Assembly (NCBI GenBank): GCA_001596155.1 | Contig: CP014771.1 | Location: forward strand, 5,022,001 to 5,086,000 | Length of the DNA: 64,000 nucleotides | From: Hymenobacter psoromatis | Lineage (GTDB): Bacteria > Bacteroidota > Bacteroidia > Cytophagales > Hymenobacteraceae | Reading direction: 5' to 3' | Part shown: one piece after another, positions 1 through 64,000 of the stretch | Numbering within the stretch: position 1 is the first letter of the stretch | Layout: every line of letters starts with the position of its first letter | Position numbers and translations under genes: made by a program | The notes under the pieces: model-generated | What the model saw: the letters and a program-made list of their open reading frames with translations, nothing else | Databases searched by the model: none | Told to the model about the DNA's origin: nothing

Positions 1-610
1 GCAGCAGGTCCGCCGGCCCCAGCCGCTGGGCCGCGGTATAAGCCCGCAGCATATTGCTGAACGTCTTGAGCGAGAGGCCAAATTGCCGGCGAAAATACCG
101 ATTAAGCTGGCGGGGTGCCCAGCCGGCCGCGACGGCCAACTGGGCCACCGGTTGCGTGCCGGCTTCCTGGTAAAGTTGCTGAAAAAGCTGTTGCTTGCGC
201 GGGTCTGGGGGGTGCCCGGCCAGGTGCGCCGTGAAGCGGGCGATAAGGTGCGCGGCCAGGGCCGACAGCGTCGGAGCCGGTAGGGTGTGCAGGTCCCAAA
301 AATCAGCGGGCAAGTCGAGTTGCCCGTTGAGCGGCAACGGACCCGGCAACAGGTAGTCGGCGGCCAGCAGCAGGAAGCTCACGCCCAGCCAGGTGGTATG
401 GGGGGGCAACGACAGCGACAAGGGAGCGGTGCCCACCCCAAACAGCCTGGTTTGCAGGGATAAGTCAGGCGATAAGATGAGCACCAAGTCACACTTGCCG
501 TCGGGCAGGACGGTAAACGCTACGGGCTCCGTCGTCGGGTTGTCCAACTGCCAAAACTCACTGATGAGGCTGGCTAGCTGCGCGCTGGGATTTATCCAGT
601 TGTAAGTCAT
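1..610 (-). CDS. AraC-family transcriptional regulator (partial, C-terminus beyond window)
   Basis: On the minus strand an ATG at 608-610 opens about 203 codons that run off the left edge. The N-terminal half has the VLPDGKCDLVL signature seen in the DUF6597-type sensor domain of AraC regulators. The last visible residues (GWAPRQLNRYFRRQFGLS) are the first helix-turn-helix of an AraC DNA-binding domain, so the second one is lost beyond the edge. It is a one-component cytoplasmic regulator with unknown ligand and target. A near-perfect hairpin at 622-687 lies directly upstream and separates it from the gene ending at 782. Confidence 0.85.
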   Translation of the reverse strand, partial: MTYNWINPSAQLASLISEFWQLDNPTTEPVAFTVLPDGKCDLVLILSPDLSLQTRLFGVGTAPLSLSLPPHTTWLGVSFLLLAADYLLPGPLPLNGQLDLPADFWDLHTLPAPTLSALAAHLIARFTAHLAGHPPDPRKQQLFQQLYQEAGTQPVAQLAVAAGWAPRQLNRYFRRQFGLSLKTFSNMLRAYTAAQRLGPADLL

Positions 611-621
611 CGGGCTGGCGT

Positions 622-687
622 ATTTCAGGCAACGAAGCTGTTTAGGGAGCGTGGCCGCGCTCCCCAAACAGCTTCGCTGCCTGAAAT
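622..687. repeat. 66-bp uninterrupted inverted repeat (hairpin)
   Basis: Two 33-base arms (622-654 and 655-687) abut without a loop. Only three positions differ, and each would be a G-U pair in a minus-strand transcript, so the RNA could form a continuous stem. It lies between two minus-strand genes and may end or process the transcript of the upstream gene. A REP-like repeat is equally possible. Confidence 0.7.
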
Positions 688-781
688 GTCCGTTGGCTTA
701 ATCCAAATGGGGCTTCTAATTTTGGGTTCAGCGGCGTTTTCAAAAACACTTCAAGTGCTCGCTGCCAACGGCTTAGATTCA

Positions 782-1258
782 CTAGGCGCTCAGAATTTGC
801 TCCGCCACCCGCGCGTGCTGCTCGTTGGCGAGCTGCGCTTTGTCGCGGCTGGCTTGCATTTCCTGCGCTATTTGGTCGAGGCCGGCCCGCACGGCGTAGG
901 TCCGCCCGGTCTCGAAAAACGCCAGCCAGTAGTGTAGCGCCCGCTGCCCGGAGGCGATGATGCCCAAATCCCGCGTGTCGTCGTCCTGGGCGAAGCTGCG
1001 CAGGCGCTGGTCCACCTCGTAGTGGGCTTGCATGATGTGGTTGACCGGCGCGGCCGCACCGCCTAATTCGGCCAGCGCCCGGTCGATGCGGGTGGCCCAC
1101 TGCTGCGCGGTTTTGGTGCCCTGGTCGAGCACGGCCCGGAGCTGCGGGTTATGGGCATCGTGCCGGATGCCGGTGGCCGCGGCGGCGGCGATGTTGCTGC
1201 CGGTCTTCATCGCGGCCAGGCTAAACGTGAGGAGGGAGGTAAGCTGTTCAGTAGTCAT
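782..1258 (-). CDS. DUF892 / YciF-like ferritin-fold protein (divergent)
   Basis: A 158-residue all-helical protein. The start is the ATG at 1258 (MTTEQLTSLL); a longer frame to 1294 adds an unlikely extension. The middle and end follow the DUF892 (YciE/YciF) pattern: LAELGG turn, then IASGQRALHYWLAFFETGR, then a final helix. The canonical EHY of the family reads LHY here and the usual EEK near the last helix reads RDK, so typical iron-ligand glutamates appear to be missing. Family members are stress-related four-helix bundles; this one may be structural rather than a ferroxidase. It lies downstream of the MDR oxidoreductase on the same strand (69-bp gap), possibly co-transcribed. Confidence 0.6.
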   Translation of the reverse strand: MTTEQLTSLLTFSLAAMKTGSNIAAAAATGIRHDAHNPQLRAVLDQGTKTAQQWATRIDRALAELGGAAAPVNHIMQAHYEVDQRLRSFAQDDDTRDLGIIASGQRALHYWLAFFETGRTYAVRAGLDQIAQEMQASRDKAQLANEQHARVAEQILSA

Positions 1259-1327
1259 TTTTGGAAGGGAAATAGGTGAACGGATGGCAAGCAAGCGGGC
1301 CAGCGGGCTGCTTCAGTGGAGGGCCAG

Positions 1328-2308
1328 CTAGTCAGCTTCACTTTCGCCAACCAGCACCATTTTGCCGTGGACTTTGGGCGCGGGTGCTGGCGGGCCGGTG
1401 GCCGTACCGGGGGCCGGGTGGTAGTGGGGGCTGCTGGCCCAGGCCTGCCCCGCCTGCGCCAGCGGATACGTGCGGGCAACATTAGTTTGGAGGATGCCCG
1501 CGTCCAGCTGCCGGGCCATGCGAGCCAGGTCTTCGGCCGAGGGCTTCATGCCGAACATCACGCCGTGGATGCCGTATCTGGCGGCTTCTTCCGCCGACGG
1601 CGGCTGGTTGACGGCCACCAGGTAGCCGCCGGGCTTGAGCACCCCGAAGGAGCGCTGCTGCACATCGCCGCCCACCAGGTCAAATACCACGTCCACGTCA
1701 TGCACCACCGTTTCAAAGGGAGTCGCGCGGTAGTCCAGGACCTCATCGGCCCCCAGCGAGCGCACGAAATCCAGGTCCGACCCGGAGGCGGTGGCAATGA
1801 CGCGCGCCCCCAGTTGGTGGGCAAACTGCACCGCGTAGGCCCCCACGGCCCCCGCGCCCCCGTGAATAAGCACGGTCTGGCCGGCCCGCAGCTGCCCGGC
1901 CCGCATCAGCCCCTGCCAGGCGGTGAGCGCCACCACGGGCACCGAGGCGGCTTCCGCAAACGAGCGCGAGGCCGGCTTGGGAGCCACGGCATCGGCCGGG
2001 GCTACGAGGTAATCGGCGTAGGCCCCGCCGGCGGAGTTGGTGCCGTAAACGGCGGTGCCGGGCGCGAGCGTCGTCACCCCCGCGCCCACGGCTTCCACCG
2101 TGCCGGCGAAGTCGAGGCCCGGAATCCAAGGGAAGGTCAGGGGCATGTGCTGCCGCATCACGCCCGAGGCGAGCACGATGTCAATGGGATTGACGGAGGC
2201 GGCGCGCACGCGCACCAACACCTCACCCGGCCCCGCCTGGGGGGTAGGGATTTCTTCGTACCGCAGGTCGTCGGCCGAGCCGTAATCGTGCAATTGGAGC
2301 GCTTTCAT
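1328..2308 (-). CDS. NADP-dependent zinc-independent MDR oxidoreductase (quinone-oxidoreductase-like)
   Basis: A 326-residue medium-chain dehydrogenase/reductase. The N-terminal GroES-like domain begins MKALQLHDYG and carries PWIPGLDFAGTVEAVGAGV. The Rossmann domain follows with HGGAGAVGAYAVQFAHQLGA, the nucleotide-binding glycine motif. Catalytic-zinc Cys/His ligands are not evident, which fits the quinone oxidoreductase/enoyl-reductase branch that reduces activated double bonds or quinones with NADPH. It is the third gene of a same-strand run: AraC (4038), membrane protein (2807), this gene, then the DUF892 protein. That layout suggests AraC control. Length is normal for the family. Confidence 0.88.
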   Translation of the reverse strand: MKALQLHDYGSADDLRYEEIPTPQAGPGEVLVRVRAASVNPIDIVLASGVMRQHMPLTFPWIPGLDFAGTVEAVGAGVTTLAPGTAVYGTNSAGGAYADYLVAPADAVAPKPASRSFAEAASVPVVALTAWQGLMRAGQLRAGQTVLIHGGAGAVGAYAVQFAHQLGARVIATASGSDLDFVRSLGADEVLDYRATPFETVVHDVDVVFDLVGGDVQQRSFGVLKPGGYLVAVNQPPSAEEAARYGIHGVMFGMKPSAEDLARMARQLDAGILQTNVARTYPLAQAGQAWASSPHYHPAPGTATGPPAPAPKVHGKMVLVGESEAD

Positions 2309-2357
2309 AAGGAAAAATGGAAAAGTTAAGGGGTTGGAAAAGGTCCGTCCGGGGCTG

Positions 2358-2807
2358 CTACCCCGCCGTAAGCTCGGGGGCGGCGGCTGGGGTCCGCGGC
2401 CAGCTAAGCCAGGTAGCCAGCAGCACCAGCGTTGTCATGCCCAGGTCAATGTAGAGTTGGGGCGGAAACTGGTCCATACTCTGGCCCGGCCCGAGCAGCT
2501 CCGGGTCGGTCCAGGCCGCGCCCGGAAAGAGGTTCGCGGCGGCCTGCGACCAGAACAGCGAGCCCGCGGAAAGGGCCGCCGCCAACACGTTCGTTTGCCG
2601 GTCGCCGGCCCGCCGCCAGGTGAAGAACAGGGAAGCCCCGGCCAGCAAAACCCCGACGGCCATCGTCTGCCCGTTGTGAAATTTGGCGTGCGGTGGCCAG
2701 CGCGGGTTATAGACGTGGGTAGCGTTGAAATCGGCCAGAAAGCCGCCCGTGCCCGTGATGAGCGCGTTCAGGGTAAACAGCCAGCGGCCAGCCGTGGGCT
2801 TGGTCAT
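2358..2807 (-). CDS. Small four-helix integral membrane protein (DUF6640-like)
   Basis: A 149-residue protein starting at the ATG at 2807 (MTKPTAGRWLF); the upstream part of the frame reads into non-coding sequence. It has about four hydrophobic segments. The stretch FNATHVYNPRWPPHAKFHNGQ between the first two resembles the conserved loop of DUF6640 membrane proteins, recalled from family knowledge and not searched. Function unknown. It sits 49 bp upstream of the MDR gene and 169 bp downstream of the AraC gene, all on the minus strand, so it is probably part of an AraC-governed cassette. Confidence 0.65.
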   Translation of the reverse strand: MTKPTAGRWLFTLNALITGTGGFLADFNATHVYNPRWPPHAKFHNGQTMAVGVLLAGASLFFTWRRAGDRQTNVLAAALSAGSLFWSQAAANLFPGAAWTDPELLGPGQSMDQFPPQLYIDLGMTTLVLLATWLSWPRTPAAAPELTAG

Positions 2808-2976
2808 GGGGGGTAAGGGATAATGGGTGGAAGCCCACCGCCGCCGGCCCCAACCGTTGATAGCGCCCGGCGTAGCAGGCGCAACGGCGGCAAAGCCAGG
2901 GGGAAGCGGAATTGCTTGCACAAAATTACCGGCCCCTTCCTGACTAAAATACCCAAAAAGACCCCAAAAAATAGTC

Positions 2977-4038
2977 CTATCCCCGGTCCAGCTCACGCTG
3001 CGGCAGTTGCGCCTGGTAGGCTTTAGGATTGAGGCCGTGGTGCTTGGCAAACAAGCGCGTGAAGTGGCTCAGGTTAGTGAAGCCCAACTGGTAACCCACT
3101 TCCGACACCGAAAACCGCGCCAGGCTCCGCTTGGCCTCGGTCATGCGGGCGGCCTGGTAGTACTGAAAAATGCTGGCCCCAAAAACCTGGCGAAACAGGC
3201 TGCTCAGCTTCGCCTCATTCATCCCGACCGACCGGGCCAGCTGGGGTAGGGAGGGCGGCGTGGCGAGCGCGGCCAGCACCTGGTCGCGCACCTGGAACAG
3301 GGTCTCCACGTCGGCCGCGCGCAGGGAGTAGCCCGGCGTGGCGGCCCGCTGGGCCAGTTCCCGAAACAGGTAGTAAACCAGCTCCTGGACTTTGAGCCGG
3401 TAGAAAAAGCCGTCCCACGGCTGCGCGGGCCGGGGCGGGGCCAGTTCGAGCAGCACCCGCAATAAGTCGGGGGTGCCGAGGGTGTCATACGCCACCGGGG
3501 TGCGGGCCGCCAGCAACGTCCGCAGCCAGTCCGTCGCCGGCGTAAACCAGGTGGCCAGCAGGCTTTTGCTGATGGCCAGGTTCACCGTAAACAGCTCCGT
3601 GTGGGCCGGCAGGCGCGTGGTGATGCCCACGTCGTCGGAGGTGAGCAGCACGGCGGTCAGGTGCCAGGCCGCGCCGGCCGCGGCCGGCTTGCGAAGCTGG
3701 AAGCTCAGTAGCAGCACGTCGGTTTCGGCCTGGGCCGAGCCGGGCCGGAGCACCTGCTCGTGCAGGTAGCGCAGGTGCCGCAAGGCAATGACCAGGCCCG
3801 GCTCGGCGGCCACCAGCGTTACCTGGCCCGTGCCGAGCGTGGGGGGTAGGGCGTAGGTAGTGCTGGCCCCCGGCACGCCGCTGGCCAGCAACTCCGCCAT
3901 GCGCTGAAAATCCGTCATTGCCCGTTCCGAAACGATGCTCATAGCCTGGGGCGAAAGGTAAAAATAGGACTGCTGGGTAGGCTCGTCCCCGGCGCAATGC
4001 GTTGTCGCCAATGCTGACACCGGGGCGCAAGATTCCAT
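2977..4038 (-). CDS. AraC-family transcriptional regulator
   Basis: A 353-residue protein. The C-terminal third (about 255-345) holds two helix-turn-helix units: LPQLARSVGMNEAKLSSLFRQ and the conserved VSEVGYQLGFTNLSHFTRLF, ending HHGLNPKAYQ. The N-terminal two thirds show no recognised sensor. An ATG at 4038 is used; a second Met near residue 33 is an alternative. It heads a minus-strand group with the membrane protein, the MDR enzyme and the DUF892 protein, which are its likely targets. A strong terminator (4088-4138) insulates it from the SDR gene upstream. Confidence 0.9.
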   Translation of the reverse strand: MESCAPVSALATTHCAGDEPTQQSYFYLSPQAMSIVSERAMTDFQRMAELLASGVPGASTTYALPPTLGTGQVTLVAAEPGLVIALRHLRYLHEQVLRPGSAQAETDVLLLSFQLRKPAAAGAAWHLTAVLLTSDDVGITTRLPAHTELFTVNLAISKSLLATWFTPATDWLRTLLAARTPVAYDTLGTPDLLRVLLELAPPRPAQPWDGFFYRLKVQELVYYLFRELAQRAATPGYSLRAADVETLFQVRDQVLAALATPPSLPQLARSVGMNEAKLSSLFRQVFGASIFQYYQAARMTEAKRSLARFSVSEVGYQLGFTNLSHFTRLFAKHHGLNPKAYQAQLPQRELDRG

Positions 4039-4087
4039 AATCTTAGCCTAAAAATTTGGGCTAACCAGTATAGCACCAACGTACCCG

Positions 4088-4138
4088 CCAAAAACGCGCG
4101 CCGCTACTGGAGTAACCAGGAGCGGCGCGCGTTTTTGG
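4088..4138. terminator. Bidirectional rho-independent terminator
   Basis: An 18-bp perfect GC-rich stem (4088-4105 with 4121-4138) is flanked by A5/T5 tracts, and its loop contains a further 4-bp CTGG/CCAG pairing. It lies just after the end of the SDR gene (minus strand) and before the AraC gene starting at 4038. Confidence 0.85.
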
Positions 4139-4176
4139 GCCAAGCTGACGGATAGGGAATGGCTCGCCTGCTTGCC

Positions 4177-4929
4177 CTATAAAACCATCCCCCCCGTCAG
4201 CTCCAGGCGCTGGCCGTTGAGCCAGCGGGCGGCATCGGTGCATAGAAAAGCCACCACGCCGCCGATGTCGTCGGGCTCGGCGACGCGGCCCAGCGCCGTG
4301 GCCTGGGCGATGTAGGCCCGGATTTCGGGGGTGTCGAGCATGGCCCCGCCCCCAAACACCGCGCCTGGGGCCACCACGTTGGCCGCAATGCCCCGGCTGC
4401 CCAATTCCAGGGCCAGGTAGCGCGTGAAAACCTCCACGGCCCCTTTCATGGTGGCGTAGGCCGACACGCCCGCGAAGGAGCTGCGCGTGGCCGCCGAGGA
4501 AATGTTGATAATGCGGCCACCATCGCGCAGCAAGGGCAGGGCCTGCTGCGTGAGGAAGTACACGCCCTTGAAGTGGACGTTGAGCATCTCATCAAACTGC
4601 GCCTCGGTCGTCTCGGCAAAGGGGGCGCTCAGGCTGTTGCCGGCGTTGTTGATAAGGAAGTCAAACCGGTCGGTGCCGAACGTATCGGCCAGCACCGCGG
4701 CAACCCGCGCGAAGAACGCGCCGAAGGTGCTGAGGTCGGCGACGTTCAGCGGCAGGGCCACGGCGCGGCGGCCCAGGGTTTCGAGGTCGGCGACGACGGC
4801 CGCGGCTTCGGCCTGCTGGCTGCGGTACGTCAGGATAACGTCGATGCCCTGCTGGGCCAGCTTCAGGGCCATGTCTTTGCCCAGGCCCCGGCTGCCGCCG
4901 GTGAGCAGGGCGATTTTGGAAGTACGCAT
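4177..4929 (-). CDS. Short-chain dehydrogenase/reductase (SDR)
   Basis: A 250-residue classical SDR from the ATG at 4929 (MRTSKIALLTGGSRGLG). Visible motifs are TGGSRGLG for NAD(P) binding, the NNAG motif (FLINNAGNS), the catalytic serine in IINISSAATRS, and YATMK as the YxxxK catalytic pair. It likely oxidises or reduces a small alcohol or ketone; the substrate is not evident. It lies 94 bp downstream of an AraC regulator on the same strand (5024-5974), forming an AraC-SDR pair, and ends at a strong terminator. The upstream extension of the frame lacks SDR character. Confidence 0.9.
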   Translation of the reverse strand: MRTSKIALLTGGSRGLGKDMALKLAQQGIDVILTYRSQQAEAAAVVADLETLGRRAVALPLNVADLSTFGAFFARVAAVLADTFGTDRFDFLINNAGNSLSAPFAETTEAQFDEMLNVHFKGVYFLTQQALPLLRDGGRIINISSAATRSSFAGVSAYATMKGAVEVFTRYLALELGSRGIAANVVAPGAVFGGGAMLDTPEIRAYIAQATALGRVAEPDDIGGVVAFLCTDAARWLNGQRLELTGGMVL

Positions 4930-5023
4930 AGAAAAGGGGGTTTGTCGGGTTGATGGAACACGACAAAGGTCCCTCGCCGGGCCGCTGGCGGCGTTGTGCC
5001 CGCCAATCAGCTTTTTGTAGAAA

Positions 5024-5974
5024 TCAAACCGGCCCCGCGGCCAGGGTCCGAAAGGCACCGGGGCTCACGGCGGCGTAGCGGCGGAAAAAGTGCGAGAAGT
5101 GCGCCATATCCACGAAGCCCAGGCTGTCGGCAATCTCCCAGAGCGTCCAGTCGGAGTGGTGCAGCAGCCCTTTGGCCTCCTGCGCCAGCCGCCCGCCAAT
5201 GAGGTCGGTAGTGGTGCGGCCGGTGCGCTCCTTGAGCACTTTGTTGAGGTGGTTGACGTGGACGGCCAGCCGGTTGGCAAAGTCCCTGGCCGTGCGCAGC
5301 GGTACGCGCTGCTGAGGCGTGGTAAGGGGAAACTGCCGCTCCAGCAGCTCCACGAAGCGCGCCGCGAGCCGGGCCGCGGCCGAGTGGGTGGAAAGCAGCG
5401 GGGTCGTGGGCTGCTGTTTTTGGCCCAGGTGCAGCAGTTCCAGCGCGTAAGCCCGCAGCAGGTCGTACTTATGGACGTAGTCGGAAGTCAGCTCCTCGTG
5501 CATCTGGGCAAACAGCGTAGTCGCCCGCGCTACCGCGGGGGGTAGGAGCTGGAACACGGGGTAGTCGCCGGCCCGGAACAGGGGCAGCTCGTCGGGGGTG
5601 CCGCCCCCGAGCACCGGCAGCAGAAACTCGGCCGTGAACAGGCAGACCTGCCCCCGCTGCGCCTCGGTGGGCCACCATTGAAACGGCACCTTGGGGGTCG
5701 AAAACACCAGGGCATCGGGCGCAATGGCAATAGTTTGGTGAGCGTACTCGGTATAGCTTCGGCTGCGCAACAGACTGATTTTATAGAAGTTGCGGCAGGC
5801 GTAGGAGGCGGCGGGCCGCCGCTGGGCCGGCTGCCACAGGTCGAGGTTGGCCAAATCAAACACGTTGAAGTGGCCCACCTCGCGCTGAATGCCTGCGGGG
5901 AGCAGCGTATTTAGGTCGAGGCCGGTGGCGGTAGTCAGTTCCTGGTAGCTGGCGCGCAGCGCGGTCGTCGTCAT
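5024..5974 (-). CDS. AraC-family transcriptional regulator (paralogue of 16721-17650)
   Basis: A 316-residue protein. The N-terminal sensor half includes REVGHFNVFDLANLD and FYKISLLRSRSYTEYAH, and the C-terminal half has the AraC domain with HVNHLNKVLKERTGRTTTDL and WEIADSLGFVDMAHFSHFF. It is clearly paralogous to the regulator at 16721-17650 along its whole length (shared GHFNVF, YYKISL/FYKISL, TPKVP). Both paralogues precede an SDR gene on the same strand, so each probably controls its own SDR. Length is typical for this AraC subgroup. The ligand is unknown. Confidence 0.92.
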   Translation of the reverse strand: MTTTALRASYQELTTATGLDLNTLLPAGIQREVGHFNVFDLANLDLWQPAQRRPAASYACRNFYKISLLRSRSYTEYAHQTIAIAPDALVFSTPKVPFQWWPTEAQRGQVCLFTAEFLLPVLGGGTPDELPLFRAGDYPVFQLLPPAVARATTLFAQMHEELTSDYVHKYDLLRAYALELLHLGQKQQPTTPLLSTHSAAARLAARFVELLERQFPLTTPQQRVPLRTARDFANRLAVHVNHLNKVLKERTGRTTTDLIGGRLAQEAKGLLHHSDWTLWEIADSLGFVDMAHFSHFFRRYAAVSPGAFRTLAAGPV

Positions 5975-6022
5975 GGCAGCCGGTTACTTGGGAGAAGAAA
6001 AACGCGGGCAAGTTCGCTGTTA

Positions 6023-6050
6023 AAAACTATGCTTAGTACAGCATAGTTTT
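6023..6050 (-). terminator. Hairpin, probable terminator of the SnoaL-FAA transcript
   Basis: An 11-bp perfect stem (6023-6033 with 6040-6050) with an A-rich start and T-rich end lies about 100 bp after the FAA hydrolase stop and 49 bp before the AraC start. It could also act as an operator for that AraC gene. Confidence 0.55.
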
Positions 6051-6151
6051 CCAGTTGCAAGCTTTTAGCCAACACCCCTGCTGCTGCCTACTGCGCGGAA
6101 ACTGGCCGCGGAGCGGAGTCGTCAATAGCCAATCTGTCTGCCGTTGGCCTG

Positions 6152-7018
6152 CTACCCAACGGCGGCCTGCGCGTGGCGAACGCAGTGCTGCCGGGAGCTT
6201 CCTAGCCCACTGATACCGGCTTCCACCACATCGCCCGCCCGCAAAAACACCGGGGGCGACTGGTGGTAGCCCGTGCCCGTCGGGGTGCCCGTGGCAATGA
6301 CATCGCCCGGCAGCAGGGTCATAAAGCGGCTGATGTAGGCCACCAGGTAGGGCACGCTGAACAGGAGGTGGCGCGTCGAGCCCTGCTGCATCAGGCGGCC
6401 GTTCACGCGCAGCCACAGGCCCAGGTTGGCGGGGTTGGGCACCTCATCGGGCGTTACCAGGTAGGGACCCAGCGGGGCAAACGAGTCGCAGCCCTTGCCC
6501 TTGTCCGCGCTGCCGCCCCGCTCCAGTTGGTAGGCCCGCTCGCTCAGGTCATCAAACAGCGCGTAGCCGGCAACGTAGGCCGGGGCTTCGGCCTCGGATA
6601 CGTAGCGCGCCGTGCGCTTTATCACCACGGCCAGCTCCACTTCCCAATCCGTTTTGCGCGAGCCGGGCGGCAGCACGATGGGGTCGTGGGGGCCGCTCAG
6701 GGCGCTGGTAGCTTTCAAAAAAAGCGCCGGCTCGGTGGGCAGTGGCTGGCCGCTGGCCTGCGCGTGGGCGGCGTAGTTGAAGCCTACCCCCACTATCTTG
6801 GACGGGCGCGCCACGGGGCTGCCCAACCGGGTAGCCAGGGGCACCGGCTCCAGCTGCTGGAGCGGCCGGGCCAGGTACTCCCGGAGCCGCGCCAGGCCAT
6901 CGCCCGCGAAAAAGGCTTCGTCGTAGGCTGCCGTCACGGGGGTAGCACTATAGAGCTGGTGTCCCAGGAGCACGCCGGGTTTCTCGTGGCCAACCGGCCC
7001 GTAGCTAATTAGCTTCAT
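6152..7018 (-). CDS. Fumarylacetoacetate hydrolase family protein
   Basis: A 288-residue FAH-fold protein. Motifs are GVGFNYAAHA early in the catalytic domain, TDWEVELAVVI (acidic metal ligands), GYALFDDLSERAYQ, the CDSFAPLGPYLVT loop, and GDVIATGTPTGTGY near the end. Such enzymes cleave C-C bonds or decarboxylate/isomerise 2-oxo acids, often at the end of aromatic or sugar-acid catabolism, using a divalent metal. It starts 37 bp downstream of the SnoaL-like gene on the same strand, so the two likely form one operon. A MarR gene lies further upstream and may control it. Confidence 0.88.
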   Translation of the reverse strand: MKLISYGPVGHEKPGVLLGHQLYSATPVTAAYDEAFFAGDGLARLREYLARPLQQLEPVPLATRLGSPVARPSKIVGVGFNYAAHAQASGQPLPTEPALFLKATSALSGPHDPIVLPPGSRKTDWEVELAVVIKRTARYVSEAEAPAYVAGYALFDDLSERAYQLERGGSADKGKGCDSFAPLGPYLVTPDEVPNPANLGLWLRVNGRLMQQGSTRHLLFSVPYLVAYISRFMTLLPGDVIATGTPTGTGYHQSPPVFLRAGDVVEAGISGLGSSRQHCVRHAQAAVG

Positions 7019-7055
7019 CCGGCAGGCCGTAGGTAAGCACTTGGTAAGCGGTTAT

Positions 7056-7475
7056 TTAGGACTTGACTAATTGCTGCATCACGGCCGGCAAGGTATTCAC
7101 GCCCCAGTGCTCGACGTACTTGCCGTGGCGCACGCGCACCATATCCAGCACGTCAATCGTCACGAACTTGCCCGTTGGGGCCAGGCCCAGCAGCGGGCCG
7201 GTGTGCGTGCCCGTAATGGCCTTGCGGGTAGTTACCAGGTCGCCCTCCGCTACTTGCTCGTAGATAATGACCTGCATATCGGACAAGGCGGGCCGCAGCA
7301 CGTTTTGAAACGTGTTCCACATGCCGTTGGGGCCGTTGTCGGCTCCGGCCGGGGCCGCGTGATTGATGAACTGTTCAGCCATCAGCTCCTGAAAACTGGC
7401 GCGGTTGCCCTGTTCAATCACTTCCTGGTTGAAGCGTTGCACTACTGCCTTATTCTGTTCAAGCGCGGTGGTCAT
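7056..7475 (-). CDS. SnoaL-like ester cyclase / NTF2-fold protein
   Basis: A 139-residue protein from the ATG at 7475 (MTTALEQNKAVVQRF); the longer frame to 7568 adds a Phe-rich stretch that overlaps the promoter-like region. Features are EQFINHAAP with the conserved His, a central DNGPNGMWNTF turn, and GTHTGPLLGLAPTGK, typical of the SnoaL/polyketide-cyclase-like group with an NTF2 alpha+beta fold. Members act on small aromatic or keto compounds, or have no known activity. It is the first gene of a two-gene unit with the FAA hydrolase. Confidence 0.82.
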   Translation of the reverse strand: MTTALEQNKAVVQRFNQEVIEQGNRASFQELMAEQFINHAAPAGADNGPNGMWNTFQNVLRPALSDMQVIIYEQVAEGDLVTTRKAITGTHTGPLLGLAPTGKFVTIDVLDMVRVRHGKYVEHWGVNTLPAVMQQLVKS

Positions 7476-7576
7476 ATGGTTAATTAAAAAAGATAAGGGG
7501 GGGTAGAAAAAGAAAAACCCAACCGCCATACAGGCTTTCTGCCCGGATTTTTTCGTGGCTGGCAGCATTTACGACG

Positions 7577-7600
7577 CAAATATACGTGAGACTTATAAGT
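7577..7600 (-). promoter_or_regulatory. Promoter -7 element with adjacent 10-bp palindrome upstream of SnoaL gene
   Basis: On the minus strand TATATTTG (7577-7584) matches the Bacteroidota -7 consensus TANNTTTG. Seven bases upstream lies the perfect palindrome ACTTATAAGT (7591-7600), placed where a repressor would block the promoter. No good TTG -33 was seen at the usual distance. The neighbouring MarR protein is the obvious candidate binder; that is inference. Confidence 0.4.
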
Positions 7601-7782
7601 TTACCTTACATTCACAAAAAGAAGAAATTCGCGCGCTCTTTCAGGCTAACCGGCACCGCAACGTAGTGTAATTACGACTGATTGTTAATTATTTACGAAT
7701 ACTTAGTTGTTTCCAACAGGCCCTACCCTCCCTCTCTGGCAGGGGGCTAGAAAGCCAGGAATTGGGTAGGGCACCCGGTGAA

Positions 7783-8226
7783 TCAGGACAGCAGCAGGGG
7801 CGTATAAGCCTGCAAGCGTTGGAGCAGGGGCACGGCGGCGGCCAGGGTGTGCTGCTCCTCCGGCGAGAGGCAGGCGCTGATGGCGGCCGCCAGCCAGAGG
7901 TCGCGTTCCGTGCGGGCGCGCGCCACGAGTTCCTCGCCGGCCGCCGTGAGACGAATGTGCTGCTTGCGCTTATCCGTTGCGGAGGGCTGGCGCGTGAGGT
8001 AGCCCAGGGCGGCCAGGTGCTGCAACACCTGCGACATGGATTGCGGCGCAATGTTGGCCAGCGTGGCCAGCTCGGTGGGGAGCAGTAGCGGTTGCTGGTG
8101 CAACAGCGAAAGGGTCGTGGTTTCCGTCAGCGATAACTGCCCGGCGGCGCGCACCTGCCGCCGCAATCGTTTGAAGAGCAGCGAAACCTCGTTGCGCAGC
8201 GAGTAAGCCAGTTGTTGCACGTCCAT
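7783..8226 (-). CDS. MarR-family transcriptional regulator
   Basis: A 147-residue winged-helix protein from the ATG at 8226 (MDVQQLAYSL). The LSLTETTTLSLL, LATLANIAPQSMSQVLQHLAALGYLTRQ (recognition helix) and wing DKRKQHIRLTAAGEE follow the MarR pattern, with flanking dimerisation helices. MarR proteins usually repress their own gene and a neighbouring detoxification operon until a phenolic or oxidant ligand binds. A perfect palindrome (8242-8257) lies just upstream of its start, and another near the downstream SnoaL-FAA unit. Confidence 0.9.
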   Translation of the reverse strand: MDVQQLAYSLRNEVSLLFKRLRRQVRAAGQLSLTETTTLSLLHQQPLLLPTELATLANIAPQSMSQVLQHLAALGYLTRQPSATDKRKQHIRLTAAGEELVARARTERDLWLAAAISACLSPEEQHTLAAAVPLLQRLQAYTPLLLS

Positions 8227-8230
8227 GCGC

Positions 8231-8257
8231 CAAAAGTAAGCTAACCTGCTCAGGTTA
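8231..8257 (-). promoter_or_regulatory. MarR promoter element and palindromic operator
   Basis: TACTTTTG on the minus strand (8231-8238) matches TANNTTTG. Directly upstream is the perfect palindrome TAACCTGCTCAGGTTA (8242-8257; 6-bp arms, 4-bp centre), a plausible autoregulatory MarR site. The -7 box sits only 5 bases before the ATG, so the transcript may be almost leaderless. A TTG at the expected -33 distance was not found. Confidence 0.5.
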
Positions 8258-8293
8258 CTGAGTACCATCTCCGCGCTGGTGAGCCGGCTCAAG

Positions 8294-8382
8294 GAAGTCT
8301 CGCGGCTCGCTAGCGAGACTTCCGCAAAATCGGCCGTCATTACCACGCGCAGCGTAGCAGTGACGGTCGATTTTGCGGAAGT
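8294..8382. repeat. Nested double inverted repeat
   Basis: Two inverted repeats share a segment. A 10-bp perfect pair (8294-8303 with 8313-8322) is followed by a 22-bp pair with one mismatch (8318-8339 with 8361-8382). The bases 8318-8322 belong to both, so the two hairpins are mutually exclusive. It lies upstream of the MarR gene; no coding potential was recognised. Confidence 0.75.
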
Positions 8383-8477
8383 CCTATTCAGCGCCTTACC
8401 TCAATCCTCTATAAATACTAACGCGACCCCAGTAGTAGCTCGCAGGAGCGGGTTAGCTCGGTCAAAGAAAAGATGGC

Positions 8478-8943
8478 TTATTGGTCGAGGGAAGCCATTA
8501 GGTGGGCGGGGTAGCGCTCGCCGGGGGCCGCGCCAGGGGCTACCGGCACCCCGTGAGCCGACAGCAGGGTAAGCGCCTGGTCGTCGGCACTGGTTTCAAA
8601 GATTTCCCCTGTGGCCGGGTACTCGCGTACCGTGCGCTGCTGGGCATCTAGGTATACAATATAGGAAGTATTACGGCTTACGGCGGGCGGTACCGCTTAC
8701 CATATCCTCCAAGCGAGTTTGAAACGCGGGGTCTTTCCGCAGTGCTCCACTAGCTGCACTAGCGTTCAGAGGGGACAGCTTGGTAAAGTACCTTTTGTCC
8801 TCGCGTGGAGGTTGTCTCCCGCCTCCACGGTGCGGAGGTACCCCGTATTCCACCACCCGCTGGCCGCCGTAAGTAGCTTCAGGCCACTGGCGCGGTAGCG
8901 CGGCTGCTTTAAGACTAGGTGGAGGGGGAACTCGCCCCCTCAA
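8478..8943 (-). pseudogene. Possible degenerate gene, function unknown
   Basis: Two minus-strand frames abut. The upstream one (8943 to 8671) ends RRKP-stop; the downstream one runs to a stop at 8478 and reads plausibly as protein (TSYIVYLDAQQRTVREY, then TSADDQALTLLSAHG) but has no start codon before an in-frame stop at about 8700. Joining them needs a frame change near 8690. No family was recognised. It may be a decayed small gene or a chance pair of frames. The region is 820 bp without any other gene. Confidence 0.3.
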
Positions 8944-9046
8944 AGGGTGGAGTCGTCTGTAAACAGCTACCTACTGGCGCTGACTTCCTTGGGCATCTCA
9001 ACCCCTGGGCCGTCTCCAAGCAGCCTGTTTGACTGGCTGCGGCGGT

Positions 9047-9427
9047 TCACCGCTGCCCGACCGAAACAAATTCGCCTTTTTCCCGAACGACTTGATTGCC
9101 CCATGCGGTAATCGCCTCTAAAACAGGGACGAACGTTTTGCCAAAATCGGTTAAGCCGTAAACGACTTTGATGGGTGGCTTCTCCCCGTAAACAGCTCTC
9201 GATACCAGACCGTCTTTTTCCAGCTGCTTTAACTGCAAGCTCAAGGTCATTTCGGTAATGGCGGGTATTTCTTTGCGAAGCTCGTGATATCTTTTTGCAT
9301 CATCCTTTAAATGGTACAGAATGACGGCTTTCCATTTTCCCCCCACCAGGCCCATAGTCAGGCTGACCGTGCAAGGGTAAACCACCTCGTGGAGCTTCAC
9401 ATACTCACTGACACATTCTGTTTGCAT
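9047..9427 (-). CDS. HxlR-family transcriptional regulator
   Basis: A 126-residue winged-helix regulator. Hallmarks are VGGKWKAVILYHL (the GGKW motif), RYHELRKEIPAITEMTLSLQLKQLEKDGLVSR and a wing ending VVYGLTDFGKTF. A cysteine precedes the DNA-binding domain (YPCTVSLTMG), as in redox- or aldehyde-sensing HxlR members, and another is near the N-terminus. It is divergent from the NmrA gene, which it probably controls. The two promoters overlap completely. Confidence 0.93.
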   Translation of the reverse strand: MQTECVSEYVKLHEVVYPCTVSLTMGLVGGKWKAVILYHLKDDAKRYHELRKEIPAITEMTLSLQLKQLEKDGLVSRAVYGEKPPIKVVYGLTDFGKTFVPVLEAITAWGNQVVREKGEFVSVGQR

Positions 9428-9437
9428 TTTTCTTGGC

Positions 9438-9506
9438 CTATCCTTTTGGATAGTTATTGCAAATGTAATACGCTAAAAATACCTTTGCAACTCTAATTTT
9501 TAGAGT
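9438..9506. promoter_or_regulatory. Fully overlapping divergent promoters of HxlR and NmrA genes, flanked by palindromes
   Basis: Plus strand: TTG at 9457-9459, 20-bp spacer, TACCTTTG at 9480-9487. Minus strand: TTG at 9488-9490, 20-bp spacer, TACATTTG at 9460-9467. Each -33 therefore abuts the other promoter's -7, so two polymerases cannot bind together. Palindromes CTATCC-N4-GGATAG (9438-9453) and ACTCTA-N5-TAGAGT (9490-9506) sit at the two edges and are candidate HxlR operators. Confidence 0.75.
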
Positions 9507-9567
9507 CCAAACTTCGCCGCCACTAGCCGGGGAGGAATGGAAGCAAATTTTAAAACAAGCGGAGGCC

Positions 9568-10521
9568 ATGAAACAGGAAGATAAACCGCTCATCACCATC
9601 GTCGGGGTTTTGGGTAAGCAGGGCCGCAGTGCGGCACACACGCTGTTGGAGAGCGGGCAGTACCGCGTACGCGGCATTACGCGCCGGCTTGATTCGCCGG
9701 AGGCGCGGGCCTTGGCCGAGCAGGGCATTGAACTGGTAAGCGTCCCCCTCGCGCTGGGGCACGGCAAAGAGTTTGTAGAAGCATTCCGAGGCTCGCACGG
9801 CGTTTTCATGATGACGCCGGGTATTCTCTCGGTCCTGCCGGAAACCCACGAAACGGAGCTAGGCAAGCAGGTGGCGGACGCAGCGGTTGAAGCGGGGGTT
9901 AAACACATCATCTTCAGCGGCTTAGAAAACGTTGATACGCTCACCGGGGGGACGAAATTTGCGCCTCATTTCACGGACAAGGCTCGGGTTGAGGAGTATA
10001 TCCGCACGCTTCCCGTTACCAGCTCGTTTATCTACCTGGCATTTTTCTACACCAACCTGCAGGAGTTTTATACGCCTCGCCTAGAGGGGGATACGCTCGT
10101 ATTTCCCATTTATCTGCCGAAGGATTTCCGTGCGCCGTTTGTGGACCCGCTTACGGCCACGGGACCCGCTGTTTTAGAAATATTTTCAAATCCGGATAAA
10201 TACGCCGGTAAGTCCTTGCCAGTCATTGGCGATATTATTTCACCTCAGGAAATGGTTGACGCTTTTGTCCGGGTCACCGGCAAGAAAGCGGTGTATAGTT
10301 CCGCCCTTACCCGGGCGGAGATGCAGCATCATTTTCCGGAAATGAGCGCCAACCAGCTTTTGGTGAGTGAGACTTTGGGGATGGCAGAGTACGCGGTTGA
10401 ATACGGTTATTTTGGCAAAGACCGTGATTTACAATGGAGCCGCCAAATAAATCCGAATACCCTTGATTGGGAAGCGTTTCTGCGTAGTACCAACTGGCAA
10501 GGGGAGCAGGTCTCCTATTAA
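9568..10521 (+). CDS. NmrA-family NAD(P)-binding protein
   Basis: A 317-residue atypical SDR. The N-terminal Rossmann motif is ITIVGVLGKQGRSAAHTLL, followed by RGITRRLDSPEARALAEQGIE and the GSHGVFMMTPG segment typical of NmrA/HSCARG redox-sensor proteins. The catalytic YxxxK of classical SDRs is not evident, which fits a sensor or reductase of the NmrA/QorB type. A GGAG lies 4 bases before the ATG, unusual in this window. It is divergent from HxlR with overlapping promoters. GC is lower than in most neighbours, hinting at separate acquisition as a regulator-enzyme pair. Confidence 0.9.
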   Translation: MKQEDKPLITIVGVLGKQGRSAAHTLLESGQYRVRGITRRLDSPEARALAEQGIELVSVPLALGHGKEFVEAFRGSHGVFMMTPGILSVLPETHETELGKQVADAAVEAGVKHIIFSGLENVDTLTGGTKFAPHFTDKARVEEYIRTLPVTSSFIYLAFFYTNLQEFYTPRLEGDTLVFPIYLPKDFRAPFVDPLTATGPAVLEIFSNPDKYAGKSLPVIGDIISPQEMVDAFVRVTGKKAVYSSALTRAEMQHHFPEMSANQLLVSETLGMAEYAVEYGYFGKDRDLQWSRQINPNTLDWEAFLRSTNWQGEQVSY

Positions 10522-10696
10522 CCATCCGCGTTGGCTCACGCCCTGGCTTTTGCCGAGGCGCGGGCCAACGCCGGCTGGGCTTCCCGCCCGCCCTGGTCGC
10601 AAAGGCCCTGCGCGCCCACGGCCATCCCGCTAACTAAGCGCTGTTGCCCTGCTCAGCACCCTGATTTGGGGGAGTGGGCAGGCCGTGTAAATCTGT

Positions 10697-10720
10697 ACCA
10701 AACTTTTAACCAAGGCCGGC
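10697..10720 (+). repeat. 24-bp dispersed repeat, copy 1
   Basis: The 24 bases beginning ACCAAACTTTTAACC recur identically on the minus strand at 16273-16296 and with four differences at 15878-15901 on the plus strand. It lies in the 237-bp gap between the NmrA and EthD-like genes, in which no gene was recognised. Confidence 0.7.
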
Positions 10721-10758
10721 ATCGCCGGCTATTTAGTGTACCACTCAACCTAAATCCA

Positions 10759-11058
10759 ATGACTACCCTCTTCCTAACCTACCCCGGCGATGCCACCACG
10801 CGCTTCGACCGCGACTACTACGTCAATTCTCACCTGCCGCTGGTGCGGGCCACCTGGGGGCCGCACGGCCTGCAAACCGCCGCCGCTTTCTTCCCGCCCA
10901 CTGACGGTGCGGGCACCATCTCGGTTTGCATCTGTGAGTTTGCGAGCGATGCCGCCCTCCAGGCCGCCCTCGCCGCGCCGCAAACAGCGAACATCATAGC
11001 TGACGTTCCGCATTTTACTGATGCTGCTCCGGCGCTAAGCCGGGCGGTGGCGCTCTAA
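10759..11058 (+). CDS. EthD-like dimeric alpha-beta barrel protein
   Basis: A 99-residue protein from the ATG at 10759; the longer frame from 10531 has an unconvincing N-terminus. The stretch ATTRFDRDYYVNSHLPLV followed by GLQTAAAFFPP is the EthD-domain pattern (FDxxYY-xxHLPL), and the C-terminus has the FTDAAP turn. EthD-domain proteins are small ferredoxin-fold dimers that accompany degradative oxidoreductases, often with unknown chemistry. It stands alone on the plus strand after the NmrA gene, 237 bp away, and is followed by a repeat-rich element. Confidence 0.8.
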   Translation: MTTLFLTYPGDATTRFDRDYYVNSHLPLVRATWGPHGLQTAAAFFPPTDGAGTISVCICEFASDAALQAALAAPQTANIIADVPHFTDAAPALSRAVAL

Positions 11059-11087
11059 GGACAGCACGGGGTTCTTCTTGCAAAAGC

Positions 11088-11370
11088 AGGACTTACGCAG
11101 GCGAGGCGCTGGCTTAGCCGCAACCGAAGGTCAGCGAAGCTAAAGCGGCGATATGTTGGTAGTAAATGCTTGATAGGCAGGCCAGCGCCGCAACCGAAGG
11201 TCAGCGAAGCTAAAGCGGCGGCACCTACGCCCGATGCCAAGTGCCGCCGCTTTAGCTTCGCTGACCTTCGGTTGCGGCGCTGTTTAGTTGACTAACTAGC
11301 AGACTACCAACATACCGCCGCTTTAGCTTCGCTGACCTTCGGTTGCGGCTACTCCGACTGCGTAAGCCCT
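11088..11370. mobile_element. Repeat-built MITE-like element with four 34-bp units
   Basis: The outer ends read AGGACTTACGCA (11088-11099) and its near-complement (11359-11370, one difference). Inside, a 34-bp unit beginning GCCGCAACCGAAGG occurs twice directly (11117-11150, 11187-11220) and twice inverted (11245-11278, 11316-11349). The whole element is thus one large palindrome, with ATGTTGGTAGT/ACTACCAACAT as additional arm sequence. It fills the 358-bp gap between the EthD-like and SDR genes. The same end sequence bounds the small element at 39076-39165. Confidence 0.7.
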
Positions 11371-11416
11371 AAAACAGTAATTTCTACTTCTTAAACAGTA
11401 ATTTCTACTTCCGCCC

Positions 11417-12256
11417 ATGACCCCAACCACGCAAAAAACCTGGCTCATTACCGGCGTTTCGTCCGGCCTGGGCCGTGCCCTGGCCGAAGCCGTCGTCGCC
11501 CACGGCGACTTCGTTATCGGCACCTTCCGCGACGCGGTACAGGCCGACCAGTTCACCAACCGCCACCAGCCCGACGCGCTGGGCGTGGTGCTCGATGTAA
11601 CCGACGCGGCAGGAGCCGACAAGGTTTTCGCCCGCCTCACCCACGACTTTGGTCGGCTCGACGTGCTGGTGAACAACGCCGGCTACGGCCTGGCCGGGGC
11701 CGTGGAGGAAACGTCCGAAGCCGAAGCGCGCGCCATTTTCGAGGCCAACGTGTTCGGCCCCCTGCGGCTCACGCAGTTGGCGCTGCCGCTCATGCGGGCA
11801 CAAGGCCGGGGCCATATCGTCCAGATTTCTTCGCACAACGGTTTCAAAGCATCCGGTGGCTTTGGGCTCTACAATGCCAGCAAGTTCGCCCTGGAAGGGT
11901 TTTCAGAGGCGTTGGCGCAGGAAGTCGGCCCGTTGGGCATTCGGCTCACCATTGTGCAGCCGGGGCCGTTCCGCACGGGTTTCGCCGGGGGCAGCTTCCG
12001 CTTAGCCGCTGCGCAATTGGCTGCCTACGACGGTACGGCCGGGGCCTTTCGCCAGCGGATAGGTGAGGTGAACGGCCAGCAGGAAGGCGACCCGGACAAA
12101 GCCGCGCAGGCCATTCTCGGGGTGGTGAACGGGGAGAATCCGCCCTTGCGCTTGCCGCTGGGGAAGGTGGCACTGCATACGATTCAAGCCAAGCTCGACA
12201 GCGTACAGGCCGACTTGAATGCCGGGCGCGAGGTAGCGGCCGGGGCAGTGTACTAA
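11417..12256 (+). CDS. SDR-family oxidoreductase
   Basis: A 279-residue SDR. Motifs are WLITGVSSGLGRALAEA, a conserved acid at VLDVTD, NNAGYG, the SSHNGF segment, and YNASK (YxxxK). The longer C-terminal tail and the LVNNAGYGLAGAVEE motif place it with the DltE/YusZ-like group of SDRs seen beside AraC regulators. An AraC gene starts 209 bp downstream in the same direction, followed by an epimerase, so all three may respond together. The substrate is unknown. Confidence 0.9.
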   Translation: MTPTTQKTWLITGVSSGLGRALAEAVVAHGDFVIGTFRDAVQADQFTNRHQPDALGVVLDVTDAAGADKVFARLTHDFGRLDVLVNNAGYGLAGAVEETSEAEARAIFEANVFGPLRLTQLALPLMRAQGRGHIVQISSHNGFKASGGFGLYNASKFALEGFSEALAQEVGPLGIRLTIVQPGPFRTGFAGGSFRLAAAQLAAYDGTAGAFRQRIGEVNGQQEGDPDKAAQAILGVVNGENPPLRLPLGKVALHTIQAKLDSVQADLNAGREVAAGAVY

Positions 12257-12465
12257 AGCCAGTTTCTGCTTTCGGTATAAGGGGTAGCGCAAGAGTAAGA
12301 ACAGAAATTCCCGTTAAGGCTAGGTAATCGGATTTGGCAATTTGGAGGGTCTCGAAAAACGAGGGTTCAGAAGCCGCTTGCTTTAGGCACTACCCACCGG
12401 GAATTTTTACAATCAATTCGTTTTCAAGCCCCAAGCAGACCGCCCACTCCAACCCACACCCCTTT

Positions 12466-13314
12466 ATGGCCAGCAGTGAGTCGTTGTTTCGTGCGCTCAG
12501 TCAGCACGAGAGCCTGCCCATTCGGCTGGTAGCGCCGGGCTTTGGTCACGTGTCGCCGGAAGCCGCCGCGCCCTATGCGGCGACGCACCGGCTGTCGTAC
12601 TACTTCTTTTTTTTCCTGTGGGAGGGCGCGGCCGAATTCAAGGTGGACCTGGAAACCTTCGCGGTAGCGCCGCAGGAGCTAGTGTTCGCGCTGCCGCACC
12701 AGGTGCGGCAGGTACCAGCCGCCGCGCCCGGCAACGGGTACTACAAGCTGGGCTTGCAGCAGGCGTGCCTGGCCCGGCTGCCCCGGCACTACCCCTTTTT
12801 ACTCAATCCGCTCCATCACCAGAAAATCCGGTTTTCCGCCCCGGCGGCGGCCCGGCTCCGCGCTATTTTTGAGCTGCTGACGGGGTTGCTGCGCACGCCG
12901 GATGCCAACCCGGAACTCATTTTGGTGCAACTCCATAGCCTGTTCACCGAAATTGACGTGGCGTATTTTGCGGCAGCGGAAAAGCCGGCGGATGAGCGGC
13001 TCACCAAGTACCTCCAGTTCAGCGTGTTTGTGGAGGACAACTTCACCGAGCACCCCACCATCGGGCACATTGCCGCCGAGCTGGCCCTGAGCCCCGACAT
13101 CCTGTGCCAGCTCGTGAAACACTACGCGGGCCTGTCGCCGAAGGAGTTCATCACCAACCGCCTCATGCTGGAGGCGCGGCGGCGGTTACATTATGGGGAG
13201 TGGGTTTCCGTGAAGGAGCTGGCGTTTGAGCTGGGCTTCCACGACCCGGCCTATTTCTCGCGCCTCTTTAAAAAAACAACCGGCCAAACCGTCGCCGCCT
13301 TTGCGCGGGATTAG
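12466..13314 (+). CDS. AraC-family transcriptional regulator
   Basis: A 282-residue protein from the ATG at 12466 (MASSESLFRALSQHE). The N-terminal cupin-like sensor is about 150 residues. The C-terminal DNA-binding domain holds TIGHIAAELALSPDILCQLVKHYAGLSPKEFITNRLM and VKELAFELGFHDPAYFSRLFKK. It is 80 bp upstream of and co-directional with the NAD-dependent epimerase gene. An earlier frame start at 12334 is possible but its residues do not resemble the family. Confidence 0.92.
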   Translation: MASSESLFRALSQHESLPIRLVAPGFGHVSPEAAAPYAATHRLSYYFFFFLWEGAAEFKVDLETFAVAPQELVFALPHQVRQVPAAAPGNGYYKLGLQQACLARLPRHYPFLLNPLHHQKIRFSAPAAARLRAIFELLTGLLRTPDANPELILVQLHSLFTEIDVAYFAAAEKPADERLTKYLQFSVFVEDNFTEHPTIGHIAAELALSPDILCQLVKHYAGLSPKEFITNRLMLEARRRLHYGEWVSVKELAFELGFHDPAYFSRLFKKTTGQTVAAFARD

Positions 13315-13394
13315 TCCTGAACTTCCCGGTTTTCGTCCTGCGATGCGGCTGGTAGCCCCCCGACCTTTGTGCGCACCATTAATCCAACGCACAA

Positions 13395-14225
13395 ATGACC
13401 ACCCAACCCGAAAAAATCCTACTGACCGGGGTAACCGGCCTGGTGGGAGCCCGCCTGCTCCCGCGTCTGCTCGCAGCCGGCCACGACTGCCGCGTGCTGG
13501 TGCGCCGCGCCCAGGATGCACCGGCCGGCGTGCCAGCCGTGGTGGGCGACTTGTTCAACCCGGCTTCGCTGGCCGAAGCGGTGCCGGGCGTAACCACCGT
13601 CATTCACCTGGCGGCGGTGTTCCGCACCCCCGACACGGACCTGATTTGGAAGAGCAACCTGGAGGGCACGCGCAACCTGCTGGCCGCCGTGCAGGCCCAC
13701 GCGCCCACGGCCCGCTTCATCCTGGCGAGCACCTCCAACGTGTATAGTAACGACCAGGGGCACCCCGGCCGGGAAGAGGATGCCGTGGCACCGCTGCAAG
13801 CCTACCCGGCCAGCAAGGTGGCGGCGGAAAAAGAAGTGCGCGAAAGCGGCCTCAACTGGGTTGTGCTGCGGTTTCCTTTCGTGTACGGCGACGGCGATGG
13901 CCACCTGGAAGACTTGCCCAAGTACGCGGTAGCGGGCAAGTGGCACCCCGCTACGCGCATGAGTACCATCCACCACCGCGACATCGCCACGGGCATCTAC
14001 CTGGCCCTGACCGGCAAGCTGGACGGCCGCATCGTGAACCTCGCCGACGAGGCCCCGACCACCATCTACGAGCTGGCGCAGCTGGTGGGCAAACCCCTGG
14101 ACGCCTCGGCCGAGCCGCTGGCCAACCCGTGGTACCTGCTTAGCGATGCTTCCCTGGCGCGCAGCCTCGGCTTCGAGCCCGTCGTCCGGACGGTGTACCA
14201 GGCCGTGCAGGAGAATCTTATGTAA
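13395..14225 (+). CDS. NAD(P)-dependent epimerase/dehydratase family protein
   Basis: A 276-residue extended-SDR protein. The N-terminal motif is LLTGVTGLVGARLLPRLL, followed by VIHLAAVF, the STSNVYSN segment, and YPASKVAAE (YxxxK). It ends shortly after LSDASLARSLGF. The family epimerises or reduces nucleotide sugars or, in short forms like this, reduces aldehydes and ketones. It follows an AraC gene at 80 bp, forming one of the AraC-oxidoreductase pairs of this region, and is followed by the IS110 element. Confidence 0.88.
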   Translation: MTTQPEKILLTGVTGLVGARLLPRLLAAGHDCRVLVRRAQDAPAGVPAVVGDLFNPASLAEAVPGVTTVIHLAAVFRTPDTDLIWKSNLEGTRNLLAAVQAHAPTARFILASTSNVYSNDQGHPGREEDAVAPLQAYPASKVAAEKEVRESGLNWVVLRFPFVYGDGDGHLEDLPKYAVAGKWHPATRMSTIHHRDIATGIYLALTGKLDGRIVNLADEAPTTIYELAQLVGKPLDASAEPLANPWYLLSDASLARSLGFEPVVRTVYQAVQENLM

Positions 14226-14336
14226 GGGGTAGCTCTAGATACTGTGATAAAAGGGTTGCCTATTGGGTAAAATTTCTGTAGTTTTAGCCTTCTAAAAGGA
14301 GAGCCTCCGGGTTCATCCTGTGTAGCCTCGGCCCGT

Positions 14337-15398
14337 TCACGTGGTCGGGGCTACTTCTTTTTCAGCCAGGTGTGCTGGGTGGTAGTGTGGGTCATAGGCG
14401 CAATCATTTTTCCAGAGCGAGTAACAGAGTACGAGCAGTTTACGCATGACGGCAATCACGCCAGGCTTGCCACTGGGCTGGCGCGCCCGCAAGCGAGCAT
14501 AAAAGGCGATTTGTTGCGGGTTATAGCGTAAGCTGCTGACCGCCGGCAAATAAAGAGCCGTGCGCAAGCGTACATTGCCCCGGCGCGAAATGCGCGTGGC
14601 ATGAGCGGAGAGCCCACTTTGGCGTTGCACCACGTCTAGGCCAGCGTAGGAGGCCAGTTGCCGCTCGTTCTCCACTAAGATAAAGCTATTGGTTTCGGCA
14701 ACCACCACGATGGCTGTCGTAAGTCCGATGCCGGGAATACTGGTCAGTTGGCCTAGTTTGCGAGCCAGTTCGGGCTCTGCTTTGAGCAGGTCAGCCAGGT
14801 CCTGGTCCAGTGCTTTAAGTTGGCTGACCAGGAGTTGCTGCTGCGCTGCCAGCCGCGCTAACGTTCGGCTATCAGGCTGATAGCTATGCTGGTAGGCGTG
14901 AGCCCGAATCTTGAGTTGAGCGGCTTGCCGCACCAGCACTTGCCGCTCGCGGGCTAGGGCGCGCAGTTGGCGCAGGGCGGGGGTAGGCGGCTGCCAGGCC
15001 GGCAGCGCTCGCTCTAAGCCCAGGCGGCAGAGCAGGCGCGCATCGAGTTGGTCGGTCTTGCTTTTGAGCTCGGTGCTGCGGGCAAAATGCTTCACCTTAT
15101 TGGGGAGTAGCACACTCAGCAACTGTTGGTTATCAGCCAGAAAGTAAGCCAGTTCTTCGTAGTAGACGCCGGTGGCCTCCACCACGAACCAGAGCGGGCT
15201 ACCACCAGTATGTTGCTTGGCCACCCAGCTGAGCAGGGCCGCGAAGCCGCTCGCTGAATTGACGAGGGTCGTCTCTTTGCCGAAATGTAGTTGCTGGCTG
15301 AGCGTCGCGTGGCCAACGCAGGCCACGAAGCTGTCCTTAGCGATGTCAATGCCGACGACGCATTTAAGTAGGGCAGTGGGGGAAGAGAGCAGGGCCAT
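14337..15398 (-). CDS. IS110-family transposase
   Basis: A 353-residue transposase from the ATG at 15398. The N-terminal RuvC-like DEDD domain shows GIDIAKDSF (D18), FVVEATGVYYEEL (E74) and KTDQLDARL (D116/D119). The C-terminal transposase_20 domain shows TSIPGIGLTTA and YAGLDVVQRQSG with the conserved serine. This is the layout of IS110-type recombinases, which use a structured bridge RNA to pair target and donor. The reading frame is full-length, so the element may be active. IS110-group members lack inverted repeats, and I could not fix the element ends by eye. Confidence 0.93.
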   Translation of the reverse strand: MALLSSPTALLKCVVGIDIAKDSFVACVGHATLSQQLHFGKETTLVNSASGFAALLSWVAKQHTGGSPLWFVVEATGVYYEELAYFLADNQQLLSVLLPNKVKHFARSTELKSKTDQLDARLLCRLGLERALPAWQPPTPALRQLRALARERQVLVRQAAQLKIRAHAYQHSYQPDSRTLARLAAQQQLLVSQLKALDQDLADLLKAEPELARKLGQLTSIPGIGLTTAIVVVAETNSFILVENERQLASYAGLDVVQRQSGLSAHATRISRRGNVRLRTALYLPAVSSLRYNPQQIAFYARLRARQPSGKPGVIAVMRKLLVLCYSLWKNDCAYDPHYHPAHLAEKEVAPTT

Positions 15399-15404
15399 AC
15401 GCAA

Positions 15405-15660
15405 ACAGAAGTAAAAAGGGGGAATTGACGTAGCCAGGCTAGGTTTTACCGCAACTTTTCTCGTACAAATGCGGGATGCTCTCAGTCGTACGACTTAGTA
15501 GCTCCCTCCATACTGTGCAGTCTTCAGGCAAAACGGGAAACGGGGCACCGTTTCTAGTGCTCAGCGTCAAAACCTCTGGGGTCCCGCGCTTAGAGTAGGA
15601 TGATGTCCCCGTTTCCTTGTCTGGCTGGCCTCACCCTGAGGCCACGCAATCATACGAGAG
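15405..15660 (-). ncRNA. Candidate IS110 bridge RNA region (5' non-coding leader)
   Basis: Upstream of the IS110 transposase start lies a gene-free stretch with several hairpins: AGTCGTACGACT (15484-15495), a 7-bp stem with loop GGCA (15537-15554) and a 7-bp stem with 3-base loop (15627-15643). In the IS110 group the bridge RNA is encoded in the non-coding end before the transposase gene, which is this position. Exact ends and guide loops cannot be assigned by eye. The rest of the gap to 15975 shows nothing recognisable except the repeat at 15878. Confidence 0.5.
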
Positions 15661-15877
15661 TAGGAACAGAAAATAGCGGCAGGGAAAATCTGCGCGGATG
15701 AGCGTCTCAGAAAACGGGCGTTTTTAGGTACCGGCAGCCCACCGCCTTTTAGTGGCTGCTAACAAGACGAAACGTGGTACCCGAAACTCCTAGCGGCATT
15801 CAAAGTACCCGATAGACACTTTTGGCGGCTTTCTGGTACCCTACTTGAGGCGGCAGGGCCAGCCAGGTAACAGCCGT

Positions 15878-15901
15878 ACCAAGCTGTTAACCAAGGCCGA
15901 C
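15878..15901 (+). repeat. 24-bp dispersed repeat, copy 2 (diverged)
   Basis: This copy differs from the one at 10697-10720 at four positions and faces the inverted copy at 16273-16296. The two together bracket the small membrane-protein frame at 15976-16260. Confidence 0.6.
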
Positions 15902-15975
15902 ACTCCGCCCTCCTCGAATCGGGAGGAACTCCAACCCGGCCGACCTGCGCTCCCTACCGTTGTTTTCCGTTCCTA

Positions 15976-16260
15976 CTATTGTGCGACCCCGTAAGGAGGG
16001 AAAAGCTGCTGGCTCGTTTTGCGCATCTCTTTGGTGGTGCCCATGTCCTTACGGAACCGCTGAATCTGCCCCTGGTAGTAGTCCCGCTCCCGGCCAACCT
16101 CCTGCGCCACTCCCAGCAGGTGGTCGTATTTGGCCTGCGCCACCTGGGAGAAGAGCCCCATGAAGGCCTGGGTTAGCAGCACCAGCACGAGGGGGACGAG
16201 GGCCACCAGGCCGGCAGCTTTCCAATTGGTAAAGCCCACTACCTCTCCCTCAATGGACAC
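15976..16260 (-). CDS. Small single-pass membrane protein with coiled coil, unknown function
   Basis: A 94-residue frame with a GTG start at 16260. Residues about 14-40 form one strong membrane segment (AAGLVALVPLVLVLLTQAFM), followed by a charged helical stretch (VAQEVGRERDYYQGQIQRF) likely to form a coiled coil. The frame stays open upstream to about 16400 without an ATG, and in that extension reads TKLLTKAG across the 24-bp repeat, so the true start may lie upstream or the gene may be a fragment. No family was recognised. It lies alone between the IS110 leader and an AraC gene. Confidence 0.5.
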   Translation of the reverse strand: MSIEGEVVGFTNWKAAGLVALVPLVLVLLTQAFMGLFSQVAQAKYDHLLGVAQEVGRERDYYQGQIQRFRKDMGTTKEMRKTSQQLFPPYGVAQ

Positions 16261-16272
16261 TTGGCGCGGAAA

Positions 16273-16296
16273 GCCGGCCTTGGTTAAAAGTTTGGT
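16273..16296 (-). repeat. 24-bp dispersed repeat, copy 3
   Basis: Identical to the copy at 10697-10720 but inverted. In all three copies the same frame reads KLLTKA, which may mean a shared coding remnant or a shared regulatory sequence. Confidence 0.7.
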
Positions 16297-16720
16297 CCAA
16301 AAGTCGCATTTGGCGGGGCGAGCTTTTGGGTAGTTGACTTCTCTGGAATCTTCACCTTGGCAAAATGCAGGATTTTGTAGCGTATGCGGCGAGAGTCAAG
16401 TTGGAATAGTCAATGAGCTGGCTGGCAGATTGCTGGTGGGCTAAGTCAGGGCTTACGCCTCAAAAGTTTAGATTGCCCGATACCGCTTGGCGACTGCATA
16501 TCAGCGCCTGGGGGGCCGAAGGGCGGATTTATCCGCTAAGCTGGCGGTGAGCATTTCCCGGCGCGCAACCGGGTTAGTTGCTCCGCCGGCTTCCCATCAT
16601 CTTGGTAGAGCGAGACCACCACCCGGCCTGAAAGCAATTCGGGGAAGCCGGGGTCAACAGGGGCTGGGTGGCCCCTTTCCCCCGCCTGCTTACCTTTGGA
16701 TTTCGCAACTCCTGCCTCCC
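16297..16720. other. 424-bp gap without a recognised gene
   Basis: It contains the open upstream extension of the small membrane-protein frame (to about 16400) and, at about 16446, a single half-end resembling the AGGACTTACGCA element terminus. I see no gene or clear promoter. The AraC gene starting at 16721 presumably has its control region here. Confidence 0.5.
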
Positions 16721-17650
16721 ATGAAGACCGTCTCCGTTACCGACTTGTACCAGCAGCTGGCTACGGCTGCCGACGCGGAGCTGAGCGCGTTGCTGCCCCC
16801 CGATATTCAGCAGGAAATCGGGCACTTTAACGTCTTCAACGTGGCCGACCTTTTTCGGCACCACCGCGAGAAGCCGCCCATGCCCTACGACCGGCGGGCG
16901 TACTACAAAATCAGCCTCATCCGGGGCCGCAGCCGGGCCGAGTACGCCGATAAGGTCATCGAAATCGAGCAAAACGCGCTGCTCTTCGCCACGCCCAAGG
17001 TGCCCTACCATTGGCTGCCGGAAGACCGGGCGCAGGATGGCTTCTTCTGCGTGTTTACCGACGAGTTTTTGCTGCCCGCCAAGAGCGGCGTGCGGCTGGA
17101 TGAGCTGCCCCTCTTTCAGCCGGGCGGCTACCCCGTCTTTGCCATCACAGACGCGGAATACGCCGAAATCAACGCTATTTTTCGCAAGATGGCCCGCGAG
17201 ATTACCTCGGCCTACGCCTATAAGTACGACTTGCTGCGCACCTACGTGCTGGAGCTGATTCACTGGGGCCAGCGGCTCCAGCCCGCCACGGCGCTTTACC
17301 CGGCGCACACGGCCTCGGCGCGGGTTACGTCGCTGTTCGTGGAACTGCTGGAGCGGCAGTTTCCCATCGAAACGCCGCAGCAGAAGCTGCAACTGCGCAC
17401 GGCCAAAGACTACGCCGACCGGCTGGCCGTCCACGTCAACCACCTTAATAAGGTACTCAAGGAGAACACCGGCCGCACGACCACCGAGCTGATTGGGGGC
17501 CGCGTGGTGCAGGAAGCCAAGCTGCTGCTGCGGCAAACGAGCTGGAACATCTCGGAAATCTCGGACAGCCTGGGTTTTGCGGAGGTAGCCCACTTCTCCA
17601 ACTTCTTCAAGCGCCAGACGGCCGTGTCGCCCGGCGCGTTTCGGGGCTAG
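16721..17650 (+). CDS. AraC-family transcriptional regulator (paralogue of 5024-5974)
   Basis: A 309-residue protein from the ATG at 16721 (MKTVSVTDLYQQL); the frame extends upstream to 16487 without family likeness. The sensor half includes QEIGHFNVFNVADL and YYKISLIRGRSRAEYAD. The C-terminal domain includes DYADRLAVHVNHLNKVLKE and ISEISDSLGFAEVAHFSNFFKR. It is a whole-length paralogue of the regulator at 5024-5974, and like it is followed by an SDR gene (115-bp gap, same strand). The following hydrolase and membrane gene may belong to the same response. Confidence 0.92.
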   Translation: MKTVSVTDLYQQLATAADAELSALLPPDIQQEIGHFNVFNVADLFRHHREKPPMPYDRRAYYKISLIRGRSRAEYADKVIEIEQNALLFATPKVPYHWLPEDRAQDGFFCVFTDEFLLPAKSGVRLDELPLFQPGGYPVFAITDAEYAEINAIFRKMAREITSAYAYKYDLLRTYVLELIHWGQRLQPATALYPAHTASARVTSLFVELLERQFPIETPQQKLQLRTAKDYADRLAVHVNHLNKVLKENTGRTTTELIGGRVVQEAKLLLRQTSWNISEISDSLGFAEVAHFSNFFKRQTAVSPGAFRG

Positions 17651-17764
17651 CGCGGGGTTGGTCGAGGCTGATTTGAATTTCGCAAACAATGGATTGGTCG
17701 CCGCAAACGCGGGGGTAGGGGCGGAGAGGACCTTTGTGAGGTCATTAATCAATTCCCCCACGTC

Positions 17765-18562
17765 ATGGAACTGCACCAGCGCACTATCCTTATCACCGGC
17801 GGCACCAGCGGCCTGGGCCTGGAGTTTGCCCGCCAACTGCTGGCCCTGGGCAACACGGTCCTGCTCACGGGCCGCGACCCGGCCAGGCTCGCCCAAACCC
17901 AGCGCGAATTGCCGCAGGTCCATACTTTTCAAAGCGACGTGAGCGACCCGGCCGCCATCGAGCAGCTCTACGCGCAAGTAACCACGCATTTTCCGGCCCT
18001 GAGCGTCGTGATTAACAACGCGGGCGAAATGCGCAAGCTCGACTTGCAAGACCCCGCGCTGGATTTGCGCGATGTGACGCGGGAGCTGGATAGCAATCTG
18101 GCGGGGCCAATTCGGATGGTGCAGCAGTTTTTGCCCCACCTGCTGGCCCAACCGACGGCGGCCATTCTCAACGTGACTTCCGGGCTGGCCCTCGTGCCCT
18201 ACCCCCTCGCCCCGGTGTACGGGGCCACCAAGGCCGGGCTGCGCTCCTACACCAAGGCCCTGCGGGTGCAGCTGCAAAATACTCGGGTGCAGGTAGTTGA
18301 GCTAATCGCGCCGGGGGCCAAAACGCCGCTCAACGACTCTTTTGCCGGCGACGTGCAGGAAAAGGACCTCATGGACCCGCGCCCGCTGATTGCCCAAACC
18401 CTGCGGGCCATGCAGCAGGATAAGTCGGAAGTATATCCCGGCATCGCCACGGCCCTGCGCTACCTGAGCCGCCTAGCCCCCGGCTTGCTGCTCAAGCAGC
18501 TCAGCAAAGGCGTGGCCGAGTCGCTGGCCCAGCTAAAACCGACCGCGCCGGCGGCCCGCTAG
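17765..18562 (+). CDS. SDR-family oxidoreductase (DltE-like)
   Basis: A 265-residue SDR. It shows LITGGTSGLGLEFARQL, VVINNAGEMRK (NNAG), NVTSGLAL with the catalytic serine, and YGATKAGLRSYTKAL (YxxxK). The C-terminal part (VQVVELIAPGAKTPL) matches the DltE-like subgroup often found beside AraC or TetR regulators. It is the second gene of a plus-strand run: AraC, SDR, alpha/beta hydrolase (31-bp gap), small membrane protein. The substrate is unknown; a lipophilic ketone or alcohol is plausible from the partner hydrolase. Confidence 0.9.
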   Translation: MELHQRTILITGGTSGLGLEFARQLLALGNTVLLTGRDPARLAQTQRELPQVHTFQSDVSDPAAIEQLYAQVTTHFPALSVVINNAGEMRKLDLQDPALDLRDVTRELDSNLAGPIRMVQQFLPHLLAQPTAAILNVTSGLALVPYPLAPVYGATKAGLRSYTKALRVQLQNTRVQVVELIAPGAKTPLNDSFAGDVQEKDLMDPRPLIAQTLRAMQQDKSEVYPGIATALRYLSRLAPGLLLKQLSKGVAESLAQLKPTAPAAR

Positions 18563-18593
18563 GCGGGCTGACCAAAGCCACTTCCTTTTTCTT

Positions 18594-19604
18594 ATGCAAG
18601 CACTTAAAAACCTGCTGGGCAGCGCAATAGTCTGCTCTAGCCTGCCCCAGGCCCCCGCAGCCAGTCCCCTGCCTACCCCGATGAACTCACTGGAAACTGC
18701 CCGCGCGGATGCGCCGGGCCAGCCCGCGCTGGCCGCCGACCCGGCCTTTCGCCTGGATTCGGTCGTGTCGAAAGACGGGACTAAAATCGGCTACCGCATC
18801 TACGGCCAGGGGCCGGGGCTGCTTATCGTGCAGGGCGCGATGGGCATCGCCTACAACTACGACCAGCTGGCGCGGGCGCTGGCCCCCCACTTTACGGTGT
18901 ACGTGCCCGACCGTCGGGGTCGGGGGATGAGCCCCCGGCCGTTCACCCCCGACCATACTATCGAGCGGGATGTGGAAGACCTGAACAGCGTGGTGGAGAA
19001 AACCGGGGCGCATTGGCTTTTTGGGCTTAGCTCGGGGGCTATTATCGCCCTGGAGGCCACGCGGGTGCTGCCGGCCATTCAGCGGACGGTGCTCTACGAG
19101 CCGCCATTCTACGTGGACGGGGTGCCGGTGCAGCACATCGAGCGGCTCAACCGGGAAATCGCGGCGGGCAAGCTAAACTCGGCGCTGGTCAGCATCTTCA
19201 GGACCACCAAAGTAGGCCCCCCGGTCTTCAACGTGCTGCCCCGCTTCGTGCTGAAGCCGCTTACGGCGGCCTTCCTGAAGTCCGAGGCTAAGAAAACCCC
19301 CGGTCAGTACGCCCCGATTCCGGCGCTCATTCCTTCGACCCGCTATGATTTTCAGGTGGTGCTGAACCGGGGCGGAGCCGTGCAGTCGTACCGCACGGTG
19401 GACAAGCAAATTCTGCTGCTAGGCGGCTCCAAAAGTCCGGCGTACCTGAAAAAGTCACTGACCACCCTGGCCACTACGCTACCCCACGCCCACCGGGTGG
19501 AGTTGCCCGGCCTCGACCATTCCGGCCCCTGGAACGCCGATATCGGCGGTAAGCCGACGGTCGTGGCGGAGCAGATACGCCAGTTTTTGCAGCCGCAGCC
19601 GTAG
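18594..19604 (+). CDS. Alpha/beta hydrolase
   Basis: A 336-residue protein. The hydrolase core starts around residue 52 (RLDSVVSKDGTKIGYRIYG). The nucleophile elbow is GLSSG (Ser146), the oxyanion region IVQGAM, and the probable catalytic His is H309 in GLDHSGPW. The first 45 residues are Ala/Pro-rich with a weak hydrophobic stretch. They could be a secretion signal, or the true start could be the Met at residue 30. It probably hydrolyses an ester or lactone. It follows the SDR gene by 31 bp, so co-transcription is likely. Confidence 0.85.
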   Translation: MQALKNLLGSAIVCSSLPQAPAASPLPTPMNSLETARADAPGQPALAADPAFRLDSVVSKDGTKIGYRIYGQGPGLLIVQGAMGIAYNYDQLARALAPHFTVYVPDRRGRGMSPRPFTPDHTIERDVEDLNSVVEKTGAHWLFGLSSGAIIALEATRVLPAIQRTVLYEPPFYVDGVPVQHIERLNREIAAGKLNSALVSIFRTTKVGPPVFNVLPRFVLKPLTAAFLKSEAKKTPGQYAPIPALIPSTRYDFQVVLNRGGAVQSYRTVDKQILLLGGSKSPAYLKKSLTTLATTLPHAHRVELPGLDHSGPWNADIGGKPTVVAEQIRQFLQPQP

Positions 19605-19671
19605 GCCGGGTCCCCGGCTGCGGGCCGCCGGTGGCCCGGACGCAAGTTATAACCCTCAACTACTCAATAAC

Positions 19672-20019
19672 ATGAAAATCATTAGCGGCCTGTTACTCCT
19701 GGTTTCCGTTGGCCTCACTGCCCGGCACGGCTGGGCGGGTATCACGGGCAACGTGAGCCCGGAAGCGGAAAAAATGATTGGTGGGCTGGGCATTGCCCCG
19801 CCCATCTTGGTGGGCCTGAGCTGGCTGAACCTGCTGGTGGCGGGGCTGCTGCTCTTCCCGGCCACGTTTTTTGCCGGCAACCTGCTCAACGCGGCCACCA
19901 TTCTACTGCTCATCGCCTATGCCCTGCGGGCCGGCAACCTTCAAACGGCGCTGGTAGAAGTGCCCTTTCTGCTGCTGCCGCTGGCCCTGATTTGGCTGAA
20001 GTATCCGCTGGCCAAGTGA
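19672..20019 (+). CDS. Small membrane protein, unknown function
   Basis: A 115-residue protein with about four hydrophobic helices (ISGLLLLVSVGLTA at the N-terminus, then PILVGLSWLNLLVAGLLLFPA, NAATILLLIAYAL, and LLLPLALIWL). It resembles the DoxX/DUF-type small membrane proteins that accompany oxidoreductases but has no diagnostic motif. It follows the alpha/beta hydrolase by 67 bp on the same strand and is probably the last gene of the AraC-SDR-hydrolase run. Confidence 0.7.
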   Translation: MKIISGLLLLVSVGLTARHGWAGITGNVSPEAEKMIGGLGIAPPILVGLSWLNLLVAGLLLFPATFFAGNLLNAATILLLIAYALRAGNLQTALVEVPFLLLPLALIWLKYPLAK

Positions 20020-20185
20020 AGCACCTGGTGGGCGGGATATCCGCATTACGCACGCCTTATTTTCTCACCCGCTTCCCCCGCGGCCCCGGCGCGAGCCAGG
20101 TACGCGCTGGTAACCTTTATTTAACTCCTAACCTCCTGTGAGCACTCACAAAATAATCCTGATATAAGGTCGTCCTTAGGCTAGC

Positions 20186-20221
20186 AACGCCTTCTGCTAC
20201 CGCACGATAGTAGGAGGCGTT
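20186..20221. terminator. Imperfect hairpin, possible terminator, in a 435-bp gap
   Basis: A stem of about 11 pairs with a bulge (20186-20200 with 20210-20221) lies 167 bp after the small membrane gene. The rest of the gap (20020-20454) is AT-richer around 20270-20380 and shows no gene. Confidence 0.4.
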
Positions 20222-20454
20222 TGCGTTGTTGGCTGCTCCCCTGAGTCTTCCATGCGGCCTACTGCCACCCGGACGGATTTATTTACGGAATTCCTTCTAT
20301 TTTTGAGCATACTTGTAACCGGTAAGCTATGTCTAACTGCTTGCTAAATTGGTTTTTAGACAAGCATTCATATAGGAGTTGAGCAATGGTTTCCTGCTTG
20401 GCCTACCCCCGCGTAGGTGCCCCCCGCGCCAGGCGGTGCCGGGGGCCGGCACCG

Positions 20455-20871
20455 CTAGGGCTGGCGGGTCCACGTTTCGGTGCGGCCGAACAGGGACAAG
20501 CCCACGTAGCCCCGCACTTCCAGCGCGTTGGTTGCTTTCAGGCGCAGAATGCAGGCGTAGGTTTTGCCGTTGTTGGGGTCGTAAATAGTGCCGTTCGTCC
20601 AGGCCCCGTCGGCGTAGCGGAAGCCTTGCAGCAGGGTGATGCCCAGCAGCGGGCGGTGGCGCTGGGCCGGGTCGGGGTTGCGGGCATCGAGCCGGACCGG
20701 CGTGAGCGGCCCCACGACCTGGCCACTAAAAACACCGTCCCGACTGGCAATCTGGACGACGCTAATTTTATCGGCCGTGCGCCAGCGGCCCACGATGGCC
20801 TCGGCGGGCGCGGGGGCGGCCGGGTGGAAAAAGCGGAGCAGCGTCAGCAAAGCGAGCAGGAACAAAGGCAT
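20455..20871 (-). CDS. DUF2147-family secreted protein
   Basis: A 138-residue protein with a signal peptide (LFLLALLTLLRFFHPA) followed by a DUF2147 domain: IVGRWRTADK at its start, LLGITLLQGFRYADG, TIYDPNNGKTY, ALEVRGYVGLSLFGRTETW at the end. DUF2147 proteins are periplasmic beta-barrel-like domains of unknown role. A paralogue lies at 26718-27170. It is 57 bp downstream of the ketopantoate-reductase-like gene on the same strand, so it may belong to the TetR-controlled transcript. Confidence 0.88.
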   Translation of the reverse strand: MPLFLLALLTLLRFFHPAAPAPAEAIVGRWRTADKISVVQIASRDGVFSGQVVGPLTPVRLDARNPDPAQRHRPLLGITLLQGFRYADGAWTNGTIYDPNNGKTYACILRLKATNALEVRGYVGLSLFGRTETWTRQP

Positions 20872-20927
20872 GGCGGGGGGTAGGAAAAAAGGGAATAGTA
20901 GGAAAAAAGCCGCGGTCGGGGAGCGCC

Positions 20928-21881
20928 CTAGCCCGGAGCCAGCAGGGGGGCGAAAAGGGGTTCGGCCGCCGCCAGCCGGGGCACGGGCACCCCGAGCCGC
21001 CGGGCTTCGGCCAGCACATCGGCGCAGCAGCGGGCGGCCTCCTCGTTGTTCGCGTAGCTGTCCACCATGACGCGCAGGGGCCGCATGAGCTGGAATAGCA
21101 GCCGAAACGCCCGGCTACCCAGCCAGGGCGGCAGCCGGTAAATGGCGAAGTCGGCCGCGTGGGCCTTCAGGTCCACCCCGCGGGCCTGGAGCACGGGCAG
21201 CAATTCGCGCACTTGCAGAATAGCCTGCCGCAGCCGGGCCACCGACTGTATCACCCGCGCCGGGGAGTGGTCCACGAACCCCTGCGCGTGCAGCCCGGCG
21301 TTCACGGCGAAGTGGGTCCAGAGCCAGCCCCGCCAGTCGCGGTGCTCCTCCACGTTGAACCCGCTCTGCCGAAACAGGTCGCGCACCGCTACTTCCCGCG
21401 CCGTGGGGTCGGTGCCGAACGTGCCGAACAGCACTTTGCCAAACAAGGCCCCGGTGATGCCCCCGCCGGCCGCAAACCCGCCGGCCTGCGGAAAGCCCCA
21501 GGCCACCTGGCCGGCGGGCAAGGGCGCGGCGGCGGCCTGCGGGTCAGTCCACAAATTATTGAATACCAACACCGTAGCGTTGCCGACGCGGGATCCCAGG
21601 AAGGCCGCTACTTCCGCGAAGCGGTAGTGCTGCACGCTGACGATGAGCAGGTCGTAGTCGTGGTCGGCGGGCAGGTCTTCCCGCAGGCGCGTGGTCCACT
21701 GCGTTTCGACCGGCACGCCCTGAATTTGCGCGCGGGCATCGAGCAGCTTCAGCGGCACCGCTGGGCCATAGGTGGCGGCCCGCCCCGGCCGGACATAGAA
21801 TTCCACCGAGTGGCCCGCCTTTTCCAAAGCCCAGCCATAGAGAACGGCGATAACGCCGCGTCCAAACATCAGAATTTTCAT
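20928..21881 (-). CDS. Ketopantoate reductase (ApbA/PanE)-family oxidoreductase
   Basis: A 317-residue protein. The N-terminal Rossmann motif is MKILMFGRGVIAVLYGWALEK (GxGxxG-like, second Gly position changed to Val), and LIVSVQHYRF and VFNNLWTD follow. The C-terminal helical domain has WTHFAVNAGLHAQGF where true ketopantoate reductases carry the catalytic K/N pattern. It is therefore an ApbA/PanE-fold NADPH reductase, probably not the pantothenate enzyme itself. Its promoter (22012-22041) encloses a copy of the palindrome found at the tetR promoter, so it is the likely target of the upstream TetR protein. Confidence 0.82.
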   Translation of the reverse strand: MKILMFGRGVIAVLYGWALEKAGHSVEFYVRPGRAATYGPAVPLKLLDARAQIQGVPVETQWTTRLREDLPADHDYDLLIVSVQHYRFAEVAAFLGSRVGNATVLVFNNLWTDPQAAAAPLPAGQVAWGFPQAGGFAAGGGITGALFGKVLFGTFGTDPTAREVAVRDLFRQSGFNVEEHRDWRGWLWTHFAVNAGLHAQGFVDHSPARVIQSVARLRQAILQVRELLPVLQARGVDLKAHAADFAIYRLPPWLGSRAFRLLFQLMRPLRVMVDSYANNEEAARCCADVLAEARRLGVPVPRLAAAEPLFAPLLAPG

Positions 21882-22011
21882 GGGTCGTAAACTTTTCAGG
21901 GGGTAGGGTGAGAAAAAGAGGATTTAGTGGGTGACGGCTTTCTGGTCAGGCCGCCGAGGGTAAACTTCAAAACTGCCTTACTAAAAAATACTTGGTAATC
22001 AAGGCTGTAAT

Positions 22012-22041
22012 CAAAGGTTAATAAAAGAACAGTGTTCACAA
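22012..22041 (-). promoter_or_regulatory. Promoter with TetR-type operator upstream of the ketopantoate-reductase-like gene
   Basis: Minus strand: TTG (22039-22041), 18-bp spacer, TAACCTTTG (22012-22020; one base longer than TANNTTTG). The palindrome GAAC-AGT-GTTC (22027-22037) lies inside the spacer, the classic repressor position. The same half-sites with the same spacing occur at the tetR start (22726-22738). Confidence 0.65.
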
Positions 22042-22057
22042 AACGAGCAAAAAAAAG

Positions 22058-22681
22058 TCACAAACCTGAATGCAGCACTTGGTTGAAAAGCACCAGCGCC
22101 TCCTCGATAATCGCGTCCCGGCGGTCCTCGGCGAAGATGAGCAAGCGCCGGCTCAGCAGCAGCGTAGCCAGGCCGTGAACCTGCGCCCAGACCATAAGGG
22201 CGGCGGTTTCGGCATCGGCCGGGCGAAACACGCCGGCATCAATGCCCTGCTGCACTACCTGCACCACCCGGTCGAAGGCCGCCCGGCCGCTCGCCCACTG
22301 CCCGGTATCGCTGCACGCGAGGACCGTTTCCATCGGGCCGGCCATCACGAACATCAGCTCGTACAGCTCCGGGTGCTGGAAGGCGAACTGCAAGTAGCAG
22401 CGGCCCAGGGCCTGGAGCCGCTCGGCGGGGTGTTCAAAGTCCGCAACCGGCTCGAAAGCCTGCGCCAGCTGCTCAAACGCCTGGTTTTGCAGCGTAAACA
22501 GCAACTCGTTCTTATCCTTGAAGTAGAGATAAATAGTGGCGGGACTATACTCGATGGCCTCGGCAATATTGCGCATACTCACCTTCTCGAAGCCCTGCTC
22601 GCTGAACAGGCGCTGCGCCGCCGCCAAGATGGCCCGGCGGCGTTCGATTCGGTCCCGCTCTTTGCGGTCGGCAATGCCCAC
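22058..22681 (-). CDS. TetR-family transcriptional regulator
   Basis: A 207-residue regulator. I choose the GTG at 22681, giving GIADRKERDRIERRRAIL, the usual N-terminus of this TetR group; a GTG at 22717 would overlap the promoter -7 box. The DNA-binding domain is AAAQRLFSEQGFEKVSMRNIAEAIEYSPATIYLYFKDKNELL, and a C-terminal ligand domain of about 150 residues follows. It likely represses itself and the reductase gene downstream; both promoters carry the palindrome GAAC-N3-GTTC. The inducer is unknown. Confidence 0.92.
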   Translation of the reverse strand: MGIADRKERDRIERRRAILAAAQRLFSEQGFEKVSMRNIAEAIEYSPATIYLYFKDKNELLFTLQNQAFEQLAQAFEPVADFEHPAERLQALGRCYLQFAFQHPELYELMFVMAGPMETVLACSDTGQWASGRAAFDRVVQVVQQGIDAGVFRPADAETAALMVWAQVHGLATLLLSRRLLIFAEDRRDAIIEEALVLFNQVLHSGL

Positions 22682-22716
22682 GGGGGTAGAGAGTATTAAA
22701 GGGTACGAGTACGGCA

Positions 22717-22738
22717 CAAATATACTGAACGGTGTTCA
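22717..22738 (-). promoter_or_regulatory. tetR promoter -7 box and operator
   Basis: TATATTTG (minus strand, 22717-22724) is a perfect TANNTTTG. Directly upstream lies the palindrome TGAAC-GGT-GTTCA (22726-22738). It matches the operator at 22027-22037 in half-sites and spacing. Confidence 0.65.
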
Positions 22739-22880
22739 TATTTCTGCGCGCTAGCTGTTCTGCCCGCGGTTCCGAAGCGCTTCTTTTTAGCTAGCTTATG
22801 CATCGGCTGGCCACTGAGCCGCCGCTATTAGCTAGCCCGCGAAGCTTAGCCTTATTTTTCATGTTACCCTACCCCCCAGC

Positions 22881-23019
22881 ATGACAACCATCGACAGCAC
22901 TACTAAACGCAGTGAAAAACGAAGAAGCGCTAACGCACATGAAGCGGGCCGCCGCGCTGGCCAGCAGCTTTAGCCCCACGACCTACACCGAAATCTGGAC
23001 GCATTCCACCGGGGAGTAG
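22881..23019 (+). pseudogene. Possible gene remnant
   Basis: An ATG at 22881 opens a short frame. After a change of frame near 22912, a second one reads KNEEALTHMKRAAALASS to a stop at 23017-23019. The residues look protein-like, but the joined length is under 50 codons and no family is recognised. It may be the decayed end of a gene lost between the TetR and EamA genes; the surrounding 330 bp hold nothing else I can name. Confidence 0.25.
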
Positions 23020-23070
23020 TTTAAGTAGAAATATTATTATATTCAACTGTCTTCGTTGCGGGCAGAGGGC

Positions 23071-24150
23071 CTAGCCCCTAGCCCGCAGTTTATCCCAGAT
23101 GACCAGGCCCACGGCCCCGATTATTAGGGCGGCGCTGCTTAGTAGGCGCGGACTTAGCTGCTCCCCGAGCACGGCCCAACCCAGCACCATCGCTACCAGG
23201 GGGTTCACGAAAGCATACGTACTGGCTAGGGCCGGATTCACCATTTGCAGCAGCCACCCATACGCCGTGAAAGCCAGCAGCGAACCAAAAACGACCAGGT
23301 AGGCAAAAGCCAGTCCCGAGGCGAGCGTTACGCTGGCCAGTCGAAAGCTAACCAGCTCGCCCCGCACCCCGCTGCTTAGCAGCAGCAGGGTACCCCCGCA
23401 GAGCATTTGCATCCCACTCGCCAGCCAGGGCGAGGCCGCCGCCCGGTGGCGGCTAGCGTAGAGCGCGCCGAGGGCCGACCCCAGGGCCGCCAGCAGCACG
23501 CAGCCGATGCCGAGGGCCGCGTGGCCGGGCCGGGCCACGTGGCTGGTGGCAACTACCCGCGTCAGCAAGAAAATCCCCCCTACCCCCAGGGCCAGCCCGC
23601 CGGCCACCCAAGCCGTGGGGCGGGGCGCGAGGCCGCCGAACCAGCCGAGCACCACGACCAGCAGCGGAATAACCGCCAGCAGCAGCGCCGTCAGGCCCGA
23701 GGGCAGGTACTGCTGCCCCAGCGTAACGCCCCCGTTGCCCACGGCCAGGATGCCGGCCCCGGTGAGCAGGGCGGCTCCCCAGCCCCGCCGCGTGGGCCGC
23801 GGGGTGCCGCGCAGGTGGGCAAACGTGTACAATATTCCCCCAGCTACTAGGTAGCGCGTGCCCGCCAGCAATAGAGGGGGTAGGCTTTGCAGGGCGAAAT
23901 GAATGCCCAGGTACGTGGACCCCCAAAGGAGATAGATGGCAGCGAAGGCCAGCAGCAAGCTAAGCGTAGCCGGGGGCTGGCGGCTCGCTGCTGCCGCTTC
24001 GCCGGGGGCGGCTGGCTTGCCAACGCAGCCTTTCTGTGCAAGGGCCTGGAACTGAAAAAGTGCCCGCCCGCCGTCCTGCCGCAAGGCCCGCCAAGCGTTG
24101 GGAAAGTCAAATTGGGTTGCCTCCTGGTGAGAGTAGCTGGAAGATTCCAT
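23071..24150 (-). CDS. EamA/DMT-family transporter
   Basis: A 359-residue protein from the ATG at 24150 (MESSSYSHQE). After a polar N-terminal tail of about 60 residues come ten hydrophobic helices in two EamA repeats: FAAIYLLWGSTYLGIHFAL at the start of the first and AYLVVFGSLLAFTAYGWLL and FVNPLVAMVLGWAVLGEQL in the second. These are the hallmarks of RhaT/YdcZ-type drug/metabolite exporters in the inner membrane. The tail is longer than usual and the start may be further in. It stands alone on the minus strand. Confidence 0.9.
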   Translation of the reverse strand: MESSSYSHQEATQFDFPNAWRALRQDGGRALFQFQALAQKGCVGKPAAPGEAAAASRQPPATLSLLLAFAAIYLLWGSTYLGIHFALQSLPPLLLAGTRYLVAGGILYTFAHLRGTPRPTRRGWGAALLTGAGILAVGNGGVTLGQQYLPSGLTALLLAVIPLLVVVLGWFGGLAPRPTAWVAGGLALGVGGIFLLTRVVATSHVARPGHAALGIGCVLLAALGSALGALYASRHRAAASPWLASGMQMLCGGTLLLLSSGVRGELVSFRLASVTLASGLAFAYLVVFGSLLAFTAYGWLLQMVNPALASTYAFVNPLVAMVLGWAVLGEQLSPRLLSSAALIIGAVGLVIWDKLRARG

Positions 24151-24252
24151 CAATAAGCTAGAAAAGAGAAGCCTTGGTTTGCCTGGCTGTTTTGGGGAGC
24201 GCCAGCGGCGCGTACAATTGCCGACGGCCGGCAAAGGCGGGTGCTGTCAAAA

Positions 24253-24378
24253 TTACTGGCTTACTGGCCCGGTAATTTGGGCCAGTTGATTGCTTTCCTG
24301 TGCTCCAGGAATGCCTGCTGGATTACGGTCCAGCGCCTGGAGGTGTCGGGTGGCCAGCAGCTCTAGCGCGGCTTTCAC
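24253..24378 (-). pseudogene. Short coding-like remnant
   Basis: A GTG at 24378 opens a 41-codon frame (VKAALELLATRHLQALDRN and onward) to a stop at 24253; the frame stays open a further 27 bases upstream. It has amphipathic, protein-like composition but no recognised family and no ATG. It may be the end of a lost gene, or chance. Confidence 0.25.
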
Positions 24379-24468
24379 CTCCGAGTTGTGCCGACGTACC
24401 TTGCGCTACCTACAAGGTCCTAGCAGCTCAGCCAGTAGCTTTGCATTTCACTCCAAACCCCCGCAGCC

Positions 24469-24792
24469 ATGATAACGATTTCAAAGGAGCAGCCGGTCCT
24501 AACGTTGGTCAGCTTGTTTACGGTGGCCCCCAACAAGCAGGACGAGCTGGTGGACCTGCTGATTTCCTGCACCGACGAGTTCATTTCGAGCTGCCCCGGC
24601 TTCATCTCGGCCACTTATCACAAGGGCCTGGATGGTAAGAGCGTCGCGCTCTATGCGCAGTACGAAAACATGGAAGCCTTTCAGGGAGTCATCAACAGCG
24701 AGGGGGGCAAGCGCATGGTAACCGAAGGCGGCCAGCTGGCCGAGTCTTCGCAGCGCTGCCTCTGCCACGTGTACGACACTAGAACAGCCTAG
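24469..24792 (+). CDS. Antibiotic biosynthesis monooxygenase (ABM)-domain protein
   Basis: A 107-residue ferredoxin-like-fold protein. It shows LTLVSLFTVAPNKQDELVDLL, CPGFISATYHKGLDGKSV and YAQYENMEAFQGVI, the ABM domain pattern. Such dimers act as quinol monooxygenases or heme-degrading enzymes, or have no known activity. It stands alone on the plus strand, followed by a terminator hairpin at 24836-24883. An HxlR regulator gene begins 200 bp downstream in the same direction. Confidence 0.85.
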   Translation: MITISKEQPVLTLVSLFTVAPNKQDELVDLLISCTDEFISSCPGFISATYHKGLDGKSVALYAQYENMEAFQGVINSEGGKRMVTEGGQLAESSQRCLCHVYDTRTA

Positions 24793-24835
24793 CTAACTGC
24801 TTGCTAAGCAAGGGGTAGCAACTGCTTCGGCTTAA

Positions 24836-24883
24836 AAACAGGAATGCGCTGCTCAGTTGATGCTAAGCAGCGCGTTTCTGTTT
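24836..24883 (+). terminator. Rho-independent terminator after ABM gene
   Basis: An 18-position stem (24836-24853 with 24866-24883), two mismatches, with AAA/TTT flanks, lies about 45 bp after the ABM stop. Confidence 0.7.
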
Positions 24884-24995
24884 ATGATAGGACTTTTGTT
24901 TTCCCGCCCTGGTGGCCGACTGCCCCGCCGGGCGGGAAACATTGGCGGCCGGCTGGCTGTCCTACGCTACTTCACACCGTTTTCAAGTCCCTTTG

Positions 24996-25343
24996 ATGAA
25001 AGCAGTCGCTGTCGGTTACGAGTGCCCCATTACGCGGGCGATGGCCACCGTGGGGGCCAAGTGGAAGCCCCACCTTATTTATGCCATCCGCGAACGGAAG
25101 GCGCGCTTCGGCCAATTGCACGCGAAGCTGCCCCATATCTCGCGCAAGGTGCTCGCCGAGCAGTTGCGGCAGCTGGAAGAGGATGGCATTGTGCAGCGGC
25201 GGGAACTGCTGTCCGAGCCGCTGCCCCACGTCGAGTACAGTCTCACGGCGAAGGGCTTGGCGCTGCTGCCCATCCTCTTCCAGCTGGTGGCCTGGGACCA
25301 GCAATACGCCCCAACGGCCGCGGCCGGCCTAACGACGGAGTAG
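24996..25343 (+). CDS. HxlR-family transcriptional regulator
   Basis: A 115-residue winged helix from the ATG at 24996 (MKAVAVGYECPITRAM). Markers are VGAKWKPHLIYAI, RFGQLHAKLPHISRKVLAEQLRQLEEDGIVQRREL and VEYSLTAKGLALLP. The cysteine in YECPITRAM is at the position used for sensing in some HxlR proteins. It converges with the broken NmrA gene (17-bp gap), whereas the other HxlR/NmrA pair (9047-10521) is divergent. The two pairs are homologous in content, but this partner has decayed. Confidence 0.92.
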   Translation: MKAVAVGYECPITRAMATVGAKWKPHLIYAIRERKARFGQLHAKLPHISRKVLAEQLRQLEEDGIVQRRELLSEPLPHVEYSLTAKGLALLPILFQLVAWDQQYAPTAAAGLTTE

Positions 25344-25360
25344 GCCAGCAGCGCCCGTCC

Positions 25361-26291
25361 TTACGACGCGCCGGGCGTGCCTTGCAGGTACTGCCTGGCC
25401 CAGGCCGGGAAGCTGGTGGTGGGTAGCCCCAGGGCCTGCGCCTGGGCGGGCCGGGCGGGGCTGCCAACTTCGTTGAGCCACTGCTGCCCGCTCACGAACA
25501 ACGGCAACATTCCCTGCGCGATGGCCTCGTCGGGGGTGTAGGCCGGGGCCGCGAGGGGGGTGCCCCAGGCAGCGGAGAGCACGGCCGCAATGTCGCGCAT
25601 GGTCAGGTAATCGCCGGCTAGCTCCACCGCCTGGTGGTCGAAGGCCGCCGGATGGGCAAAGGCCGCGGCGGCGGCGGCCCCCACGTCCTGCACCGCCACC
25701 AGCGCCAGCCGGGTGTCGGGCTGAATGATGGGTCAGCAGCCGGTCCTCCGTCCAGTTGGCGAGTAAAAAGGAAGGCTTGCGGAAGTTTTCCATGAAGAAT
25801 GACGGCTTGAGAATAGTCCAGTGCGGGAAGCCCGCCGCGCGCACCAGCTCCTCCGTGTAAGCTTTGCTTTCCCAATAGTTAACATCCCAGCGCCCCTGCT
25901 GCCAGCCGGGGGCGGCGCGGTGGTAGTCGCCCGCGCCCGACACTGAGGAATGCACGAACTGCGCCACCTGGGCCGCTTGCGCGGCCGCTACCAGGTGGCG
26001 GCCCTGCACGCGCTCGGTGTCGCCGCCCATGTTTTGCAGGTCGGGCATCTGCACCGAAAACACGCCCCGCACGCCCGCGCAGGCTATTTGCAGCGAGGCT
26101 GGGTCGCGCAGGTCGCCCAGCACCAGGCTGGCCCCGAGGGCCTGCAAGGTTTCGGCGGCCGGCGCGTGCAGGTCGCGCACCAGCGCCCGCACGGGCGTGC
26201 CCTAGGCCAGCAAAGCCCGCGCCACGGCACCGCCCTGCTTGCCCGTTGCGCCGGTCACGAGGACCGGCGCAGCTACTTGTTCAATAGTCAT
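25361..26291 (-). pseudogene. NmrA-family NAD(P)-binding protein, inactivated by a stop codon and a frameshift
   Basis: From the ATG at 26289-26291 the frame reads a Rossmann start (VLVTGATGKQGGAVARALL), then hits an in-frame TAG after about 29 codons. It resumes as GTPVRALVRD and continues well to NWTEDRLLT. One extra base at about 25730-25732 (a GGG run on the plus strand) then shifts the frame. The rest (TRLALVAVQDVGAAAAAAF to GTPGAS) is in another frame ending at 25361. Restored, the protein would be about 310 residues, normal for NmrA. Two independent lesions argue for real decay rather than one sequencing error. Confidence 0.88.
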
Positions 26292-26717
26292 AAGTATTGC
26301 TTGAAAAAAGTGAAGACCCCCGGCCGTTGCGCGGGCTGGCCGCCCGGCGCTACCGGCGGGCCGATGATTGCCACAAAGGAACCGGGGCTACCCAAGCGGG
26401 GCAATAGCCCAACCCGGAAAGTGGTAACCTCCCCGTAACCAGTTCCGAAGCCAGGCTGCCAGGTGCCTGGCCCCAGGGTGGGCCGGGTTGGGTCTGGGGT
26501 AGAGCCAACAGGATGTAGAAATGCCGGCCTGGTTCCGTGGGGCCATCGTAGGCCGGTTCCAGGCCAGCGGGCAGCCTACTGCTCCCGTGATTTGTATAGA
26601 AGAAAACGGTTTTGTGTGGGTCTGACCCGGTCTGGTCGCCGGACATTTGCGCCGTACAATAACTCTTTTGCCGGGGGCGGCCCAGGTGGGCCGGTAGTTC
26701 TCCCACGTTCGTCGCTG
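26292..26717. other. 426-bp gap without a recognised gene
   Basis: GC-rich, no convincing coding frame. A 118-codon minus-strand frame exists but has no protein character. The promoter of the DUF2147 gene at 26718 should lie near its right end; no clear TTG/TANNTTTG pair was found. Confidence 0.5.
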
Positions 26718-27170
26718 ATGCCTGCTACCTACCTACGCTGCCTGAGTTATCTGGCGCTGCTGCTGGCCGTTCCCTTCTGGTCGTTGGCCCAAGCCCCGGC
26801 CGATGCCGCGCTGGGCACTTGGCTCACCGAAAGCAAAGACGTGAAAATGCGCTTATTCCGGTGCGGCGACAAGCTTTGCGGTAAAATCGCGTGGATGCAG
26901 CAGCCGAACGAGGCCAACGGCCAGCCCAAGCGGGACCTGAAAAACCCCGACCCCACGCAGCGGAGCCAACCGCAACTAAACGCAACGCCCATGCGCGACT
27001 TCACCTACGATGGCCACCGCACCTGGGCCGACGGCAAGCTCTACGACGGCCGCACCGGCCGGGAATATTCGGGCAAGCTGACGCTGGTCAGCCAAAACGA
27101 GCTGGAAGTGCGCGGCTACGTCGGCTTCTCGCTGCTAGGCAAATCTACCACCTGGACGCGGGTGCCGTAG
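26718..27170 (+). CDS. DUF2147-family secreted protein
   Basis: A 150-residue protein from the ATG at 26718 with a signal peptide (LSYLALLLAVPFWSLAQA) and a complete DUF2147 domain: ALGTWLTESKDVKMRLFRCG, CGKIAWMQ, LKNPDPTQRSQ, GKLYDGRTGREYSGKL, ELEVRGYVGFSLLGKSTTW. It keeps the Cys pair (RCGDKLCG) typical of the family, which the paralogue at 20455-20871 lacks. Export to the periplasm is likely; the role is unknown. It is followed at 86 bp by an AraC gene on the same strand. Confidence 0.9.
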   Translation: MPATYLRCLSYLALLLAVPFWSLAQAPADAALGTWLTESKDVKMRLFRCGDKLCGKIAWMQQPNEANGQPKRDLKNPDPTQRSQPQLNATPMRDFTYDGHRTWADGKLYDGRTGREYSGKLTLVSQNELEVRGYVGFSLLGKSTTWTRVP

Positions 27171-27256
27171 GCGGGTACGCGGGCCGGCCGTTGACCCGCA
27201 TACCCGCTGCTTTGCCTACCCCCCCCCTGGCCACTACCCCCTACTTTTTCCGCCCG

Positions 27257-28237
27257 ATGCGTACCCCTACCCCCGACTTTAAGCGGCTGACCACCGTCAC
27301 CGACTATACCCGGTTTTACGGCCTGCCCGCGCCAGCGCATCCCCTGCTCACGGTGGTGAACCTGGCGCAGCTGCCCCTGCCGGCGGCGCTGGCCGCCACC
27401 ACGCCGGTGGTGCAGGGCCTATACTCCGTGTCGCTCAAGCGCAACCTGCGCAATGCTTCGCTCCGCTACGGGCGGCAGCTCTACGATTTCAGCGAAGGAA
27501 CGATGAGCTTTCTGGCTCCCGGCCAGGGGTGCTGGGTGGAAGAGCCGCCGGCGGCCGTGGCCCCCGCCGACCTGAGCGCCTACGTGGCGGCCCTGCGGGC
27601 GGAGCTGAGCGGCTGGCTGCTGGTCTTTCACCCCGACCTGCTGCGCAAATATCCGCTGGCCCAAAAAATAGCGGGCTACGGATTTTTCACCTACCAGGTC
27701 CACGAGGCCCTGCACCTGTCGGCGCAGGAGGAGGACTTGCTGGAAGGGCTGCTCCGGGGCATTCGCGGCGAGTACGAGCGGCCCATTGATGCTTTTAGCC
27801 AGGAGGTTATCGTGACGCAGCTCGACGTGCTGCTCACCTACGCCAACCGCTTCTACCACCGCCAGTTTCTGACCCGGCGCGCCGCCGAGCCTGACCAAAT
27901 CAGCCGCTTCGAGGCCCTGCTGAGCGCCCACTTCGCCGCCGAAACGGCCCAGCCGCTGCCCACCGTGCAGCACTTTGCCGACGCGCTGAGCATCTCGGCG
28001 GCTTACCTGAGCGACCTGCTGCGCACCTGCACGGGCCAAACGGCCCAGCAGCACCTGCACCGGGTGCTGATTGAAAAAGCGAAACAGCTGCTGCTGAACA
28101 CGTCGCTATCGGTCAACGAAACGGCCTTTCAACTGGGCTTCGACTACCCGCAGTACTTCAGCCGGCTCTTCAAGCGCAAAACCGGCGCTACCCCGGTCGC
28201 CTTCCGGCGGGCGGGGCACTCCCCTAAGCGCTCCTAA
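27257..28237 (+). CDS. AraC-family transcriptional regulator
   Basis: A 326-residue protein from the ATG at 27257 (MRTPTPDFKRLTTVTDY). The sensor half includes GLYSVSLKRNLRNASLRYG and FHPDLLRKYPLAQKI, seen in many Bacteroidota AraC regulators. The C-terminal domain holds VQHFADALSISAAYLSDLLR and VNETAFQLGFDYPQYFSRLFKRK. It precedes an SDR gene by 42 bp on the same strand, which is its likely target. It is another instance of the AraC-oxidoreductase module. Confidence 0.93.
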   Translation: MRTPTPDFKRLTTVTDYTRFYGLPAPAHPLLTVVNLAQLPLPAALAATTPVVQGLYSVSLKRNLRNASLRYGRQLYDFSEGTMSFLAPGQGCWVEEPPAAVAPADLSAYVAALRAELSGWLLVFHPDLLRKYPLAQKIAGYGFFTYQVHEALHLSAQEEDLLEGLLRGIRGEYERPIDAFSQEVIVTQLDVLLTYANRFYHRQFLTRRAAEPDQISRFEALLSAHFAAETAQPLPTVQHFADALSISAAYLSDLLRTCTGQTAQQHLHRVLIEKAKQLLLNTSLSVNETAFQLGFDYPQYFSRLFKRKTGATPVAFRRAGHSPKRS

Positions 28238-28279
28238 CCGCTTGGCTGCCGTCCTTTTTCACCCTTAATTTTTTGCCTC

Positions 28280-29155
28280 ATGCCTGAGTCGTTTGATAAA
28301 AAAATAATGCTGGTTACCGGGGCCACTTCCGGCATCGGCCTGGTTACGGCCCGCGAGCTGGCCCGCGGCGGGGCGCACGTCGTGCTGCTGGCCCGCGACC
28401 CGGCCAAGGCCGAGCGCACCCGCCAGAAACTTGTGGCCGCCACCGGCAACCCCCGGATTGACACGGTGCTGGCCGACTTGTCGTCGCAGCAGCAGGTGCG
28501 CGCGGTGGCGGCCGAGCTGCACGCCCTCTACCCCCGCCTCGACGTGCTGGTCAACAACGCCGGCCTCATGTTCGGGGCGCAGCGCCAGGTGTCGGTTGAT
28601 GGCGATGAGCTGACGCTGGCTACCAACTACCTGGGTCCCTTTTTGCTCACGAGCCTGCTCCTCGACCTGCTCCGCCAAAGCCCGGCGGCCCGCGTGGTGA
28701 ACGTGTCTTCGACGGCCGCCTTCCTTACCGCCGCCCCCAACCTCGACGACCTCCAGGCAGAACGCAGCTACAACGCCCTGCTGGCCTACGGCACCACCAA
28801 GCTCTGGAATATTATGTTTACGCAGGAGCTGGCCCGCCGCCTGCGCGCCCACGGCATCACCAACGTAACCACCAACGTGCTGCACCCCGGCCTGATTGCC
28901 AGTAATTTCGGGGCGGAAGCGCAAGGCCCGTTCAAGTGGTTTTTGCAGCTGTGGCGGCCCTTTATGCTGTCAACCGAAAAAGGGGCCAGAACCAGCATCT
29001 TCCTGGCCACCGACCCGAGCGTAGCTACCACCAGCGGCGGTTACTTCGTGAAGAAGCGGCCGGAGCCCGTCAAGAGTGCATTTGCCACCGCGGCCAACGC
29101 CGAGCGGTTGTGGAAATTGAGCGAGCAGTTGACAGGTACTACGTTTCTGGATTAA
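28280..29155 (+). CDS. SDR-family oxidoreductase (retinol-dehydrogenase-like)
   Basis: A 291-residue SDR. It shows LVTGATSGIGLVTARELA, VLLARDPAKAERT, VLVNNAGLMFG (NNAG), VVNVSSTAAF and YGTTKLWNIMF (YxxxK), matching the RDH/WW-domain-oxidoreductase-like subgroup that often prefers NADP. It lies 42 bp downstream of the AraC gene. The next gene is convergent, so the transcript probably ends here. Confidence 0.9.
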   Translation: MPESFDKKIMLVTGATSGIGLVTARELARGGAHVVLLARDPAKAERTRQKLVAATGNPRIDTVLADLSSQQQVRAVAAELHALYPRLDVLVNNAGLMFGAQRQVSVDGDELTLATNYLGPFLLTSLLLDLLRQSPAARVVNVSSTAAFLTAAPNLDDLQAERSYNALLAYGTTKLWNIMFTQELARRLRAHGITNVTTNVLHPGLIASNFGAEAQGPFKWFLQLWRPFMLSTEKGARTSIFLATDPSVATTSGGYFVKKRPEPVKSAFATAANAERLWKLSEQLTGTTFLD

Positions 29156-29274
29156 ATAGTCGTTTAAACGTGCGCGGTTAATTCATTTTTATCGTCCCGG
29201 AGTGCTGTAGCGCATCGTTCGAGTCAGTCGTCCGGCAAAAGCTACGGCGTGAGTACTACCCCACTAACCGGCCC

Positions 29275-30015
29275 TTACCACTGGTTTACTTTCTGGTAGG
29301 CGAAGAAGCCCCCCGTCGGCCCATCCTCGTCCAGGCAGGCCAGCCACACGGCCGATTTAGCCCCGTATTCGACCGTGTTGGGAGCCTCGGGGCCGCCCAT
29401 GTCAGTTTGCGTCCGGCCGGGGTCGGCGCTGTTTACTTTGATGTTGGTAGGTAGCAACTCCTTGGCCAGCAGCGCGGTGAACATATTCAGCGCCACCTTG
29501 GAAGCCGAGTAGCCGAGCGGCGTGGCCGTTGCCAGCCGGGGCGTGGTGTGGATGGTTTCGCCCATCGTGGTGAAGGAGCCGATGGAGCTGGACATATTCA
29601 CAATGCGCCCCGCTGCGCTCTGGCGCAGCAGCGGCAGCAGCGCCTGCGTCACGGCCACGGGGGCCACGAAGTTGGTGGCCAGATAGCGGTGCAGCAGCTC
29701 GGGGGCCAGTTGCGAGGGGTTTTGCGGCTCCCGCGAGAAGAACACCGCGTTGTTTACCAGCACGTCGAGCCGGCCGTAGTCGCGGGCCAGCGTGGCGGCG
29801 GCCTGGGCAATGTCGGCGGCGCTGGTAACGTCGAGCTGAATAAAGCGGGCCTGGATGCCTTCGCTCACCAGCTGCGCCGCCGCCGCCTGGCCGGCGGCGG
29901 CGTTGCGGGCACCCAGCAGCACCGTGTGCTGGCGCTGGCCGAGCTGGCGGGCGATTTCCAGCCCCAGCCCGCGGTTGGCCCCGGTAATGAGGGCGATTTT
30001 GTGGGTAGTTTCCAT
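29275..30015 (-). CDS. SDR-family oxidoreductase (carbonyl-reductase-like)
   Basis: A 246-residue SDR from the ATG at 30015 (METTHKIALITGANRGLG). Motifs are TGANRGLG, VLLGARN, LVNNAVFF (the usual NNAG reads NNAV), VNMSSSIGSF and YSASKVALN (YxxxK). It resembles carbonyl reductases of the CBR1/SDR21 type. A Crp/Fnr regulator gene lies 62 bp upstream on the same strand and is probably co-transcribed with or controls it. Confidence 0.9.
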   Translation of the reverse strand: METTHKIALITGANRGLGLEIARQLGQRQHTVLLGARNAAAGQAAAAQLVSEGIQARFIQLDVTSAADIAQAAATLARDYGRLDVLVNNAVFFSREPQNPSQLAPELLHRYLATNFVAPVAVTQALLPLLRQSAAGRIVNMSSSIGSFTTMGETIHTTPRLATATPLGYSASKVALNMFTALLAKELLPTNIKVNSADPGRTQTDMGGPEAPNTVEYGAKSAVWLACLDEDGPTGGFFAYQKVNQW

Positions 30016-30077
30016 TGTCGTTTTTTTTGACAAAGGTCGGCCATTCCCGGCGGCCGGCACTTGCCAAAAGGCAAGAA

Positions 30078-30674
30078 TTAGCTCGCGGGCGGCGGGGCTA
30101 CGACTTTGCGCCGGATGCGGCTGAGCGTGCTGGCGGTGATGCTGAGGTAGGAGGCGAGATGCTTAAGCGGCACCCGGCGCAGTAGCTCGGGCTGGGTTTC
30201 GAGCAGGTGCAGGTAGCGGGTCTGGGCATCAAAATGCAGGCGGTAGAGGATGCGGCGCTTTACCTGGGTGAGCACGGTTTCGTAGAGTACGCGGCCGAAT
30301 TTCTCAAAGGCGGGAAAATCGGTAAATAGCCATTGCAGCTGCGGCAGAGTGGTGCAAATGAGTTGGGTGTCTTCCAGCGCCACCAGGTTTTCCAGGCTTG
30401 GCGCTTGCGCGTAGAAGCTCACGGCTTCGGTCAGAAACGCGCCTTCGCTGGCAAAGCCGTTGGTAAATTCTTCGCCCGCCGCCGTGTGGGTGTACGCGCG
30501 CACCAGCCCACGTTGCACGAAGCCCCAAAAATCGCAGCGGCCGCCCTCGCGCAGCAGCGCGGCCCCTTTGGCGAAGCTGCGGCACTCAAATTGGCTGACT
30601 ATCTGCGCCAGGTCCGCGTCGCTTATTTCCACCACTGCCCGGATGCGGCTACTCAATTCTTCAAAGCAATCCAT
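30078..30674 (-). CDS. Crp/Fnr-family transcriptional regulator
   Basis: A 198-residue protein. The N-terminal cyclic-nucleotide-binding-like beta roll spans FAKGAALLREGGRCDFWGFVQRGLVRAY and EDTQLICTTLPQLQWLF. The C-terminal helix-turn-helix is VPLKHLASYLSITASTLSRIRRKV. The glycine-rich phosphate cassette of true cAMP binders is not evident, as is usual for the Bacteroidota branch of this family. It sits upstream of an SDR on the same strand. Confidence 0.9.
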   Translation of the reverse strand: MDCFEELSSRIRAVVEISDADLAQIVSQFECRSFAKGAALLREGGRCDFWGFVQRGLVRAYTHTAAGEEFTNGFASEGAFLTEAVSFYAQAPSLENLVALEDTQLICTTLPQLQWLFTDFPAFEKFGRVLYETVLTQVKRRILYRLHFDAQTRYLHLLETQPELLRRVPLKHLASYLSITASTLSRIRRKVVAPPPAS

Positions 30675-30811
30675 CGTTTTATTGGTCTGAACCAGTGCCC
30701 GTTACGTGTTTTCCGAGCAGCGCGGGCAGTTTTAGCAGCGCGGTTCTTACCCGCTGAAAGGTAGCCGAGCACCAAAATTGTTTCCGCGCATCGTAGCGAG
30801 CTTCCAACAAA

Positions 30812-30854
30812 AACCCATCCCGCCTGGGCCACAAGGGCCCAGGCGGGATGGGTT
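30812..30854. terminator. Strong bidirectional terminator
   Basis: A 19-bp perfect stem (30812-30830 with 30836-30854), 5-base loop, with A/T flanks lies 23 bp after the peroxiredoxin stop and upstream of the Crp gene. Confidence 0.9.
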
Positions 30855-30877
30855 GAAATAAGCGCCAATAAGCGGCG

Positions 30878-31549
30878 CTAAGCCAGCTCGCGCAGGGCTT
30901 CGAGGATGCGGGCTGGCTCCAGGCGGCGCGTGTAGTCGCCCTCCACGTAGGCCAGGCGGATTTGACCGGCCCGGTCGAGCACGTAAGTGGCGGGTACGGG
31001 CAAATCCCAGGTGCCATCGGCATTGGCGGCCCCAATGTCGTTGCCAAGCTTCTGCGATGTTTCCTGGGAGAGCTGCCGCAACGTGTACACTAGGCCAAAC
31101 TGCCGGGCCACGCCGTTGCCGGCATCGCTCAACACCTCAAACTGCAAGTCATTTTTTTCCTTGATGCTCAGCGAGCCGTCGGGTTTTTGGGGCGAGATGG
31201 CCACCAGCGAGGCCCCTAGGGCCTGCACTTCGGCCAAAATACCTTGGTAGGCTTTTAACTGAATGTTGCAGTAGGGGCACCACGCGCCGCGGTAAAAGGT
31301 GAGCACTACCGGCCCGTGAGCCAGCAGCTCGGCCAGGCTCACGGGCTGGCCGGCGGCGTTGGGCAGGGTGAAGCGCGGGGCCGGGGCTCCTTCGCGCAGG
31401 GCGCGGGCCGTAAATTCGGGGCTGCTCATCGCGGCCGCATCATCCAGGAATATGCTGATAACTTCGGCCGGCAGCACATTTTTGACGTGTGCCTTAACGG
31501 CGTCGAGTTGGGGTTGCAGCGCAGGCTGCACAGTGGGGGAGGAACTCAT
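30878..31549 (-). CDS. Peroxiredoxin-like (AhpC/TSA) protein
   Basis: A 223-residue thioredoxin-fold protein from the ATG at 31549 (MSSSPTVQPALQ); the frame extends to 31702 without family likeness. PRFTLPNAAGQPVSL leads to the active site FYRGAWCPYCNIQL (Cys91 and Cys94, a CxxC), and YVLDRAGQIRLAYVEGDYTRR closes the domain. This is the peroxiredoxin-like/AhpC-TSA group that reduces hydroperoxides. It ends at a strong terminator, in keeping with the redox theme of the region. Confidence 0.9.
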   Translation of the reverse strand: MSSSPTVQPALQPQLDAVKAHVKNVLPAEVISIFLDDAAAMSSPEFTARALREGAPAPRFTLPNAAGQPVSLAELLAHGPVVLTFYRGAWCPYCNIQLKAYQGILAEVQALGASLVAISPQKPDGSLSIKEKNDLQFEVLSDAGNGVARQFGLVYTLRQLSQETSQKLGNDIGAANADGTWDLPVPATYVLDRAGQIRLAYVEGDYTRRLEPARILEALRELA

Positions 31550-31766
31550 GCCAGTACTAAAAAAAAGTAGGGAAGTAAAACGACCGCTCGCTCCGGTGCC
31601 AAAACCCTCACCAGCGGAGAAGCGCCGGATAGAGGAAGCCGCCGGGGTGGGTTGTGAGGAGGCAGACGCGCCCGCCGCCGCCGCCTTACAGCTGGTTGGC
31701 AATCATTGGCCTTCGTTTTCCCAAAATCCGCCTTCTCGCCCTGCAGACCGAAAATAGTCTATTAAT

Positions 31767-32519
31767 TTAGGGGCTTAGGAAGCAGACTTAGCATCTAGGG
31801 GCCGTTGACGAAGTTCTTTAAGCAAGACCTTATAGAGGTCCTGATAGCGATGATTAAACCGAAATTCGCACTCTTTCAAATGCAGCAGAAAGGTATGCTT
31901 GGGCACACCAGCAAACTGGTGGAGGCGACCTTTGGCAAAGCTCCAAAACGATTCAATGCCGTTGATATGGGCTGCGCCTTGGACAAATTCATCTTGGCTG
32001 TGGTGGACCCGGTAGTGGCGGTTGAAGCCGACATCGACCAGCCCATCGGAGCTACGCCAGCCGTCGGTATTAACCATCGCTGCCGGGTCGATTTTGCTCC
32101 GAATAATGCCCTGCAAGGTCTTTTTCGAGCAGTCGGGCACGATTTCCGTGTACACCTGGCCCGCCCGTTTGAATAGGCCGAATACAATAGTTTTGCCCCC
32201 GGCTCCCCGGCCTCGTTTGCCGCGCACTCGGCGTGGGCCGAAGTAAGATTCGTCCAGTTCGAGCGCCCCACCCAGGTCGGCAGGTACCGGGCAGAGCTGG
32301 TGCAGCCGGTGGCGCAACAGCAGATATACGTCGTTGACCGCCCGCACACTCAAGCCTGTCAACCGGGCCGCATCCGAGGCGGTCAAATCTACGGCAAACA
32401 GGCGCAGCAGATAGCGAAACTTAATCTCCGAAAGTTTACTGCATTTATAATAGCGGTTAAGTGGTGACATAACAGTAAGTTAAGCCCTATTTTCCAATTT
32501 TTGCTTCCTAAGCCCCTAA
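31767..32519. mobile_element. IS1595-type insertion sequence, 753 bp, intact ends
   Basis: Perfect 18-bp terminal inverted repeats (31767-31784 and 32502-32519), inner sequence TAGGGGCTTAGGAAGCA, bracket one transposase gene. The flanking eight bases on the two sides do not match, so no target duplication is visible; the neighbouring decayed IS starts only 5 bp to the right. Confidence 0.9.
31775..32470 (-). CDS. IS1595-family transposase (ISXO2-like DDE domain)
   Basis: A 231-residue transposase. After an N-terminal HTH-like part (LTASDAARLTGLSVRAVNDVY) comes the ISXO2-type catalytic domain: LELDESYFGPRRVRGKRGRG, GKTIVFGLFKR, VNTDGWRSSDGLVD and HINGIESFWSFAKGRL, giving the DDE/N-type acidic set. 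The length is normal for the small IS1595 subgroup lacking the zinc-finger N-terminus. It fills nearly the whole 753-bp element and looks intact. Confidence 0.92.
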   Translation of the reverse strand: MSPLNRYYKCSKLSEIKFRYLLRLFAVDLTASDAARLTGLSVRAVNDVYLLLRHRLHQLCPVPADLGGALELDESYFGPRRVRGKRGRGAGGKTIVFGLFKRAGQVYTEIVPDCSKKTLQGIIRSKIDPAAMVNTDGWRSSDGLVDVGFNRHYRVHHSQDEFVQGAAHINGIESFWSFAKGRLHQFAGVPKHTFLLHLKECEFRFNHRYQDLYKVLLKELRQRPLDAKSAS

Positions 32520-32524
32520 TTTAA

Positions 32525-33659
32525 CTGAGGTTACGCAGTCACAAGCTGCTTCGGTACGTTTAGTACGCTTATGACGACTTGCACGCTGGACCTGTACACG
32601 GATTATTGGGTGAGTTCGACGGGACCGACGACGACCACGGGCTTGTCGCAGTTGCTGGAGGGGGCCTTGAGCCACGACCACATCACGCGCTGGTTGCGCA
32701 GCGCCACGCATGGCTCGGCCGACATGTGGCGGCAAGCCAAGCCCCTACTTCGCCAGGCCGAAGCGTGCCGGCCAGTTGAGGAGTTTGCCGTGCTCATCGT
32801 GGATGATTCGGTGCTGGAAAAGGCGCATCCGATGCTAATGAGCTAATTTGTACGCCCTGGGACCACAGCCAGCAACGCTACGTCAGGGGCCTCAACTTTG
32901 TCAGTCTGCTCTATCAGGCGGGCGAGTTGGCTTGGCCCATCGCTGTCGAGTTGGGGCGCAAAACTGTGCCCGTGTATCACCCCAAGACGCAACAAACCAG
33001 CTACCAAAGCCCGTTTACCAAGAACGAATACCTGCAGCAGATGCTGCGCGTGGCCCAGCAGCAGGTGGCGTATCGCTACCTGCTGGCCGATAGCTGGTAC
33101 GCCTTGGCCGAGAACATGAGCCTGGTGCGAGCCCTGGGCCACCACTTTATTTTTGCCCGCGAAAGCAGCCGCACCGTGGCCCTGAGTGAGGCGGGGCGGG
33201 CCGCCGGCCAGTTTGAGGCCGTGCAGACGCTGGCTTTCCCCGATACGCAGCCGCTGCGCGGCTATTTACGGTCCGTGCAAGACGCGGTACTCGTCACTAG
33301 ACAAGTCTTTACACATCAGGACGGTAGCCAGGGCGTGTTGTATCTGGTCAGCAGCGACACCGACCTGACGCAGCCACAGCTACCCCCGATTTACCAGAGA
33401 CGGTGGAAAACCGAGTCAAGGTTTTTGTGTGGAAGAATACCACAAGTCGCTCAAACAGAATGCGTCGATGGGCAAATCGCCCACCAAAACCCCGGCCACG
33501 CAGGCCAATCACTTCCTGGCCGCTGTGCTAGCCTACACCAAACTCGAAGTACTCAAACTCCGGTGTGGCATCGGTCATTTTCGCCTCAAAGCCCAGCTCT
33601 ACGCCGTCGGGCTGAAGGCCATGTACCAGCCACTTGCCCAGCTCCGTGCGTAACATCAG
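32525..33659. mobile_element. Decayed IS4/IS701-type insertion sequence
   Basis: Its ends are CTGAGGTTACGCA (32525-32537) and the matching inverted end at 33647-33659 (12 of 13 bases). It encloses a transposase gene broken in two places. The right end lies inside a helix-turn-helix coding frame, so the element interrupted a gene there. Confidence 0.75.
32571..33653 (+). pseudogene. Broken DDE transposase (IS4/IS701 type)
   Basis: Three frames must be joined. The first (from 32571) reads to VLIVDDSVLEKAH. A missing base near 32829 then moves the frame to DANELICTPWDHSQQRYVRG and on through LLADSWYALAENM (the acidic catalytic region) to PIYQRRWK. About 19 extra bases near 33410-33428 shift it again to VEEYHKSLKQNASMGK, the conserved YxxK-like signature at the end of the catalytic core, stopping at 33653. 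The element cannot make a functional transposase itself. Confidence 0.85.
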
Positions 33660-33802
33660 GTAAGTAGGTGGCATATCACCCAAGAATTCGCGTACGGCTT
33701 TTTCGCTAATTCTATAATTTTTACGGCCAGCACAGGCGTAACGCAACTTTCCGTCGCGTAGCAACTGTTCAGCGCTGCGAGATGCCTAAGCGTATGGTGA
33801 GT
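33660..33802 (-). pseudogene. Helix-turn-helix (excisionase-like) gene fragment cut by the IS
   Basis: Minus strand: LTIRLGISQ, then after a one-base frame change near 33780, SAEQLLRDGKLRYACAGRK and YRISEKAVREFLGD. That is the HTH_17/excisionase pattern (recognition helix, wing, and the arginine-rich RISEKAVREFL helix). At 33659 the sequence passes directly into the IS end, so the C-terminus is lost. It overlaps the start of the opposite integrase fragment. An integrase and an excisionase-like HTH side by side suggest the remains of one integrative element. Confidence 0.45.
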
Positions 33803-34183
33803 AACCCCCCATTTGGCTTATTTGGGTCGGGCTCTCCGCTGCACCTACCCACCCAGCAGGAGCGCAACCGCCGGCTAAAACTGCTGGGCCAGACCGTGGG
33901 ACTGAGCCGGGAGTTCGTCGAAGTCGGCTTTTCCGGTAAGACGCGCACTGAACAGGTGCAGCCACTATGGCAGGTCATTACCACCCACACGGCCCGCCAC
34001 ACCGGCGCTGCGCTGCTAGTGCTAGGCAGCGAAGGCGACCAAATACTGAAGGAGATTGCCTTGGGCCATGTGTCGGCCAGCGTGTACGGCTACGATACGT
34101 TGGCGCGCTACGGACCCCGGCTACTGGAGGCCTGGGAAGTGGCGCTGGGTACCTGGCCCGTGCCTTCAGCCAAGGCGACGTAG
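33782..34183 (+). pseudogene. Tyrosine recombinase/phage integrase, C-terminal fragment
   Basis: A 133-codon frame whose last 100 residues match the C-terminal half of a tyrosine recombinase: ITTHTARHTGAALLV (the HxxRH box), then the second-histidine helix EIALGHVSAS, and a Tyr (VYGYDTLARYGP) where the nucleophile is expected. The N-terminal SAM-like and core-binding parts and the first catalytic Arg region are missing, so it cannot recombine. It lies between a decayed IS and a MITE. Confidence 0.65.
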
Positions 34184-34336
34184 CCCAAGCCAGTTACAAG
34201 GTAGGTGGCGACCCCAACTACAACGAGTCCAGGCTGATGGGAATGACAGCCAATAGTGATGACACCGGCCATAGCGGTGAAAATGCTTCGACAAGCAAAA
34301 ACCCCCGACCTTACCAATCGAGGGCTTCACTCTTTC

Positions 34337-34705
34337 TTAAAAAACACCAGTCGGAATAACCTTCTTATTAACTCCACTGAAAAACGCAGCGACTTTCTGG
34401 AATGCTTGCTCTGCGGTGTAAGCTTCCGCAGTTTCAGTTAAAAAATGCTTGTCTCTGTAAGGAACGGGCGTTGTCGCTAATAAGCAAGAGTCGCGCTCAG
34501 GATTATACAGCATGTAGAGCGGCATGGCATAATAATCTTTTGTGCCATCGAGCGCATCGTGCCTGTATAGCTGAATGTCTGCGCCACTTTCAAACCCTGA
34601 AATGCGGCGCTCAGTCCCTTGAAAAACCTCCTCGTCGGCTCGTTCCTTCGCGGGATTGTCGACTAGGTGAAAAGAGGCTGCAATGAGTTGTGGGAATGTT
34701 ATCAT
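34337..34705 (-). CDS. Hypothetical protein, 122 residues
   Basis: A clean frame from the ATG at 34705 (MITFPQLIAASFHLVDN). No signal peptide or membrane segment. It has KERADEEVFQGTERRISGF and later PERDSCLLATTPVPYRDKHFL, no recognised family. Its base composition is clearly AT-richer than that of the oxidoreductase region, and it lies among mobile elements, so it may have arrived with one of them. Confidence 0.6.
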   Translation of the reverse strand: MITFPQLIAASFHLVDNPAKERADEEVFQGTERRISGFESGADIQLYRHDALDGTKDYYAMPLYMLYNPERDSCLLATTPVPYRDKHFLTETAEAYTAEQAFQKVAAFFSGVNKKVIPTGVF

Positions 34706-34790
34706 AAGTCAAACATAAGTACTGATAACCAGACTATCTCACCCGTGCCTATCACGATGGTCGCCCGAGCAGCCTCTGGTGATTAGCCAG

Positions 34791-34959
34791 TAGACTTGTT
34801 CCCGAATAAGAAATGGCTGAAAATTCTCGCCGCTTCAGGCAGCTGGGAAGACCTTTTTGCTTGGCTAAGGCAGTGTCCGCTGGTTCTTCGGGCAGCCGCC
34901 GTTTCTAGCTCCAAATACTGCTTGGAAAATGACCGATTTCTTATTCGGGAACAAGTCTA
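34791..34959. mobile_element. 169-bp MITE with 22-bp perfect inverted repeats and TA target sites
   Basis: Perfect inverted repeats of 22 bp (inner to a TA at each end, 34791-34792 and 34958-34959) begin GACTTGTTCCCGAATAAG. The internal 120 bp have no coding frame. TA duplication and long perfect repeats are the mark of IS630/Tc1-mariner-type non-autonomous elements. Confidence 0.8.
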
Positions 34960-35091
34960 GCTTCTATACTACCAAGCTGCCCACGGCGTAGGTCACGAAT
35001 CACCAAAGCGATACCCTATCCCTATTGCGCTTGCCGCTATTTGTGTCCTCATCCCCCGGCGCGGTGGACGTAGCGCCCTTACCGGGGGCAG

Positions 35092-35218
35092 ACCGGGGGC
35101 AAAACCTAAACTTGCCCCCGGTTTCTAGGAAAGTCGGTGCCGGAATCTGCTAGCTACTTCGTTGCTCACCTGGCCTACGATTTCACTGTGAGATAATTAG
35201 CATCATATTCCGGCACCG
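35092..35218. repeat. Two adjacent hairpins/inverted repeats
   Basis: An 11-bp perfect stem (35092-35102 with 35112-35122) is followed by a 12-bp inverted repeat CGGTGCCGGAAT (35135-35146 with 35207-35218). The stretch 34960-35620 holds no gene; these hairpins and the terminator at 35252 are its only structure. Confidence 0.6.
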
Positions 35219-35251
35219 TCCGACAGAACATCGCCCCCAAGTGGGCCCACG

Positions 35252-35285
35252 AAAACGGCCTCTACCGCAGGGTAGAGGCCGTTTT
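35252..35285. terminator. Rho-independent terminator, bidirectional form
   Basis: A 15-bp perfect stem (35252-35266 with 35271-35285), 4-base loop, with A and T runs on both sides. No gene adjoins it directly, so it may be left over from a deleted gene. Confidence 0.75.
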
Positions 35286-35540
35286 TTGTTGCCTCCACCC
35301 GGTTTCGGTGTTTCTGTTAATAGAATGTCCGAGCTGTTTGGAAAGAGGCCCATAGCTGCCTGTTCGTCGTTGCGGGCTGACAAGTCAGTTTCTTCTTTCA
35401 AAGGCAGCTCGTGGGGGAACTGCCGCTGAAAATGCACGCCTGCCTTTATAGCAGGTCGATTCATTAGCTAGACCCGGCGAAAAGGTCTGCAAAGCCCCTA
35501 AGCGCCTTTTTATAAGCGGTAAGCGCATTTTTTACTTTTC

Positions 35541-36136
35541 AGGTACGCTAGTTAAAGCTATGCCCTTTAGGGCAAGACTTTAGTTGCTACTCCCTTTTGG
35601 CAGTTGGGTAGCTTTGCGGCATGAAGCAGCGCACAGGTAGTCACTCGGTTCATAAGCTAGATGTGCATTTGGTCTGGAGCACGAAGTACCGCTACAAAGT
35701 CTTGGTGGGGGAGGTGCAACTGCGTTGTCGGGACTTGTTGCGGCAAACCTGTAATACGTTGGATGTGCAGATTCTCAAAGGGGTGGTGAGCAAAGACCAT
35801 ATTCATCTACATGTGTCGTATCCGCCTTTCTTGAGTGTGAGTGACCTCATGCGCCGGCTAAAAGGACGAAGCGCCAAGCTCCTGTTGCAGGAATTTCCCG
35901 AACTCAAGCGTCGGTATTGGGGCGGGCATTTTTGGGGTATTGGCTACGGAGCGTGGAGCGTAGGAAATATCACGGATGACATCTTGGAGGCGTATTTAAA
36001 CCATCACAAAGACCAGCCCAACGGGGACGAGAATTTCATTCTGGAATAACCTACTTTAGTAGCTGGCTTTCAGTCGGCTTTAGCCGAAACCGCCGAATTT
36101 CATTCGCCCTTAAACCTATGGACTTACAGTCCATAG
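35541..36136 (+). mobile_element. IS200-type element (approximate ends)
   Basis: One TnpA gene is flanked by a left-end hairpin TGCCCTTTAGGGCA (35561-35574) and a right-end 9-bp stem CTATGGACT/AGTCCATAG with 3-base loop (36116-36136). Subterminal hairpins instead of inverted repeats are typical of IS200/IS605. Exact cleavage sites are not determined. Confidence 0.75.
35621..36049 (+). CDS. tnpA: IS200/IS605-family TnpA transposase (HUH endonuclease)
   Basis: A 142-residue Y1 transposase. HxH is H62-L-H64 in KDHIHLHVSY. The catalytic Tyr is probably Y125 (ILEAYLNHH), the same distance from HUH as in IS608. The line LDVHLVWSTKYRYKVL is the family N-terminus. Such enzymes move single-stranded DNA by recognising end hairpins. 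No tnpB accompanies it, so it is IS200-like. It is full length and probably functional. Confidence 0.95.
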   Translation: MKQRTGSHSVHKLDVHLVWSTKYRYKVLVGEVQLRCRDLLRQTCNTLDVQILKGVVSKDHIHLHVSYPPFLSVSDLMRRLKGRSAKLLLQEFPELKRRYWGGHFWGIGYGAWSVGNITDDILEAYLNHHKDQPNGDENFILE

Positions 36137-36454
36137 TCTTTTAGTGCTCTTCAAAGGCTAAAGCCAAGCTTATGATGGGACAATTGGTCCAGGGTAGCAT
36201 TCGGGCATCTAGCTAGCCGGTAGGGCAAATAAAGGCTGCCGCAACTCAGGGCGGCATGCCTTTGGGCTCGCGGAAATTTGCGAAATGGAATTGCTTGAAA
36301 GGCCGGAAGGCGTTATCAAGTGCCCCGCGCTCGTTGGAAGGGTAGCAAACTTCCTGGCGCGGACGCGTGTTAGGCCAGGCATACCACCCGCACGCCGCGC
36401 CAAACGATTTGCCGGCCTCGTGCGTATTCAGGTGCTCTCCAATACCTTTGCCTC
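36137..36454. other. 318-bp gap without a recognised gene
   Basis: Mixed composition, AT-rich near the IS200 end. No protein-like frame; the promoter of the small gene at 36455 is presumably here. Confidence 0.5.
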
Positions 36455-36721
36455 ATGGAAGTTGCTAGCTACACCCTGGCCGAAGCCACTACGGCCGCCC
36501 CTTACCTCGACTACGCGCGCTGCGTCGATGCCGACAGCCGCCCCGCCAACCACAGTGGCGACTGGCCCACCGAGGGCGAAGTTTACCCCGTGCGCGTGGT
36601 CGAAAGCCGCCTCGAAGGCATTCCGCTGGTGCACGTGCTCACCTTCGACGGCCCCGCGCCCTACTACAACGCCTTCGCGCCGCATCGCTTCGAAATGACG
36701 CACCGCATCTACCTGAATTAA
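36455..36721 (+). CDS. Hypothetical protein, 88 residues
   Basis: A frame from the ATG at 36455 (MEVASYTLAEATTAAPYLDY). It is soluble, with PLVHVLTFDGPAPYYNAF and a C-terminal HRFEMTHRIYLN. Its codon use matches the GC-rich neighbours and a strong terminator follows 14 bp after the stop, so it is probably real. No family was recognised. The antisense 156-codon frame on the minus strand is a shadow. Confidence 0.7.
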   Translation: MEVASYTLAEATTAAPYLDYARCVDADSRPANHSGDWPTEGEVYPVRVVESRLEGIPLVHVLTFDGPAPYYNAFAPHRFEMTHRIYLN

Positions 36722-36735
36722 CTGGTTGCCAACAA

Positions 36736-36779
36736 CACACAAAAGCCTCGGCCGCACGCGCGGCCGAGGCTTTTGTGTG
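36736..36779. terminator. Strong bidirectional terminator
   Basis: A 20-bp perfect stem (36736-36755 with 36760-36779), 4-base loop, A4/T4 inside. It serves the small plus-strand gene ending at 36721 and the minus-strand lipoprotein gene ending at 36795. Confidence 0.9.
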
Positions 36780-36794
36780 AAGCAGCAAACCGGA

Positions 36795-37313
36795 CTACCG
36801 CACGCTGGCCGTGGCCGAATCGCCGCCCAGCGTGTCGTGGTAGCCAAGGCCGTTGAGGGTGAGCGTGGTGGACGTAACGCGGTGAATGTCACGCGCATCG
36901 CAGGTAATCTTGAGGTAGGCCGAGCCAGTGTAGCCCGTTATGTTGCCAGCTGGCTGCGGGCCGGGCTTGCACACGGCATCGCGCAGGGCCTGCACCGATA
37001 CGTGGGTGCGCCGGTCGAGGGCATTGAGCTGAAACACGCGCACGCTGGCTACCTGCGGGCAGCCGGCCTGCCCCGTGGTGGTCCAGTCGATTTGGACGGG
37101 CACTTTTTTAGTCGCGCCCACCAGTAGGCTCCCGGTGTAGGTGTGGGGGTAGGCGCGGGCACCCACGGCCGGCTTTACGAAGGTGGTGTCGAAGCGCAGA
37201 ACTTTTTCGGGGCTGGGCGCGGTGGCATTGGGCCGGCTTTGCACGCCGGTGTTGGCTTCGCGGCACGAGGCCAGGGCCGCCACGGCAGCCAGCATAGTAA
37301 GGAGTTTTTTCAT
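36795..37313 (-). CDS. Putative lipoprotein, unknown function
   Basis: A 172-residue protein. The signal peptide MKKLLTMLAAVAALASC ends in a lipobox with Cys17. The mature part has RAYPHTYTGSLLVGATKKVPVQIDWT and two further cysteines near the C-terminus (DAVCKPGPQ and LKITCDARD), likely disulfide-bonded. It looks like a single beta-rich domain anchored in a membrane. No family recognised. A terminator lies directly after its stop; the upstream gap carries the hairpin repeat at 37439-37546. Confidence 0.75.
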   Translation of the reverse strand: MKKLLTMLAAVAALASCREANTGVQSRPNATAPSPEKVLRFDTTFVKPAVGARAYPHTYTGSLLVGATKKVPVQIDWTTTGQAGCPQVASVRVFQLNALDRRTHVSVQALRDAVCKPGPQPAGNITGYTGSAYLKITCDARDIHRVTSTTLTLNGLGYHDTLGGDSATASVR

Positions 37314-37438
37314 ATGTATAAGTGGACGCGGCCGGTGGTAGCCAACCCCAAAGATAATAGGCTTGCTACGGAAGCTGCCCGCTGAGAGGTATCGATAGCC
37401 GGTAATGGCTGGTAAGGATAGATGCGCGGGTAGGATGT

Positions 37439-37546
37439 AAAAAGAACGTCATTCCAAGCTTGCCGAGGAATCTCGCCCGCTTCATTGAACGCTATCCGAA
37501 CGACGCTAGCGAGATTCCTCGGCAAGCTCAGAATGACGTTCTTTTT
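37439..37546. repeat. Dispersed hairpin repeat, copy 1
   Basis: Inverted arms of about 38 bases containing GAACGTCATTCC and CTTGCCGAGGAATCTCGC, separated by about 32 bases. Homologous copies occur at 41811, 42959, 46971 and 59314, all intergenic. Confidence 0.85.
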
Positions 37547-37668
37547 GCGCCCTACCCGCGAAGAATAAAATCACCTACTATAACCTGAGGTTATTCAGGA
37601 TAACATTTTTGGATAAAAAGACTGATATTCAAGGTCGTACCTTTACGCGGTAATTAGTCCCTGCCGCT

Positions 37669-38718
37669 ATGCCTGCCCTGTTCCCGCCGCCGCCTACCCC
37701 CACCCAGCCAGCCAACGCGCCCGTGCCCAACGACCCGGAACAAGCGACTGGTTTTTTTCGCCATTTCCACACGCCGCACGTGGCCCTGGGCCGCACCTGG
37801 ACGCTGCGCCAGGCGGGGTTTGGGCTGTTTTTGGTGTATTGCCTCACGCCTTGGGCATCGCCGCCCGTGGCGCTGGCGCTGGGCCTGGTGCTGGCCCAAA
37901 CGGTCGGTAATCCCTTTCCGGCCCGCACCAAGGCGCTGACCAGCAAGCTGCTGCAACTCTCGGTGGTGGGGCTGGGCTTTGGCATGAATGCCCACGCCGC
38001 CGTGCAGGCCGGCCGGGAAGGCATCCTGTTCACGGTGGTGTCCATTAGCGGCACGCTCGTGCTGGGCTATTTTGTGGGGCGTTGGCTGGGGCTGGGACGC
38101 ATCGTGGTGCACCTGATTTCGTGCGGCACCGCCATTTGCGGGGGCAGCGCCATTGCGGCGGTGGGGCCGGTGCTGCGCGCCAAAGACGAGGAAATGTCGG
38201 TAGCGCTGGGCACCGTGTTCGTGCTCAACGCAGTGGCGCTGTTTGCCTTTCCGCCCATCGGCCACGCGCTGGCCATGACCCAGAACCAGTTTGGCCTGTG
38301 GTGCGCCATCGCCATCCACGACACCTCGTCGGTGGTGGGCGCGGCCAAGGTGTATGGCGACCAAGCCCTGCAAGTAGCCACCACCGTGAAGCTGGCGCGG
38401 GCGCTCTGGATTATCCCGGTTTCCATCGGCACAGCCCTGATTTTCAGGCAGAAAGGTGTTAAAATTACCGTGCCGTATTTTATCTTCGGCTTCATCGGGG
38501 CCATGCTGCTCAACACGTTCGTGCCCGCCGTGCGGCCGCTCGGGCCACTCTTGACCAGCCTGGCCAAAATCGGCCTCACGGTTACGCTGTTTTTCATTGG
38601 CGCGGGCCTCTCGGCTAGGGTGGTGCGCTCGGTGGGCGCCCGGCCCTACGTGCTGGGCCTGCTGCTGTGGCTGGTCATTTCGACAACCTCGCTCTACGTA
38701 ATTCTGCACACGGTATAG
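37669..38718 (+). CDS. YeiH-family putative sulfate exporter (UPF0324)
   Basis: A 349-residue integral membrane protein with about ten helices. The family core motifs are GLGFGMNAHAAVQAG, HLISCGTAICGGSAIAAVGPV and WCAIAIHDTSSVVGAAKVYG. The family (Cons_hypoth698, YeiH) is thought to export sulfate or similar anions. About 35 polar residues precede the first helix. A DUF202 gene converges with it 14 bp after its stop. No regulator adjoins it. Confidence 0.92.
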   Translation: MPALFPPPPTPTQPANAPVPNDPEQATGFFRHFHTPHVALGRTWTLRQAGFGLFLVYCLTPWASPPVALALGLVLAQTVGNPFPARTKALTSKLLQLSVVGLGFGMNAHAAVQAGREGILFTVVSISGTLVLGYFVGRWLGLGRIVVHLISCGTAICGGSAIAAVGPVLRAKDEEMSVALGTVFVLNAVALFAFPPIGHALAMTQNQFGLWCAIAIHDTSSVVGAAKVYGDQALQVATTVKLARALWIIPVSIGTALIFRQKGVKITVPYFIFGFIGAMLLNTFVPAVRPLGPLLTSLAKIGLTVTLFFIGAGLSARVVRSVGARPYVLGLLLWLVISTTSLYVILHTV

Positions 38719-38732
38719 CCACGCTGTTTGGG

Positions 38733-39002
38733 CTAATTGGCGGGGGGTAAGCGCACCCGGCATTCCTCAATCTGGCGGGCGCGGTGGCGGTAGCGCAGCC
38801 AGCCCACCAGCAGCCCCATGCCGATGGCCCCGAGCCCTACCCCCCGCGTGCGCCGCGGCTCCAGCTGCAAAAGCGTGAGCCCGAAGGCCAGCAGCGCCAG
38901 GCTGGTGCGCACGTAGGTGAGCAGCGTGCGCTCGTTGGCCATGTGGGTGCGGGCGGCGGCCAAGCGCTGCTGGTCGTAGCTAGGGAGGGTAGGGGTCGGC
39001 AT
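38733..39002 (-). CDS. DUF202-family small membrane protein
   Basis: An 89-residue protein with the DUF202 signature AARTHMANERTLLTYVRTSLALLAFGLTLLQL followed by a second membrane helix (GLGAIGMGLLVGWLRY). The family (YidH-like) has no established function. The gene converges on the YeiH-type exporter gene with 14 bp between the stops. Confidence 0.9.
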   Translation of the reverse strand: MPTPTLPSYDQQRLAAARTHMANERTLLTYVRTSLALLAFGLTLLQLEPRRTRGVGLGAIGMGLLVGWLRYRHRARQIEECRVRLPPAN

Positions 39003-39075
39003 AGGGAGAGTTAAGAATTAAGAGTTGAGAGTTGGGCAAGACGCCAGATTAATATGACCGCCCTTTTTTAACGCT

Positions 39076-39165
39076 AGGACTTACGCAAATTGCCTTTAAC
39101 GTCAGGTTCCCGCAGAGGAAAACGCGGAGGTTCGCAGAGCGCTACTGGTGATGTGCGTAAGTCCT
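39076..39165. mobile_element. 90-bp MITE-like element
   Basis: Perfect 12-bp ends AGGACTTACGCA / TGCGTAAGTCCT (39076-39087, 39154-39165; 13 bp if the flanking T/A is counted). The same end bounds the repeat-built element at 11088-11370. Outside it, a further imperfect inverted repeat of GTTAAGAGTT type flanks both sides (about 39009-39037 and 39165-39190). Confidence 0.75.
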
Positions 39166-39194
39166 AAACTCTTAACTCTCAACTCTTAACTTTT

Positions 39195-40702
39195 TTAATT
39201 GACTGGCCTGGTGTTGCTGATGAAGGCCACGTACTTGCCATCGGGCGACCACGAGGGCGTGTTCATGGTGCCCTGCCCGCCATAAACGTAGGCGATGACC
39301 TGCGGCTCGCCGCCTCCGATGGGCAGCCGCCGAATGTACACGTGCTTGTAAAACGGGTGGTCGCCGGCCGGCACTTCGTCCTTCAAAAAGATATGAATAC
39401 CAGCCACTTGCCATCGGGCGACACGTGCGGAAACCAGTCGTTGAACTCGCCGTGGGTCACGGCTTCCTGCTGGCTGCCGTCGGCGCGCATCCGCCAGATT
39501 TGCATGGTGCCGGTGCGGACCGAATTGAAGTAGATATACTGACCATCGGGCGTGTATTCGGGGCCGTCGTCGAGGCCGGGGGTAGTAGTGAGGCGCACTT
39601 CCTTGCCGCCGGTGGCCGGCACCCGGTAAATGTCAAAATCCCCATTGCGCTGCCCGGTGAAGAGCAGGTGGCGCGCATCGGGCGACCAGCCGTGCAAATA
39701 CGACGGGCCCTTGGGCGTGATTTGGCGGGGCGGGCCGCCCGCCGCCGGCACCGTGTACACGACGGAGCCACCAAACTTGGCGAGTTCGCTGCTCAGCCCC
39801 AGCTGCCGCCCGTCGAAGGACAGCACGTGGTCGTTGTTGTTATTCTTAACATCGCCGGTGGGCAGGGGGGTAGGCGTGCGGGTGGCCAGGTCGAAGCTGT
39901 ACATGAGCCCGTCACTGTTGTAAATCAGGGTTTTGCCGTCGCGCTGCCAGTTAGGGGCCTGAATGGAGTTGGGGGCGGTATAGACGACTTCGCGGTCGCC
40001 GGTGGCCACGTTCAGCAGCTCCAGGCGACTGCCCAGGTATTGGCGGTAGGGCACCAGGCCAGCGGGGGCGGGCTGGGTCAGGCGCACATCGCGAAACACG
40101 CCGGTTTCGAGCACATCGGGGTTGTGCGAGCACACGAAAAGGCCCACGTATACGGCGTCGCCCAGTCCGGCCACCGTCTTCTGCACCACCTCGAAGGGCT
40201 GGCCAAACCGCGCCACCCGCATGGTATATACGTCGCCCTTGCGCTCCAGCTGCACCACGTCGGCGTGAGTAATGCTGGCCTTTACCTCCTCCGTAGCGGC
40301 CCCGGTGCTGGCGCGGTATTGCAGCGAAGTGAGGCCATCGCCGTGCACCACGGCGCTCACGTGGGGCGAGGAGCCGATGAGGCTCTGGCGCACCATCCAG
40401 CCCAGCTTGCGGTGGGCTTCTACCCCCTCACAGCCCACGAAGCCGGCCCGCGCGTACAGAATAAAATCGCCCTTGAGCTGCTGGTACGCGTAGTGAAACT
40501 CGTCGTGGTCGCCCCACACGTTGGCACCCGCGCCGGTGATGACATACTGCTGGGTGGCCGGCAGGTAGGCCGCCGCGCCGGGCTTCACGGCGGTGCCCAC
40601 GTCTTGGTCGCTGGCAAACACGCCCAGCTTTTGCGCCAGCACGGGGCGGGCCAGCAGCAGCGCCAAAAAGAGGAAGAGCGCCTGGGTGATTTTGTACTGC
40701 AT
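39195..40702 (-). pseudogene. TolB-like beta-propeller secreted protein, frameshifted in a homopolymer
   Basis: The first frame (from 40702) has a signal peptide (ITQALFLFLALLLARPVLA), an N-terminal DUF1349-like lectin-type region (GDFILYARAGFVGCEGVEAHRKLG), and PD40 propeller repeats (YLHGWSPDARHLLFTGQ, PEYTPDGQYIYFNS, PHVSPDGKWLVFISF). It stops prematurely. The next repeats (LKDEVPAGDHPFYKHVYIRR, PSWSPDGKYVAFISN) are one base out of frame. Adding one base to the A5 run at 39385-39389 joins them perfectly into a protein of about 500 residues. It could be a sequencing error, a true null, or slippage. It lies near the DUF1080 gene and may bind glycans. Confidence 0.85.
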
Positions 40703-40938
40703 GGGAATTCAGAAAAGGGAGAAAAGAAAGGAAAGCTTTGGGGCTGCGAAGCTGCCCGCTAACCGCGCCAGGCCAGTTATCTCAGCTAACGGAAAAACGA
40801 GCTTTCAGGTGGTTGCAACCAGGTATTACTACGTGTTTAATAAGTCATTACCAACATGGGAGGGGGTAGGGGCCGAAGTTAGTCTTTTTGTTAATACCTT
40901 GACAGTCGAAATTTATCACCTCATAATACCAAATCCAG

Positions 40939-41766
40939 GTGGCGGTTTCTACCCCTCCCAAGCCCGTGAGAGTTGCCGTGCCGGGCGGCGATGTGGCCGG
41001 CATAAGCACCGCCCACGAGCTGGCCGAGCGCGGCTTTTTGATGCATGTGTGCGAGCGGCCGCCGACCTGCGTGGGCGGCCTGGCCGCCGCCGTGACCTTT
41101 GTCCAAAGCCTCTTCGACGTATCCGCCGAGCTGGAAAAAGCGCAAGCGGTCGCCAGGGCCGAAGTAGCGGCCCTGGCGACCGCTGTGCGGCAGAATGTGC
41201 CCAGGATTCACCAGCACGGGCAGCGGGCCAGCAGCATCGTGCGCGGGATGCTGGAGCACAGCCGCGCCAGCACCGGCGAGCGGACTTCGCTGGACGTAAA
41301 TGCCCTGGCCGACGAGTACCTGCGCCTGGCCTACCACGGCCTGCGGGCCAAGGACAAAAGCTCCAACGCCACGCTGGCGACCGACCTTGCCCCCGGCCTG
41401 CCGCCGGTGGAGGGGGTAGGAGCCGACTTGGGCCGGGGGCTGCTCAACCTGTTCAACAACGCTTTCTACGCCGTGCAGCAGCGCCAGCTGGCGGGCGAAA
41501 GCGGCTACGCGCCCACCGTCAGCGTGGCGACGAAACGGCTGGCTGGTCAGGTCGAAATCCGGGTTTCGGACAACGGCACGGGCATCCCGGAAGCGGTGCA
41601 GGCCAAAATCTTCCAACCCTTTTTCACCACCAAGCCCACGGGCGAGGGCACGGGCCTGGGCCTTTCACTGAGCCACGACATCATCGCCCAGGGCCACGGC
41701 GGCACGCTCACCGTTGAGAGCCAGCCCGGCCAGGGCACCGAGTTCACGTTGCGGCTGCCGGCTTAG
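40939..41766 (+). CDS. Chimeric histidine-kinase-like ATPase with oxidoreductase N-terminal fragment
   Basis: A 275-codon frame with a GTG start. Residues 1 to about 46 (VRVAVPGGDVAGISTAHELAERG) look like the FAD/NAD-binding start of an amine-oxidase-type flavoprotein. From about 52 (FVQSLFDVSAELEKAQ) the sequence is a histidine-kinase: HQHGQRASSIVRGMLEHSR, the N-box LLNLFNNAFYAV, VSDNGTGIP, and FTTKPTGEGTGLGLSLSHDI. The expected H-box with the phosphorylated His (HExxNPL) is absent because the fusion point falls just after it. The ATPase domain looks intact, so activity without phospho-transfer is conceivable. Probably a rearranged gene. Confidence 0.75.
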   Translation: MAVSTPPKPVRVAVPGGDVAGISTAHELAERGFLMHVCERPPTCVGGLAAAVTFVQSLFDVSAELEKAQAVARAEVAALATAVRQNVPRIHQHGQRASSIVRGMLEHSRASTGERTSLDVNALADEYLRLAYHGLRAKDKSSNATLATDLAPGLPPVEGVGADLGRGLLNLFNNAFYAVQQRQLAGESGYAPTVSVATKRLAGQVEIRVSDNGTGIPEAVQAKIFQPFFTTKPTGEGTGLGLSLSHDIIAQGHGGTLTVESQPGQGTEFTLRLPA

Positions 41767-41810
41767 CGTGGTGTCGCGTGGCTATATCCGCCACAAAAGT
41801 AGCCGCCTAA

Positions 41811-41912
41811 AAGAACGTCATCCCGAGCTTACCGAAGAATCTCGCCCGCGCCGTTCGGGCTTCGTGCAACGATGCGCGCGAGATTCACTCGGCAAGCTCG
41901 GAATGACGTTCT
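41811..41912. repeat. Dispersed hairpin repeat, copy 2
   Basis: Homologous to the repeat at 37439, arms with AAGAACGTCAT and GGCAAGCTCGGAATGACG. It separates the chimeric kinase gene from the DUF1080 gene. Confidence 0.85.
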
Positions 41913-41952
41913 GTTTTGCACCCTAATTCCGCGAGCAGCAAAGCCCTTTCTG

Positions 41953-42846
41953 CTACTTAAAATACTGGGCGTATTGCGTCGGCATCGCCTTCAAAGGCTT
42001 TAGCATGATGTCCTTATAAAACACCTCCGCTGCCTCGCTTTGCAACTGAATCTTACCGTGGGTGAGGGGCTGGCGCTGGCCCTTGGTTACGAAGCTGGAG
42101 TGATTGACGGCCATTACCACGCGGCCATTCACAATGTGCAGGCTCTGGCCGTTCACGTTGATGAGCTCCAGCTCGGTCCACTCGCTGGCGGGCAGCGGGG
42201 GGGTAGGGAGCGCGTAGCAGAAGTGGGGGCCGCCGTTGCCCATTGTCACTGCGGCGGCGGCGGGGGTGTAGCGCAAGGTATCGTTGGTGGCCGCGTGGGT
42301 GGCCCGGATGTCGGCCGCCGAATTGGCGATGCACCAGTAGTCGCCCATCGAGTTACCCTTCTGGTGCTCTGATACTTGAAATTCCTGACTTAGCATCCAG
42401 CTGTGCCAGTAGTCCACACCCGGCTCGCCCTGGCTGTCGTAGAGAATGCCGCTGTCGCGCGGCTCCTGCAGGCGGGGCGGCCACTTCTTTTGGCCCCAGC
42501 GCACCTTCAGTTTCAGGTCGTAGTTGGCGTAGTCCTCCCGCGTCACGAGGCAGCCGTAAATCTCGCCGCTGATGCGCAGCACCGGCTCGCCATTCTGCAT
42601 GGTCACCGAAAATACGTTGGCCTCGTTCTTATCGTAGCCGATGGGGGGTAGGGGCTGGCCCTGGGCGTTGGTGGGCGGCTGGCCCTTGTCGCCGGGCACG
42701 TGGCGATGGCTTTGGTAAGTGCGCCAGTGGCTCAGGTTTTTGTCGAGCAGGCGCTCCCAGCCGCCGGGCGTAGGCGGGGGGGTAGGGGGCGGGGCCGAAG
42801 TGCATAGCAGTGCAGCGCTGAGCAGCAGCGAGAAAAAATCAGGCAT
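41953..42846 (-). CDS. DUF1080 (3-keto-disaccharide hydrolase-type) secreted protein
   Basis: A 297-residue protein with a signal peptide (FFSLLLSAALLCTSA) and a concanavalin-like DUF1080 domain: GWERLLDKNLSHW, EPVLRISGEIYGCLVTREDYANYDLKLKVRWG, PRDSGILYDSQGE, WMLSQEFQVSEHQKG, and KIQLQSEAAEVFYKDIML at the end. The GWxxLFDGK start and the SGxxR/QxEA frame are the family pattern. Characterised DUF1080 members cleave 3-keto-glycosides; this is consistent with the GMC oxidoreductase locus divergent from this operon. It is the last clear gene of the minus-strand locus. Confidence 0.9.
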   Translation of the reverse strand: MPDFFSLLLSAALLCTSAPPPTPPPTPGGWERLLDKNLSHWRTYQSHRHVPGDKGQPPTNAQGQPLPPIGYDKNEANVFSVTMQNGEPVLRISGEIYGCLVTREDYANYDLKLKVRWGQKKWPPRLQEPRDSGILYDSQGEPGVDYWHSWMLSQEFQVSEHQKGNSMGDYWCIANSAADIRATHAATNDTLRYTPAAAAVTMGNGGPHFCYALPTPPLPASEWTELELINVNGQSLHIVNGRVVMAVNHSSFVTKGQRQPLTHGKIQLQSEAAEVFYKDIMLKPLKAMPTQYAQYFK

Positions 42847-42958
42847 AAGGTAAATGAATGAAGAGGGAGGGGGTAGGAAAAGCGGGTGCCAATACGGGCT
42901 GCGGGATTATACGCAGCCCGGCAAGTAGGGATAAATTAGCGCGGTCGGGAATTTGCTA

Positions 42959-43056
42959 GAACGTCATTCCGAGCTGGCCGAGGAATCTCGCCCGCGCCGT
43001 TCGGGTGTCATTCAACGATGCGCGCGAGATTCCTCGGCAAGCTCGGAATGACGTTC
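42959..43056. repeat. Dispersed hairpin repeat, copy 3
   Basis: Arms with GAACGTCATTCCGAGCT and its complement, in the gap between the GntP gene and the DUF1080 gene. Confidence 0.85.
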
Positions 43057-43110
43057 AAATGACTTTTTGCTACTTCTCAAACAGCTGCCGTAGAATGAGC
43101 AGTAGAATTC

Positions 43111-44442
43111 CTACCCCCAGCCCAGCAGCGGCAGCGCCCAATCGAGGGCCAGCACGCCCAGCAGGCCCACCACCGACACGATGGTTTCCATCATCGACCA
43201 CGAGCGAAACGTGTCCTTCACCGACAAGCCGAAGTACTCCTTGAACAGCCAAAACCCGCCGTCGTTCACGTGCGAAAACAGCAGGCTGCCCGCCCCAATG
43301 GCCAGCACCAGCAGGTTAGGGTTGACGGACGAGTGGGCCAGCAGCGGCAGCATCACGCCGGCCGCCGTGAGGCCCGCCACCGTGGCCGAGCCCAGGCACA
43401 CCCGAATGAAGCCCGCGATGAGCCAGCCCAGCACTAGCGGCGGCAGCCCCGTGCCGCGCAGGCTGGTGGCCAATTCCTGGCTCACGCCGCTAGCCACCAG
43501 CGCTTCCTTCAAGGCCCCCGCCCCGCCAATAATGAGCAGAATGGGCGCGATGTCGGCCACGGCCGCGCCAAACGTGCTCATGATGGCCGGCACCGCCCGC
43601 CCCTGCGCCGTGCCCAGGCTAAACGTCGCCACCACCACCGAAACCAGCATCACCACCCCAGGGTCGGCCAGCAGCGTGAGGCCCGCGCCCAGCGCGCCGC
43701 CGGCCGGCACCAGCGCTTGGGCCGCCAGCACCACCGCCAGCACCAGCACCGGCAGCAGCGACGATAAAAAGCTATTAAGCCGCCCCGGCCGCGGCCCGGC
43801 CGCCTCGGGCTCAGCCACCAGCCCCGGCGGGGGCCGCGACACGATGCCCCGCAGCGTGCGCGCATACAGCGGCCCGGCCAGCACCACGGCCGGCACCGCC
43901 ACCACCAGCCCATACACAAACGTGAGCCCCAAATTGGCGTGAAACTGCGCCACCAGCGCCGTCGGGGCCGGGTGGGGGGGTAGGAAGCCATGTAGCACCG
44001 ACAGCGCCGCCAGCATCGGCAAGCCCACGTACAGCGGCGGTAGCCGGTACTGGTACACCACCGAAAAAATCAGCGGCATCATCAGCAAAAAGCCCACGTT
44101 GTAAAACAGCGGAATACCGATAATAAAACCCGCCCCCAGCATCGTCCACTGCACATTGGCCGGCCCGAAGGTGCTCACCAGCACGCCCGCAATCTGCCGC
44201 GCCGCGCCGCTGTCGGCCACCAGCTTGCCCAGCATAGCACCCAGCACTACCACCAGCGCCACCGAAGCCAGCGTATCGCCAAGGCCCTGCTGCACGGCCG
44301 CCAGCAGCCGGGCGGGGGGTAAGCCCAGCGCCAGCCCTGTCGGCAGCGTCACCAGCAAAAAAGCCAGAAACGCGTTCACCTTGCCCCAACTGATGAGGCC
44401 AATGAGAGCGAGCACGGCCAGCAGGATGATGAGCAGGGTCAT
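43111..44442 (-). CDS. GntP-family gluconate/anion:H+ symporter
   Basis: A 443-residue membrane protein with about 12-14 helices. It shows WGKVNAFLAFLLVTLPTGLALG, MLGKLVADSGAARQIAGVL, and the family's LSVLHGFLPPHPAPTAL and FSHVNDGGFWLFKEYFGLS motifs. GntP proteins import gluconate, idonate or related sugar acids. In this locus it may take up the aldonic or keto-sugar acids formed by the periplasmic oxidoreductase, or a product of GH3 cleavage. It lies downstream of the first GH3 gene on the same strand, separated by a repeat. Confidence 0.95.
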   Translation of the reverse strand: MTLLIILLAVLALIGLISWGKVNAFLAFLLVTLPTGLALGLPPARLLAAVQQGLGDTLASVALVVVLGAMLGKLVADSGAARQIAGVLVSTFGPANVQWTMLGAGFIIGIPLFYNVGFLLMMPLIFSVVYQYRLPPLYVGLPMLAALSVLHGFLPPHPAPTALVAQFHANLGLTFVYGLVVAVPAVVLAGPLYARTLRGIVSRPPPGLVAEPEAAGPRPGRLNSFLSSLLPVLVLAVVLAAQALVPAGGALGAGLTLLADPGVVMLVSVVVATFSLGTAQGRAVPAIMSTFGAAVADIAPILLIIGGAGALKEALVASGVSQELATSLRGTGLPPLVLGWLIAGFIRVCLGSATVAGLTAAGVMLPLLAHSSVNPNLLVLAIGAGSLLFSHVNDGGFWLFKEYFGLSVKDTFRSWSMMETIVSVVGLLGVLALDWALPLLGWG

Positions 44443-44461
44443 GGGTATTTGTGTTAAGTGT

Positions 44462-44618
44462 TAAGAGTTAAGAGTTTACGCGAAGGACGCTTATTATTGT
44501 GAGCGTAGCGCGGTAATCATACCTGAACGGCAGTTGAACAACCAGCGCAGGTGTCGTTCTGGGACGATTACTTCGCTGCGCTCGCAATGACAAACGTCCT
44601 TCGCGTAAACTCTTAACT
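44462..44618. repeat. Large inverted repeat between GH3 and GntP genes
   Basis: Outer arms include an 18-bp perfect match GAGTTTACGCGAAGGACG (left) to its complement (right). Inner arms contain AGCGTAGCGCGGTAAT and its partner. It differs in sequence from the 100-bp family but has the same position and size class. It fills the whole gap. Confidence 0.75.
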
Positions 44619-44626
44619 CCTAACTC

Positions 44627-46915
44627 CTAAAGCGTCAGGCCGCCCCGTTGCCGGATGTCGTCCGAGGCGCTGCCCACCAGCACCTCAAACTGGCCCGGCT
44701 CCAGCACCCATTGCTTTTTGGCTTCGCTATAATACTGAAACGCGGCGGTGGGCAACTGCATGGTGATGGTCTTGCTTTCGCCGGGCTTCAAAAAAACTTT
44801 CTCGAAGCCTTTCAGCTCCTTGTCGGGGCGCTTCACGCTGGCTTTCACGTCGTGGACGTAGAGCTGCACCACTTCCGCGCCGGCCATTTTGCCGGTGTTG
44901 CGCACGGTCAGCTTCACGGTGGCGCTCTGCTTACCGGGCGTCACGGTCAGCTTGCCGTAATCAAACGTGGTGTAGCTCAGGCCGTGACCGAAGGCGAACT
45001 GCGGCGCTACCATATAGGTATCGTAGTAGCGGTAACCCACGAAAATATCGTCCTTATACGTCTCTTTCAGCGGGTCGCCGGGCGTGCTCGGGTATTCGCC
45101 CAGCTTCATGGCGGGCGCGTCGGCGAGCTGCTTGGGGAAGGTGAAGGGCAGCTTACCCGACGGGTTTACGTCGCCGAACAGCAAGTGGGCCAGCGCGTTG
45201 CCACCTTCCATGCCGGGGTAAAAGGCCTCCACGAGGGCCGGCACCTGCCCGGCCCAGGCCGACACGTCAATCGGCCCGCCGCCCAGCAGCACCACCACGG
45301 TTTTGGGGTTGGCCTTGAGCACGGCCGCCAGCAGCTCATCCTGGCCGAAGGGCATTTTCAGGTCGGGCTTGTCCACGGCTTCGGCGTCGTAGGCGTTGTC
45401 GCTCCACTTGGTGTAGTCGTAGCCGTGGGTCGAGCCGCCCACGTAAATCACCACGTCGGCGGCCTGAGCGGCGGCCACGGCCTGCTGCATCAGCTGCGGG
45501 TCGGATTTCTGGTCGCGGGCAATGGCGTAGCCGGGCGCGAAGGTCACTTTCACCCCGCTGCCCAGGGCCTTCTCGATGCCTTGCAGCGGGGTGATTTCGT
45601 ATTTGGCGCGTAGCTGAGCGCTGCCGCCGCCGCCCGCGTTTTCGCGGGTCGCGTTGGCCCCAATCACGGCCACGGACTTCAGCTTTTTGCTGAGGGGTAG
45701 GAAATTATGTTCATTCCTGAGCAGCACGATGCCTTCCTCGGCCACCTTCAAAGCCGTGGCTTCGTGGGCCGGGGTGTTGTGGGTGCCGGCCGGCCGCTTG
45801 GTGCCGCCGAGCATATCGGTGGCGTACATCACCCGCAGGATGCGCCGCACCTTGTCGTCCACCAGCGGCACGAGGGTAGGGTCTTTTTTAATCGCCGCCA
45901 GCGCCGCGTCGGCCAGGAAAAAGCGGTCGTACAGACTGCGGGCGGGGGTAGGGGCGGCGGTGCTGGCGCTGGCCGCGCTCTGGTCCACGCTGCCGTACAT
46001 CAGGCCCAGGTCGGTGCCCATTTCCAGGTCGGTGCCGTTGCGCAGCGCTTCCTGCGTATTATGCACCGAGCCCCAGTCGCTGATAACCAAGCCTTTGAAA
46101 CCCCATTCCCCCTTCAAGATGTCGTTCATCAAATAGGCATTCTCGGTGGCGTAGGTGCCCCGAAACTTGTTGTACGAGCCCATCAGTGAATACACGCCGC
46201 CCTGCTCCACGGCCGCCTTGAAGCCGGGCAGGTAGATTTCGCGCAACGCCCGCTCGCTCATGTTCACGTCGATGTCGTCGCGGTGGATTTCCTGATTATT
46301 AGCCGCGAAGTGCTTCACGCAGGCTGACACGCCCTGGCTCTGCACGCCCCGGATGTAGCCTACTACCATTTGCGAAACCAGGTAAGGGTCTTCGCTCAGG
46401 TACTCAAAATTTCGCCCGTTCAGCGGCGCGCGGATGATGTTAATGCCCGGCCCCAGGATAATATCCTTGCCCCGCCAGTTGGCCTCGCTGCCCAGCACCG
46501 TGCCGTAGGCGTAGCCCAATTCGCGGTTCCAGGTGGCGGCCAGCGTGTTGTTGGTGGGCAGGTAGGTGCCGGCGTCCTTGTCGCTGGGCGTGGCGTGCCA
46601 GTCGCGGCCCTGCTCGGGGCGAACGCCGTGCGGCCCGTCCGAAGTCATCAGTTCCGGGATGCCCAGACGCGGAATCCCGCCCGCCGCGAAGGCCGAATTA
46701 GCGTGAATCATATGCACCTTTTCTTCCAGCGTCATCTTCTGGAGCAGGGCCGTAATCTGGGCCTCGTGGGTGGTGAGGAGCGCCTGGCGGTTGGCGCTGG
46801 TGGCGGGTTTCATGGTCGGCTTGGCCGGCTTGGTTTGAGCCAGGGCCGGGCTGGCGGCGGCGCAGACCAAAGCTGCGCCCAGCACGGTAGCGAAGCGGGA
46901 AAAGGGATAGGGCAT
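44627..46915 (-). CDS. GH3 beta-glucosidase (secreted)
   Basis: A 762-residue glycoside hydrolase. The signal peptide is at 1-26 (FATVLGAALVCAAASPALA). The (alpha/beta)8 domain shows MTSDGPHGVR, the KHFAANNQE motif (201-209) and the nucleophile Asp280 in GLVISDWGS. The C-terminal sandwich has GGGPIDVSAWAG, then a fibronectin-III-like domain (VTPGKQSATVKLTVRNTGKMAG). It releases glucose or related residues from beta-linked oligosaccharides in the periplasm. It lies downstream of SusCD and a second GH3 gene on one strand. Confidence 0.95.
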   Translation of the reverse strand: MPYPFSRFATVLGAALVCAAASPALAQTKPAKPTMKPATSANRQALLTTHEAQITALLQKMTLEEKVHMIHANSAFAAGGIPRLGIPELMTSDGPHGVRPEQGRDWHATPSDKDAGTYLPTNNTLAATWNRELGYAYGTVLGSEANWRGKDIILGPGINIIRAPLNGRNFEYLSEDPYLVSQMVVGYIRGVQSQGVSACVKHFAANNQEIHRDDIDVNMSERALREIYLPGFKAAVEQGGVYSLMGSYNKFRGTYATENAYLMNDILKGEWGFKGLVISDWGSVHNTQEALRNGTDLEMGTDLGLMYGSVDQSAASASTAAPTPARSLYDRFFLADAALAAIKKDPTLVPLVDDKVRRILRVMYATDMLGGTKRPAGTHNTPAHEATALKVAEEGIVLLRNEHNFLPLSKKLKSVAVIGANATRENAGGGGSAQLRAKYEITPLQGIEKALGSGVKVTFAPGYAIARDQKSDPQLMQQAVAAAQAADVVIYVGGSTHGYDYTKWSDNAYDAEAVDKPDLKMPFGQDELLAAVLKANPKTVVVLLGGGPIDVSAWAGQVPALVEAFYPGMEGGNALAHLLFGDVNPSGKLPFTFPKQLADAPAMKLGEYPSTPGDPLKETYKDDIFVGYRYYDTYMVAPQFAFGHGLSYTTFDYGKLTVTPGKQSATVKLTVRNTGKMAGAEVVQLYVHDVKASVKRPDKELKGFEKVFLKPGESKTITMQLPTAAFQYYSEAKKQWVLEPGQFEVLVGSASDDIRQRGGLTL

Positions 46916-46970
46916 GAGAGGGAGGTAAAAGAGGGGGTAGGCGTTAGGTATTAAAAATCAGTTGGCCTCT

Positions 46971-47070
46971 AAAATGTCATTCCGAGCTTGCCGAGGAATC
47001 TCGCTCGCGTCGTGGGAGGCCCAGGCGACGCGAGCGAGATTCCTCGGCAAGCTCGGAATGACCTTCTTTA
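46971..47070. repeat. Dispersed hairpin repeat, copy 4
   Basis: Arms with TCATTCCGAGCTTGCC and its complement, in the gap between the two GH3 genes. Confidence 0.85.
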
Positions 47071-47096
47071 GTAAAAGTCAGGACTTGCCCAGCGGC

Positions 47097-49511
47097 CTAT
47101 TTCCGGGCCATTTTCAACTCCGCAACGGGCGCTTGCGGGGCCAGCAGCGGCCGGCTTTTCTCTACTACCAACGCGGCGGGCAGCTGGAAGGTGGCGCGCT
47201 GCCTGATGTTCAGAGACGACGCGCCAGCCTGCACCGAGTAGGTGCCCGCGTCGGCCACCCACGACGAAGAAGCGGTGTTGAACGAAGCCAAGTCGGCGGG
47301 CCGCAGGGTGAAAGTCAGCGTCTGCGACTGGCCGGGGGGTAGGAGCTTGGTTTTGGCGAAGGCTTTCAGCTCGCTGGCGGGCTTGTCAAGCGGGCCGGCC
47401 GGGGCGCTCAAGTACAGCTGCACCACTTCCTTGCCGGCCACTTTGCCGGTGTTCGTCACCGGGAGGCTGGCCGTGAGCGAGCCGCTGAACGAAGCCGCGC
47501 TCAGCGTCAGCGGCCCGTAGCCAAACGTGGTGTAGCTCAGGCCGTAGCCAAACTCATACGCCGGCTGCTTCTTAAACGTATTATAGTAGCGGTAGCCCAC
47601 GTAAATGCCCTCCGAGTAGGTGTTTTCCGAAGGCTGGCTGCTCATAAACGACTTCGCCGGCTGGGCCTTGCCGCCGGCCAGCAGCTTGCCCGGAAAATCG
47701 GCCCCGTAGGGAATGTCGGCGTAGCGCATCGGAAAAGTAGTGGCCAGCTTGCCCGAAGGGTTCACCCGGCCGCTCAGCACGTCGGCCACGGAATGGCCGC
47801 CCTCCTGGCCCGGCTGCCAGGCCAGCAGGATGGCATCGGCCTGGCCGCGCCAGCTGGCCACCTCGATGACGCCGCCCACGTTCAGCACTACCACCACTTT
47901 TTTGCCCGCCCCGTGGAAGGCCGCCGCCACCTGTTTGAGCAGCGCCTGCTCGGCGGCTCTGAGGGTGAAGTCATTTGCTACCTGGCGGTCGCCGCCCTCG
48001 CCGGCGCTGCGGCCCAGCGTCAGCACGGCCACGTCGCTGGCCTGGGCCAGCTGCCGCAGCAGCGCCGCCGGCGGGGCCATTTCGGTAATCACCGGCACCG
48101 GCGCAAATGGGCTGGGTTTTGGCGGTAATTTGGCCTTTTCGCCCTTCAGATACTTATCATACGCCTGGCTCAGCGGCGCGCTCACGGCGTAGCCGGCGTC
48201 GCCCAGGCCCTGGGCGATGGAGACGGTGTAGGCGCGGTTCACGTTGCCGCTGCCCGTGCCGCCCGCAATCAGGTTGTAAGAAGTATTGCCAAACAGCGCC
48301 ACCCTCCGGCCGGCGGGCAGGGGTAGGGCCGCGCCCTCGTTGCGCAGCAGCACCATACCGTCGGCGGCGGCCCGGCGGACCACGGCGGCGTCGGCTTTCA
48401 GCGCCGGTTGGCTGGTGTATTTCACGCCTCTGAAAGTGGGCGATTTCAGCACCAACCGCAGCACCTGAATGGCGTTGCTGTCGAGCTGAGCGGCCGAGAG
48501 CTGGCCGCTCTTTACGCCCGCCAGGATGGCTTCGGTCTGGGCGTGGGTGCCGGGCTCCAGCAGGTCGTTACCGGCTTTGAGCTGGGCCACGGCATCGTGG
48601 CCGCCGTACCAATCGGTCATCACCAGGCCCCGGAAGCCCCACTCCTTGCGCAGCAGCTCGGTCAGCAGCTCGGGGTTTTCCGAAGTGTAGGTGCCGTTCA
48701 GCTTGTTATAAGAGGACATCACTGTCCAGGGCCGGCCGCGCTGCACGGCCAGCTTGAAGCCCTTCAGGTAAATCTCGCGCAGCGCCCGCTCGCTCACGTG
48801 CGAGTTGAGCTGCATCCGGTTGAATTCCTGATTATTAACCGCGAAGTGCTTGATGCTGGTGCCCACGCCGTTGCTCTGCACGCCGCCCACCAGGGCCGCC
48901 GCCATGCTGCCGGCGATGAGCGGGTCTTCGGAATAGTACTCGAAGTTGCGCCCGCCCAGCGGGTTGCGGTGAATGTTCATCCCCGGTGCCAGCAGCACGT
49001 CAATGCCAAAATCGCGCACCTCGCCGCCAAACGCTACCCCCACCTGCCGCACCAGCGTCGTGTCCCAGCTCGACGCCAGCAGCGTAGCCACCGGAAAGGC
49101 CGTGGCGTGGTAGGTTTTGGTGGTGTCCGCGCTCCGCTTGGGGTCGATGCGCACGCCCGCCGGGCCGTCCGAGAGCGTGAGCGACGGGATGCCCAGCCGG
49201 GCTATGGCGTGGGTGCGGCCGGCCGCGCCGGGCACTTTCTCGGGCACCTTCTCGTCGCCGGGGTCGCCGGGCGGCAGAATTCCCGCTGGGAAGCCCGCCG
49301 GGTAGAGGCCCATGCCTACCACCAGCTTCACCTTTTCCTCGGTGGTGAGGGCGGCCAGCACGTCTTTCAGGCTGGCCTTGCCGAGCTGGGGTAGGGAAGC
49401 ATCGGCCTGGCCTGCCTCCGTTTTGCCCACCTGCGAGCAGGCGGTAGCGCCCAACAGGCCGAGCGCGGCCACGGCCCATCGGGCCGTTGAAGTAGCTGTT
49501 TTTCTGTTCAT
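47097..49511 (-). CDS. GH3 beta-glucosidase (lipoprotein)
   Basis: An 804-residue GH3 enzyme. A lipobox ends at Cys25 (ALGLLGATAC), so it is probably an outer-membrane or periplasmic lipoprotein. The catalytic domain has LSDGPAGVR, KHFAVNNQE (221-229) and the nucleophile Asp300 in GLVMTDWYGG. The second domain has VVVVLNVGGVIEVASWRG, and an FnIII-like C-terminus follows (ASLPVTNTGKVAGKEVVQLYL). It differs considerably from the neighbouring GH3 protein, so the two probably attack different linkages. It lies 159 bp downstream of the SusD gene. Confidence 0.95.
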   Translation of the reverse strand: MNRKTATSTARWAVAALGLLGATACSQVGKTEAGQADASLPQLGKASLKDVLAALTTEEKVKLVVGMGLYPAGFPAGILPPGDPGDEKVPEKVPGAAGRTHAIARLGIPSLTLSDGPAGVRIDPKRSADTTKTYHATAFPVATLLASSWDTTLVRQVGVAFGGEVRDFGIDVLLAPGMNIHRNPLGGRNFEYYSEDPLIAGSMAAALVGGVQSNGVGTSIKHFAVNNQEFNRMQLNSHVSERALREIYLKGFKLAVQRGRPWTVMSSYNKLNGTYTSENPELLTELLRKEWGFRGLVMTDWYGGHDAVAQLKAGNDLLEPGTHAQTEAILAGVKSGQLSAAQLDSNAIQVLRLVLKSPTFRGVKYTSQPALKADAAVVRRAAADGMVLLRNEGAALPLPAGRRVALFGNTSYNLIAGGTGSGNVNRAYTVSIAQGLGDAGYAVSAPLSQAYDKYLKGEKAKLPPKPSPFAPVPVITEMAPPAALLRQLAQASDVAVLTLGRSAGEGGDRQVANDFTLRAAEQALLKQVAAAFHGAGKKVVVVLNVGGVIEVASWRGQADAILLAWQPGQEGGHSVADVLSGRVNPSGKLATTFPMRYADIPYGADFPGKLLAGGKAQPAKSFMSSQPSENTYSEGIYVGYRYYNTFKKQPAYEFGYGLSYTTFGYGPLTLSAASFSGSLTASLPVTNTGKVAGKEVVQLYLSAPAGPLDKPASELKAFAKTKLLPPGQSQTLTFTLRPADLASFNTASSSWVADAGTYSVQAGASSLNIRQRATFQLPAALVVEKSRPLLAPQAPVAELKMARK

Positions 49512-49606
49512 AACCAGGAAGAAGGGTGGGAAAGTAGCCGCCTTGGGCGCTGGCGCGGGGGGTAGGGCCGCCCGGCCAGCGCCTTAAAAGTGACGGTCCG
49601 AAAAGC

Positions 49607-49641
49607 GAACGTCATGCTTCCCGAGGGTGAGCATGACGTTC
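49607..49641. repeat. Short hairpin related to the dispersed family, possible terminator
   Basis: A 12-bp perfect stem GAACGTCATGCT/AGCATGACGTTC (49607-49618 with 49630-49641), using the same outer bases as the 100-bp repeats. It lies between the SusD and GH3 genes. Confidence 0.7.
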
Positions 49642-49670
49642 GGCAACAAAAAGTACCAGGCGGAGGGCGG

Positions 49671-51161
49671 TTAGTAGCCCGGATTCTGGCCCAGGTTGGG
49701 GTTCACGTCGCGCTCGGCCTGCGGAATGGGCAGCAGGTCGTTGTAGGGCTTGATGCCTTTAGATAGCAGATTGGGGTTGTTGACCAGCGTTTTCGTGCGC
49801 TTCAAATCATACCAGCGGTCCATCTCGAAGGCCAGCTCGTATCGGCGCTCCTTTAGCACCACGTTCTGACTGAGAGTAGTGGCATTGGGCAGGCCCGCAC
49901 GGGTGCGCACCACGTTCAGGGCCGTCAGGCCCTCGGCGGTTTTGCCAGTTGTGATATCAGCCTCAGCCACGATGAGGTACATCTCGGACAGGCGCAGCAC
50001 CGGCACGTTGAGCGGCGAATCCCAGATGGTGGAGGCTGTGCCGGCGTAAAACTTGCGGATGTTGTAGCCGTTGGGGTCGCCCTGCAGGCTGGCGGGCTGC
50101 ACCTGCACGTTCCCTTTCGCATCCTTGGGGCCGTCCGTATATAAATCGCCGGGCACGAAGACGGTCACGGCCTTGCGCTTGTCGCCGGGCTCGTAGCCAT
50201 CCACGAACTCCTTTTCGGGAATGTTGAAGCCGTAGCCGCCGCCGCTCACCACGTAAGGGTTGCCGAAGAAGCGCGCGCCCCAGAACTCGTTGATGGCCGA
50301 GCCCGGCCCGTCCATCGTGTAGGCGTTCAAGCCCTGCTTGTACTGCACCTCAAACAGCGACTCCTGGCCATTTTCGTTTGCCAGGCTGAAATTGTCGCCG
50401 TAGTTGGCCCACAGGCTCTTGCCCGAACCGCTGATAACGGCCTGGGCCTGGGTGGCGGCCTGCGTCATCTTACCCTCGGTGAGGTACACCTTGGCCAGCA
50501 GCGCCGTGGCCGACCACTTGGTGGCCCGCCCCACGTCGTCGCCGGAATAGGATGTCGGGAGCTTGGTGATGGCATCCAGCAGGTCTTTCTCCACCTGCGC
50601 GTACACCGTTGCGGAAGGGTCGCGGCCCACGCTGGCCGCCGAGGCGGCATCCGGGGCCGGGGTCAGGATAAGCGGCACGTCGCCGAACAGGCGTGTCAGA
50701 CTGAAATAGTAGAAGGCCCGCATAAATTCGGCCTCGCCCAAGCTGCGGTTCTGAATAACGGGGTCAATGTTCTGGATGCTGGGCACGTTCGCCAGCACCT
50801 GATTGCAAGCCCCAACACCCAGGTACGAGCGCTGAAACAGGGCCGTAACGATGGGGTTGCTCGAAGGAATGGTGTAGGTGTCGAGCTGTTGCAACTCGAT
50901 GCCATCCGACGCGCCGCCGCCGCCCACGAACGAGTTATCGGCCATGATGTCCATCGACCACAGCGACTCGCCGTAATAGCCATACCCGCGCAGCTGCGCG
51001 TAGGTCGAGTTGGTGGCCTGAATGGCGTCGTTCTGGGTCTGGTAGAACTGGCCGGTCGAGAGGGCATTGCGCGGTTGCAGCTCCAGGTAGCTTTTGCCGC
51101 AGCTCCCCAGCATGCCCAGCGTCAGCAGGCTGAAGCCGATGGCTTTTTTAGGTAAAAACAT
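49671..51161 (-). CDS. susD: SusD/RagB-family outer-membrane glycan-binding lipoprotein
   Basis: A 496-residue protein from the ATG at 51161 (MFLPKKAIGFSLL); a TTG at 51176 would add five residues. The lipobox is LGMLGSC. The helical TPR-like SusD N-part begins KSYLELQPRNALSTGQFYQTQ; YFSLTRLFGDVPLILTPAPDA and RLSEMYLIVAEADI are RagB/SusD hallmarks. The C-terminus ends NPNLGQNPGY, as usual in the family. It caps the SusC channel and binds the substrate oligosaccharide at the cell surface. It starts 50 bp after the SusC stop. Confidence 0.95.
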   Translation of the reverse strand: MFLPKKAIGFSLLTLGMLGSCGKSYLELQPRNALSTGQFYQTQNDAIQATNSTYAQLRGYGYYGESLWSMDIMADNSFVGGGGASDGIELQQLDTYTIPSSNPIVTALFQRSYLGVGACNQVLANVPSIQNIDPVIQNRSLGEAEFMRAFYYFSLTRLFGDVPLILTPAPDAASAASVGRDPSATVYAQVEKDLLDAITKLPTSYSGDDVGRATKWSATALLAKVYLTEGKMTQAATQAQAVISGSGKSLWANYGDNFSLANENGQESLFEVQYKQGLNAYTMDGPGSAINEFWGARFFGNPYVVSGGGYGFNIPEKEFVDGYEPGDKRKAVTVFVPGDLYTDGPKDAKGNVQVQPASLQGDPNGYNIRKFYAGTASTIWDSPLNVPVLRLSEMYLIVAEADITTGKTAEGLTALNVVRTRAGLPNATTLSQNVVLKERRYELAFEMDRWYDLKRTKTLVNNPNLLSKGIKPYNDLLPIPQAERDVNPNLGQNPGY

Positions 51162-51211
51162 AGAAGTAGAATACAAGAGGGTGGGAGATGAGAGGGGTAG
51201 GGCGCACTGGC

Positions 51212-54200
51212 TTAGAAGCCGATGTTCACTCCGGCCAGGAACACGCGGGACTGCGGGTAGATGCCGCGGTCCACCCCGAGGCTGTTGCCGTTGTTGCCCA
51301 GCTCCGGGTCAAAGCCCGTGTACTTGGTGATGGTGGCCAGGTTCTGGGAGGTCACGTAAACGCGGATGCGCTTGCCTTGCAGGGCGCTGGTAAGCTCCTT
51401 GGGCAGGGTGTAGCCCAGCGTCAGGAGCTTGATGCGCAGGTAGGAGCCGTTTTCAATGTAATGGCTCGAAACCCGGTTGTTCTGGTTGGGGTCATTGAAC
51501 ACGGCGCGGGGCACGTAGTTGCTCGTACCGGGGCCGGTCCAGCGGTCCAGGGCAATGGTGCCCGCGTTGGTGGCCGCCGACAGGCCGCCGCCTTCCAGGT
51601 AGTAGCGGTTCAGGTTGTACACGTCGTTGCCCTGCGAACCCTGAATGAAGATGTTCAGGTCAAAACCCTTGTAGCCCAGCGTATTGTTGAGGCCGTAAGT
51701 GAATTTCGGGTTCGGATTGCCGATAAACGCGCGGTCTCGGTCGTCCACGACCCCGTCGCCATTCAGGTCCCGGAACTTGATGTCGCCGGGGGCCGTGCCC
51801 GAGGTCTGGTAGAAGCCGTTCGGCGAATTCTTATTGAGCGTAGCCAGCTCGTCGGCGGTCTGGATGACCCCGTCGGCCACGTAGCCGTAGAACGAGCCGA
51901 AGGGCACGCCCTTATCATAGCGCGTCACGTTCGACCCGCCCCGGATACCCTGCCCGTTGAAGGGCGCGCCCGTGCCCAGGCTGGTAATCAGGCTGCGGTA
52001 GGCCGACAGGTTCAGGGTCGTGGACCAGGTGAAGCCGTTGTCCGGGCTGATGAAGTTATTGGTCGTTATTGACAAGTCAATGCCCCGGTTGCGCGCCGCC
52101 AGGGCGTTGGTGGCAATCGGGTCGCTGGTGCCCGACACGTAGGAAACCGGCACGTTCACTAGCAGGTTGGGCGAGGTGCGGGTGTAGAGGTCCAGCGAGC
52201 CGGTGAGGCGATTTTGCAGAAAGCCCACGTCCACGCCCACGTTGTATTGCTCGTTGTTTTCCCAACGCAGGTTGTTGTTAGGCAACCGGGTCGGCACGCC
52301 GCCCTGGGCCACGTTCTGGCTGCCCGTGCCCAGCACGTAGCCCAGCGTGGGGTCAGCGTTGATGGTGGCCACGTAGCCGAAGGTGCCCGCGTTGAGCGGG
52401 TTGCCCACCTTGCCGTAGCCGGCCCGCAGCTTCAGGTTGCTGATGACCGTGCTGCTCTTGAGAAATTCTTCCTCCGAGAGGCGCCAGCCCGCCGACAGGC
52501 CGGGGAAGAAGCCGTACTGATTGCCGGGCGCGAAAGCCGACGAGCCATCGAAGCGGGCCGTGGCCGAGAGCAGATACTTGCCCGCGAACTCGTAATTTAC
52601 GCGGCCAAAAAAGCTTTGCAGGCGGCTCTGGCTGTTGCCGCCGTAGTTCGTTACCTGAGCGTTAATCGGCCCGCGGTCCAGAATCGTCAGCGTGTTGTTG
52701 GTGTAGCCCGTGCGGCTGCCGCCCAGGTAAAACCCGTCGAATTGCTGCGCCGACTGCCCCACCAGGGCCGTCAGGGAGTGCTTGCCACCGAACACGTTGC
52801 TGTACGTGAGCGTGTTCTCAATCAGGTAGCTGGGGTTGTAGTTGTTGCCGCTGCTCGCCGACGAGTTCTGGGTCGTGTACTTGGCCGAGCCCGGAATGAA
52901 GGGGTAGTACTGGTCATTCTGACTGAATTGCAGGTCGGCCCCGATGTTGGTGCGCACCCGCAGGTTTTTGAGCAGCGTCAGCTCGGCGTAGAATGTCGTC
53001 GTTACCCGGTTGAAGTTCGTATGGTTAATAGGCCGCCGGGCGGCCGTCACCGCGTTTTCCTCCCCAAAATTGTCGTTCGGCAGGCTCCCGAATTCATAGT
53101 AGCTGCCATCGGCGTTGTAAACCGGCCGGAACGGCGGGTCCTGCAAGGCCAGCTGAATGGGGCCGCCAATCTCATTATTGCCCGCGATGGCATTCCCGGC
53201 CAGCGGCTGGTCCTCCTGGTGGCTCAGCGAGAGGTTGTTACCAATTTTCAGCGCCTTATTCAGCTGAATCTCGCCGTTGGTGCGCAGCGTGAAGCGCTGG
53301 GAGGTCGAGCCGATGATGGTGCCGTTCTGCTGAAAATAACCCGCACTCACGGCGTAGCGGGCCTTTTCGCTGCCCCCATTCGCACTCACGGAATAGCTCT
53401 GGATGCGGGCTGGCCGGAAAAGCTCGCTTATCCAGTTGGTGGTGGGTAGGGCCGCGATTTTATCCGGCGTGTTAAACAGCGGGTTCAGCTGCGTGGGGTC
53501 TCCGATGTTATTGACCGCAGTTTCTGCATTGTAGTTGTTGCGGGCCTCGTTATTGAGCACCGCGTACTGCTGCGAGTTGAGCAGCGAGGGCTCGCGCCAT
53601 ACCCGCTGCACGCCCACGTAGGCATCCACGTTGATGTTGGAAGTGCCCGCCTTGCCGTGCTTGGTCGTAATGAGTACTACCCCGTTGGCGGCCCGCACTC
53701 CGTAGATGGCGGTGGCCGAGGCATCCTTCAGCACGTCAATCGTCTCAATATCATTGGGGTTGATGTTATTGATTTCCGTGCCGGTTGAGTTGCCGTACTG
53801 GTCCGTCGCGGCGGGCAGCGGAAAGCCGTCCACCACGTACAGCGGCGAGTTGTTGCCGGCCGAGGTGATGCCCCGCACCCGGATGGACGTGCCGCCCTGC
53901 CCGCCCGGCGCGCCCGAGTTAGACACCACCGTTACGCCCGCGGCGCGGCCCTGCAAAGCTTGCGCCGGGTCGGCCACTGGCTGCGCGGCAATCTCGCGGC
54001 CCGACACCGAGGCCACGGCCCCGGTCACGCTCTGGCGCTCCTGGGTGCCGTAGCCCACCACCACAATCTCGCTCAGCGCCTGCGCGTTTTCTTGCAGCGT
54101 CACCGCCAGGTTGTCGTTGGGCCCGGTAATGGCTACCTCCTTGCCGGTGTAGCCTACGGTGCTGAATGCCAGCGTGCCGCCTTCCGGCACGCTGATGGTA

Positions 54201-54685
54201 AACTTACCATTGGCATCGGTCGAGGTGCCAATGTTGGTGCCCTTCACCAGCACCGTCACGCCGGGCAGGCCGTCGCCGTTGGCCTGCGTCACGCGGCCCG
54301 ACACGGGCACGTTGGCCAGCTTCTGCTTGCTCAGCACGATGCGGTTTTTGCGCACCTCATACTGAATTTTGCGCGGAGCCAGCAGCTCGTCAAGCACCTG
54401 CGTCAGGGGCCGGTCGGCCACCTTGAGCGTCACCCGGCGGCTGGCCCCAATGAGGTTGGGGCTGTACACGAACCGCACGTGGAGCTGCTGCTCCAGTTGG
54501 GCAAGTACCGACTCAATGGTCTGGTAATCAGCCCGCATGCTTATTTTCTGGTCCAGCACAATCTGCGTCTTGACCGAAGCATGCGACGCGGCCACTCCAC
54601 TGAGGGGGTAGGCCAGGCAGAGGTGAAGCGCGAGCACCCCGGTGGGGCGCCAGTAGCTTCTTTGAGGGGGTAGGCTATTTTTCAT
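51212..54685 (-). CDS. susC: SusC/RagA-family TonB-dependent outer-membrane transporter with STN domain
   Basis: A 1157-residue protein. A signal peptide (LALHLCLAYPLSGVAASHA) is followed by a secretin/TonB short N-terminal (STN) domain (about 45-110; IESVLAQLEQQLHVRFVYS), a carboxypeptidase-regulatory-like domain (VSGRVTQANGDGLPGVTVLVKGT), the plug (VVVGYGTQERQSVTGAVASV) and a long beta-barrel. The STN domain is the mark of transporters that also signal to a FecR/ECF pair, which lies directly upstream. It imports oligosaccharides with the neighbouring SusD. Confidence 0.97.
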   Translation of the reverse strand: MKNSLPPQRSYWRPTGVLALHLCLAYPLSGVAASHASVKTQIVLDQKISMRADYQTIESVLAQLEQQLHVRFVYSPNLIGASRRVTLKVADRPLTQVLDELLAPRKIQYEVRKNRIVLSKQKLANVPVSGRVTQANGDGLPGVTVLVKGTNIGTSTDANGKFTISVPEGGTLAFSTVGYTGKEVAITGPNDNLAVTLQENAQALSEIVVVGYGTQERQSVTGAVASVSGREIAAQPVADPAQALQGRAAGVTVVSNSGAPGGQGGTSIRVRGITSAGNNSPLYVVDGFPLPAATDQYGNSTGTEINNINPNDIETIDVLKDASATAIYGVRAANGVVLITTKHGKAGTSNINVDAYVGVQRVWREPSLLNSQQYAVLNNEARNNYNAETAVNNIGDPTQLNPLFNTPDKIAALPTTNWISELFRPARIQSYSVSANGGSEKARYAVSAGYFQQNGTIIGSTSQRFTLRTNGEIQLNKALKIGNNLSLSHQEDQPLAGNAIAGNNEIGGPIQLALQDPPFRPVYNADGSYYEFGSLPNDNFGEENAVTAARRPINHTNFNRVTTTFYAELTLLKNLRVRTNIGADLQFSQNDQYYPFIPGSAKYTTQNSSASSGNNYNPSYLIENTLTYSNVFGGKHSLTALVGQSAQQFDGFYLGGSRTGYTNNTLTILDRGPINAQVTNYGGNSQSRLQSFFGRVNYEFAGKYLLSATARFDGSSAFAPGNQYGFFPGLSAGWRLSEEEFLKSSTVISNLKLRAGYGKVGNPLNAGTFGYVATINADPTLGYVLGTGSQNVAQGGVPTRLPNNNLRWENNEQYNVGVDVGFLQNRLTGSLDLYTRTSPNLLVNVPVSYVSGTSDPIATNALAARNRGIDLSITTNNFISPDNGFTWSTTLNLSAYRSLITSLGTGAPFNGQGIRGGSNVTRYDKGVPFGSFYGYVADGVIQTADELATLNKNSPNGFYQTSGTAPGDIKFRDLNGDGVVDDRDRAFIGNPNPKFTYGLNNTLGYKGFDLNIFIQGSQGNDVYNLNRYYLEGGGLSAATNAGTIALDRWTGPGTSNYVPRAVFNDPNQNNRVSSHYIENGSYLRIKLLTLGYTLPKELTSALQGKRIRVYVTSQNLATITKYTGFDPELGNNGNSLGVDRGIYPQSRVFLAGVNIGF

Positions 54686-54814
54686 TCGCCGGAATTGTTT
54701 GGGGTGGGAAAAGAAAAGGAAGACCAGCGCGCGGGGCGGCCACGCGGCAGGCGTAATGCCCGGCTGCCGTTTGCAAGGCCGGGCGAAGCAAGCGAAAAAG
54801 AAGGGGGTAGGCTA

Positions 54815-55864
54815 CTAAACGCCGGCTTTGCAGCCGCGGCTTTCAAATAATATCTCGGCATTGTCGGCCAGCTTATAGCTGGCATCCAGCGCCTCGCAGA
54901 GCGTATCCAGCTGCTCAAAGAGCGGCTCATCCTCAAAGCTTATCGTGATGGTGCAGTCGTGCAGCGCAGCCAGGTCGTAGCGGATGTGCACGCCGTAGGC
55001 GCGTTCCAGAGCCGTGAGCACTTCGGCCACCGGGCGGTTATGAAAGTCAAGCGGCTCGGCCGTAAGCACCGCTGGCTCCGGCACCAGGTTTTTGGCCAGC
55101 CCCTGGTTAGCGTCCGAATAGGTGGTCTGCTGATTAGGCAGTAGCAGCACGCCGGCCGTGGCCGGGTGAATGGGGGTAGCGGCCAAGTCGGCCCCCTGGC
55201 GGCGCTGCACGGCTACGCGGCCCTCGCTCACGGCCACCCGCGCCTCCTGCCCGGCGTAGGCCGTGACCAGGAAAGCCGTGCCGAGCACGGTCGTAATCAG
55301 CTTATCCGTATAGACCAGGAAGGGATGCGCCGGGTCCTTCGTCACCTGAAAATACGCCTGACCCTCCAGGTACACCTCGCGGCGGCGGCCCGCCAGGCCC
55401 GGCAGGTAGCGCAGGCTGCTGCGCGGAAACAGCCGGACCCGGCTGCCATCGGCCAGGCGCAGGGCCGTGGGCCGCGCGCCCGTATTCGTGTGCTGCTCCC
55501 AGCGCGGGGCAGCCTGCGCGGCGGTGCCGGCCGGCTGCTGGCGGGGCAGCCACCAGCTGAGCGCGCCCGCGCCCAGCGTGAGCAGGGCGGCGGCGGCCCA
55601 GCGCAGGGCCGGCCCCCGCCACGCCGCGGGCCACAGAGGCCGCACCACGGCGGCCGGGGCCATCGTGTCGGGTTTAGCCGTGCGGGCCGCAATGCGCTGC
55701 CACATGGCCGTGCGGGTCATCTCGTGCAGGTGGGGGGGTAGGGGCCGGTGCCCGGCGCGGCCCAGCTGCGCGCTCCACTGCTCCACCAGATGCTGCTCGC
55801 CGGGGCCGCTTTCCCCGTCGAGGTAGCGCTGAAGCATGGCATCGAATTCGGCTTGGGTCATCAT
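54815..55864 (-). CDS. FecR-family anti-sigma factor
   Basis: A 349-residue protein. The N-terminal cytoplasmic part contains DAMLQRYLDGESGPGEQHLVEQW. One membrane helix (ALRWAAAALLTLGAGALSWWL) follows. The periplasmic FecR domain has RLADGSRVRLFPRSSLRYLPGLAGRRREVYLEGQAYFQV and LGTAFLVTAY, and a STN-like C-terminus (FHNRPVAEVLTALERAYGVHI). It senses the occupied SusC protein across the periplasm and releases the sigma factor encoded just upstream. It is 129 bp ahead of SusC on the same strand. Confidence 0.93.
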   Translation of the reverse strand: MMTQAEFDAMLQRYLDGESGPGEQHLVEQWSAQLGRAGHRPLPPHLHEMTRTAMWQRIAARTAKPDTMAPAAVVRPLWPAAWRGPALRWAAAALLTLGAGALSWWLPRQQPAGTAAQAAPRWEQHTNTGARPTALRLADGSRVRLFPRSSLRYLPGLAGRRREVYLEGQAYFQVTKDPAHPFLVYTDKLITTVLGTAFLVTAYAGQEARVAVSEGRVAVQRRQGADLAATPIHPATAGVLLLPNQQTTYSDANQGLAKNLVPEPAVLTAEPLDFHNRPVAEVLTALERAYGVHIRYDLAALHDCTITISFEDEPLFEQLDTLCEALDASYKLADNAEILFESRGCKAGV

Positions 55865-55925
55865 GGAGCGGGGCGTCTAAAAGGAAAGACGCGCAACCAC
55901 CAGCTACCCCTAAAAGCCAGACTTA

Positions 55926-55962
55926 TTTTTTTGAAAATAAAGCAACTTTTTTTTCAAAAAAA
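55926..55962 (-). repeat. AT-rich hairpin between sigma and FecR genes
   Basis: A 12-bp A/T-rich stem (55926-55937 with 55951-55962) in the 119-bp gap. It may act as a weak terminator or attenuator that lowers FecR and downstream expression relative to the sigma factor. Confidence 0.4.
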
Positions 55963-55983
55963 CGTGCGGCCCAACCCAAGACG

Positions 55984-56580
55984 CTACTGGGGCAGCAAAA
56001 ATATGAGCGCCAGCACCACGAAATCACGTAAATGGCCGCGCAGTAGCCGCATGGCTTTGGTGAGGTGATATTCCACGGCCTTGGAAGACAAGTTGAGCCG
56101 CAGCGAGATTTCGCGCACCGAAAAATGCTCCAGCCGGCTCAGCTCAAACACCTCGCGCGATTGCTCGGGCAGGCGCAGCAGGGCCTTGGCGTAGGCTTCG
56201 GACAAGTCGGCGGCGGCCAGGGCGTGCTCGGTTTCCTGGGTGGCTTCGGCCTGCGTCCAGCGGCAGTAGTCGGCGTAGGCCGTGCGCACTTTGTGGTTAC
56301 GCAAGTAGCTGATAATACGCCGGTTAATCGCAGTTAGCAGGTAAGGTTCCAGCTGCTCGATGGCCTGCTCGCGGCGCTTCTGCCACAGCGTAGCGAATAA
56401 GTCCTGCACCAGTTCTTCGGCCGTTTCCCTGGCTTTCAGCTTGCGGTAGGCCAGGGCAAACATGCGGTACCAGTGCCGCTCGTAAATTTCGGCGAAGGCG
56501 GCGCGGTCGTCGGCGAGCAGCGCGGTTAGCAGCGCCTCGTCGGACCAGGAATTGTACGCACGTAACGTTGGCGAACTCAC
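55984..56580 (-). CDS. ECF RNA polymerase sigma-70 factor (Bacteroidota SusCD-associated type)
   Basis: A 198-residue sigma factor from the GTG at 56580 (SSPTLRAYNSWSDEALL). The promoter at 56628-56657 supports this start over the longer frame to 56715. Region 2 is ALLADDRAAFAEIYERHWYRMFALAYRK with KARETAEELVQDLFATLWQKR, and region 4 is LPEQSREVFELSRLEHFSVREISLRLNLSSKAVEYHLTKAM. It directs polymerase to the SusCD operon when the FecR protein releases it. It is the first gene of the minus-strand locus and probably controls the genes after it. Confidence 0.93.
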   Translation of the reverse strand: MSSPTLRAYNSWSDEALLTALLADDRAAFAEIYERHWYRMFALAYRKLKARETAEELVQDLFATLWQKRREQAIEQLEPYLLTAINRRIISYLRNHKVRTAYADYCRWTQAEATQETEHALAAADLSEAYAKALLRLPEQSREVFELSRLEHFSVREISLRLNLSSKAVEYHLTKAMRLLRGHLRDFVVLALIFLLPQ

Positions 56581-56627
56581 GAGATTAGGAAAGGAGAATA
56601 GGAATGGAAACCTAGCGCGAAGTATGG

Positions 56628-56657
56628 TAAATGTACTAGGATATGTTGGTAAAGCAA
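56628..56657 (-). promoter_or_regulatory. Promoter of the ECF sigma gene
   Basis: Minus strand: TTG (56655-56657), 19-bp spacer, TACATTTA (56628-56635; one mismatch to TANNTTTG). A transcript would begin near 56620 and leave a leader of about 40 bases before the GTG at 56580. Confidence 0.6.
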
Positions 56658-57004
56658 CAGGGGTCTGCGAGCAAGTGAATGATTGGGTGCAGCCACGATG
56701 AGGAAGCAGAGTCAATGAAAAAAATTATAGCATAAATGCTTTTCCTGCTTAAGTTTGGTGAGTAGAAACTTGTTGTTATACTTCCTATTGCCCCTCTTTA
56801 TCAGGATAACGCCTGGCTGAGTGCGGCAGGGGCAATGTCGCCACGCTATAGCCGCTTACTAAGCTACGCCTTATTACATTGCCATGTTATTTGGGCCGCC
56901 AACTGCCCGCGACCTTTGGCTCTGGTGCCGCGTTCGCCGCCTGGGCCACTGGTTTTTCTCACGCGCTTATTTCTTATTCCCACCCACTTCCTAGTAATAG
57001 CTTC
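56658..57004. other. Divergent control region between the two halves of the glycoside locus
   Basis: A 347-bp gap between the sigma promoter and the GMC gene. It is AT-rich around 56715-56800, where a TTTG (about 56755) precedes a TATACTTC (about 56778), a weak promoter-like pair for the plus-strand genes. No gene is seen. Shared regulation of the two divergent operons could act here. Confidence 0.45.
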
Positions 57005-58681
57005 ATGGACAAGAACACGTATGACGCCATCGTCATTGGCTCAGGTATTTCGGGTGGCTGGGCCGCCAAGGAATTGACCGAGAAAGGATTGAAAACGATT
57101 ATGCTGGAGCGCGGGCGCAACATCGAGCATATCAAGGATTATGTCAACGCCAACAAGGCACCCTGGGAGCTGCCCCACCGCGGCGGCCGCACCCAGCAGA
57201 TGATTGCCGACTACCCGGTGCTGGGGCGTGACTACACCCTCAACGAGAGCAACCTCTCGTATTGGGTAAATGAGAAGGAGAGCCCCTACGTGGAGGTGAA
57301 GCCGTTTGACTGGTTTCGGGGCTACCACGTGGGCGGCCGCTCGCTGATGTGGGGCCGGCAGAGCTACCGCTGGAGCGACTACGACTTTGGGGCCAACCTC
57401 AAAGATGGCGTGGCCGTGGACTGGCCCATTCGCTATAAGGACCTGGCGCCCTGGTATAGCCACGTGGAGAAGTTCGCGGGCATCAGCGGCAACCGCGATG
57501 GCCTGGCGCAGCTGCCCGACGGCGACTTTATGCCGCCCATGAACATGAACGTGGTGGAAAAGGACGTGGCCGCCCGCATCAAAAAGCAGTTTCCGAACCG
57601 GCACATGGTCATTGGCCGTACGGCCAACATCACGCAGCCGCTGCAAAGCCGCATCAGCTGCCAATACCGCAATAAATGCTGGCTGGGCTGCCCGTTTGGG
57701 GCGTATTTCAGCACGCAGTCCTCGACGCTGCCCGCGGCCGTGGCCACCGGCAACCTCACGCTGCGGCCGTTTTCCATCGTCACCAAAATCCTGTATGACA
57801 AGGATACCAAGCGGGCGAAGGGGGTAGAGGTGCTCGACGCCGAAACCAACCAGACGGTCGAGTACTACGCCAAGGTTATTTTCCTCAATGCCTCGACCCT
57901 GAACTCGGCCTGGGTGCTGATGAACTCGGCCACCGACGTGTGGCCCGAGGGCCTGGGCAGCAGCAGCGGCGAGCTGGGCCACAACCTGATGGACCACCAT
58001 TTTCGGGTGGGCGCGCACGGCGACGCCGAGGGCTACGACGATAAATACGTGTATGGCCGCCGGGCCAACGGCATCTACGTGCCACGCTTCCGCAACCTGT
58101 TTGGTGATAAGCGCGACTATATTCGCGGGTTTGGCTACCAGGGCAGCGCCGGCCGCGAAGGCTGGAGCCGCGAGATTCCGGAGATGAACATCGGCGGCGA
58201 GTTCAAGGACGCGCTCACCGAGCCGGGCAAGTGGACGATGGGCCTCACCGGCTTTGGCGAAACGCTACCCTACCACGACAACCGCACGTTCCTGGACAAG
58301 ACCAAGAAGGATAAGTGGGGCCTGCCGGTGCTGGCGATGGACGCCGTAATTCGCGACAACGAGCAGAAAATGCGCATCGACATGATGAACGATGCCCAGG
58401 AAATGCTGGAAAAGGCGGGTTTGAAGAACGTGAAGACCTATAATAACGGCTACGCGATGGGCGGCGGCATCCACGAGATGGGCACCGCCCGCATGGGTAG
58501 GGACCCCAAAACGTCGGTGCTCAACGCCCACAATCAGGTCTGGGACGCGCCCAACGTATATGTGACCGACGGCGCGGCCATGACCTCAGCCGCCTGCCAA
58601 AACCCCTCGCTGACCTACATGGCCCTCACGGCCCGCGCCGTGGACCACGCCGTGGGCGAGCTCAAGAAGCAAAACATCTAA
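57005..58681 (+). CDS. GMC-family oxidoreductase (putative glycoside 3-dehydrogenase large subunit)
   Basis: A 558-residue flavoprotein from the ATG at 57005 (MDKNTYDAIVIGSGISGG). The FAD-binding motif is IVIGSGISGGWAAKELTEKG. A Cys-rich stretch (CQYRNKCWLGCPFG) precedes the catalytic half. The GMC C-terminus shows GGGIHEMGTARMG with the catalytic His and NPSLTYMALTARAVDHA with the Asn. Such proteins with a small subunit-3 partner and a cytochrome c oxidise the C3 hydroxyl of glucosides or sugar alcohols in the periplasm. The small subunit follows at 20 bp and the cytochrome gene lies further on. Identity as a glycoside 3-dehydrogenase is inferred from that context. Confidence 0.9.
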   Translation: MDKNTYDAIVIGSGISGGWAAKELTEKGLKTIMLERGRNIEHIKDYVNANKAPWELPHRGGRTQQMIADYPVLGRDYTLNESNLSYWVNEKESPYVEVKPFDWFRGYHVGGRSLMWGRQSYRWSDYDFGANLKDGVAVDWPIRYKDLAPWYSHVEKFAGISGNRDGLAQLPDGDFMPPMNMNVVEKDVAARIKKQFPNRHMVIGRTANITQPLQSRISCQYRNKCWLGCPFGAYFSTQSSTLPAAVATGNLTLRPFSIVTKILYDKDTKRAKGVEVLDAETNQTVEYYAKVIFLNASTLNSAWVLMNSATDVWPEGLGSSSGELGHNLMDHHFRVGAHGDAEGYDDKYVYGRRANGIYVPRFRNLFGDKRDYIRGFGYQGSAGREGWSREIPEMNIGGEFKDALTEPGKWTMGLTGFGETLPYHDNRTFLDKTKKDKWGLPVLAMDAVIRDNEQKMRIDMMNDAQEMLEKAGLKNVKTYNNGYAMGGGIHEMGTARMGRDPKTSVLNAHNQVWDAPNVYVTDGAAMTSAACQNPSLTYMALTARAVDHAVGELKKQNI

Positions 58682-58700
58682 CCTGTTAACTCCCACCTGT

Positions 58701-59294
58701 ATGAATCGCCGCGATGCCCTCGCCCGCGTGGCCGTCCTGATGGGCGGCTCCGTGATTGGCGCCGAATTTTTCCTCACCAGCTGCTCCTCGCCGGCCAGCA
58801 CCAGTTCAAAGGCTGGGGAAACTGCCGCCAAATTTACCCTCAACCCGACCCAATTAAGTATGCTCGATGAGGTGGGCGACACCATCCTGCCGGCCACCAA
58901 AACGCCGGGCGCGAAAGCGGCCAAAATCGGCAGCTTTATGCTCGTGATGGTGCGCGACTGCTACAAGCCTGCCGACCAGCAAATCTTCCTCACCGGCCTC
59001 ACCAAGCTCGACGAGGCCAGCCAGAAACAAATCGGCAAAGCTTTCATGGCCGCCGACCCCGCCCAGCGCACGGCCGTGCTCACCAAACTCGACGCCGAGC
59101 AAAAGGAATTCACCAAAAACCAGCGCAAAGACGACCCCGGCCACTACTTCCGTATGATGAAGGAGCTGACGCTGCTCGGCTATTTCACCTCCGAGGTGGG
59201 CGCCACGCAGGCCCTGCGCTACCTGCCCGTGCCCGGCCGCTACGACGGCGACGTGCCTTATAAGAAGGGTGACCGCGCCTGGGCCACCAGTTGA
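58701..59294 (+). CDS. Gluconate 2-dehydrogenase subunit 3-like protein
   Basis: A 197-residue protein. The N-terminus NRRDALARVAVLMGG carries a twin-arginine export motif and a lipobox (LTSC, Cys28), so it would be a Tat-exported lipoprotein. The mature helical domain shows LSMLDEVGDTILPATKTPGAKAAKIG and FRMMKELTLLGYFTSEVGATQAL, the subunit-3 pattern. This small subunit helps export and stabilise the GMC flavoprotein, which may lack its own signal. It starts 20 bp after the GMC stop, so the two are co-transcribed. Confidence 0.92.
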   Translation: MNRRDALARVAVLMGGSVIGAEFFLTSCSSPASTSSKAGETAAKFTLNPTQLSMLDEVGDTILPATKTPGAKAAKIGSFMLVMVRDCYKPADQQIFLTGLTKLDEASQKQIGKAFMAADPAQRTAVLTKLDAEQKEFTKNQRKDDPGHYFRMMKELTLLGYFTSEVGATQALRYLPVPGRYDGDVPYKKGDRAWATS

Positions 59295-59313
59295 GCGATA
59301 AAACATAGTTCCT

Positions 59314-59428
59314 AAAGAACGTTATGCTCATCTGGCGTTCACTTGTCGAAGCATCTCGCTCGCAGCACTAAACCAATCGTTTAACGATGCGAGCGAGATG
59401 CTTCGGCAAGCTCAGCATGACGTTCTTT
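59314..59428. repeat. Dispersed hairpin repeat, copy 5
   Basis: Arms with AAAGAACGTTATGCTCA (left) and a right arm ending CAGCATGACGTTCTTT, slightly unequal because the left arm carries about 10 extra bases. It lies between the subunit-3 and MFS genes. Confidence 0.8.
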
Positions 59429-59460
59429 TATCCCTTTCCCTACCCCCCTCCTTCCCGCCC

Positions 59461-60711
59461 ATGACGCCCGCCATCCGCTTCAAGCTGTCCCTGATGATGT
59501 TCCTGGAGTTTTTCATCTGGGGCGCGTGGTTCGTGACGCTGGGCACCTATCTGCTGAAAAACCTGCACACCAGCGGCACCCAGGTGGGCGTGGCATTCCT
59601 CACGCAGTCCATCGGGGCCATTGTGGCACCGTTCATCATTGGGCTGATTGCCGACCGGTTTTTTTCGGCCCAGAAGATTCTGGGCGTGCTGCATTTGGTG
59701 GGCGCGGTGCTGCTGTGGCGCGCCGCCGGGGCTGCCAGTTTCGACAGCTTCTACCCCAGCATCTTGCTTTATATGATAGTGTACATGCCCACGCTGGCGC
59801 TGGTCAACTCTATCTCGTTCAGGCAGATGAAGAACCCGGAGAAGGAGTTCGCGCCCATCCGGGTTTTGGGCACGCTGGGCTGGATTGTGGCTGGCCTCAC
59901 CATTGGCTGGCTCAACTGGGAGCAGGGTGGGCAGCTGGGCCTCACGTTTCGGATGGCGGCGGGCGCGTCGCTGCTGCTCGGGCTGTTCAGCTTTCTGCTG
60001 CCGCCTACCCCCCCCGTCCGGCGCGAAGGCCCCATTACCATCGGCGAGGTGCTGGGCCTCGAAGCCATTGGCTTGCTGAAGAATCGCTCGTACCTGATTT
60101 TTTTCCTGGCTTCGATTGCCATCTGCGTGCCGCTATCGTTCTACTACGGCTTCACCAACGCGTTTCTCAACGAGGTGGGCATGAAGAGCGCGGCTGGCGT
60201 GCAGACGCTGGGCCAGGTGTCGGAAGTGCTGTTCATGCTGCTCATTCCGGTGTTTTTCGTGCGGCTGGGCGTCAAGAAAATGCTGGCCATCGGCATGTTG
60301 GCCTGGGTAATTCGCTACCTGTTCTTTGCCTACGGCAACGGCGACTCGGCTTACTGGATGCTGATTGTGGGCATCGTGCTGCACGGCGTCTGCTACGATT
60401 TCTTCTTCGTAACGGGCCAGATTTACACCGATAACCTGGCCGGCGAGCAGTCCAAAAGCGCCGCCCAGGGCTTCATTACGCTGGCTACGTATGGGGTAGG
60501 GATGCTCATCGGCTCGCTGCTGGCGGGTCGGGTAGTGGACGCGCATAAAATCGCCGGCGACCTGCACGACTGGCGCGCCATCTGGCTGATTCCGGCGGCC
60601 ATCGCGGCGGCGGTGCTGCTCGTGTTTATGGTGCTGTTCCGCGACCGCAACGCGCCGGTTACCACTGCCGACCTCACCTACGCAGAAACTACGGCCCGCC
60701 TCGAAGTATAA
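59461..60711 (+). CDS. MFS transporter, nucleoside:H+ symporter type
   Basis: A 416-residue membrane protein from the ATG at 59461 (MTPAIRFKLSLMMFLEFF) with about twelve helices. Family marks are FLEFFIWGAWFVTLGTYL, VGVAFLTQSIGAIVAPFIIGLIADRFFSA, RVLGTLGWIVAGLTIGW, and GVCYDFFFVTGQIYTDN. This NupG/XapB-like branch in Bacteroidota often carries sugars or sugar derivatives rather than nucleosides. Here it would import the oxidised or cleaved sugar for the Gfo and TIM enzymes encoded downstream. Confidence 0.9.
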   Translation: MTPAIRFKLSLMMFLEFFIWGAWFVTLGTYLLKNLHTSGTQVGVAFLTQSIGAIVAPFIIGLIADRFFSAQKILGVLHLVGAVLLWRAAGAASFDSFYPSILLYMIVYMPTLALVNSISFRQMKNPEKEFAPIRVLGTLGWIVAGLTIGWLNWEQGGQLGLTFRMAAGASLLLGLFSFLLPPTPPVRREGPITIGEVLGLEAIGLLKNRSYLIFFLASIAICVPLSFYYGFTNAFLNEVGMKSAAGVQTLGQVSEVLFMLLIPVFFVRLGVKKMLAIGMLAWVIRYLFFAYGNGDSAYWMLIVGIVLHGVCYDFFFVTGQIYTDNLAGEQSKSAAQGFITLATYGVGMLIGSLLAGRVVDAHKIAGDLHDWRAIWLIPAAIAAAVLLVFMVLFRDRNAPVTTADLTYAETTARLEV

Positions 60712-60852
60712 GTTCCAGTAATGTATTAAATGTGGAGAATGTGAAAGTGTATTAGGATGTAATAAGTTGATAATCCGGGTTTTTGTCCTCTATATTTTCA
60801 CCTTCCTTATATTCAACCCATTACCTGGTTTTTTAATCCTCTGAACTAGCGC

Positions 60853-62004
60853 ATGAAACTACGACTGGCCATGATTGGGGGCGGGCCGGGTGCCTTTATC
60901 GGGGCCGTGCATCGCATCGCGGCAGCCCTCGATAGCCTGTATGAGCTCACGGCCGGCGCTTTTAGCAGCGACCCTACCAAGTCGCGGGCCGCCGGCGAGC
61001 TCTTGGGCCTGGCACCCGACCGCGTGTATGGCTCTTACCGGGAGCTCATTGCGCGGGAAACGGCGCGCCCCGCCGCTGAGCGTGTGCAGGTAATTGCCAT
61101 CGTGACGCCCAACCACCTGCACTTCGAGCCCGCCCGCCTGGCTTTGGAAAATGGCTTCGACGTCATCCTGGACAAGCCCATGACGTTCTCGCTGGCCGAG
61201 GCCAAGCAGCTGCAAACCGTGGCCGAAGCCAGCGGCCGGCTGCTGTGCCTCACCCACACCTACACTGGCTACCCGATGGTGAAACAGGCTCGTGAAATGC
61301 TGGCCAACAATACGTTGGGTCCAATTCGCAAGGCTTACGTGGAGTATCCGCAGGGCTGGCTGAGCCGGCCCGAGGAGGGCACCGACAACAAGCAGGCCGC
61401 CTGGCGCACCGACCCGGCCCGCAGCGGCATAGCCGGCGCGATGGGCGACATTGGCACCCACGCTTTCAACCTGCTCGAATACGTGACCGGCCTGGAGGTC
61501 GTGAGGCTTTGCGCCGACATCAATACCGTGGTGCCCGGCCGCCGCCTCGATGATGATGGCGCGGTGCTGCTCAAGCTCAGCAATGGCGCTAGTGCGGTGC
61601 TGATAGCCACGCAAATAGCGGCGGGGGAGGAGAACAACGTCAAAATCCGGGTTTACGGCGACCAGGGCGGGCTGGAGTGGCAACAGGTCGATGCTAACAC
61701 CTTGCAGGTGAAGTGGCTGGATAGGCCGGCCGAAATCTGGCGCGCGGGCACGGGCTACGTGGGCGCGGCGGCGCGGCACAACGCCCGCACGCCCGCCGGC
61801 CACCCCGAGGGCTACCTCGAAGCCTTCGCCAACCTCTACCGCAACTTCGCGCTGTGCGTGCTGGCGCGCAACGCTGGCACCCTACCCCCCCCCGAAGCCC
61901 GCGACTACCCCAGCATAAAAGAAGGCGTGCGCGGCATGGCCTTCATCGAAAGCGTTATCGCCTCGGGCCACTCCACGCAAAAGTGGACCGAGTTCACCGT
62001 CTGA
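60853..62004 (+). CDS. Gfo/Idh/MocA-family oxidoreductase
   Basis: A 383-residue NAD(P)-dependent enzyme. The Rossmann motif is LAMIGGGPGAFIGAVHRIAA, followed by VIAIVTPNHLHFEPARLALENGFDVILDKPMTF, with the catalytic Lys in DKP. The C-terminal domain includes GAMGDIGTHAFNLLEYVTGL. Members oxidise or reduce sugars and 3-keto-sugars, and relatives accompany DUF1080 and TIM-barrel genes. A weak promoter-like pair (TTG 60767-60769, TATATTTT 60791-60798) lies in the 141-bp gap before it. The next gene starts 10 bp after it. Confidence 0.95.
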   Translation: MKLRLAMIGGGPGAFIGAVHRIAAALDSLYELTAGAFSSDPTKSRAAGELLGLAPDRVYGSYRELIARETARPAAERVQVIAIVTPNHLHFEPARLALENGFDVILDKPMTFSLAEAKQLQTVAEASGRLLCLTHTYTGYPMVKQAREMLANNTLGPIRKAYVEYPQGWLSRPEEGTDNKQAAWRTDPARSGIAGAMGDIGTHAFNLLEYVTGLEVVRLCADINTVVPGRRLDDDGAVLLKLSNGASAVLIATQIAAGEENNVKIRVYGDQGGLEWQQVDANTLQVKWLDRPAEIWRAGTGYVGAAARHNARTPAGHPEGYLEAFANLYRNFALCVLARNAGTLPPPEARDYPSIKEGVRGMAFIESVIASGHSTQKWTEFTV

Positions 62005-62014
62005 TTTTTGCCCC

Positions 62015-63067
62015 ATGACTACCATCCAAGGCCCCGCCGTTTTTATCGCCCAGTTTATCGGCGACCACGCGCCGTTCAATAGCCTGGATGGCATTTGTGC
62101 CTGGGCCAAAGACCTGGGCTTCAAGGGTATTCAGCTGCCTACGCTTGATAAGCGCTTCATTGACTTGCAGCTGGCCGCCGAAAGCCAGACCTACGCCGAC
62201 GAGCTAACGGGCAAAGTGCGGGCTGCCGGCCTGGAAATCACGGAGTTATCGACCCACTTGCAGGGCCAGCTGGTGGCCGTGAACCCGGCTTATGATAAGC
62301 TGTTCGACGGCTTTGCGCCCGAAGCGGTGCGCAACAACCCGCTGGCGCGCCAGCAATGGGCCACCCAGCAGCTCATTTACGCGGCCAAGGCCTCGCGCCG
62401 GCTGGGCCTGCGGGCGCACGCCACGTTTAGTGGCGCGCTACTCTGGCCAATGGTTTATCCCTGGCCCCAGCGCCCGGCAGGCCTGGTTGAGGAAGGCTTC
62501 GCGGAGCTGGGCCGCCGTTGGCTGCCCATTCTGGATGAGTTTGATAATGAAGGTATTGACCTGTGCTACGAGATTCATGCCGGTGAAGACCTGCATGATG
62601 GCATCAGCTACGAGATGTTCCTGACGGAGGTCAACGACCACCCGCGCGCCTGCCTGCTCTACGACCCCTCGCACTTCGTGCTACAATGCCTTGACTACCT
62701 CGATTATATCGACATCTACCACGAGCGCATCAGGATGTTTCACGTCAAGGATGCCGAGTTTAACCCCACTGGCCGGCAGGGTGTGTACGGCGGCTACCAA
62801 AGCTGGCTGAACCGCGCCGGCCGCTTCCGCTCGCTGGGCGATGGGCAGGTCGATTTCAAGGCTATTTTCAGTAAAATGGCGCAGTACGATTTCCCCGGCT
62901 GGGCCGTGCTGGAGTGGGAATGCGCCATCAAAAACTCGGAAGATGGTGCCCGCGAAGGCGCGCATTTTATCAAAGACCACATTATCCGCGTCACCGACAA
63001 AGCCTTCGACGACTTTGCCGCCGCCGCCACCGATGCCAATTTCAACCGCGCCCTGCTAGGGCTGTAA
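62015..63067 (+). CDS. Sugar phosphate isomerase/epimerase (xylose-isomerase-like TIM barrel)
   Basis: A 350-residue AP-endonuclease-2-type TIM barrel. It has DLGFKGIQLPTLD, IDLCYEIHAGEDLHDG (metal-ligand region), LLYDPSHFVLQ, MFHVKDAEFNPTG and WAVLEWECAIKNSEDG, which supply the Glu/Asp/His ligands of the fold. It probably isomerises or epimerises a keto-sugar made by the neighbouring oxidoreductases. It starts 10 bp after the Gfo/Idh/MocA gene and is tightly co-transcribed with it. Confidence 0.92.
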   Translation: MTTIQGPAVFIAQFIGDHAPFNSLDGICAWAKDLGFKGIQLPTLDKRFIDLQLAAESQTYADELTGKVRAAGLEITELSTHLQGQLVAVNPAYDKLFDGFAPEAVRNNPLARQQWATQQLIYAAKASRRLGLRAHATFSGALLWPMVYPWPQRPAGLVEEGFAELGRRWLPILDEFDNEGIDLCYEIHAGEDLHDGISYEMFLTEVNDHPRACLLYDPSHFVLQCLDYLDYIDIYHERIRMFHVKDAEFNPTGRQGVYGGYQSWLNRAGRFRSLGDGQVDFKAIFSKMAQYDFPGWAVLEWECAIKNSEDGAREGAHFIKDHIIRVTDKAFDDFAAAATDANFNRALLGL

Positions 63068-63080
63068 TCTTCTCTTTCTC

Positions 63081-63563
63081 ATGAAAAAAGCCGTCCTCTT
63101 CCTCAGCGCCTGCGCGCTGCTTACCGCCTGCGACTCGGGCTACAAACCCGATGGCGCCGACACGGCCCGCACCAACGACAAGCCGGGCACCGCCGCCGCC
63201 GCACTAAACAGCGATAGCCTGGCCGACAAGCGCCTGAGCGACGTGAACGCGCACATGCAGGTCGATACTAACGCCATGAAAATCGGCACCGCCCACACCG
63301 GCGGCCTAACGTCGGCGGGCGCTAAGCTGATTGCGGGCTCCGACTGCCTGGGCTGCCACAAGGAAGACGTGAAGCTGGTGGGCCCCGCCTACATTGCCGT
63401 AGCCGAAAAATATCCCGATACCGACGCCAACATTGCCATGCTCGCCAACCGGGTAATTACGGGGGGTAAGGGCCACTGGGGCGACATCCCGATGTCGGCC
63501 CACCCCGCGCTGTCGCTGAGCGACGCCAAGGAAATGACCCGGTATATCCTGAGCCTGAAATAA
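63081..63563 (+). CDS. Lipoprotein c-type cytochrome
   Basis: A 160-residue protein with a lipobox at Cys17 (LFLSACALLTAC), a linker of about 60 polar residues, and one class I cytochrome c domain. The heme site is SDCLGCHKED (Cys89, Cys92, His93) and the axial Met is probably Met138 in WGDIPMSAH. It would take electrons from the GMC/subunit-3 complex in the periplasm and pass them to the respiratory chain. It starts 13 bp after the TIM-barrel gene and is followed directly by a very long hairpin. Confidence 0.95.
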   Translation: MKKAVLFLSACALLTACDSGYKPDGADTARTNDKPGTAAAALNSDSLADKRLSDVNAHMQVDTNAMKIGTAHTGGLTSAGAKLIAGSDCLGCHKEDVKLVGPAYIAVAEKYPDTDANIAMLANRVITGGKGHWGDIPMSAHPALSLSDAKEMTRYILSLK

Positions 63564-63687
63564 GCAGCGAGTAGCGCGAACTTTCCAGTTCGTGCGCGAG
63601 CGCCAGCGAGCAGGCGGCACCGCGCGGCGCGAACGACGATGCTCGCTGCGCTCGCGCACGAACTGGAAAGTTCGCGCTACTCGCTGC
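63564..63687. repeat. Very long hairpin directly after the cytochrome gene
   Basis: Arms of 49 and 48 bases (63564-63612 with 63640-63687) match throughout except for one inserted base, with a 27-base loop. It begins at the base after the stop codon. It could attenuate expression of the next gene or protect the upstream mRNA. It is unrelated in sequence to the GAACGTCAT family. Confidence 0.9.
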
Positions 63688-63742
63688 TTATCAGCTAGCT
63701 GCGCGCGTATTTCTTTTGCCCTACCCCCCCTCCTATACCGCC

Positions 63743-64000
63743 ATGCCCGCGCTCCCCACCCGCCGAACGATGCTCAAGAATGTGCTGGCTGGCACGGCCG
63801 CAGTGGGGGTAGCGGGCGCGCTAAAAGCGACTGCGGCCGCCCCTGCCATGATGCCAACTCCCGCGCTGAAAAACAACATCAAGCAGTCGGTGTGCCGCTG
63901 GTGCTACCAGGATTTATCGCTGGAACAGCTCTGTGTTGCCGCCGAGGAAATGGGCCTCAAGGGGATTGACCTGGTGGGGCCGAAGGAGTGGCCGACGCTG
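63743..64000 (+). CDS. Tat-exported TIM-barrel isomerase (hydroxypyruvate-isomerase-like), partial
   Basis: The first 86 codons are present before the window ends. ATG at 63743; TRRTMLKNVLAGTAAVGVAG is a twin-arginine signal. The mature start KQSVCRWCYQDLSLEQLCVAAEEMGLKGIDLVGPKEWPTL matches the hydroxypyruvate isomerase-like TIM barrels common in Bacteroidota sugar loci. It would act in the periplasm on the same keto-sugars as the GMC complex. Confidence 0.85.
   Translation, partial: MPALPTRRTMLKNVLAGTAAVGVAGALKATAAAPAMMPTPALKNNIKQSVCRWCYQDLSLEQLCVAAEEMGLKGIDLVGPKEWPTL

Follow-up and report, generated by a model that had tools for sequence, protein, structure and literature searches.

The window, a stretch of 64,000 nucleotides of Hymenobacter psoromatis, contains two gene sets that lie back to back: on the minus strand a polysaccharide utilisation locus (PUL) with genes for an ECF sigma factor, FecR, SusC, SusD, two GH3 enzymes, GntP and a DUF1080 protein, and on the plus strand a predicted C3-oxidation cassette with genes for a GMC flavoprotein, its subunit 3, an MFS permease, a Gfo/Idh oxidoreductase, TIM barrels and a cytochrome c, which continues beyond the window end. 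Every gene family of the initial annotation was found by Pfam at its position, including both TIM barrels, although the second is incomplete, truncated by the window end. The ECF gene most likely starts with the GTG at 56580, which is conserved in the relatives G166, G090 and G053, and the GMC gene most likely with the ATG at 57005 rather than the TTG at 56879, because alignments of relatives begin there; given these revised starts, the head-to-head gap between the two genes is about 424 bp.

Read outwards from this gap, the minus strand encodes the ECF sigma factor (55984..56580; PF08281, PF04542), the FecR anti-sigma factor (54815..55864; PF04773, PF16344), a SusC TonB-dependent transporter with an STN signalling domain (51212..54685; PF07715, PF00593, PF07660) and SusD, a surface glycan-binding lipoprotein (49671..51176; PF07980, PF14322); by Pfam, ECF sigma factor, FecR and SusC with STN occur together as in an ECF/FecR-controlled PUL. 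There follow two GH3 proteins, identified by Pfam and of the beta-glucosidase type: GH3b (47097..49511) is lipoprotein-like, with a lipobox, and matches the beta-glucosidases 8idz (746 bits) and 2x40 (717 bits) in the PDB, while GH3a (44627..46915) bears a signal and has 8va7 as top match (626 bits), with beta-glucosidases next. The set ends with a GntP-family permease (43111..44442; PF02447, 438 bits) and DUF1080a (41953..42846). Beyond DUF1080a, the minus strand encodes a PD40 (TolB-like) beta-propeller protein with a signal-like N-terminus (39383..40702; PF07676); a PD40 protein recurs near the oxidative cassette (of 80 named GMC loci, some without a full flank, 23 have one) and is found near the DUF1080a orthologue in G100, G080 and G090.

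DUF1080a has a Sec-like signal and is assigned by PF06439 and by fold to the 3-keto-glycoside eliminase/hydratase family; its PF06439 score (74.7 bits, gathering threshold 26.8) marks it as a genuine though divergent member. It has no PDB sequence match at E 0.001, and the structural matches at ranks 1-11 are all solved DUF1080-type proteins: they include 9fbe and 8rr2, deposited as 3-keto-glycoside eliminase/hydratase, the 3-keto-2-hydroxy-glucal hydratases 8v31 and 8tda, and BT2157 (3osd). The cassette has a DUF1080 of its own, DUF1080b, which follows TIM2 on the plus strand beyond the window (~64769-65560; L006:8770-9561, where window position equals L006 position + 55999) and scores higher in the same family (147 bits). 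The earlier statement that DUF1080 proteins cleave 3-keto-glycosides is refined, in that several solved matches of DUF1080a are deposited as eliminase/hydratases and not as plain hydrolases. Of the 12 genus relatives that have a good DUF1080a, six carry it no more than 15 kb from GMC and with this PUL absent there, and a GntP orthologue is found within 15 kb of GMC in 6/18 genus relatives that have GntP with at least 68% identity.

The plus strand starts with the GMC flavoprotein (57005..58681; PF00732, PF05199), the catalytic subunit of a putative glycoside 3-dehydrogenase; it carries a C-x5-C-x3-C motif and has no signal of its own. Subunit 3 (Gluconate_2-dh3; 58701..59294; PF13618, 140 bits) has a twin-arginine motif and a lipobox and presumably takes GMC with it through the membrane. 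The MFS permease (Nuc_H_symport; 59398..60711; PF03825, 389 bits) is of the nucleoside/sugar symporter kind and reaches 390 bits with TIGR00889, under that model's cut-off of 446. The Gfo/Idh/MocA oxidoreductase (60853..62004; PF01408, PF22725), a putative 3-keto-sugar reductase with no signal, scores far below the cut-offs of the curated models for levoglucosan dehydrogenase (95, cut-off 650) and BT_2158_fam (27, cut-off 750). TIM1 (62015..63067), also with no signal, is a 2-hydroxy-3-keto-glucal hydratase by homology: it matches the solved hydratase PDB 8ro4 over the full length with 574.6 bits and 238 of 350 identical positions (68%). The cytochrome c lipoprotein (63081..63563; PF00034), with lipobox and CLGCH haem motif, is the likely electron acceptor. 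Of TIM2, a twin-arginine TIM-barrel protein (L006:7717-8631), only the start is in the window (63743..64000), its end being at ~64630; a PDB search at E 0.001 did not return the AtOGE structure 8bvk, and therefore a DUF1080 or another TIM barrel may be the eliminase of this pathway. GMC without signal, a Tat-type Gluconate_2-dh3 subunit and a c-type cytochrome in the operon are features of membrane dehydrogenases of the LacABC/GlycDH type, and the cassette is complete in all 20 relatives of a first set (picked among the best GMC matches). Export signals (Tat, lipobox, Sec-like) were called by regular expression or heuristic and not by a trained predictor; by these calls, TIM1 and Gfo are on the inside, and oxidation and cleavage occur outside.

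With TIM1 so close to a solved hydratase of 2-hydroxy-3-keto-glucal, the plus-strand operon most likely encodes a pathway of known kind that runs through oxidation, elimination, hydration and reduction. The C3-oxidation route proposed earlier agrees with this hydratase, with the Tat-type subunit 3 and cytochrome c and with the adjacent DUF1080. We infer the C3 regioselectivity of the GMC complex, its substrate, the cargo of the transporters and the co-expression of PUL and cassette, the regioselectivity from the operon partners. The best PDB matches of GMC are glucose and fructose dehydrogenases, and GntP, of a gluconate-type permease family, recurs as a neighbour, as if the complex oxidised something else (glucose C1, an alcohol or a sugar acid precursor) and the operon were not a 3-keto route. 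However, C3 oxidation aside, there is no easy explanation for one operon that contains both a DUF1080 and a 2-hydroxy-3-keto-glucal hydratase, and in Caulobacter lacABC is important for lactose and for salicin, with a neighbouring DUF1080 gene that is important for lactose (PMC9007349, like the other publications compared here cited from an excerpt); oxidation elsewhere is very improbable.

The minus-strand genes had been described as a polysaccharide PUL, which the SusC/SusD pair and the GH3 beta-glucosidases bear out; comparison refines this to a PUL that is related to the xyloglucan type but trimmed. GH31 is present in the PUL of all seven relatives in which PUL and cassette are linked, and GH31 of the G090 PUL matches the alpha-xylosidase BoGH31A with 1021.7 bits; it is because the relatives' copies carry such a BoGH31A-type enzyme that we call the PUL xyloglucan-type. 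G090 is the nearest relative by PUL, with its DUF1080a-GntP about 2 Mb away. A fuller form is found in G166 (GMC 96%), where the cassette faces ECF-FecR-SusC-SusD-GH3b-GH30-GH3a-GH42-GH31-GntP-DUF1080a, and GntP lies downstream of the PUL GH31 in G078, G125, G124, G141 and G166.

The window PUL is without GH30, GH42 and GH31: Pfam identified no GH31 alpha-xylosidase among its eight genes, and no endo-xyloglucanase was found among the eight genes scanned (41.9-56.7 kb). Two gaps mark the missing genes, one at the position of GH42 and GH31 of G166 (44443..44626; the alignment with G166 is interrupted there, at 44442 and 44627) and one at the position of GH30 in G166 and G090 (46916..47096; from alignment and gene order). 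Each contains an inverted repeat, 44454-44630 with arms of 79 nt (82% complementary) and 46973-47065 with arms of 40 nt (98% complementary), which fits repeat-associated deletions that removed GH30 and GH42-GH31 from a decaying xyloglucan PUL, the remainder being on its way out and the cassette alone mattering in this strain. In line with decay, G000 has no close GH31: its best match covers residues 369-950 of the G090 protein with 51% identity and shows no PA14 domain, and the window SusC/SusD are unmatched in the 20 kb around it. The best GH30 pieces reach 29-36% identity. Yet the remaining PUL genes are all open, and identity to G090 is 82-91% for SusC, SusD and both GH3s, as would be expected under constraint; we regard decay as quite unlikely. 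GH31 deletion abolishes growth of Bacteroides ovatus on xyloglucan (PMC4967831), and with this phenotype and the three missing genes, the function of the window PUL may be reduced today.

Among 23 relatives that hold both PUL and cassette (SusD E<=1e-180, GMC at least 85% identical), the PUL adjoins the cassette in seven, in all four possible orientations and five layouts; in G053, G146 and G121 it lies upstream and co-directional, with gaps of about 45, 60 and 190 bp. Chance linkage would be about 0.5% per genome (30 kb in 5.5 Mb), far less than the 7/23 seen, bearing in mind that the relatives do not count as independent samples. That all four orientations occur, and that linkage is unclustered on gene trees, speaks against a single inherited accident. 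This supports a pairing of the cassette with this GH3/SusCD PUL in the genus that is not chance placement. It is not exclusive, since other SusC/SusD pairs stand near the cassette in G044, G056, G068, G100, G127, G182 and G184.

The two sets could still be independent neighbours, the PUL under its ECF/FecR/SusC loop and the cassette with its own promoter for other glycosides, with an adjacency that means nothing functionally. In most relatives, 16 of the 23, the PUL is not linked to the cassette (some assemblies are fragmented, so that linkage could be missed), and different SusC/SusD pairs flank the cassette in several. PULs in general are near the cassette about as often as expected by chance across Bacteroidota (a SusD within 10 kb of GMC in 6 of 57 named loci with full flank, expectation 3 to 7). 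The idea of one switch for both operons is not supported: ECF/FecR were found beside the PUL in only 5/23 relatives and in three of the seven linked ones (tblastn of PUL flanks, E 1e-8), and no element common to both operons was found in the upstream regions compared. A promoter-like element upstream of GMC, TACATTGCC (56875..56883, plus strand; TAnnTTGCC pattern), is kept in G021, G100 and G082, where this PUL is not adjacent; the pattern occurs in 5 of 21 GMC upstream regions, and G166 has it too. Against independence stand the linkage frequency of this PUL, the four orientations and the unclustered linkage; furthermore, any SusD is near the cassette in 7/20 genus genomes, about twice the chance expectation of 2 to 3.5, and for the DUF4440 gene next to the window cassette no counterpart was found next to the cassettes of the 20 first-set relatives. 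We therefore consider mere neighbourhood possible but unlikely.

We rate it as somewhat probable that the locus is a supra-locus that combines a complete C3-oxidation cassette with a GH3/SusCD PUL, itself related to the xyloglucan type but trimmed; the occurrence of both gene sets next to each other in other layouts in some relatives suggests, short of proof, that uptake and trimming genes work with the oxidation genes as one system. SusC/SusD would bring beta-glucosidic oligosaccharides, ancestrally derived from xyloglucan, into the periplasm, where the two GH3 enzymes would release glucose by hydrolysis and the GMC/subunit-3/cytochrome c complex would oxidise at C3 the glucosyl ends or glucosides that reach it; cytochrome c would receive the electrons. 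The exported DUF1080s, with Tat-exported TIM barrels, may eliminate the aglycone and perhaps also hydrate the product; import, of the 3-keto-sugar or else of its glycal or an acid, may be the task of MFS and perhaps also of GntP. Once in the cytoplasm, 2-hydroxy-3-keto-glucal would be hydrated by TIM1, and 3-keto-glucose would be reduced to glucose by Gfo/Idh. Hydrolysis and oxidation of one and the same glycoside is plausible. More speculatively, and in our view less likely than not, Hymenobacter may have a hybrid hydrolytic-oxidative route for xyloglucan-type beta-glucans, with a modular supra-locus of one PUL and one C3-oxidation cassette, with dedicated divergent DUF1080 and GntP, that was assembled repeatedly, in all four orientations; the window lineage would have lost GH31, GH42 and GH30 and kept the oxidative half, with oxidation and elimination taking over part of the hydrolysis.

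PULs are usually interpreted as hydrolytic (or lyase) machines. The excerpts of the publications compared present 3-keto-glycoside pathways as small-glycoside operons; new here, from comparison, are the xyloglucan-type identity of the PUL in relatives and its recurrent joining to the cassette. Should the two halves be functionally coupled, a hemicellulose-type PUL would, in some Bacteroidota, have the 3-keto route built in as its back end, and substrate prediction from CAZymes would overlook half of such a locus. As the joining occurs in several layouts, the question is directly testable: Hymenobacter genomes supply the same genes as co-directional array, divergent pair and separated pair.

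Among known systems, the LgdA dehydrogenase of Bacillus smithii is an NAD enzyme, not GMC/cytochrome c. The B. smithii levoglucosan operon has the same four steps, oxidation, elimination, hydration and reduction, for another substrate, and no PUL is described in the excerpt (PMC7676230). The xyloglucan locus of Bacteroides ovatus resembles the window in TonB-dependent uptake and two GH3 beta-glucosidases, and its GH31 alpha-xylosidase with PA14 is matched in the window's relatives; in contrast, the window genes scanned include no GH31, GH43 or endo-xyloglucanase, and ECF/FecR and the oxidative cassette are attached (PMC4967831). Bacteroides BT2157-type eliminase/hydratases (3osd, 8tda, 9fbe, 8rr2) share their fold with DUF1080a at about 20-22% sequence identity, and BT2157 belongs to PF06439 (PMC9007349), as do DUF1080a and DUF1080b. 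LacABC glycoside 3-dehydrogenase clusters with DUF1080 are known from Caulobacter, Pedobacter, Indibacter and Algoriphagus (Price et al. 2022, PMC9007349); the excerpt describes no SusCD/GH3 PUL as joined to them, whereas the window cassette has one, and the Caulobacter cluster, too, has a second DUF1080 gene nearby. The GlycDH - AtOGE - AtHYD - Gfo operon of Agrobacterium is like the window in its logic of oxidation, elimination, hydration and reduction, with a Tat subunit, a Gfo reductase and a hydratase whose function is matched by TIM1 (Bitter et al. 2023, PMC10628242).

All gene families named in the initial annotation are present by Pfam, with two starts corrected. Conservation places the start of the minus-strand polysaccharide utilisation locus (PUL; ECF-FecR-SusC-SusD-GH3b-GH3a-GntP-DUF1080a, 41953..56580) at GTG 56580, the first codon of the ECF factor, and the start of the plus-strand cassette (GMC-subunit 3-MFS-Gfo/Idh-TIM1-cytochrome c-TIM2-DUF1080b) at ATG 57005 of GMC. 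TIM2 ends at ~64630, past the window, and is followed by DUF1080b, the second DUF1080, which belongs to the plus-strand operon. Further downstream (L006:9849-18688 of the host genome; window position = L006 position + 55999) come DUF4440 and TIM3 on the opposite strand, followed by a DUF6377 gene and then by a second SusC/SusD pair. The closest named relatives of the GMC protein are from Hymenobacter (up to 91%), and 30 of 43 same-genus genomes, the window's own counted, have a GMC match at E 0.

A window-type SusD (E<=1e-180) was found in 26 of 120 genomes of the genus search, including the window's own, and 23 of the 25 SusD-bearing relatives also have a GMC at 85% or more; the two excluded are G147 (no GMC at threshold) and G191 (GMC 61%). 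In seven of these 23 relatives the PUL adjoins the cassette, in five layouts that cover all four possible orientations: divergent with the ECF gene between, as in the window (G166 and G090); PUL upstream and co-directional, with gaps of ~190 and ~60 bp (G121 and G146, respectively); a single strand from ECF to DUF1080b, with 44 bp between GH31 and TIM3 (G053); PUL downstream and co-directional, ~1.6 kb before TIM3 (G016); and convergent, ~135 bp apart (G130). With 30 kb in 5.5 Mb and relatives taken as independent, the chance of seven linkages in 23 is ~3e-11, and 4e-6 if only one linkage is counted per orientation; as the relatives are not independent, these figures argue only against chance placement.

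Linkage is unclustered on the gene trees, with six changes each on the GMC and the SusD tree and as few changes in 158/500 (GMC) and 168/500 (SusD) shuffles. One relative with GMC in two pieces, G124, is counted among the 23 and omitted from the trees; its GMC, MFS, TIM1, SusC, GH3a and GH31 are each matched in two pieces (L256, L264), perhaps because of sequencing errors in the assembly. Starred branches force two changes on the GMC tree and five on the SusD tree, and the number of independent joinings is therefore not fixed: there may have been a single ancestral joining, followed by repeated breakage and local inversion. The divergent relatives group together as a single clade on the GMC tree, with support 80/79, but not on the SusD tree. 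The window cassette is closest to that of G166 (GMC 96%) but the window SusC and SusD are closest to those of G090 (87-88%, versus 71-75% for G166), hence the two halves differ in history despite the same layout.

The PUL of the relatives is often longer and has GH30, GH31 with PA14 and DUF5110, GH42, GH26 or an esterase among the same genes. The GH31 of G090 matches the alpha-xylosidases BoGH31A (1021.7 bits) and Xyl31A (2xvg; 871 bits), which makes this PUL one of xyloglucan type. GH30, GH42 and GH31 are absent from the window PUL, and the alignment between window and G166 is interrupted at 44442/44627 and at 46941/47098. Each gap contains an inverted repeat, whose arms are 79 nt long and 82% complementary in the first gap and 40 nt long and 98% complementary in the second. 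The repeat of the second gap, the palindromic GAGATTCCTCGGCAAGCTCGGAATGAC, has seven matches in the window (0 expected), of which six form three inverted pairs and the seventh is a lone arm; these cluster at 37448-47062, where the GH30 gap holds one pair and the gap between GntP and DUF1080a another. A GH31 without PA14 is still present in the host genome. Bacteroides ovatus with a GH31 deletion did not grow on xyloglucan (PMC4967831); given this growth loss, the window locus, whose PUL has no GH31, is not classed as a xyloglucan utilisation locus. Judged by its gene content, the window PUL is a trimmed relative of a xyloglucan-type PUL, with an uncertain present substrate.

A GntP-DUF1080a junction unique to the window lineage is ruled out by G166, which has GntP-DUF1080a at its PUL end, with GH42 and GH31 in between. 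Of 18 genus relatives with a GntP of 68% identity or more, six have it no further than 15 kb from GMC; copies of lower identity were dropped, as were the weak DUF1080a matches of G056 and G062 from the corresponding DUF1080a rows. In another genus, six genomes (G002, G013, G097, G111, G115 and G117) have GntP next to GMC paralogues of ~50% identity. For gluconate use as a possible full account of GntP, three unlinked GntP copies give a mixed picture, with aminotransferase, biotin carboxylase, GH5, FtsX and peptidase as neighbours.

The proposal of one switch for both operons is not supported by the sequence. In flanks examined with tblastn (E 1e-8), ECF/FecR stands beside the PUL in 5 of the 23 relatives (G021, G053, G090, G166 and G187), three of which are among the seven with linkage; the G176 contig ends too early to tell, and in G065 only ~1.5 kb past SusC was readable. 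Upstream of GMC, a promoter-like element is retained in relatives where the PUL is not adjacent (G021, G100 and G082), and also in G090 and G166. In the window, TACATTGCC occurs on the plus strand at 14571, 56875 and 63390, and not on the minus strand. A common promoter for both operons was considered and rejected, since nothing shared with the ECF side was recognised. Gene order makes co-transcription likely only where both halves run in the same direction and the PUL lies upstream (G053, G121 and G146).

As a control, DUF4440, a neighbour of the window cassette, was looked for in the 20 first-round relatives and not found next to the cassette in any. The second SusC/SusD pair was rejected as a neutral control: the cassette has distant relatives of it (SusC 33-34%, SusD 26-28%, DUF6377 43-47%) as neighbours in G044, G068, G127 and G184, so that only DUF4440 serves. 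In these four genomes (L086, L084, L249 and L252, respectively), the other SusC/SusD and DUF6377 genes lie directly upstream of TIM3-GMC and are co-directional; different front ends of the cassette seem able to replace one another. Two named genomes have further co-directional SusD genes: Hymenobacter sp. YC55 has an alpha-glucan-type PUL (SusC-SusD-GH13-GH65, L143:755-11677) directly upstream of GMC and co-directional with the same cassette, and Pontibacter qinzhouensis has SusD, two PF10091 proteins and GH3 co-directional with GMC (L150:3-11680). A general gathering of PULs around the cassette was rejected: among the GMC loci from named genomes, SusD occurs in 6 of the 57 with full flanks (23 of the 80 have shorter flanks and are left out), versus ~3 to 7 expected from an estimated 15 to 35 SusD per genome, direct scoring giving only ~17. 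Within the genus, 7 of 20 first-round genomes have a SusD near the cassette, about twice chance (2 to 3.5 expected); in three of them it belongs to the window-type PUL, and the other four (G056, G100, G044 and G068) have other SusD genes.

An alternative broad-specificity glycan pathway was reportedly described in a 2024 paper. Our literature search, with subscription papers mostly outside its reach, found no description of a GMC/subunit-3/DUF1080 cassette coupled to a PUL of xyloglucan type among the matches listed, and the main text of a study on root Bacteroidota xyloglucan loci contains neither '3-keto' nor 'DUF1080' by word search (PMC11892949). The observation is confirmed with corrections; the earlier interpretation, in which a hydrolytic PUL and a 3-keto oxidation operon would attack the same glycoside under one switch, is partly supported, but not for the switch. 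Taken singly, both halves are of known types; what is new is that they are coupled repeatedly, and that the window copy is trimmed.

The cassette is complete in all 20 first-round relatives, which were sampled from the best GMC matches. Among the 80 named loci, many of them ended by contig edges, subunit 3 is present in 78, TIM2 in 66, Gfo in 60, TIM1 and cytochrome c in 59 each, MFS in 56 and DUF1080b in 38. TIM3-like genes are frequent neighbours in relatives, and a signal-bearing PD40 (TolB-like) propeller protein, encoded at 39383-40702 of the window, adjoins GMC cassettes in Mucilaginibacter and others (23/80 loci). The host genome has further DUF1080 loci: DUF1080-GMC-subunit 3 at 1.375 Mb (L007:8980-12410) and, at 1.118 Mb (L008:7526-10456), a double-DUF1080 protein next to a Gfo/Idh whose start is of twin-arginine type.

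The top PDB matches of GMC are glucose and fructose dehydrogenases; other enzymes of the GMC type, among them pyranose and cholesterol oxidases, match more weakly. All 143 distinct GMC-like ORFs, picked by their FAD motif, have a C-x5-C-x3-C motif, presumably an iron-sulphur site. Over its full length, TIM1 aligns with PDB 8ro4, whose deposited name is 2-hydroxy-3-keto-glucal hydratase (574.6 bits, 238/350 positions identical); this predicted hydratase is the strongest single functional assignment of the locus and implies that a 3-keto-glycoside would be opened by elimination upstream. TIM2 as an AtOGE orthologue is without sequence support. Simple sequence rules assign both a twin-arginine motif and a lipobox to subunit 3, mark cytochrome c as lipoprotein-like, and give twin-arginine-type starts to TIM2 and TIM3 and Sec-like signals to both DUF1080a and DUF1080b; no export signal was found in GMC, TIM1 and Gfo. 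On these signals, oxidation and cleavage would take place beyond the inner membrane, and hydration and reduction in the cytoplasm. Three known systems agree with this scheme: an Agrobacterium operon, with the order oxidation, elimination, hydration and reduction (PMC10628242), the levoglucosan operon (PMC7676230) and LacABC/DUF1080 clusters (PMC9007349).
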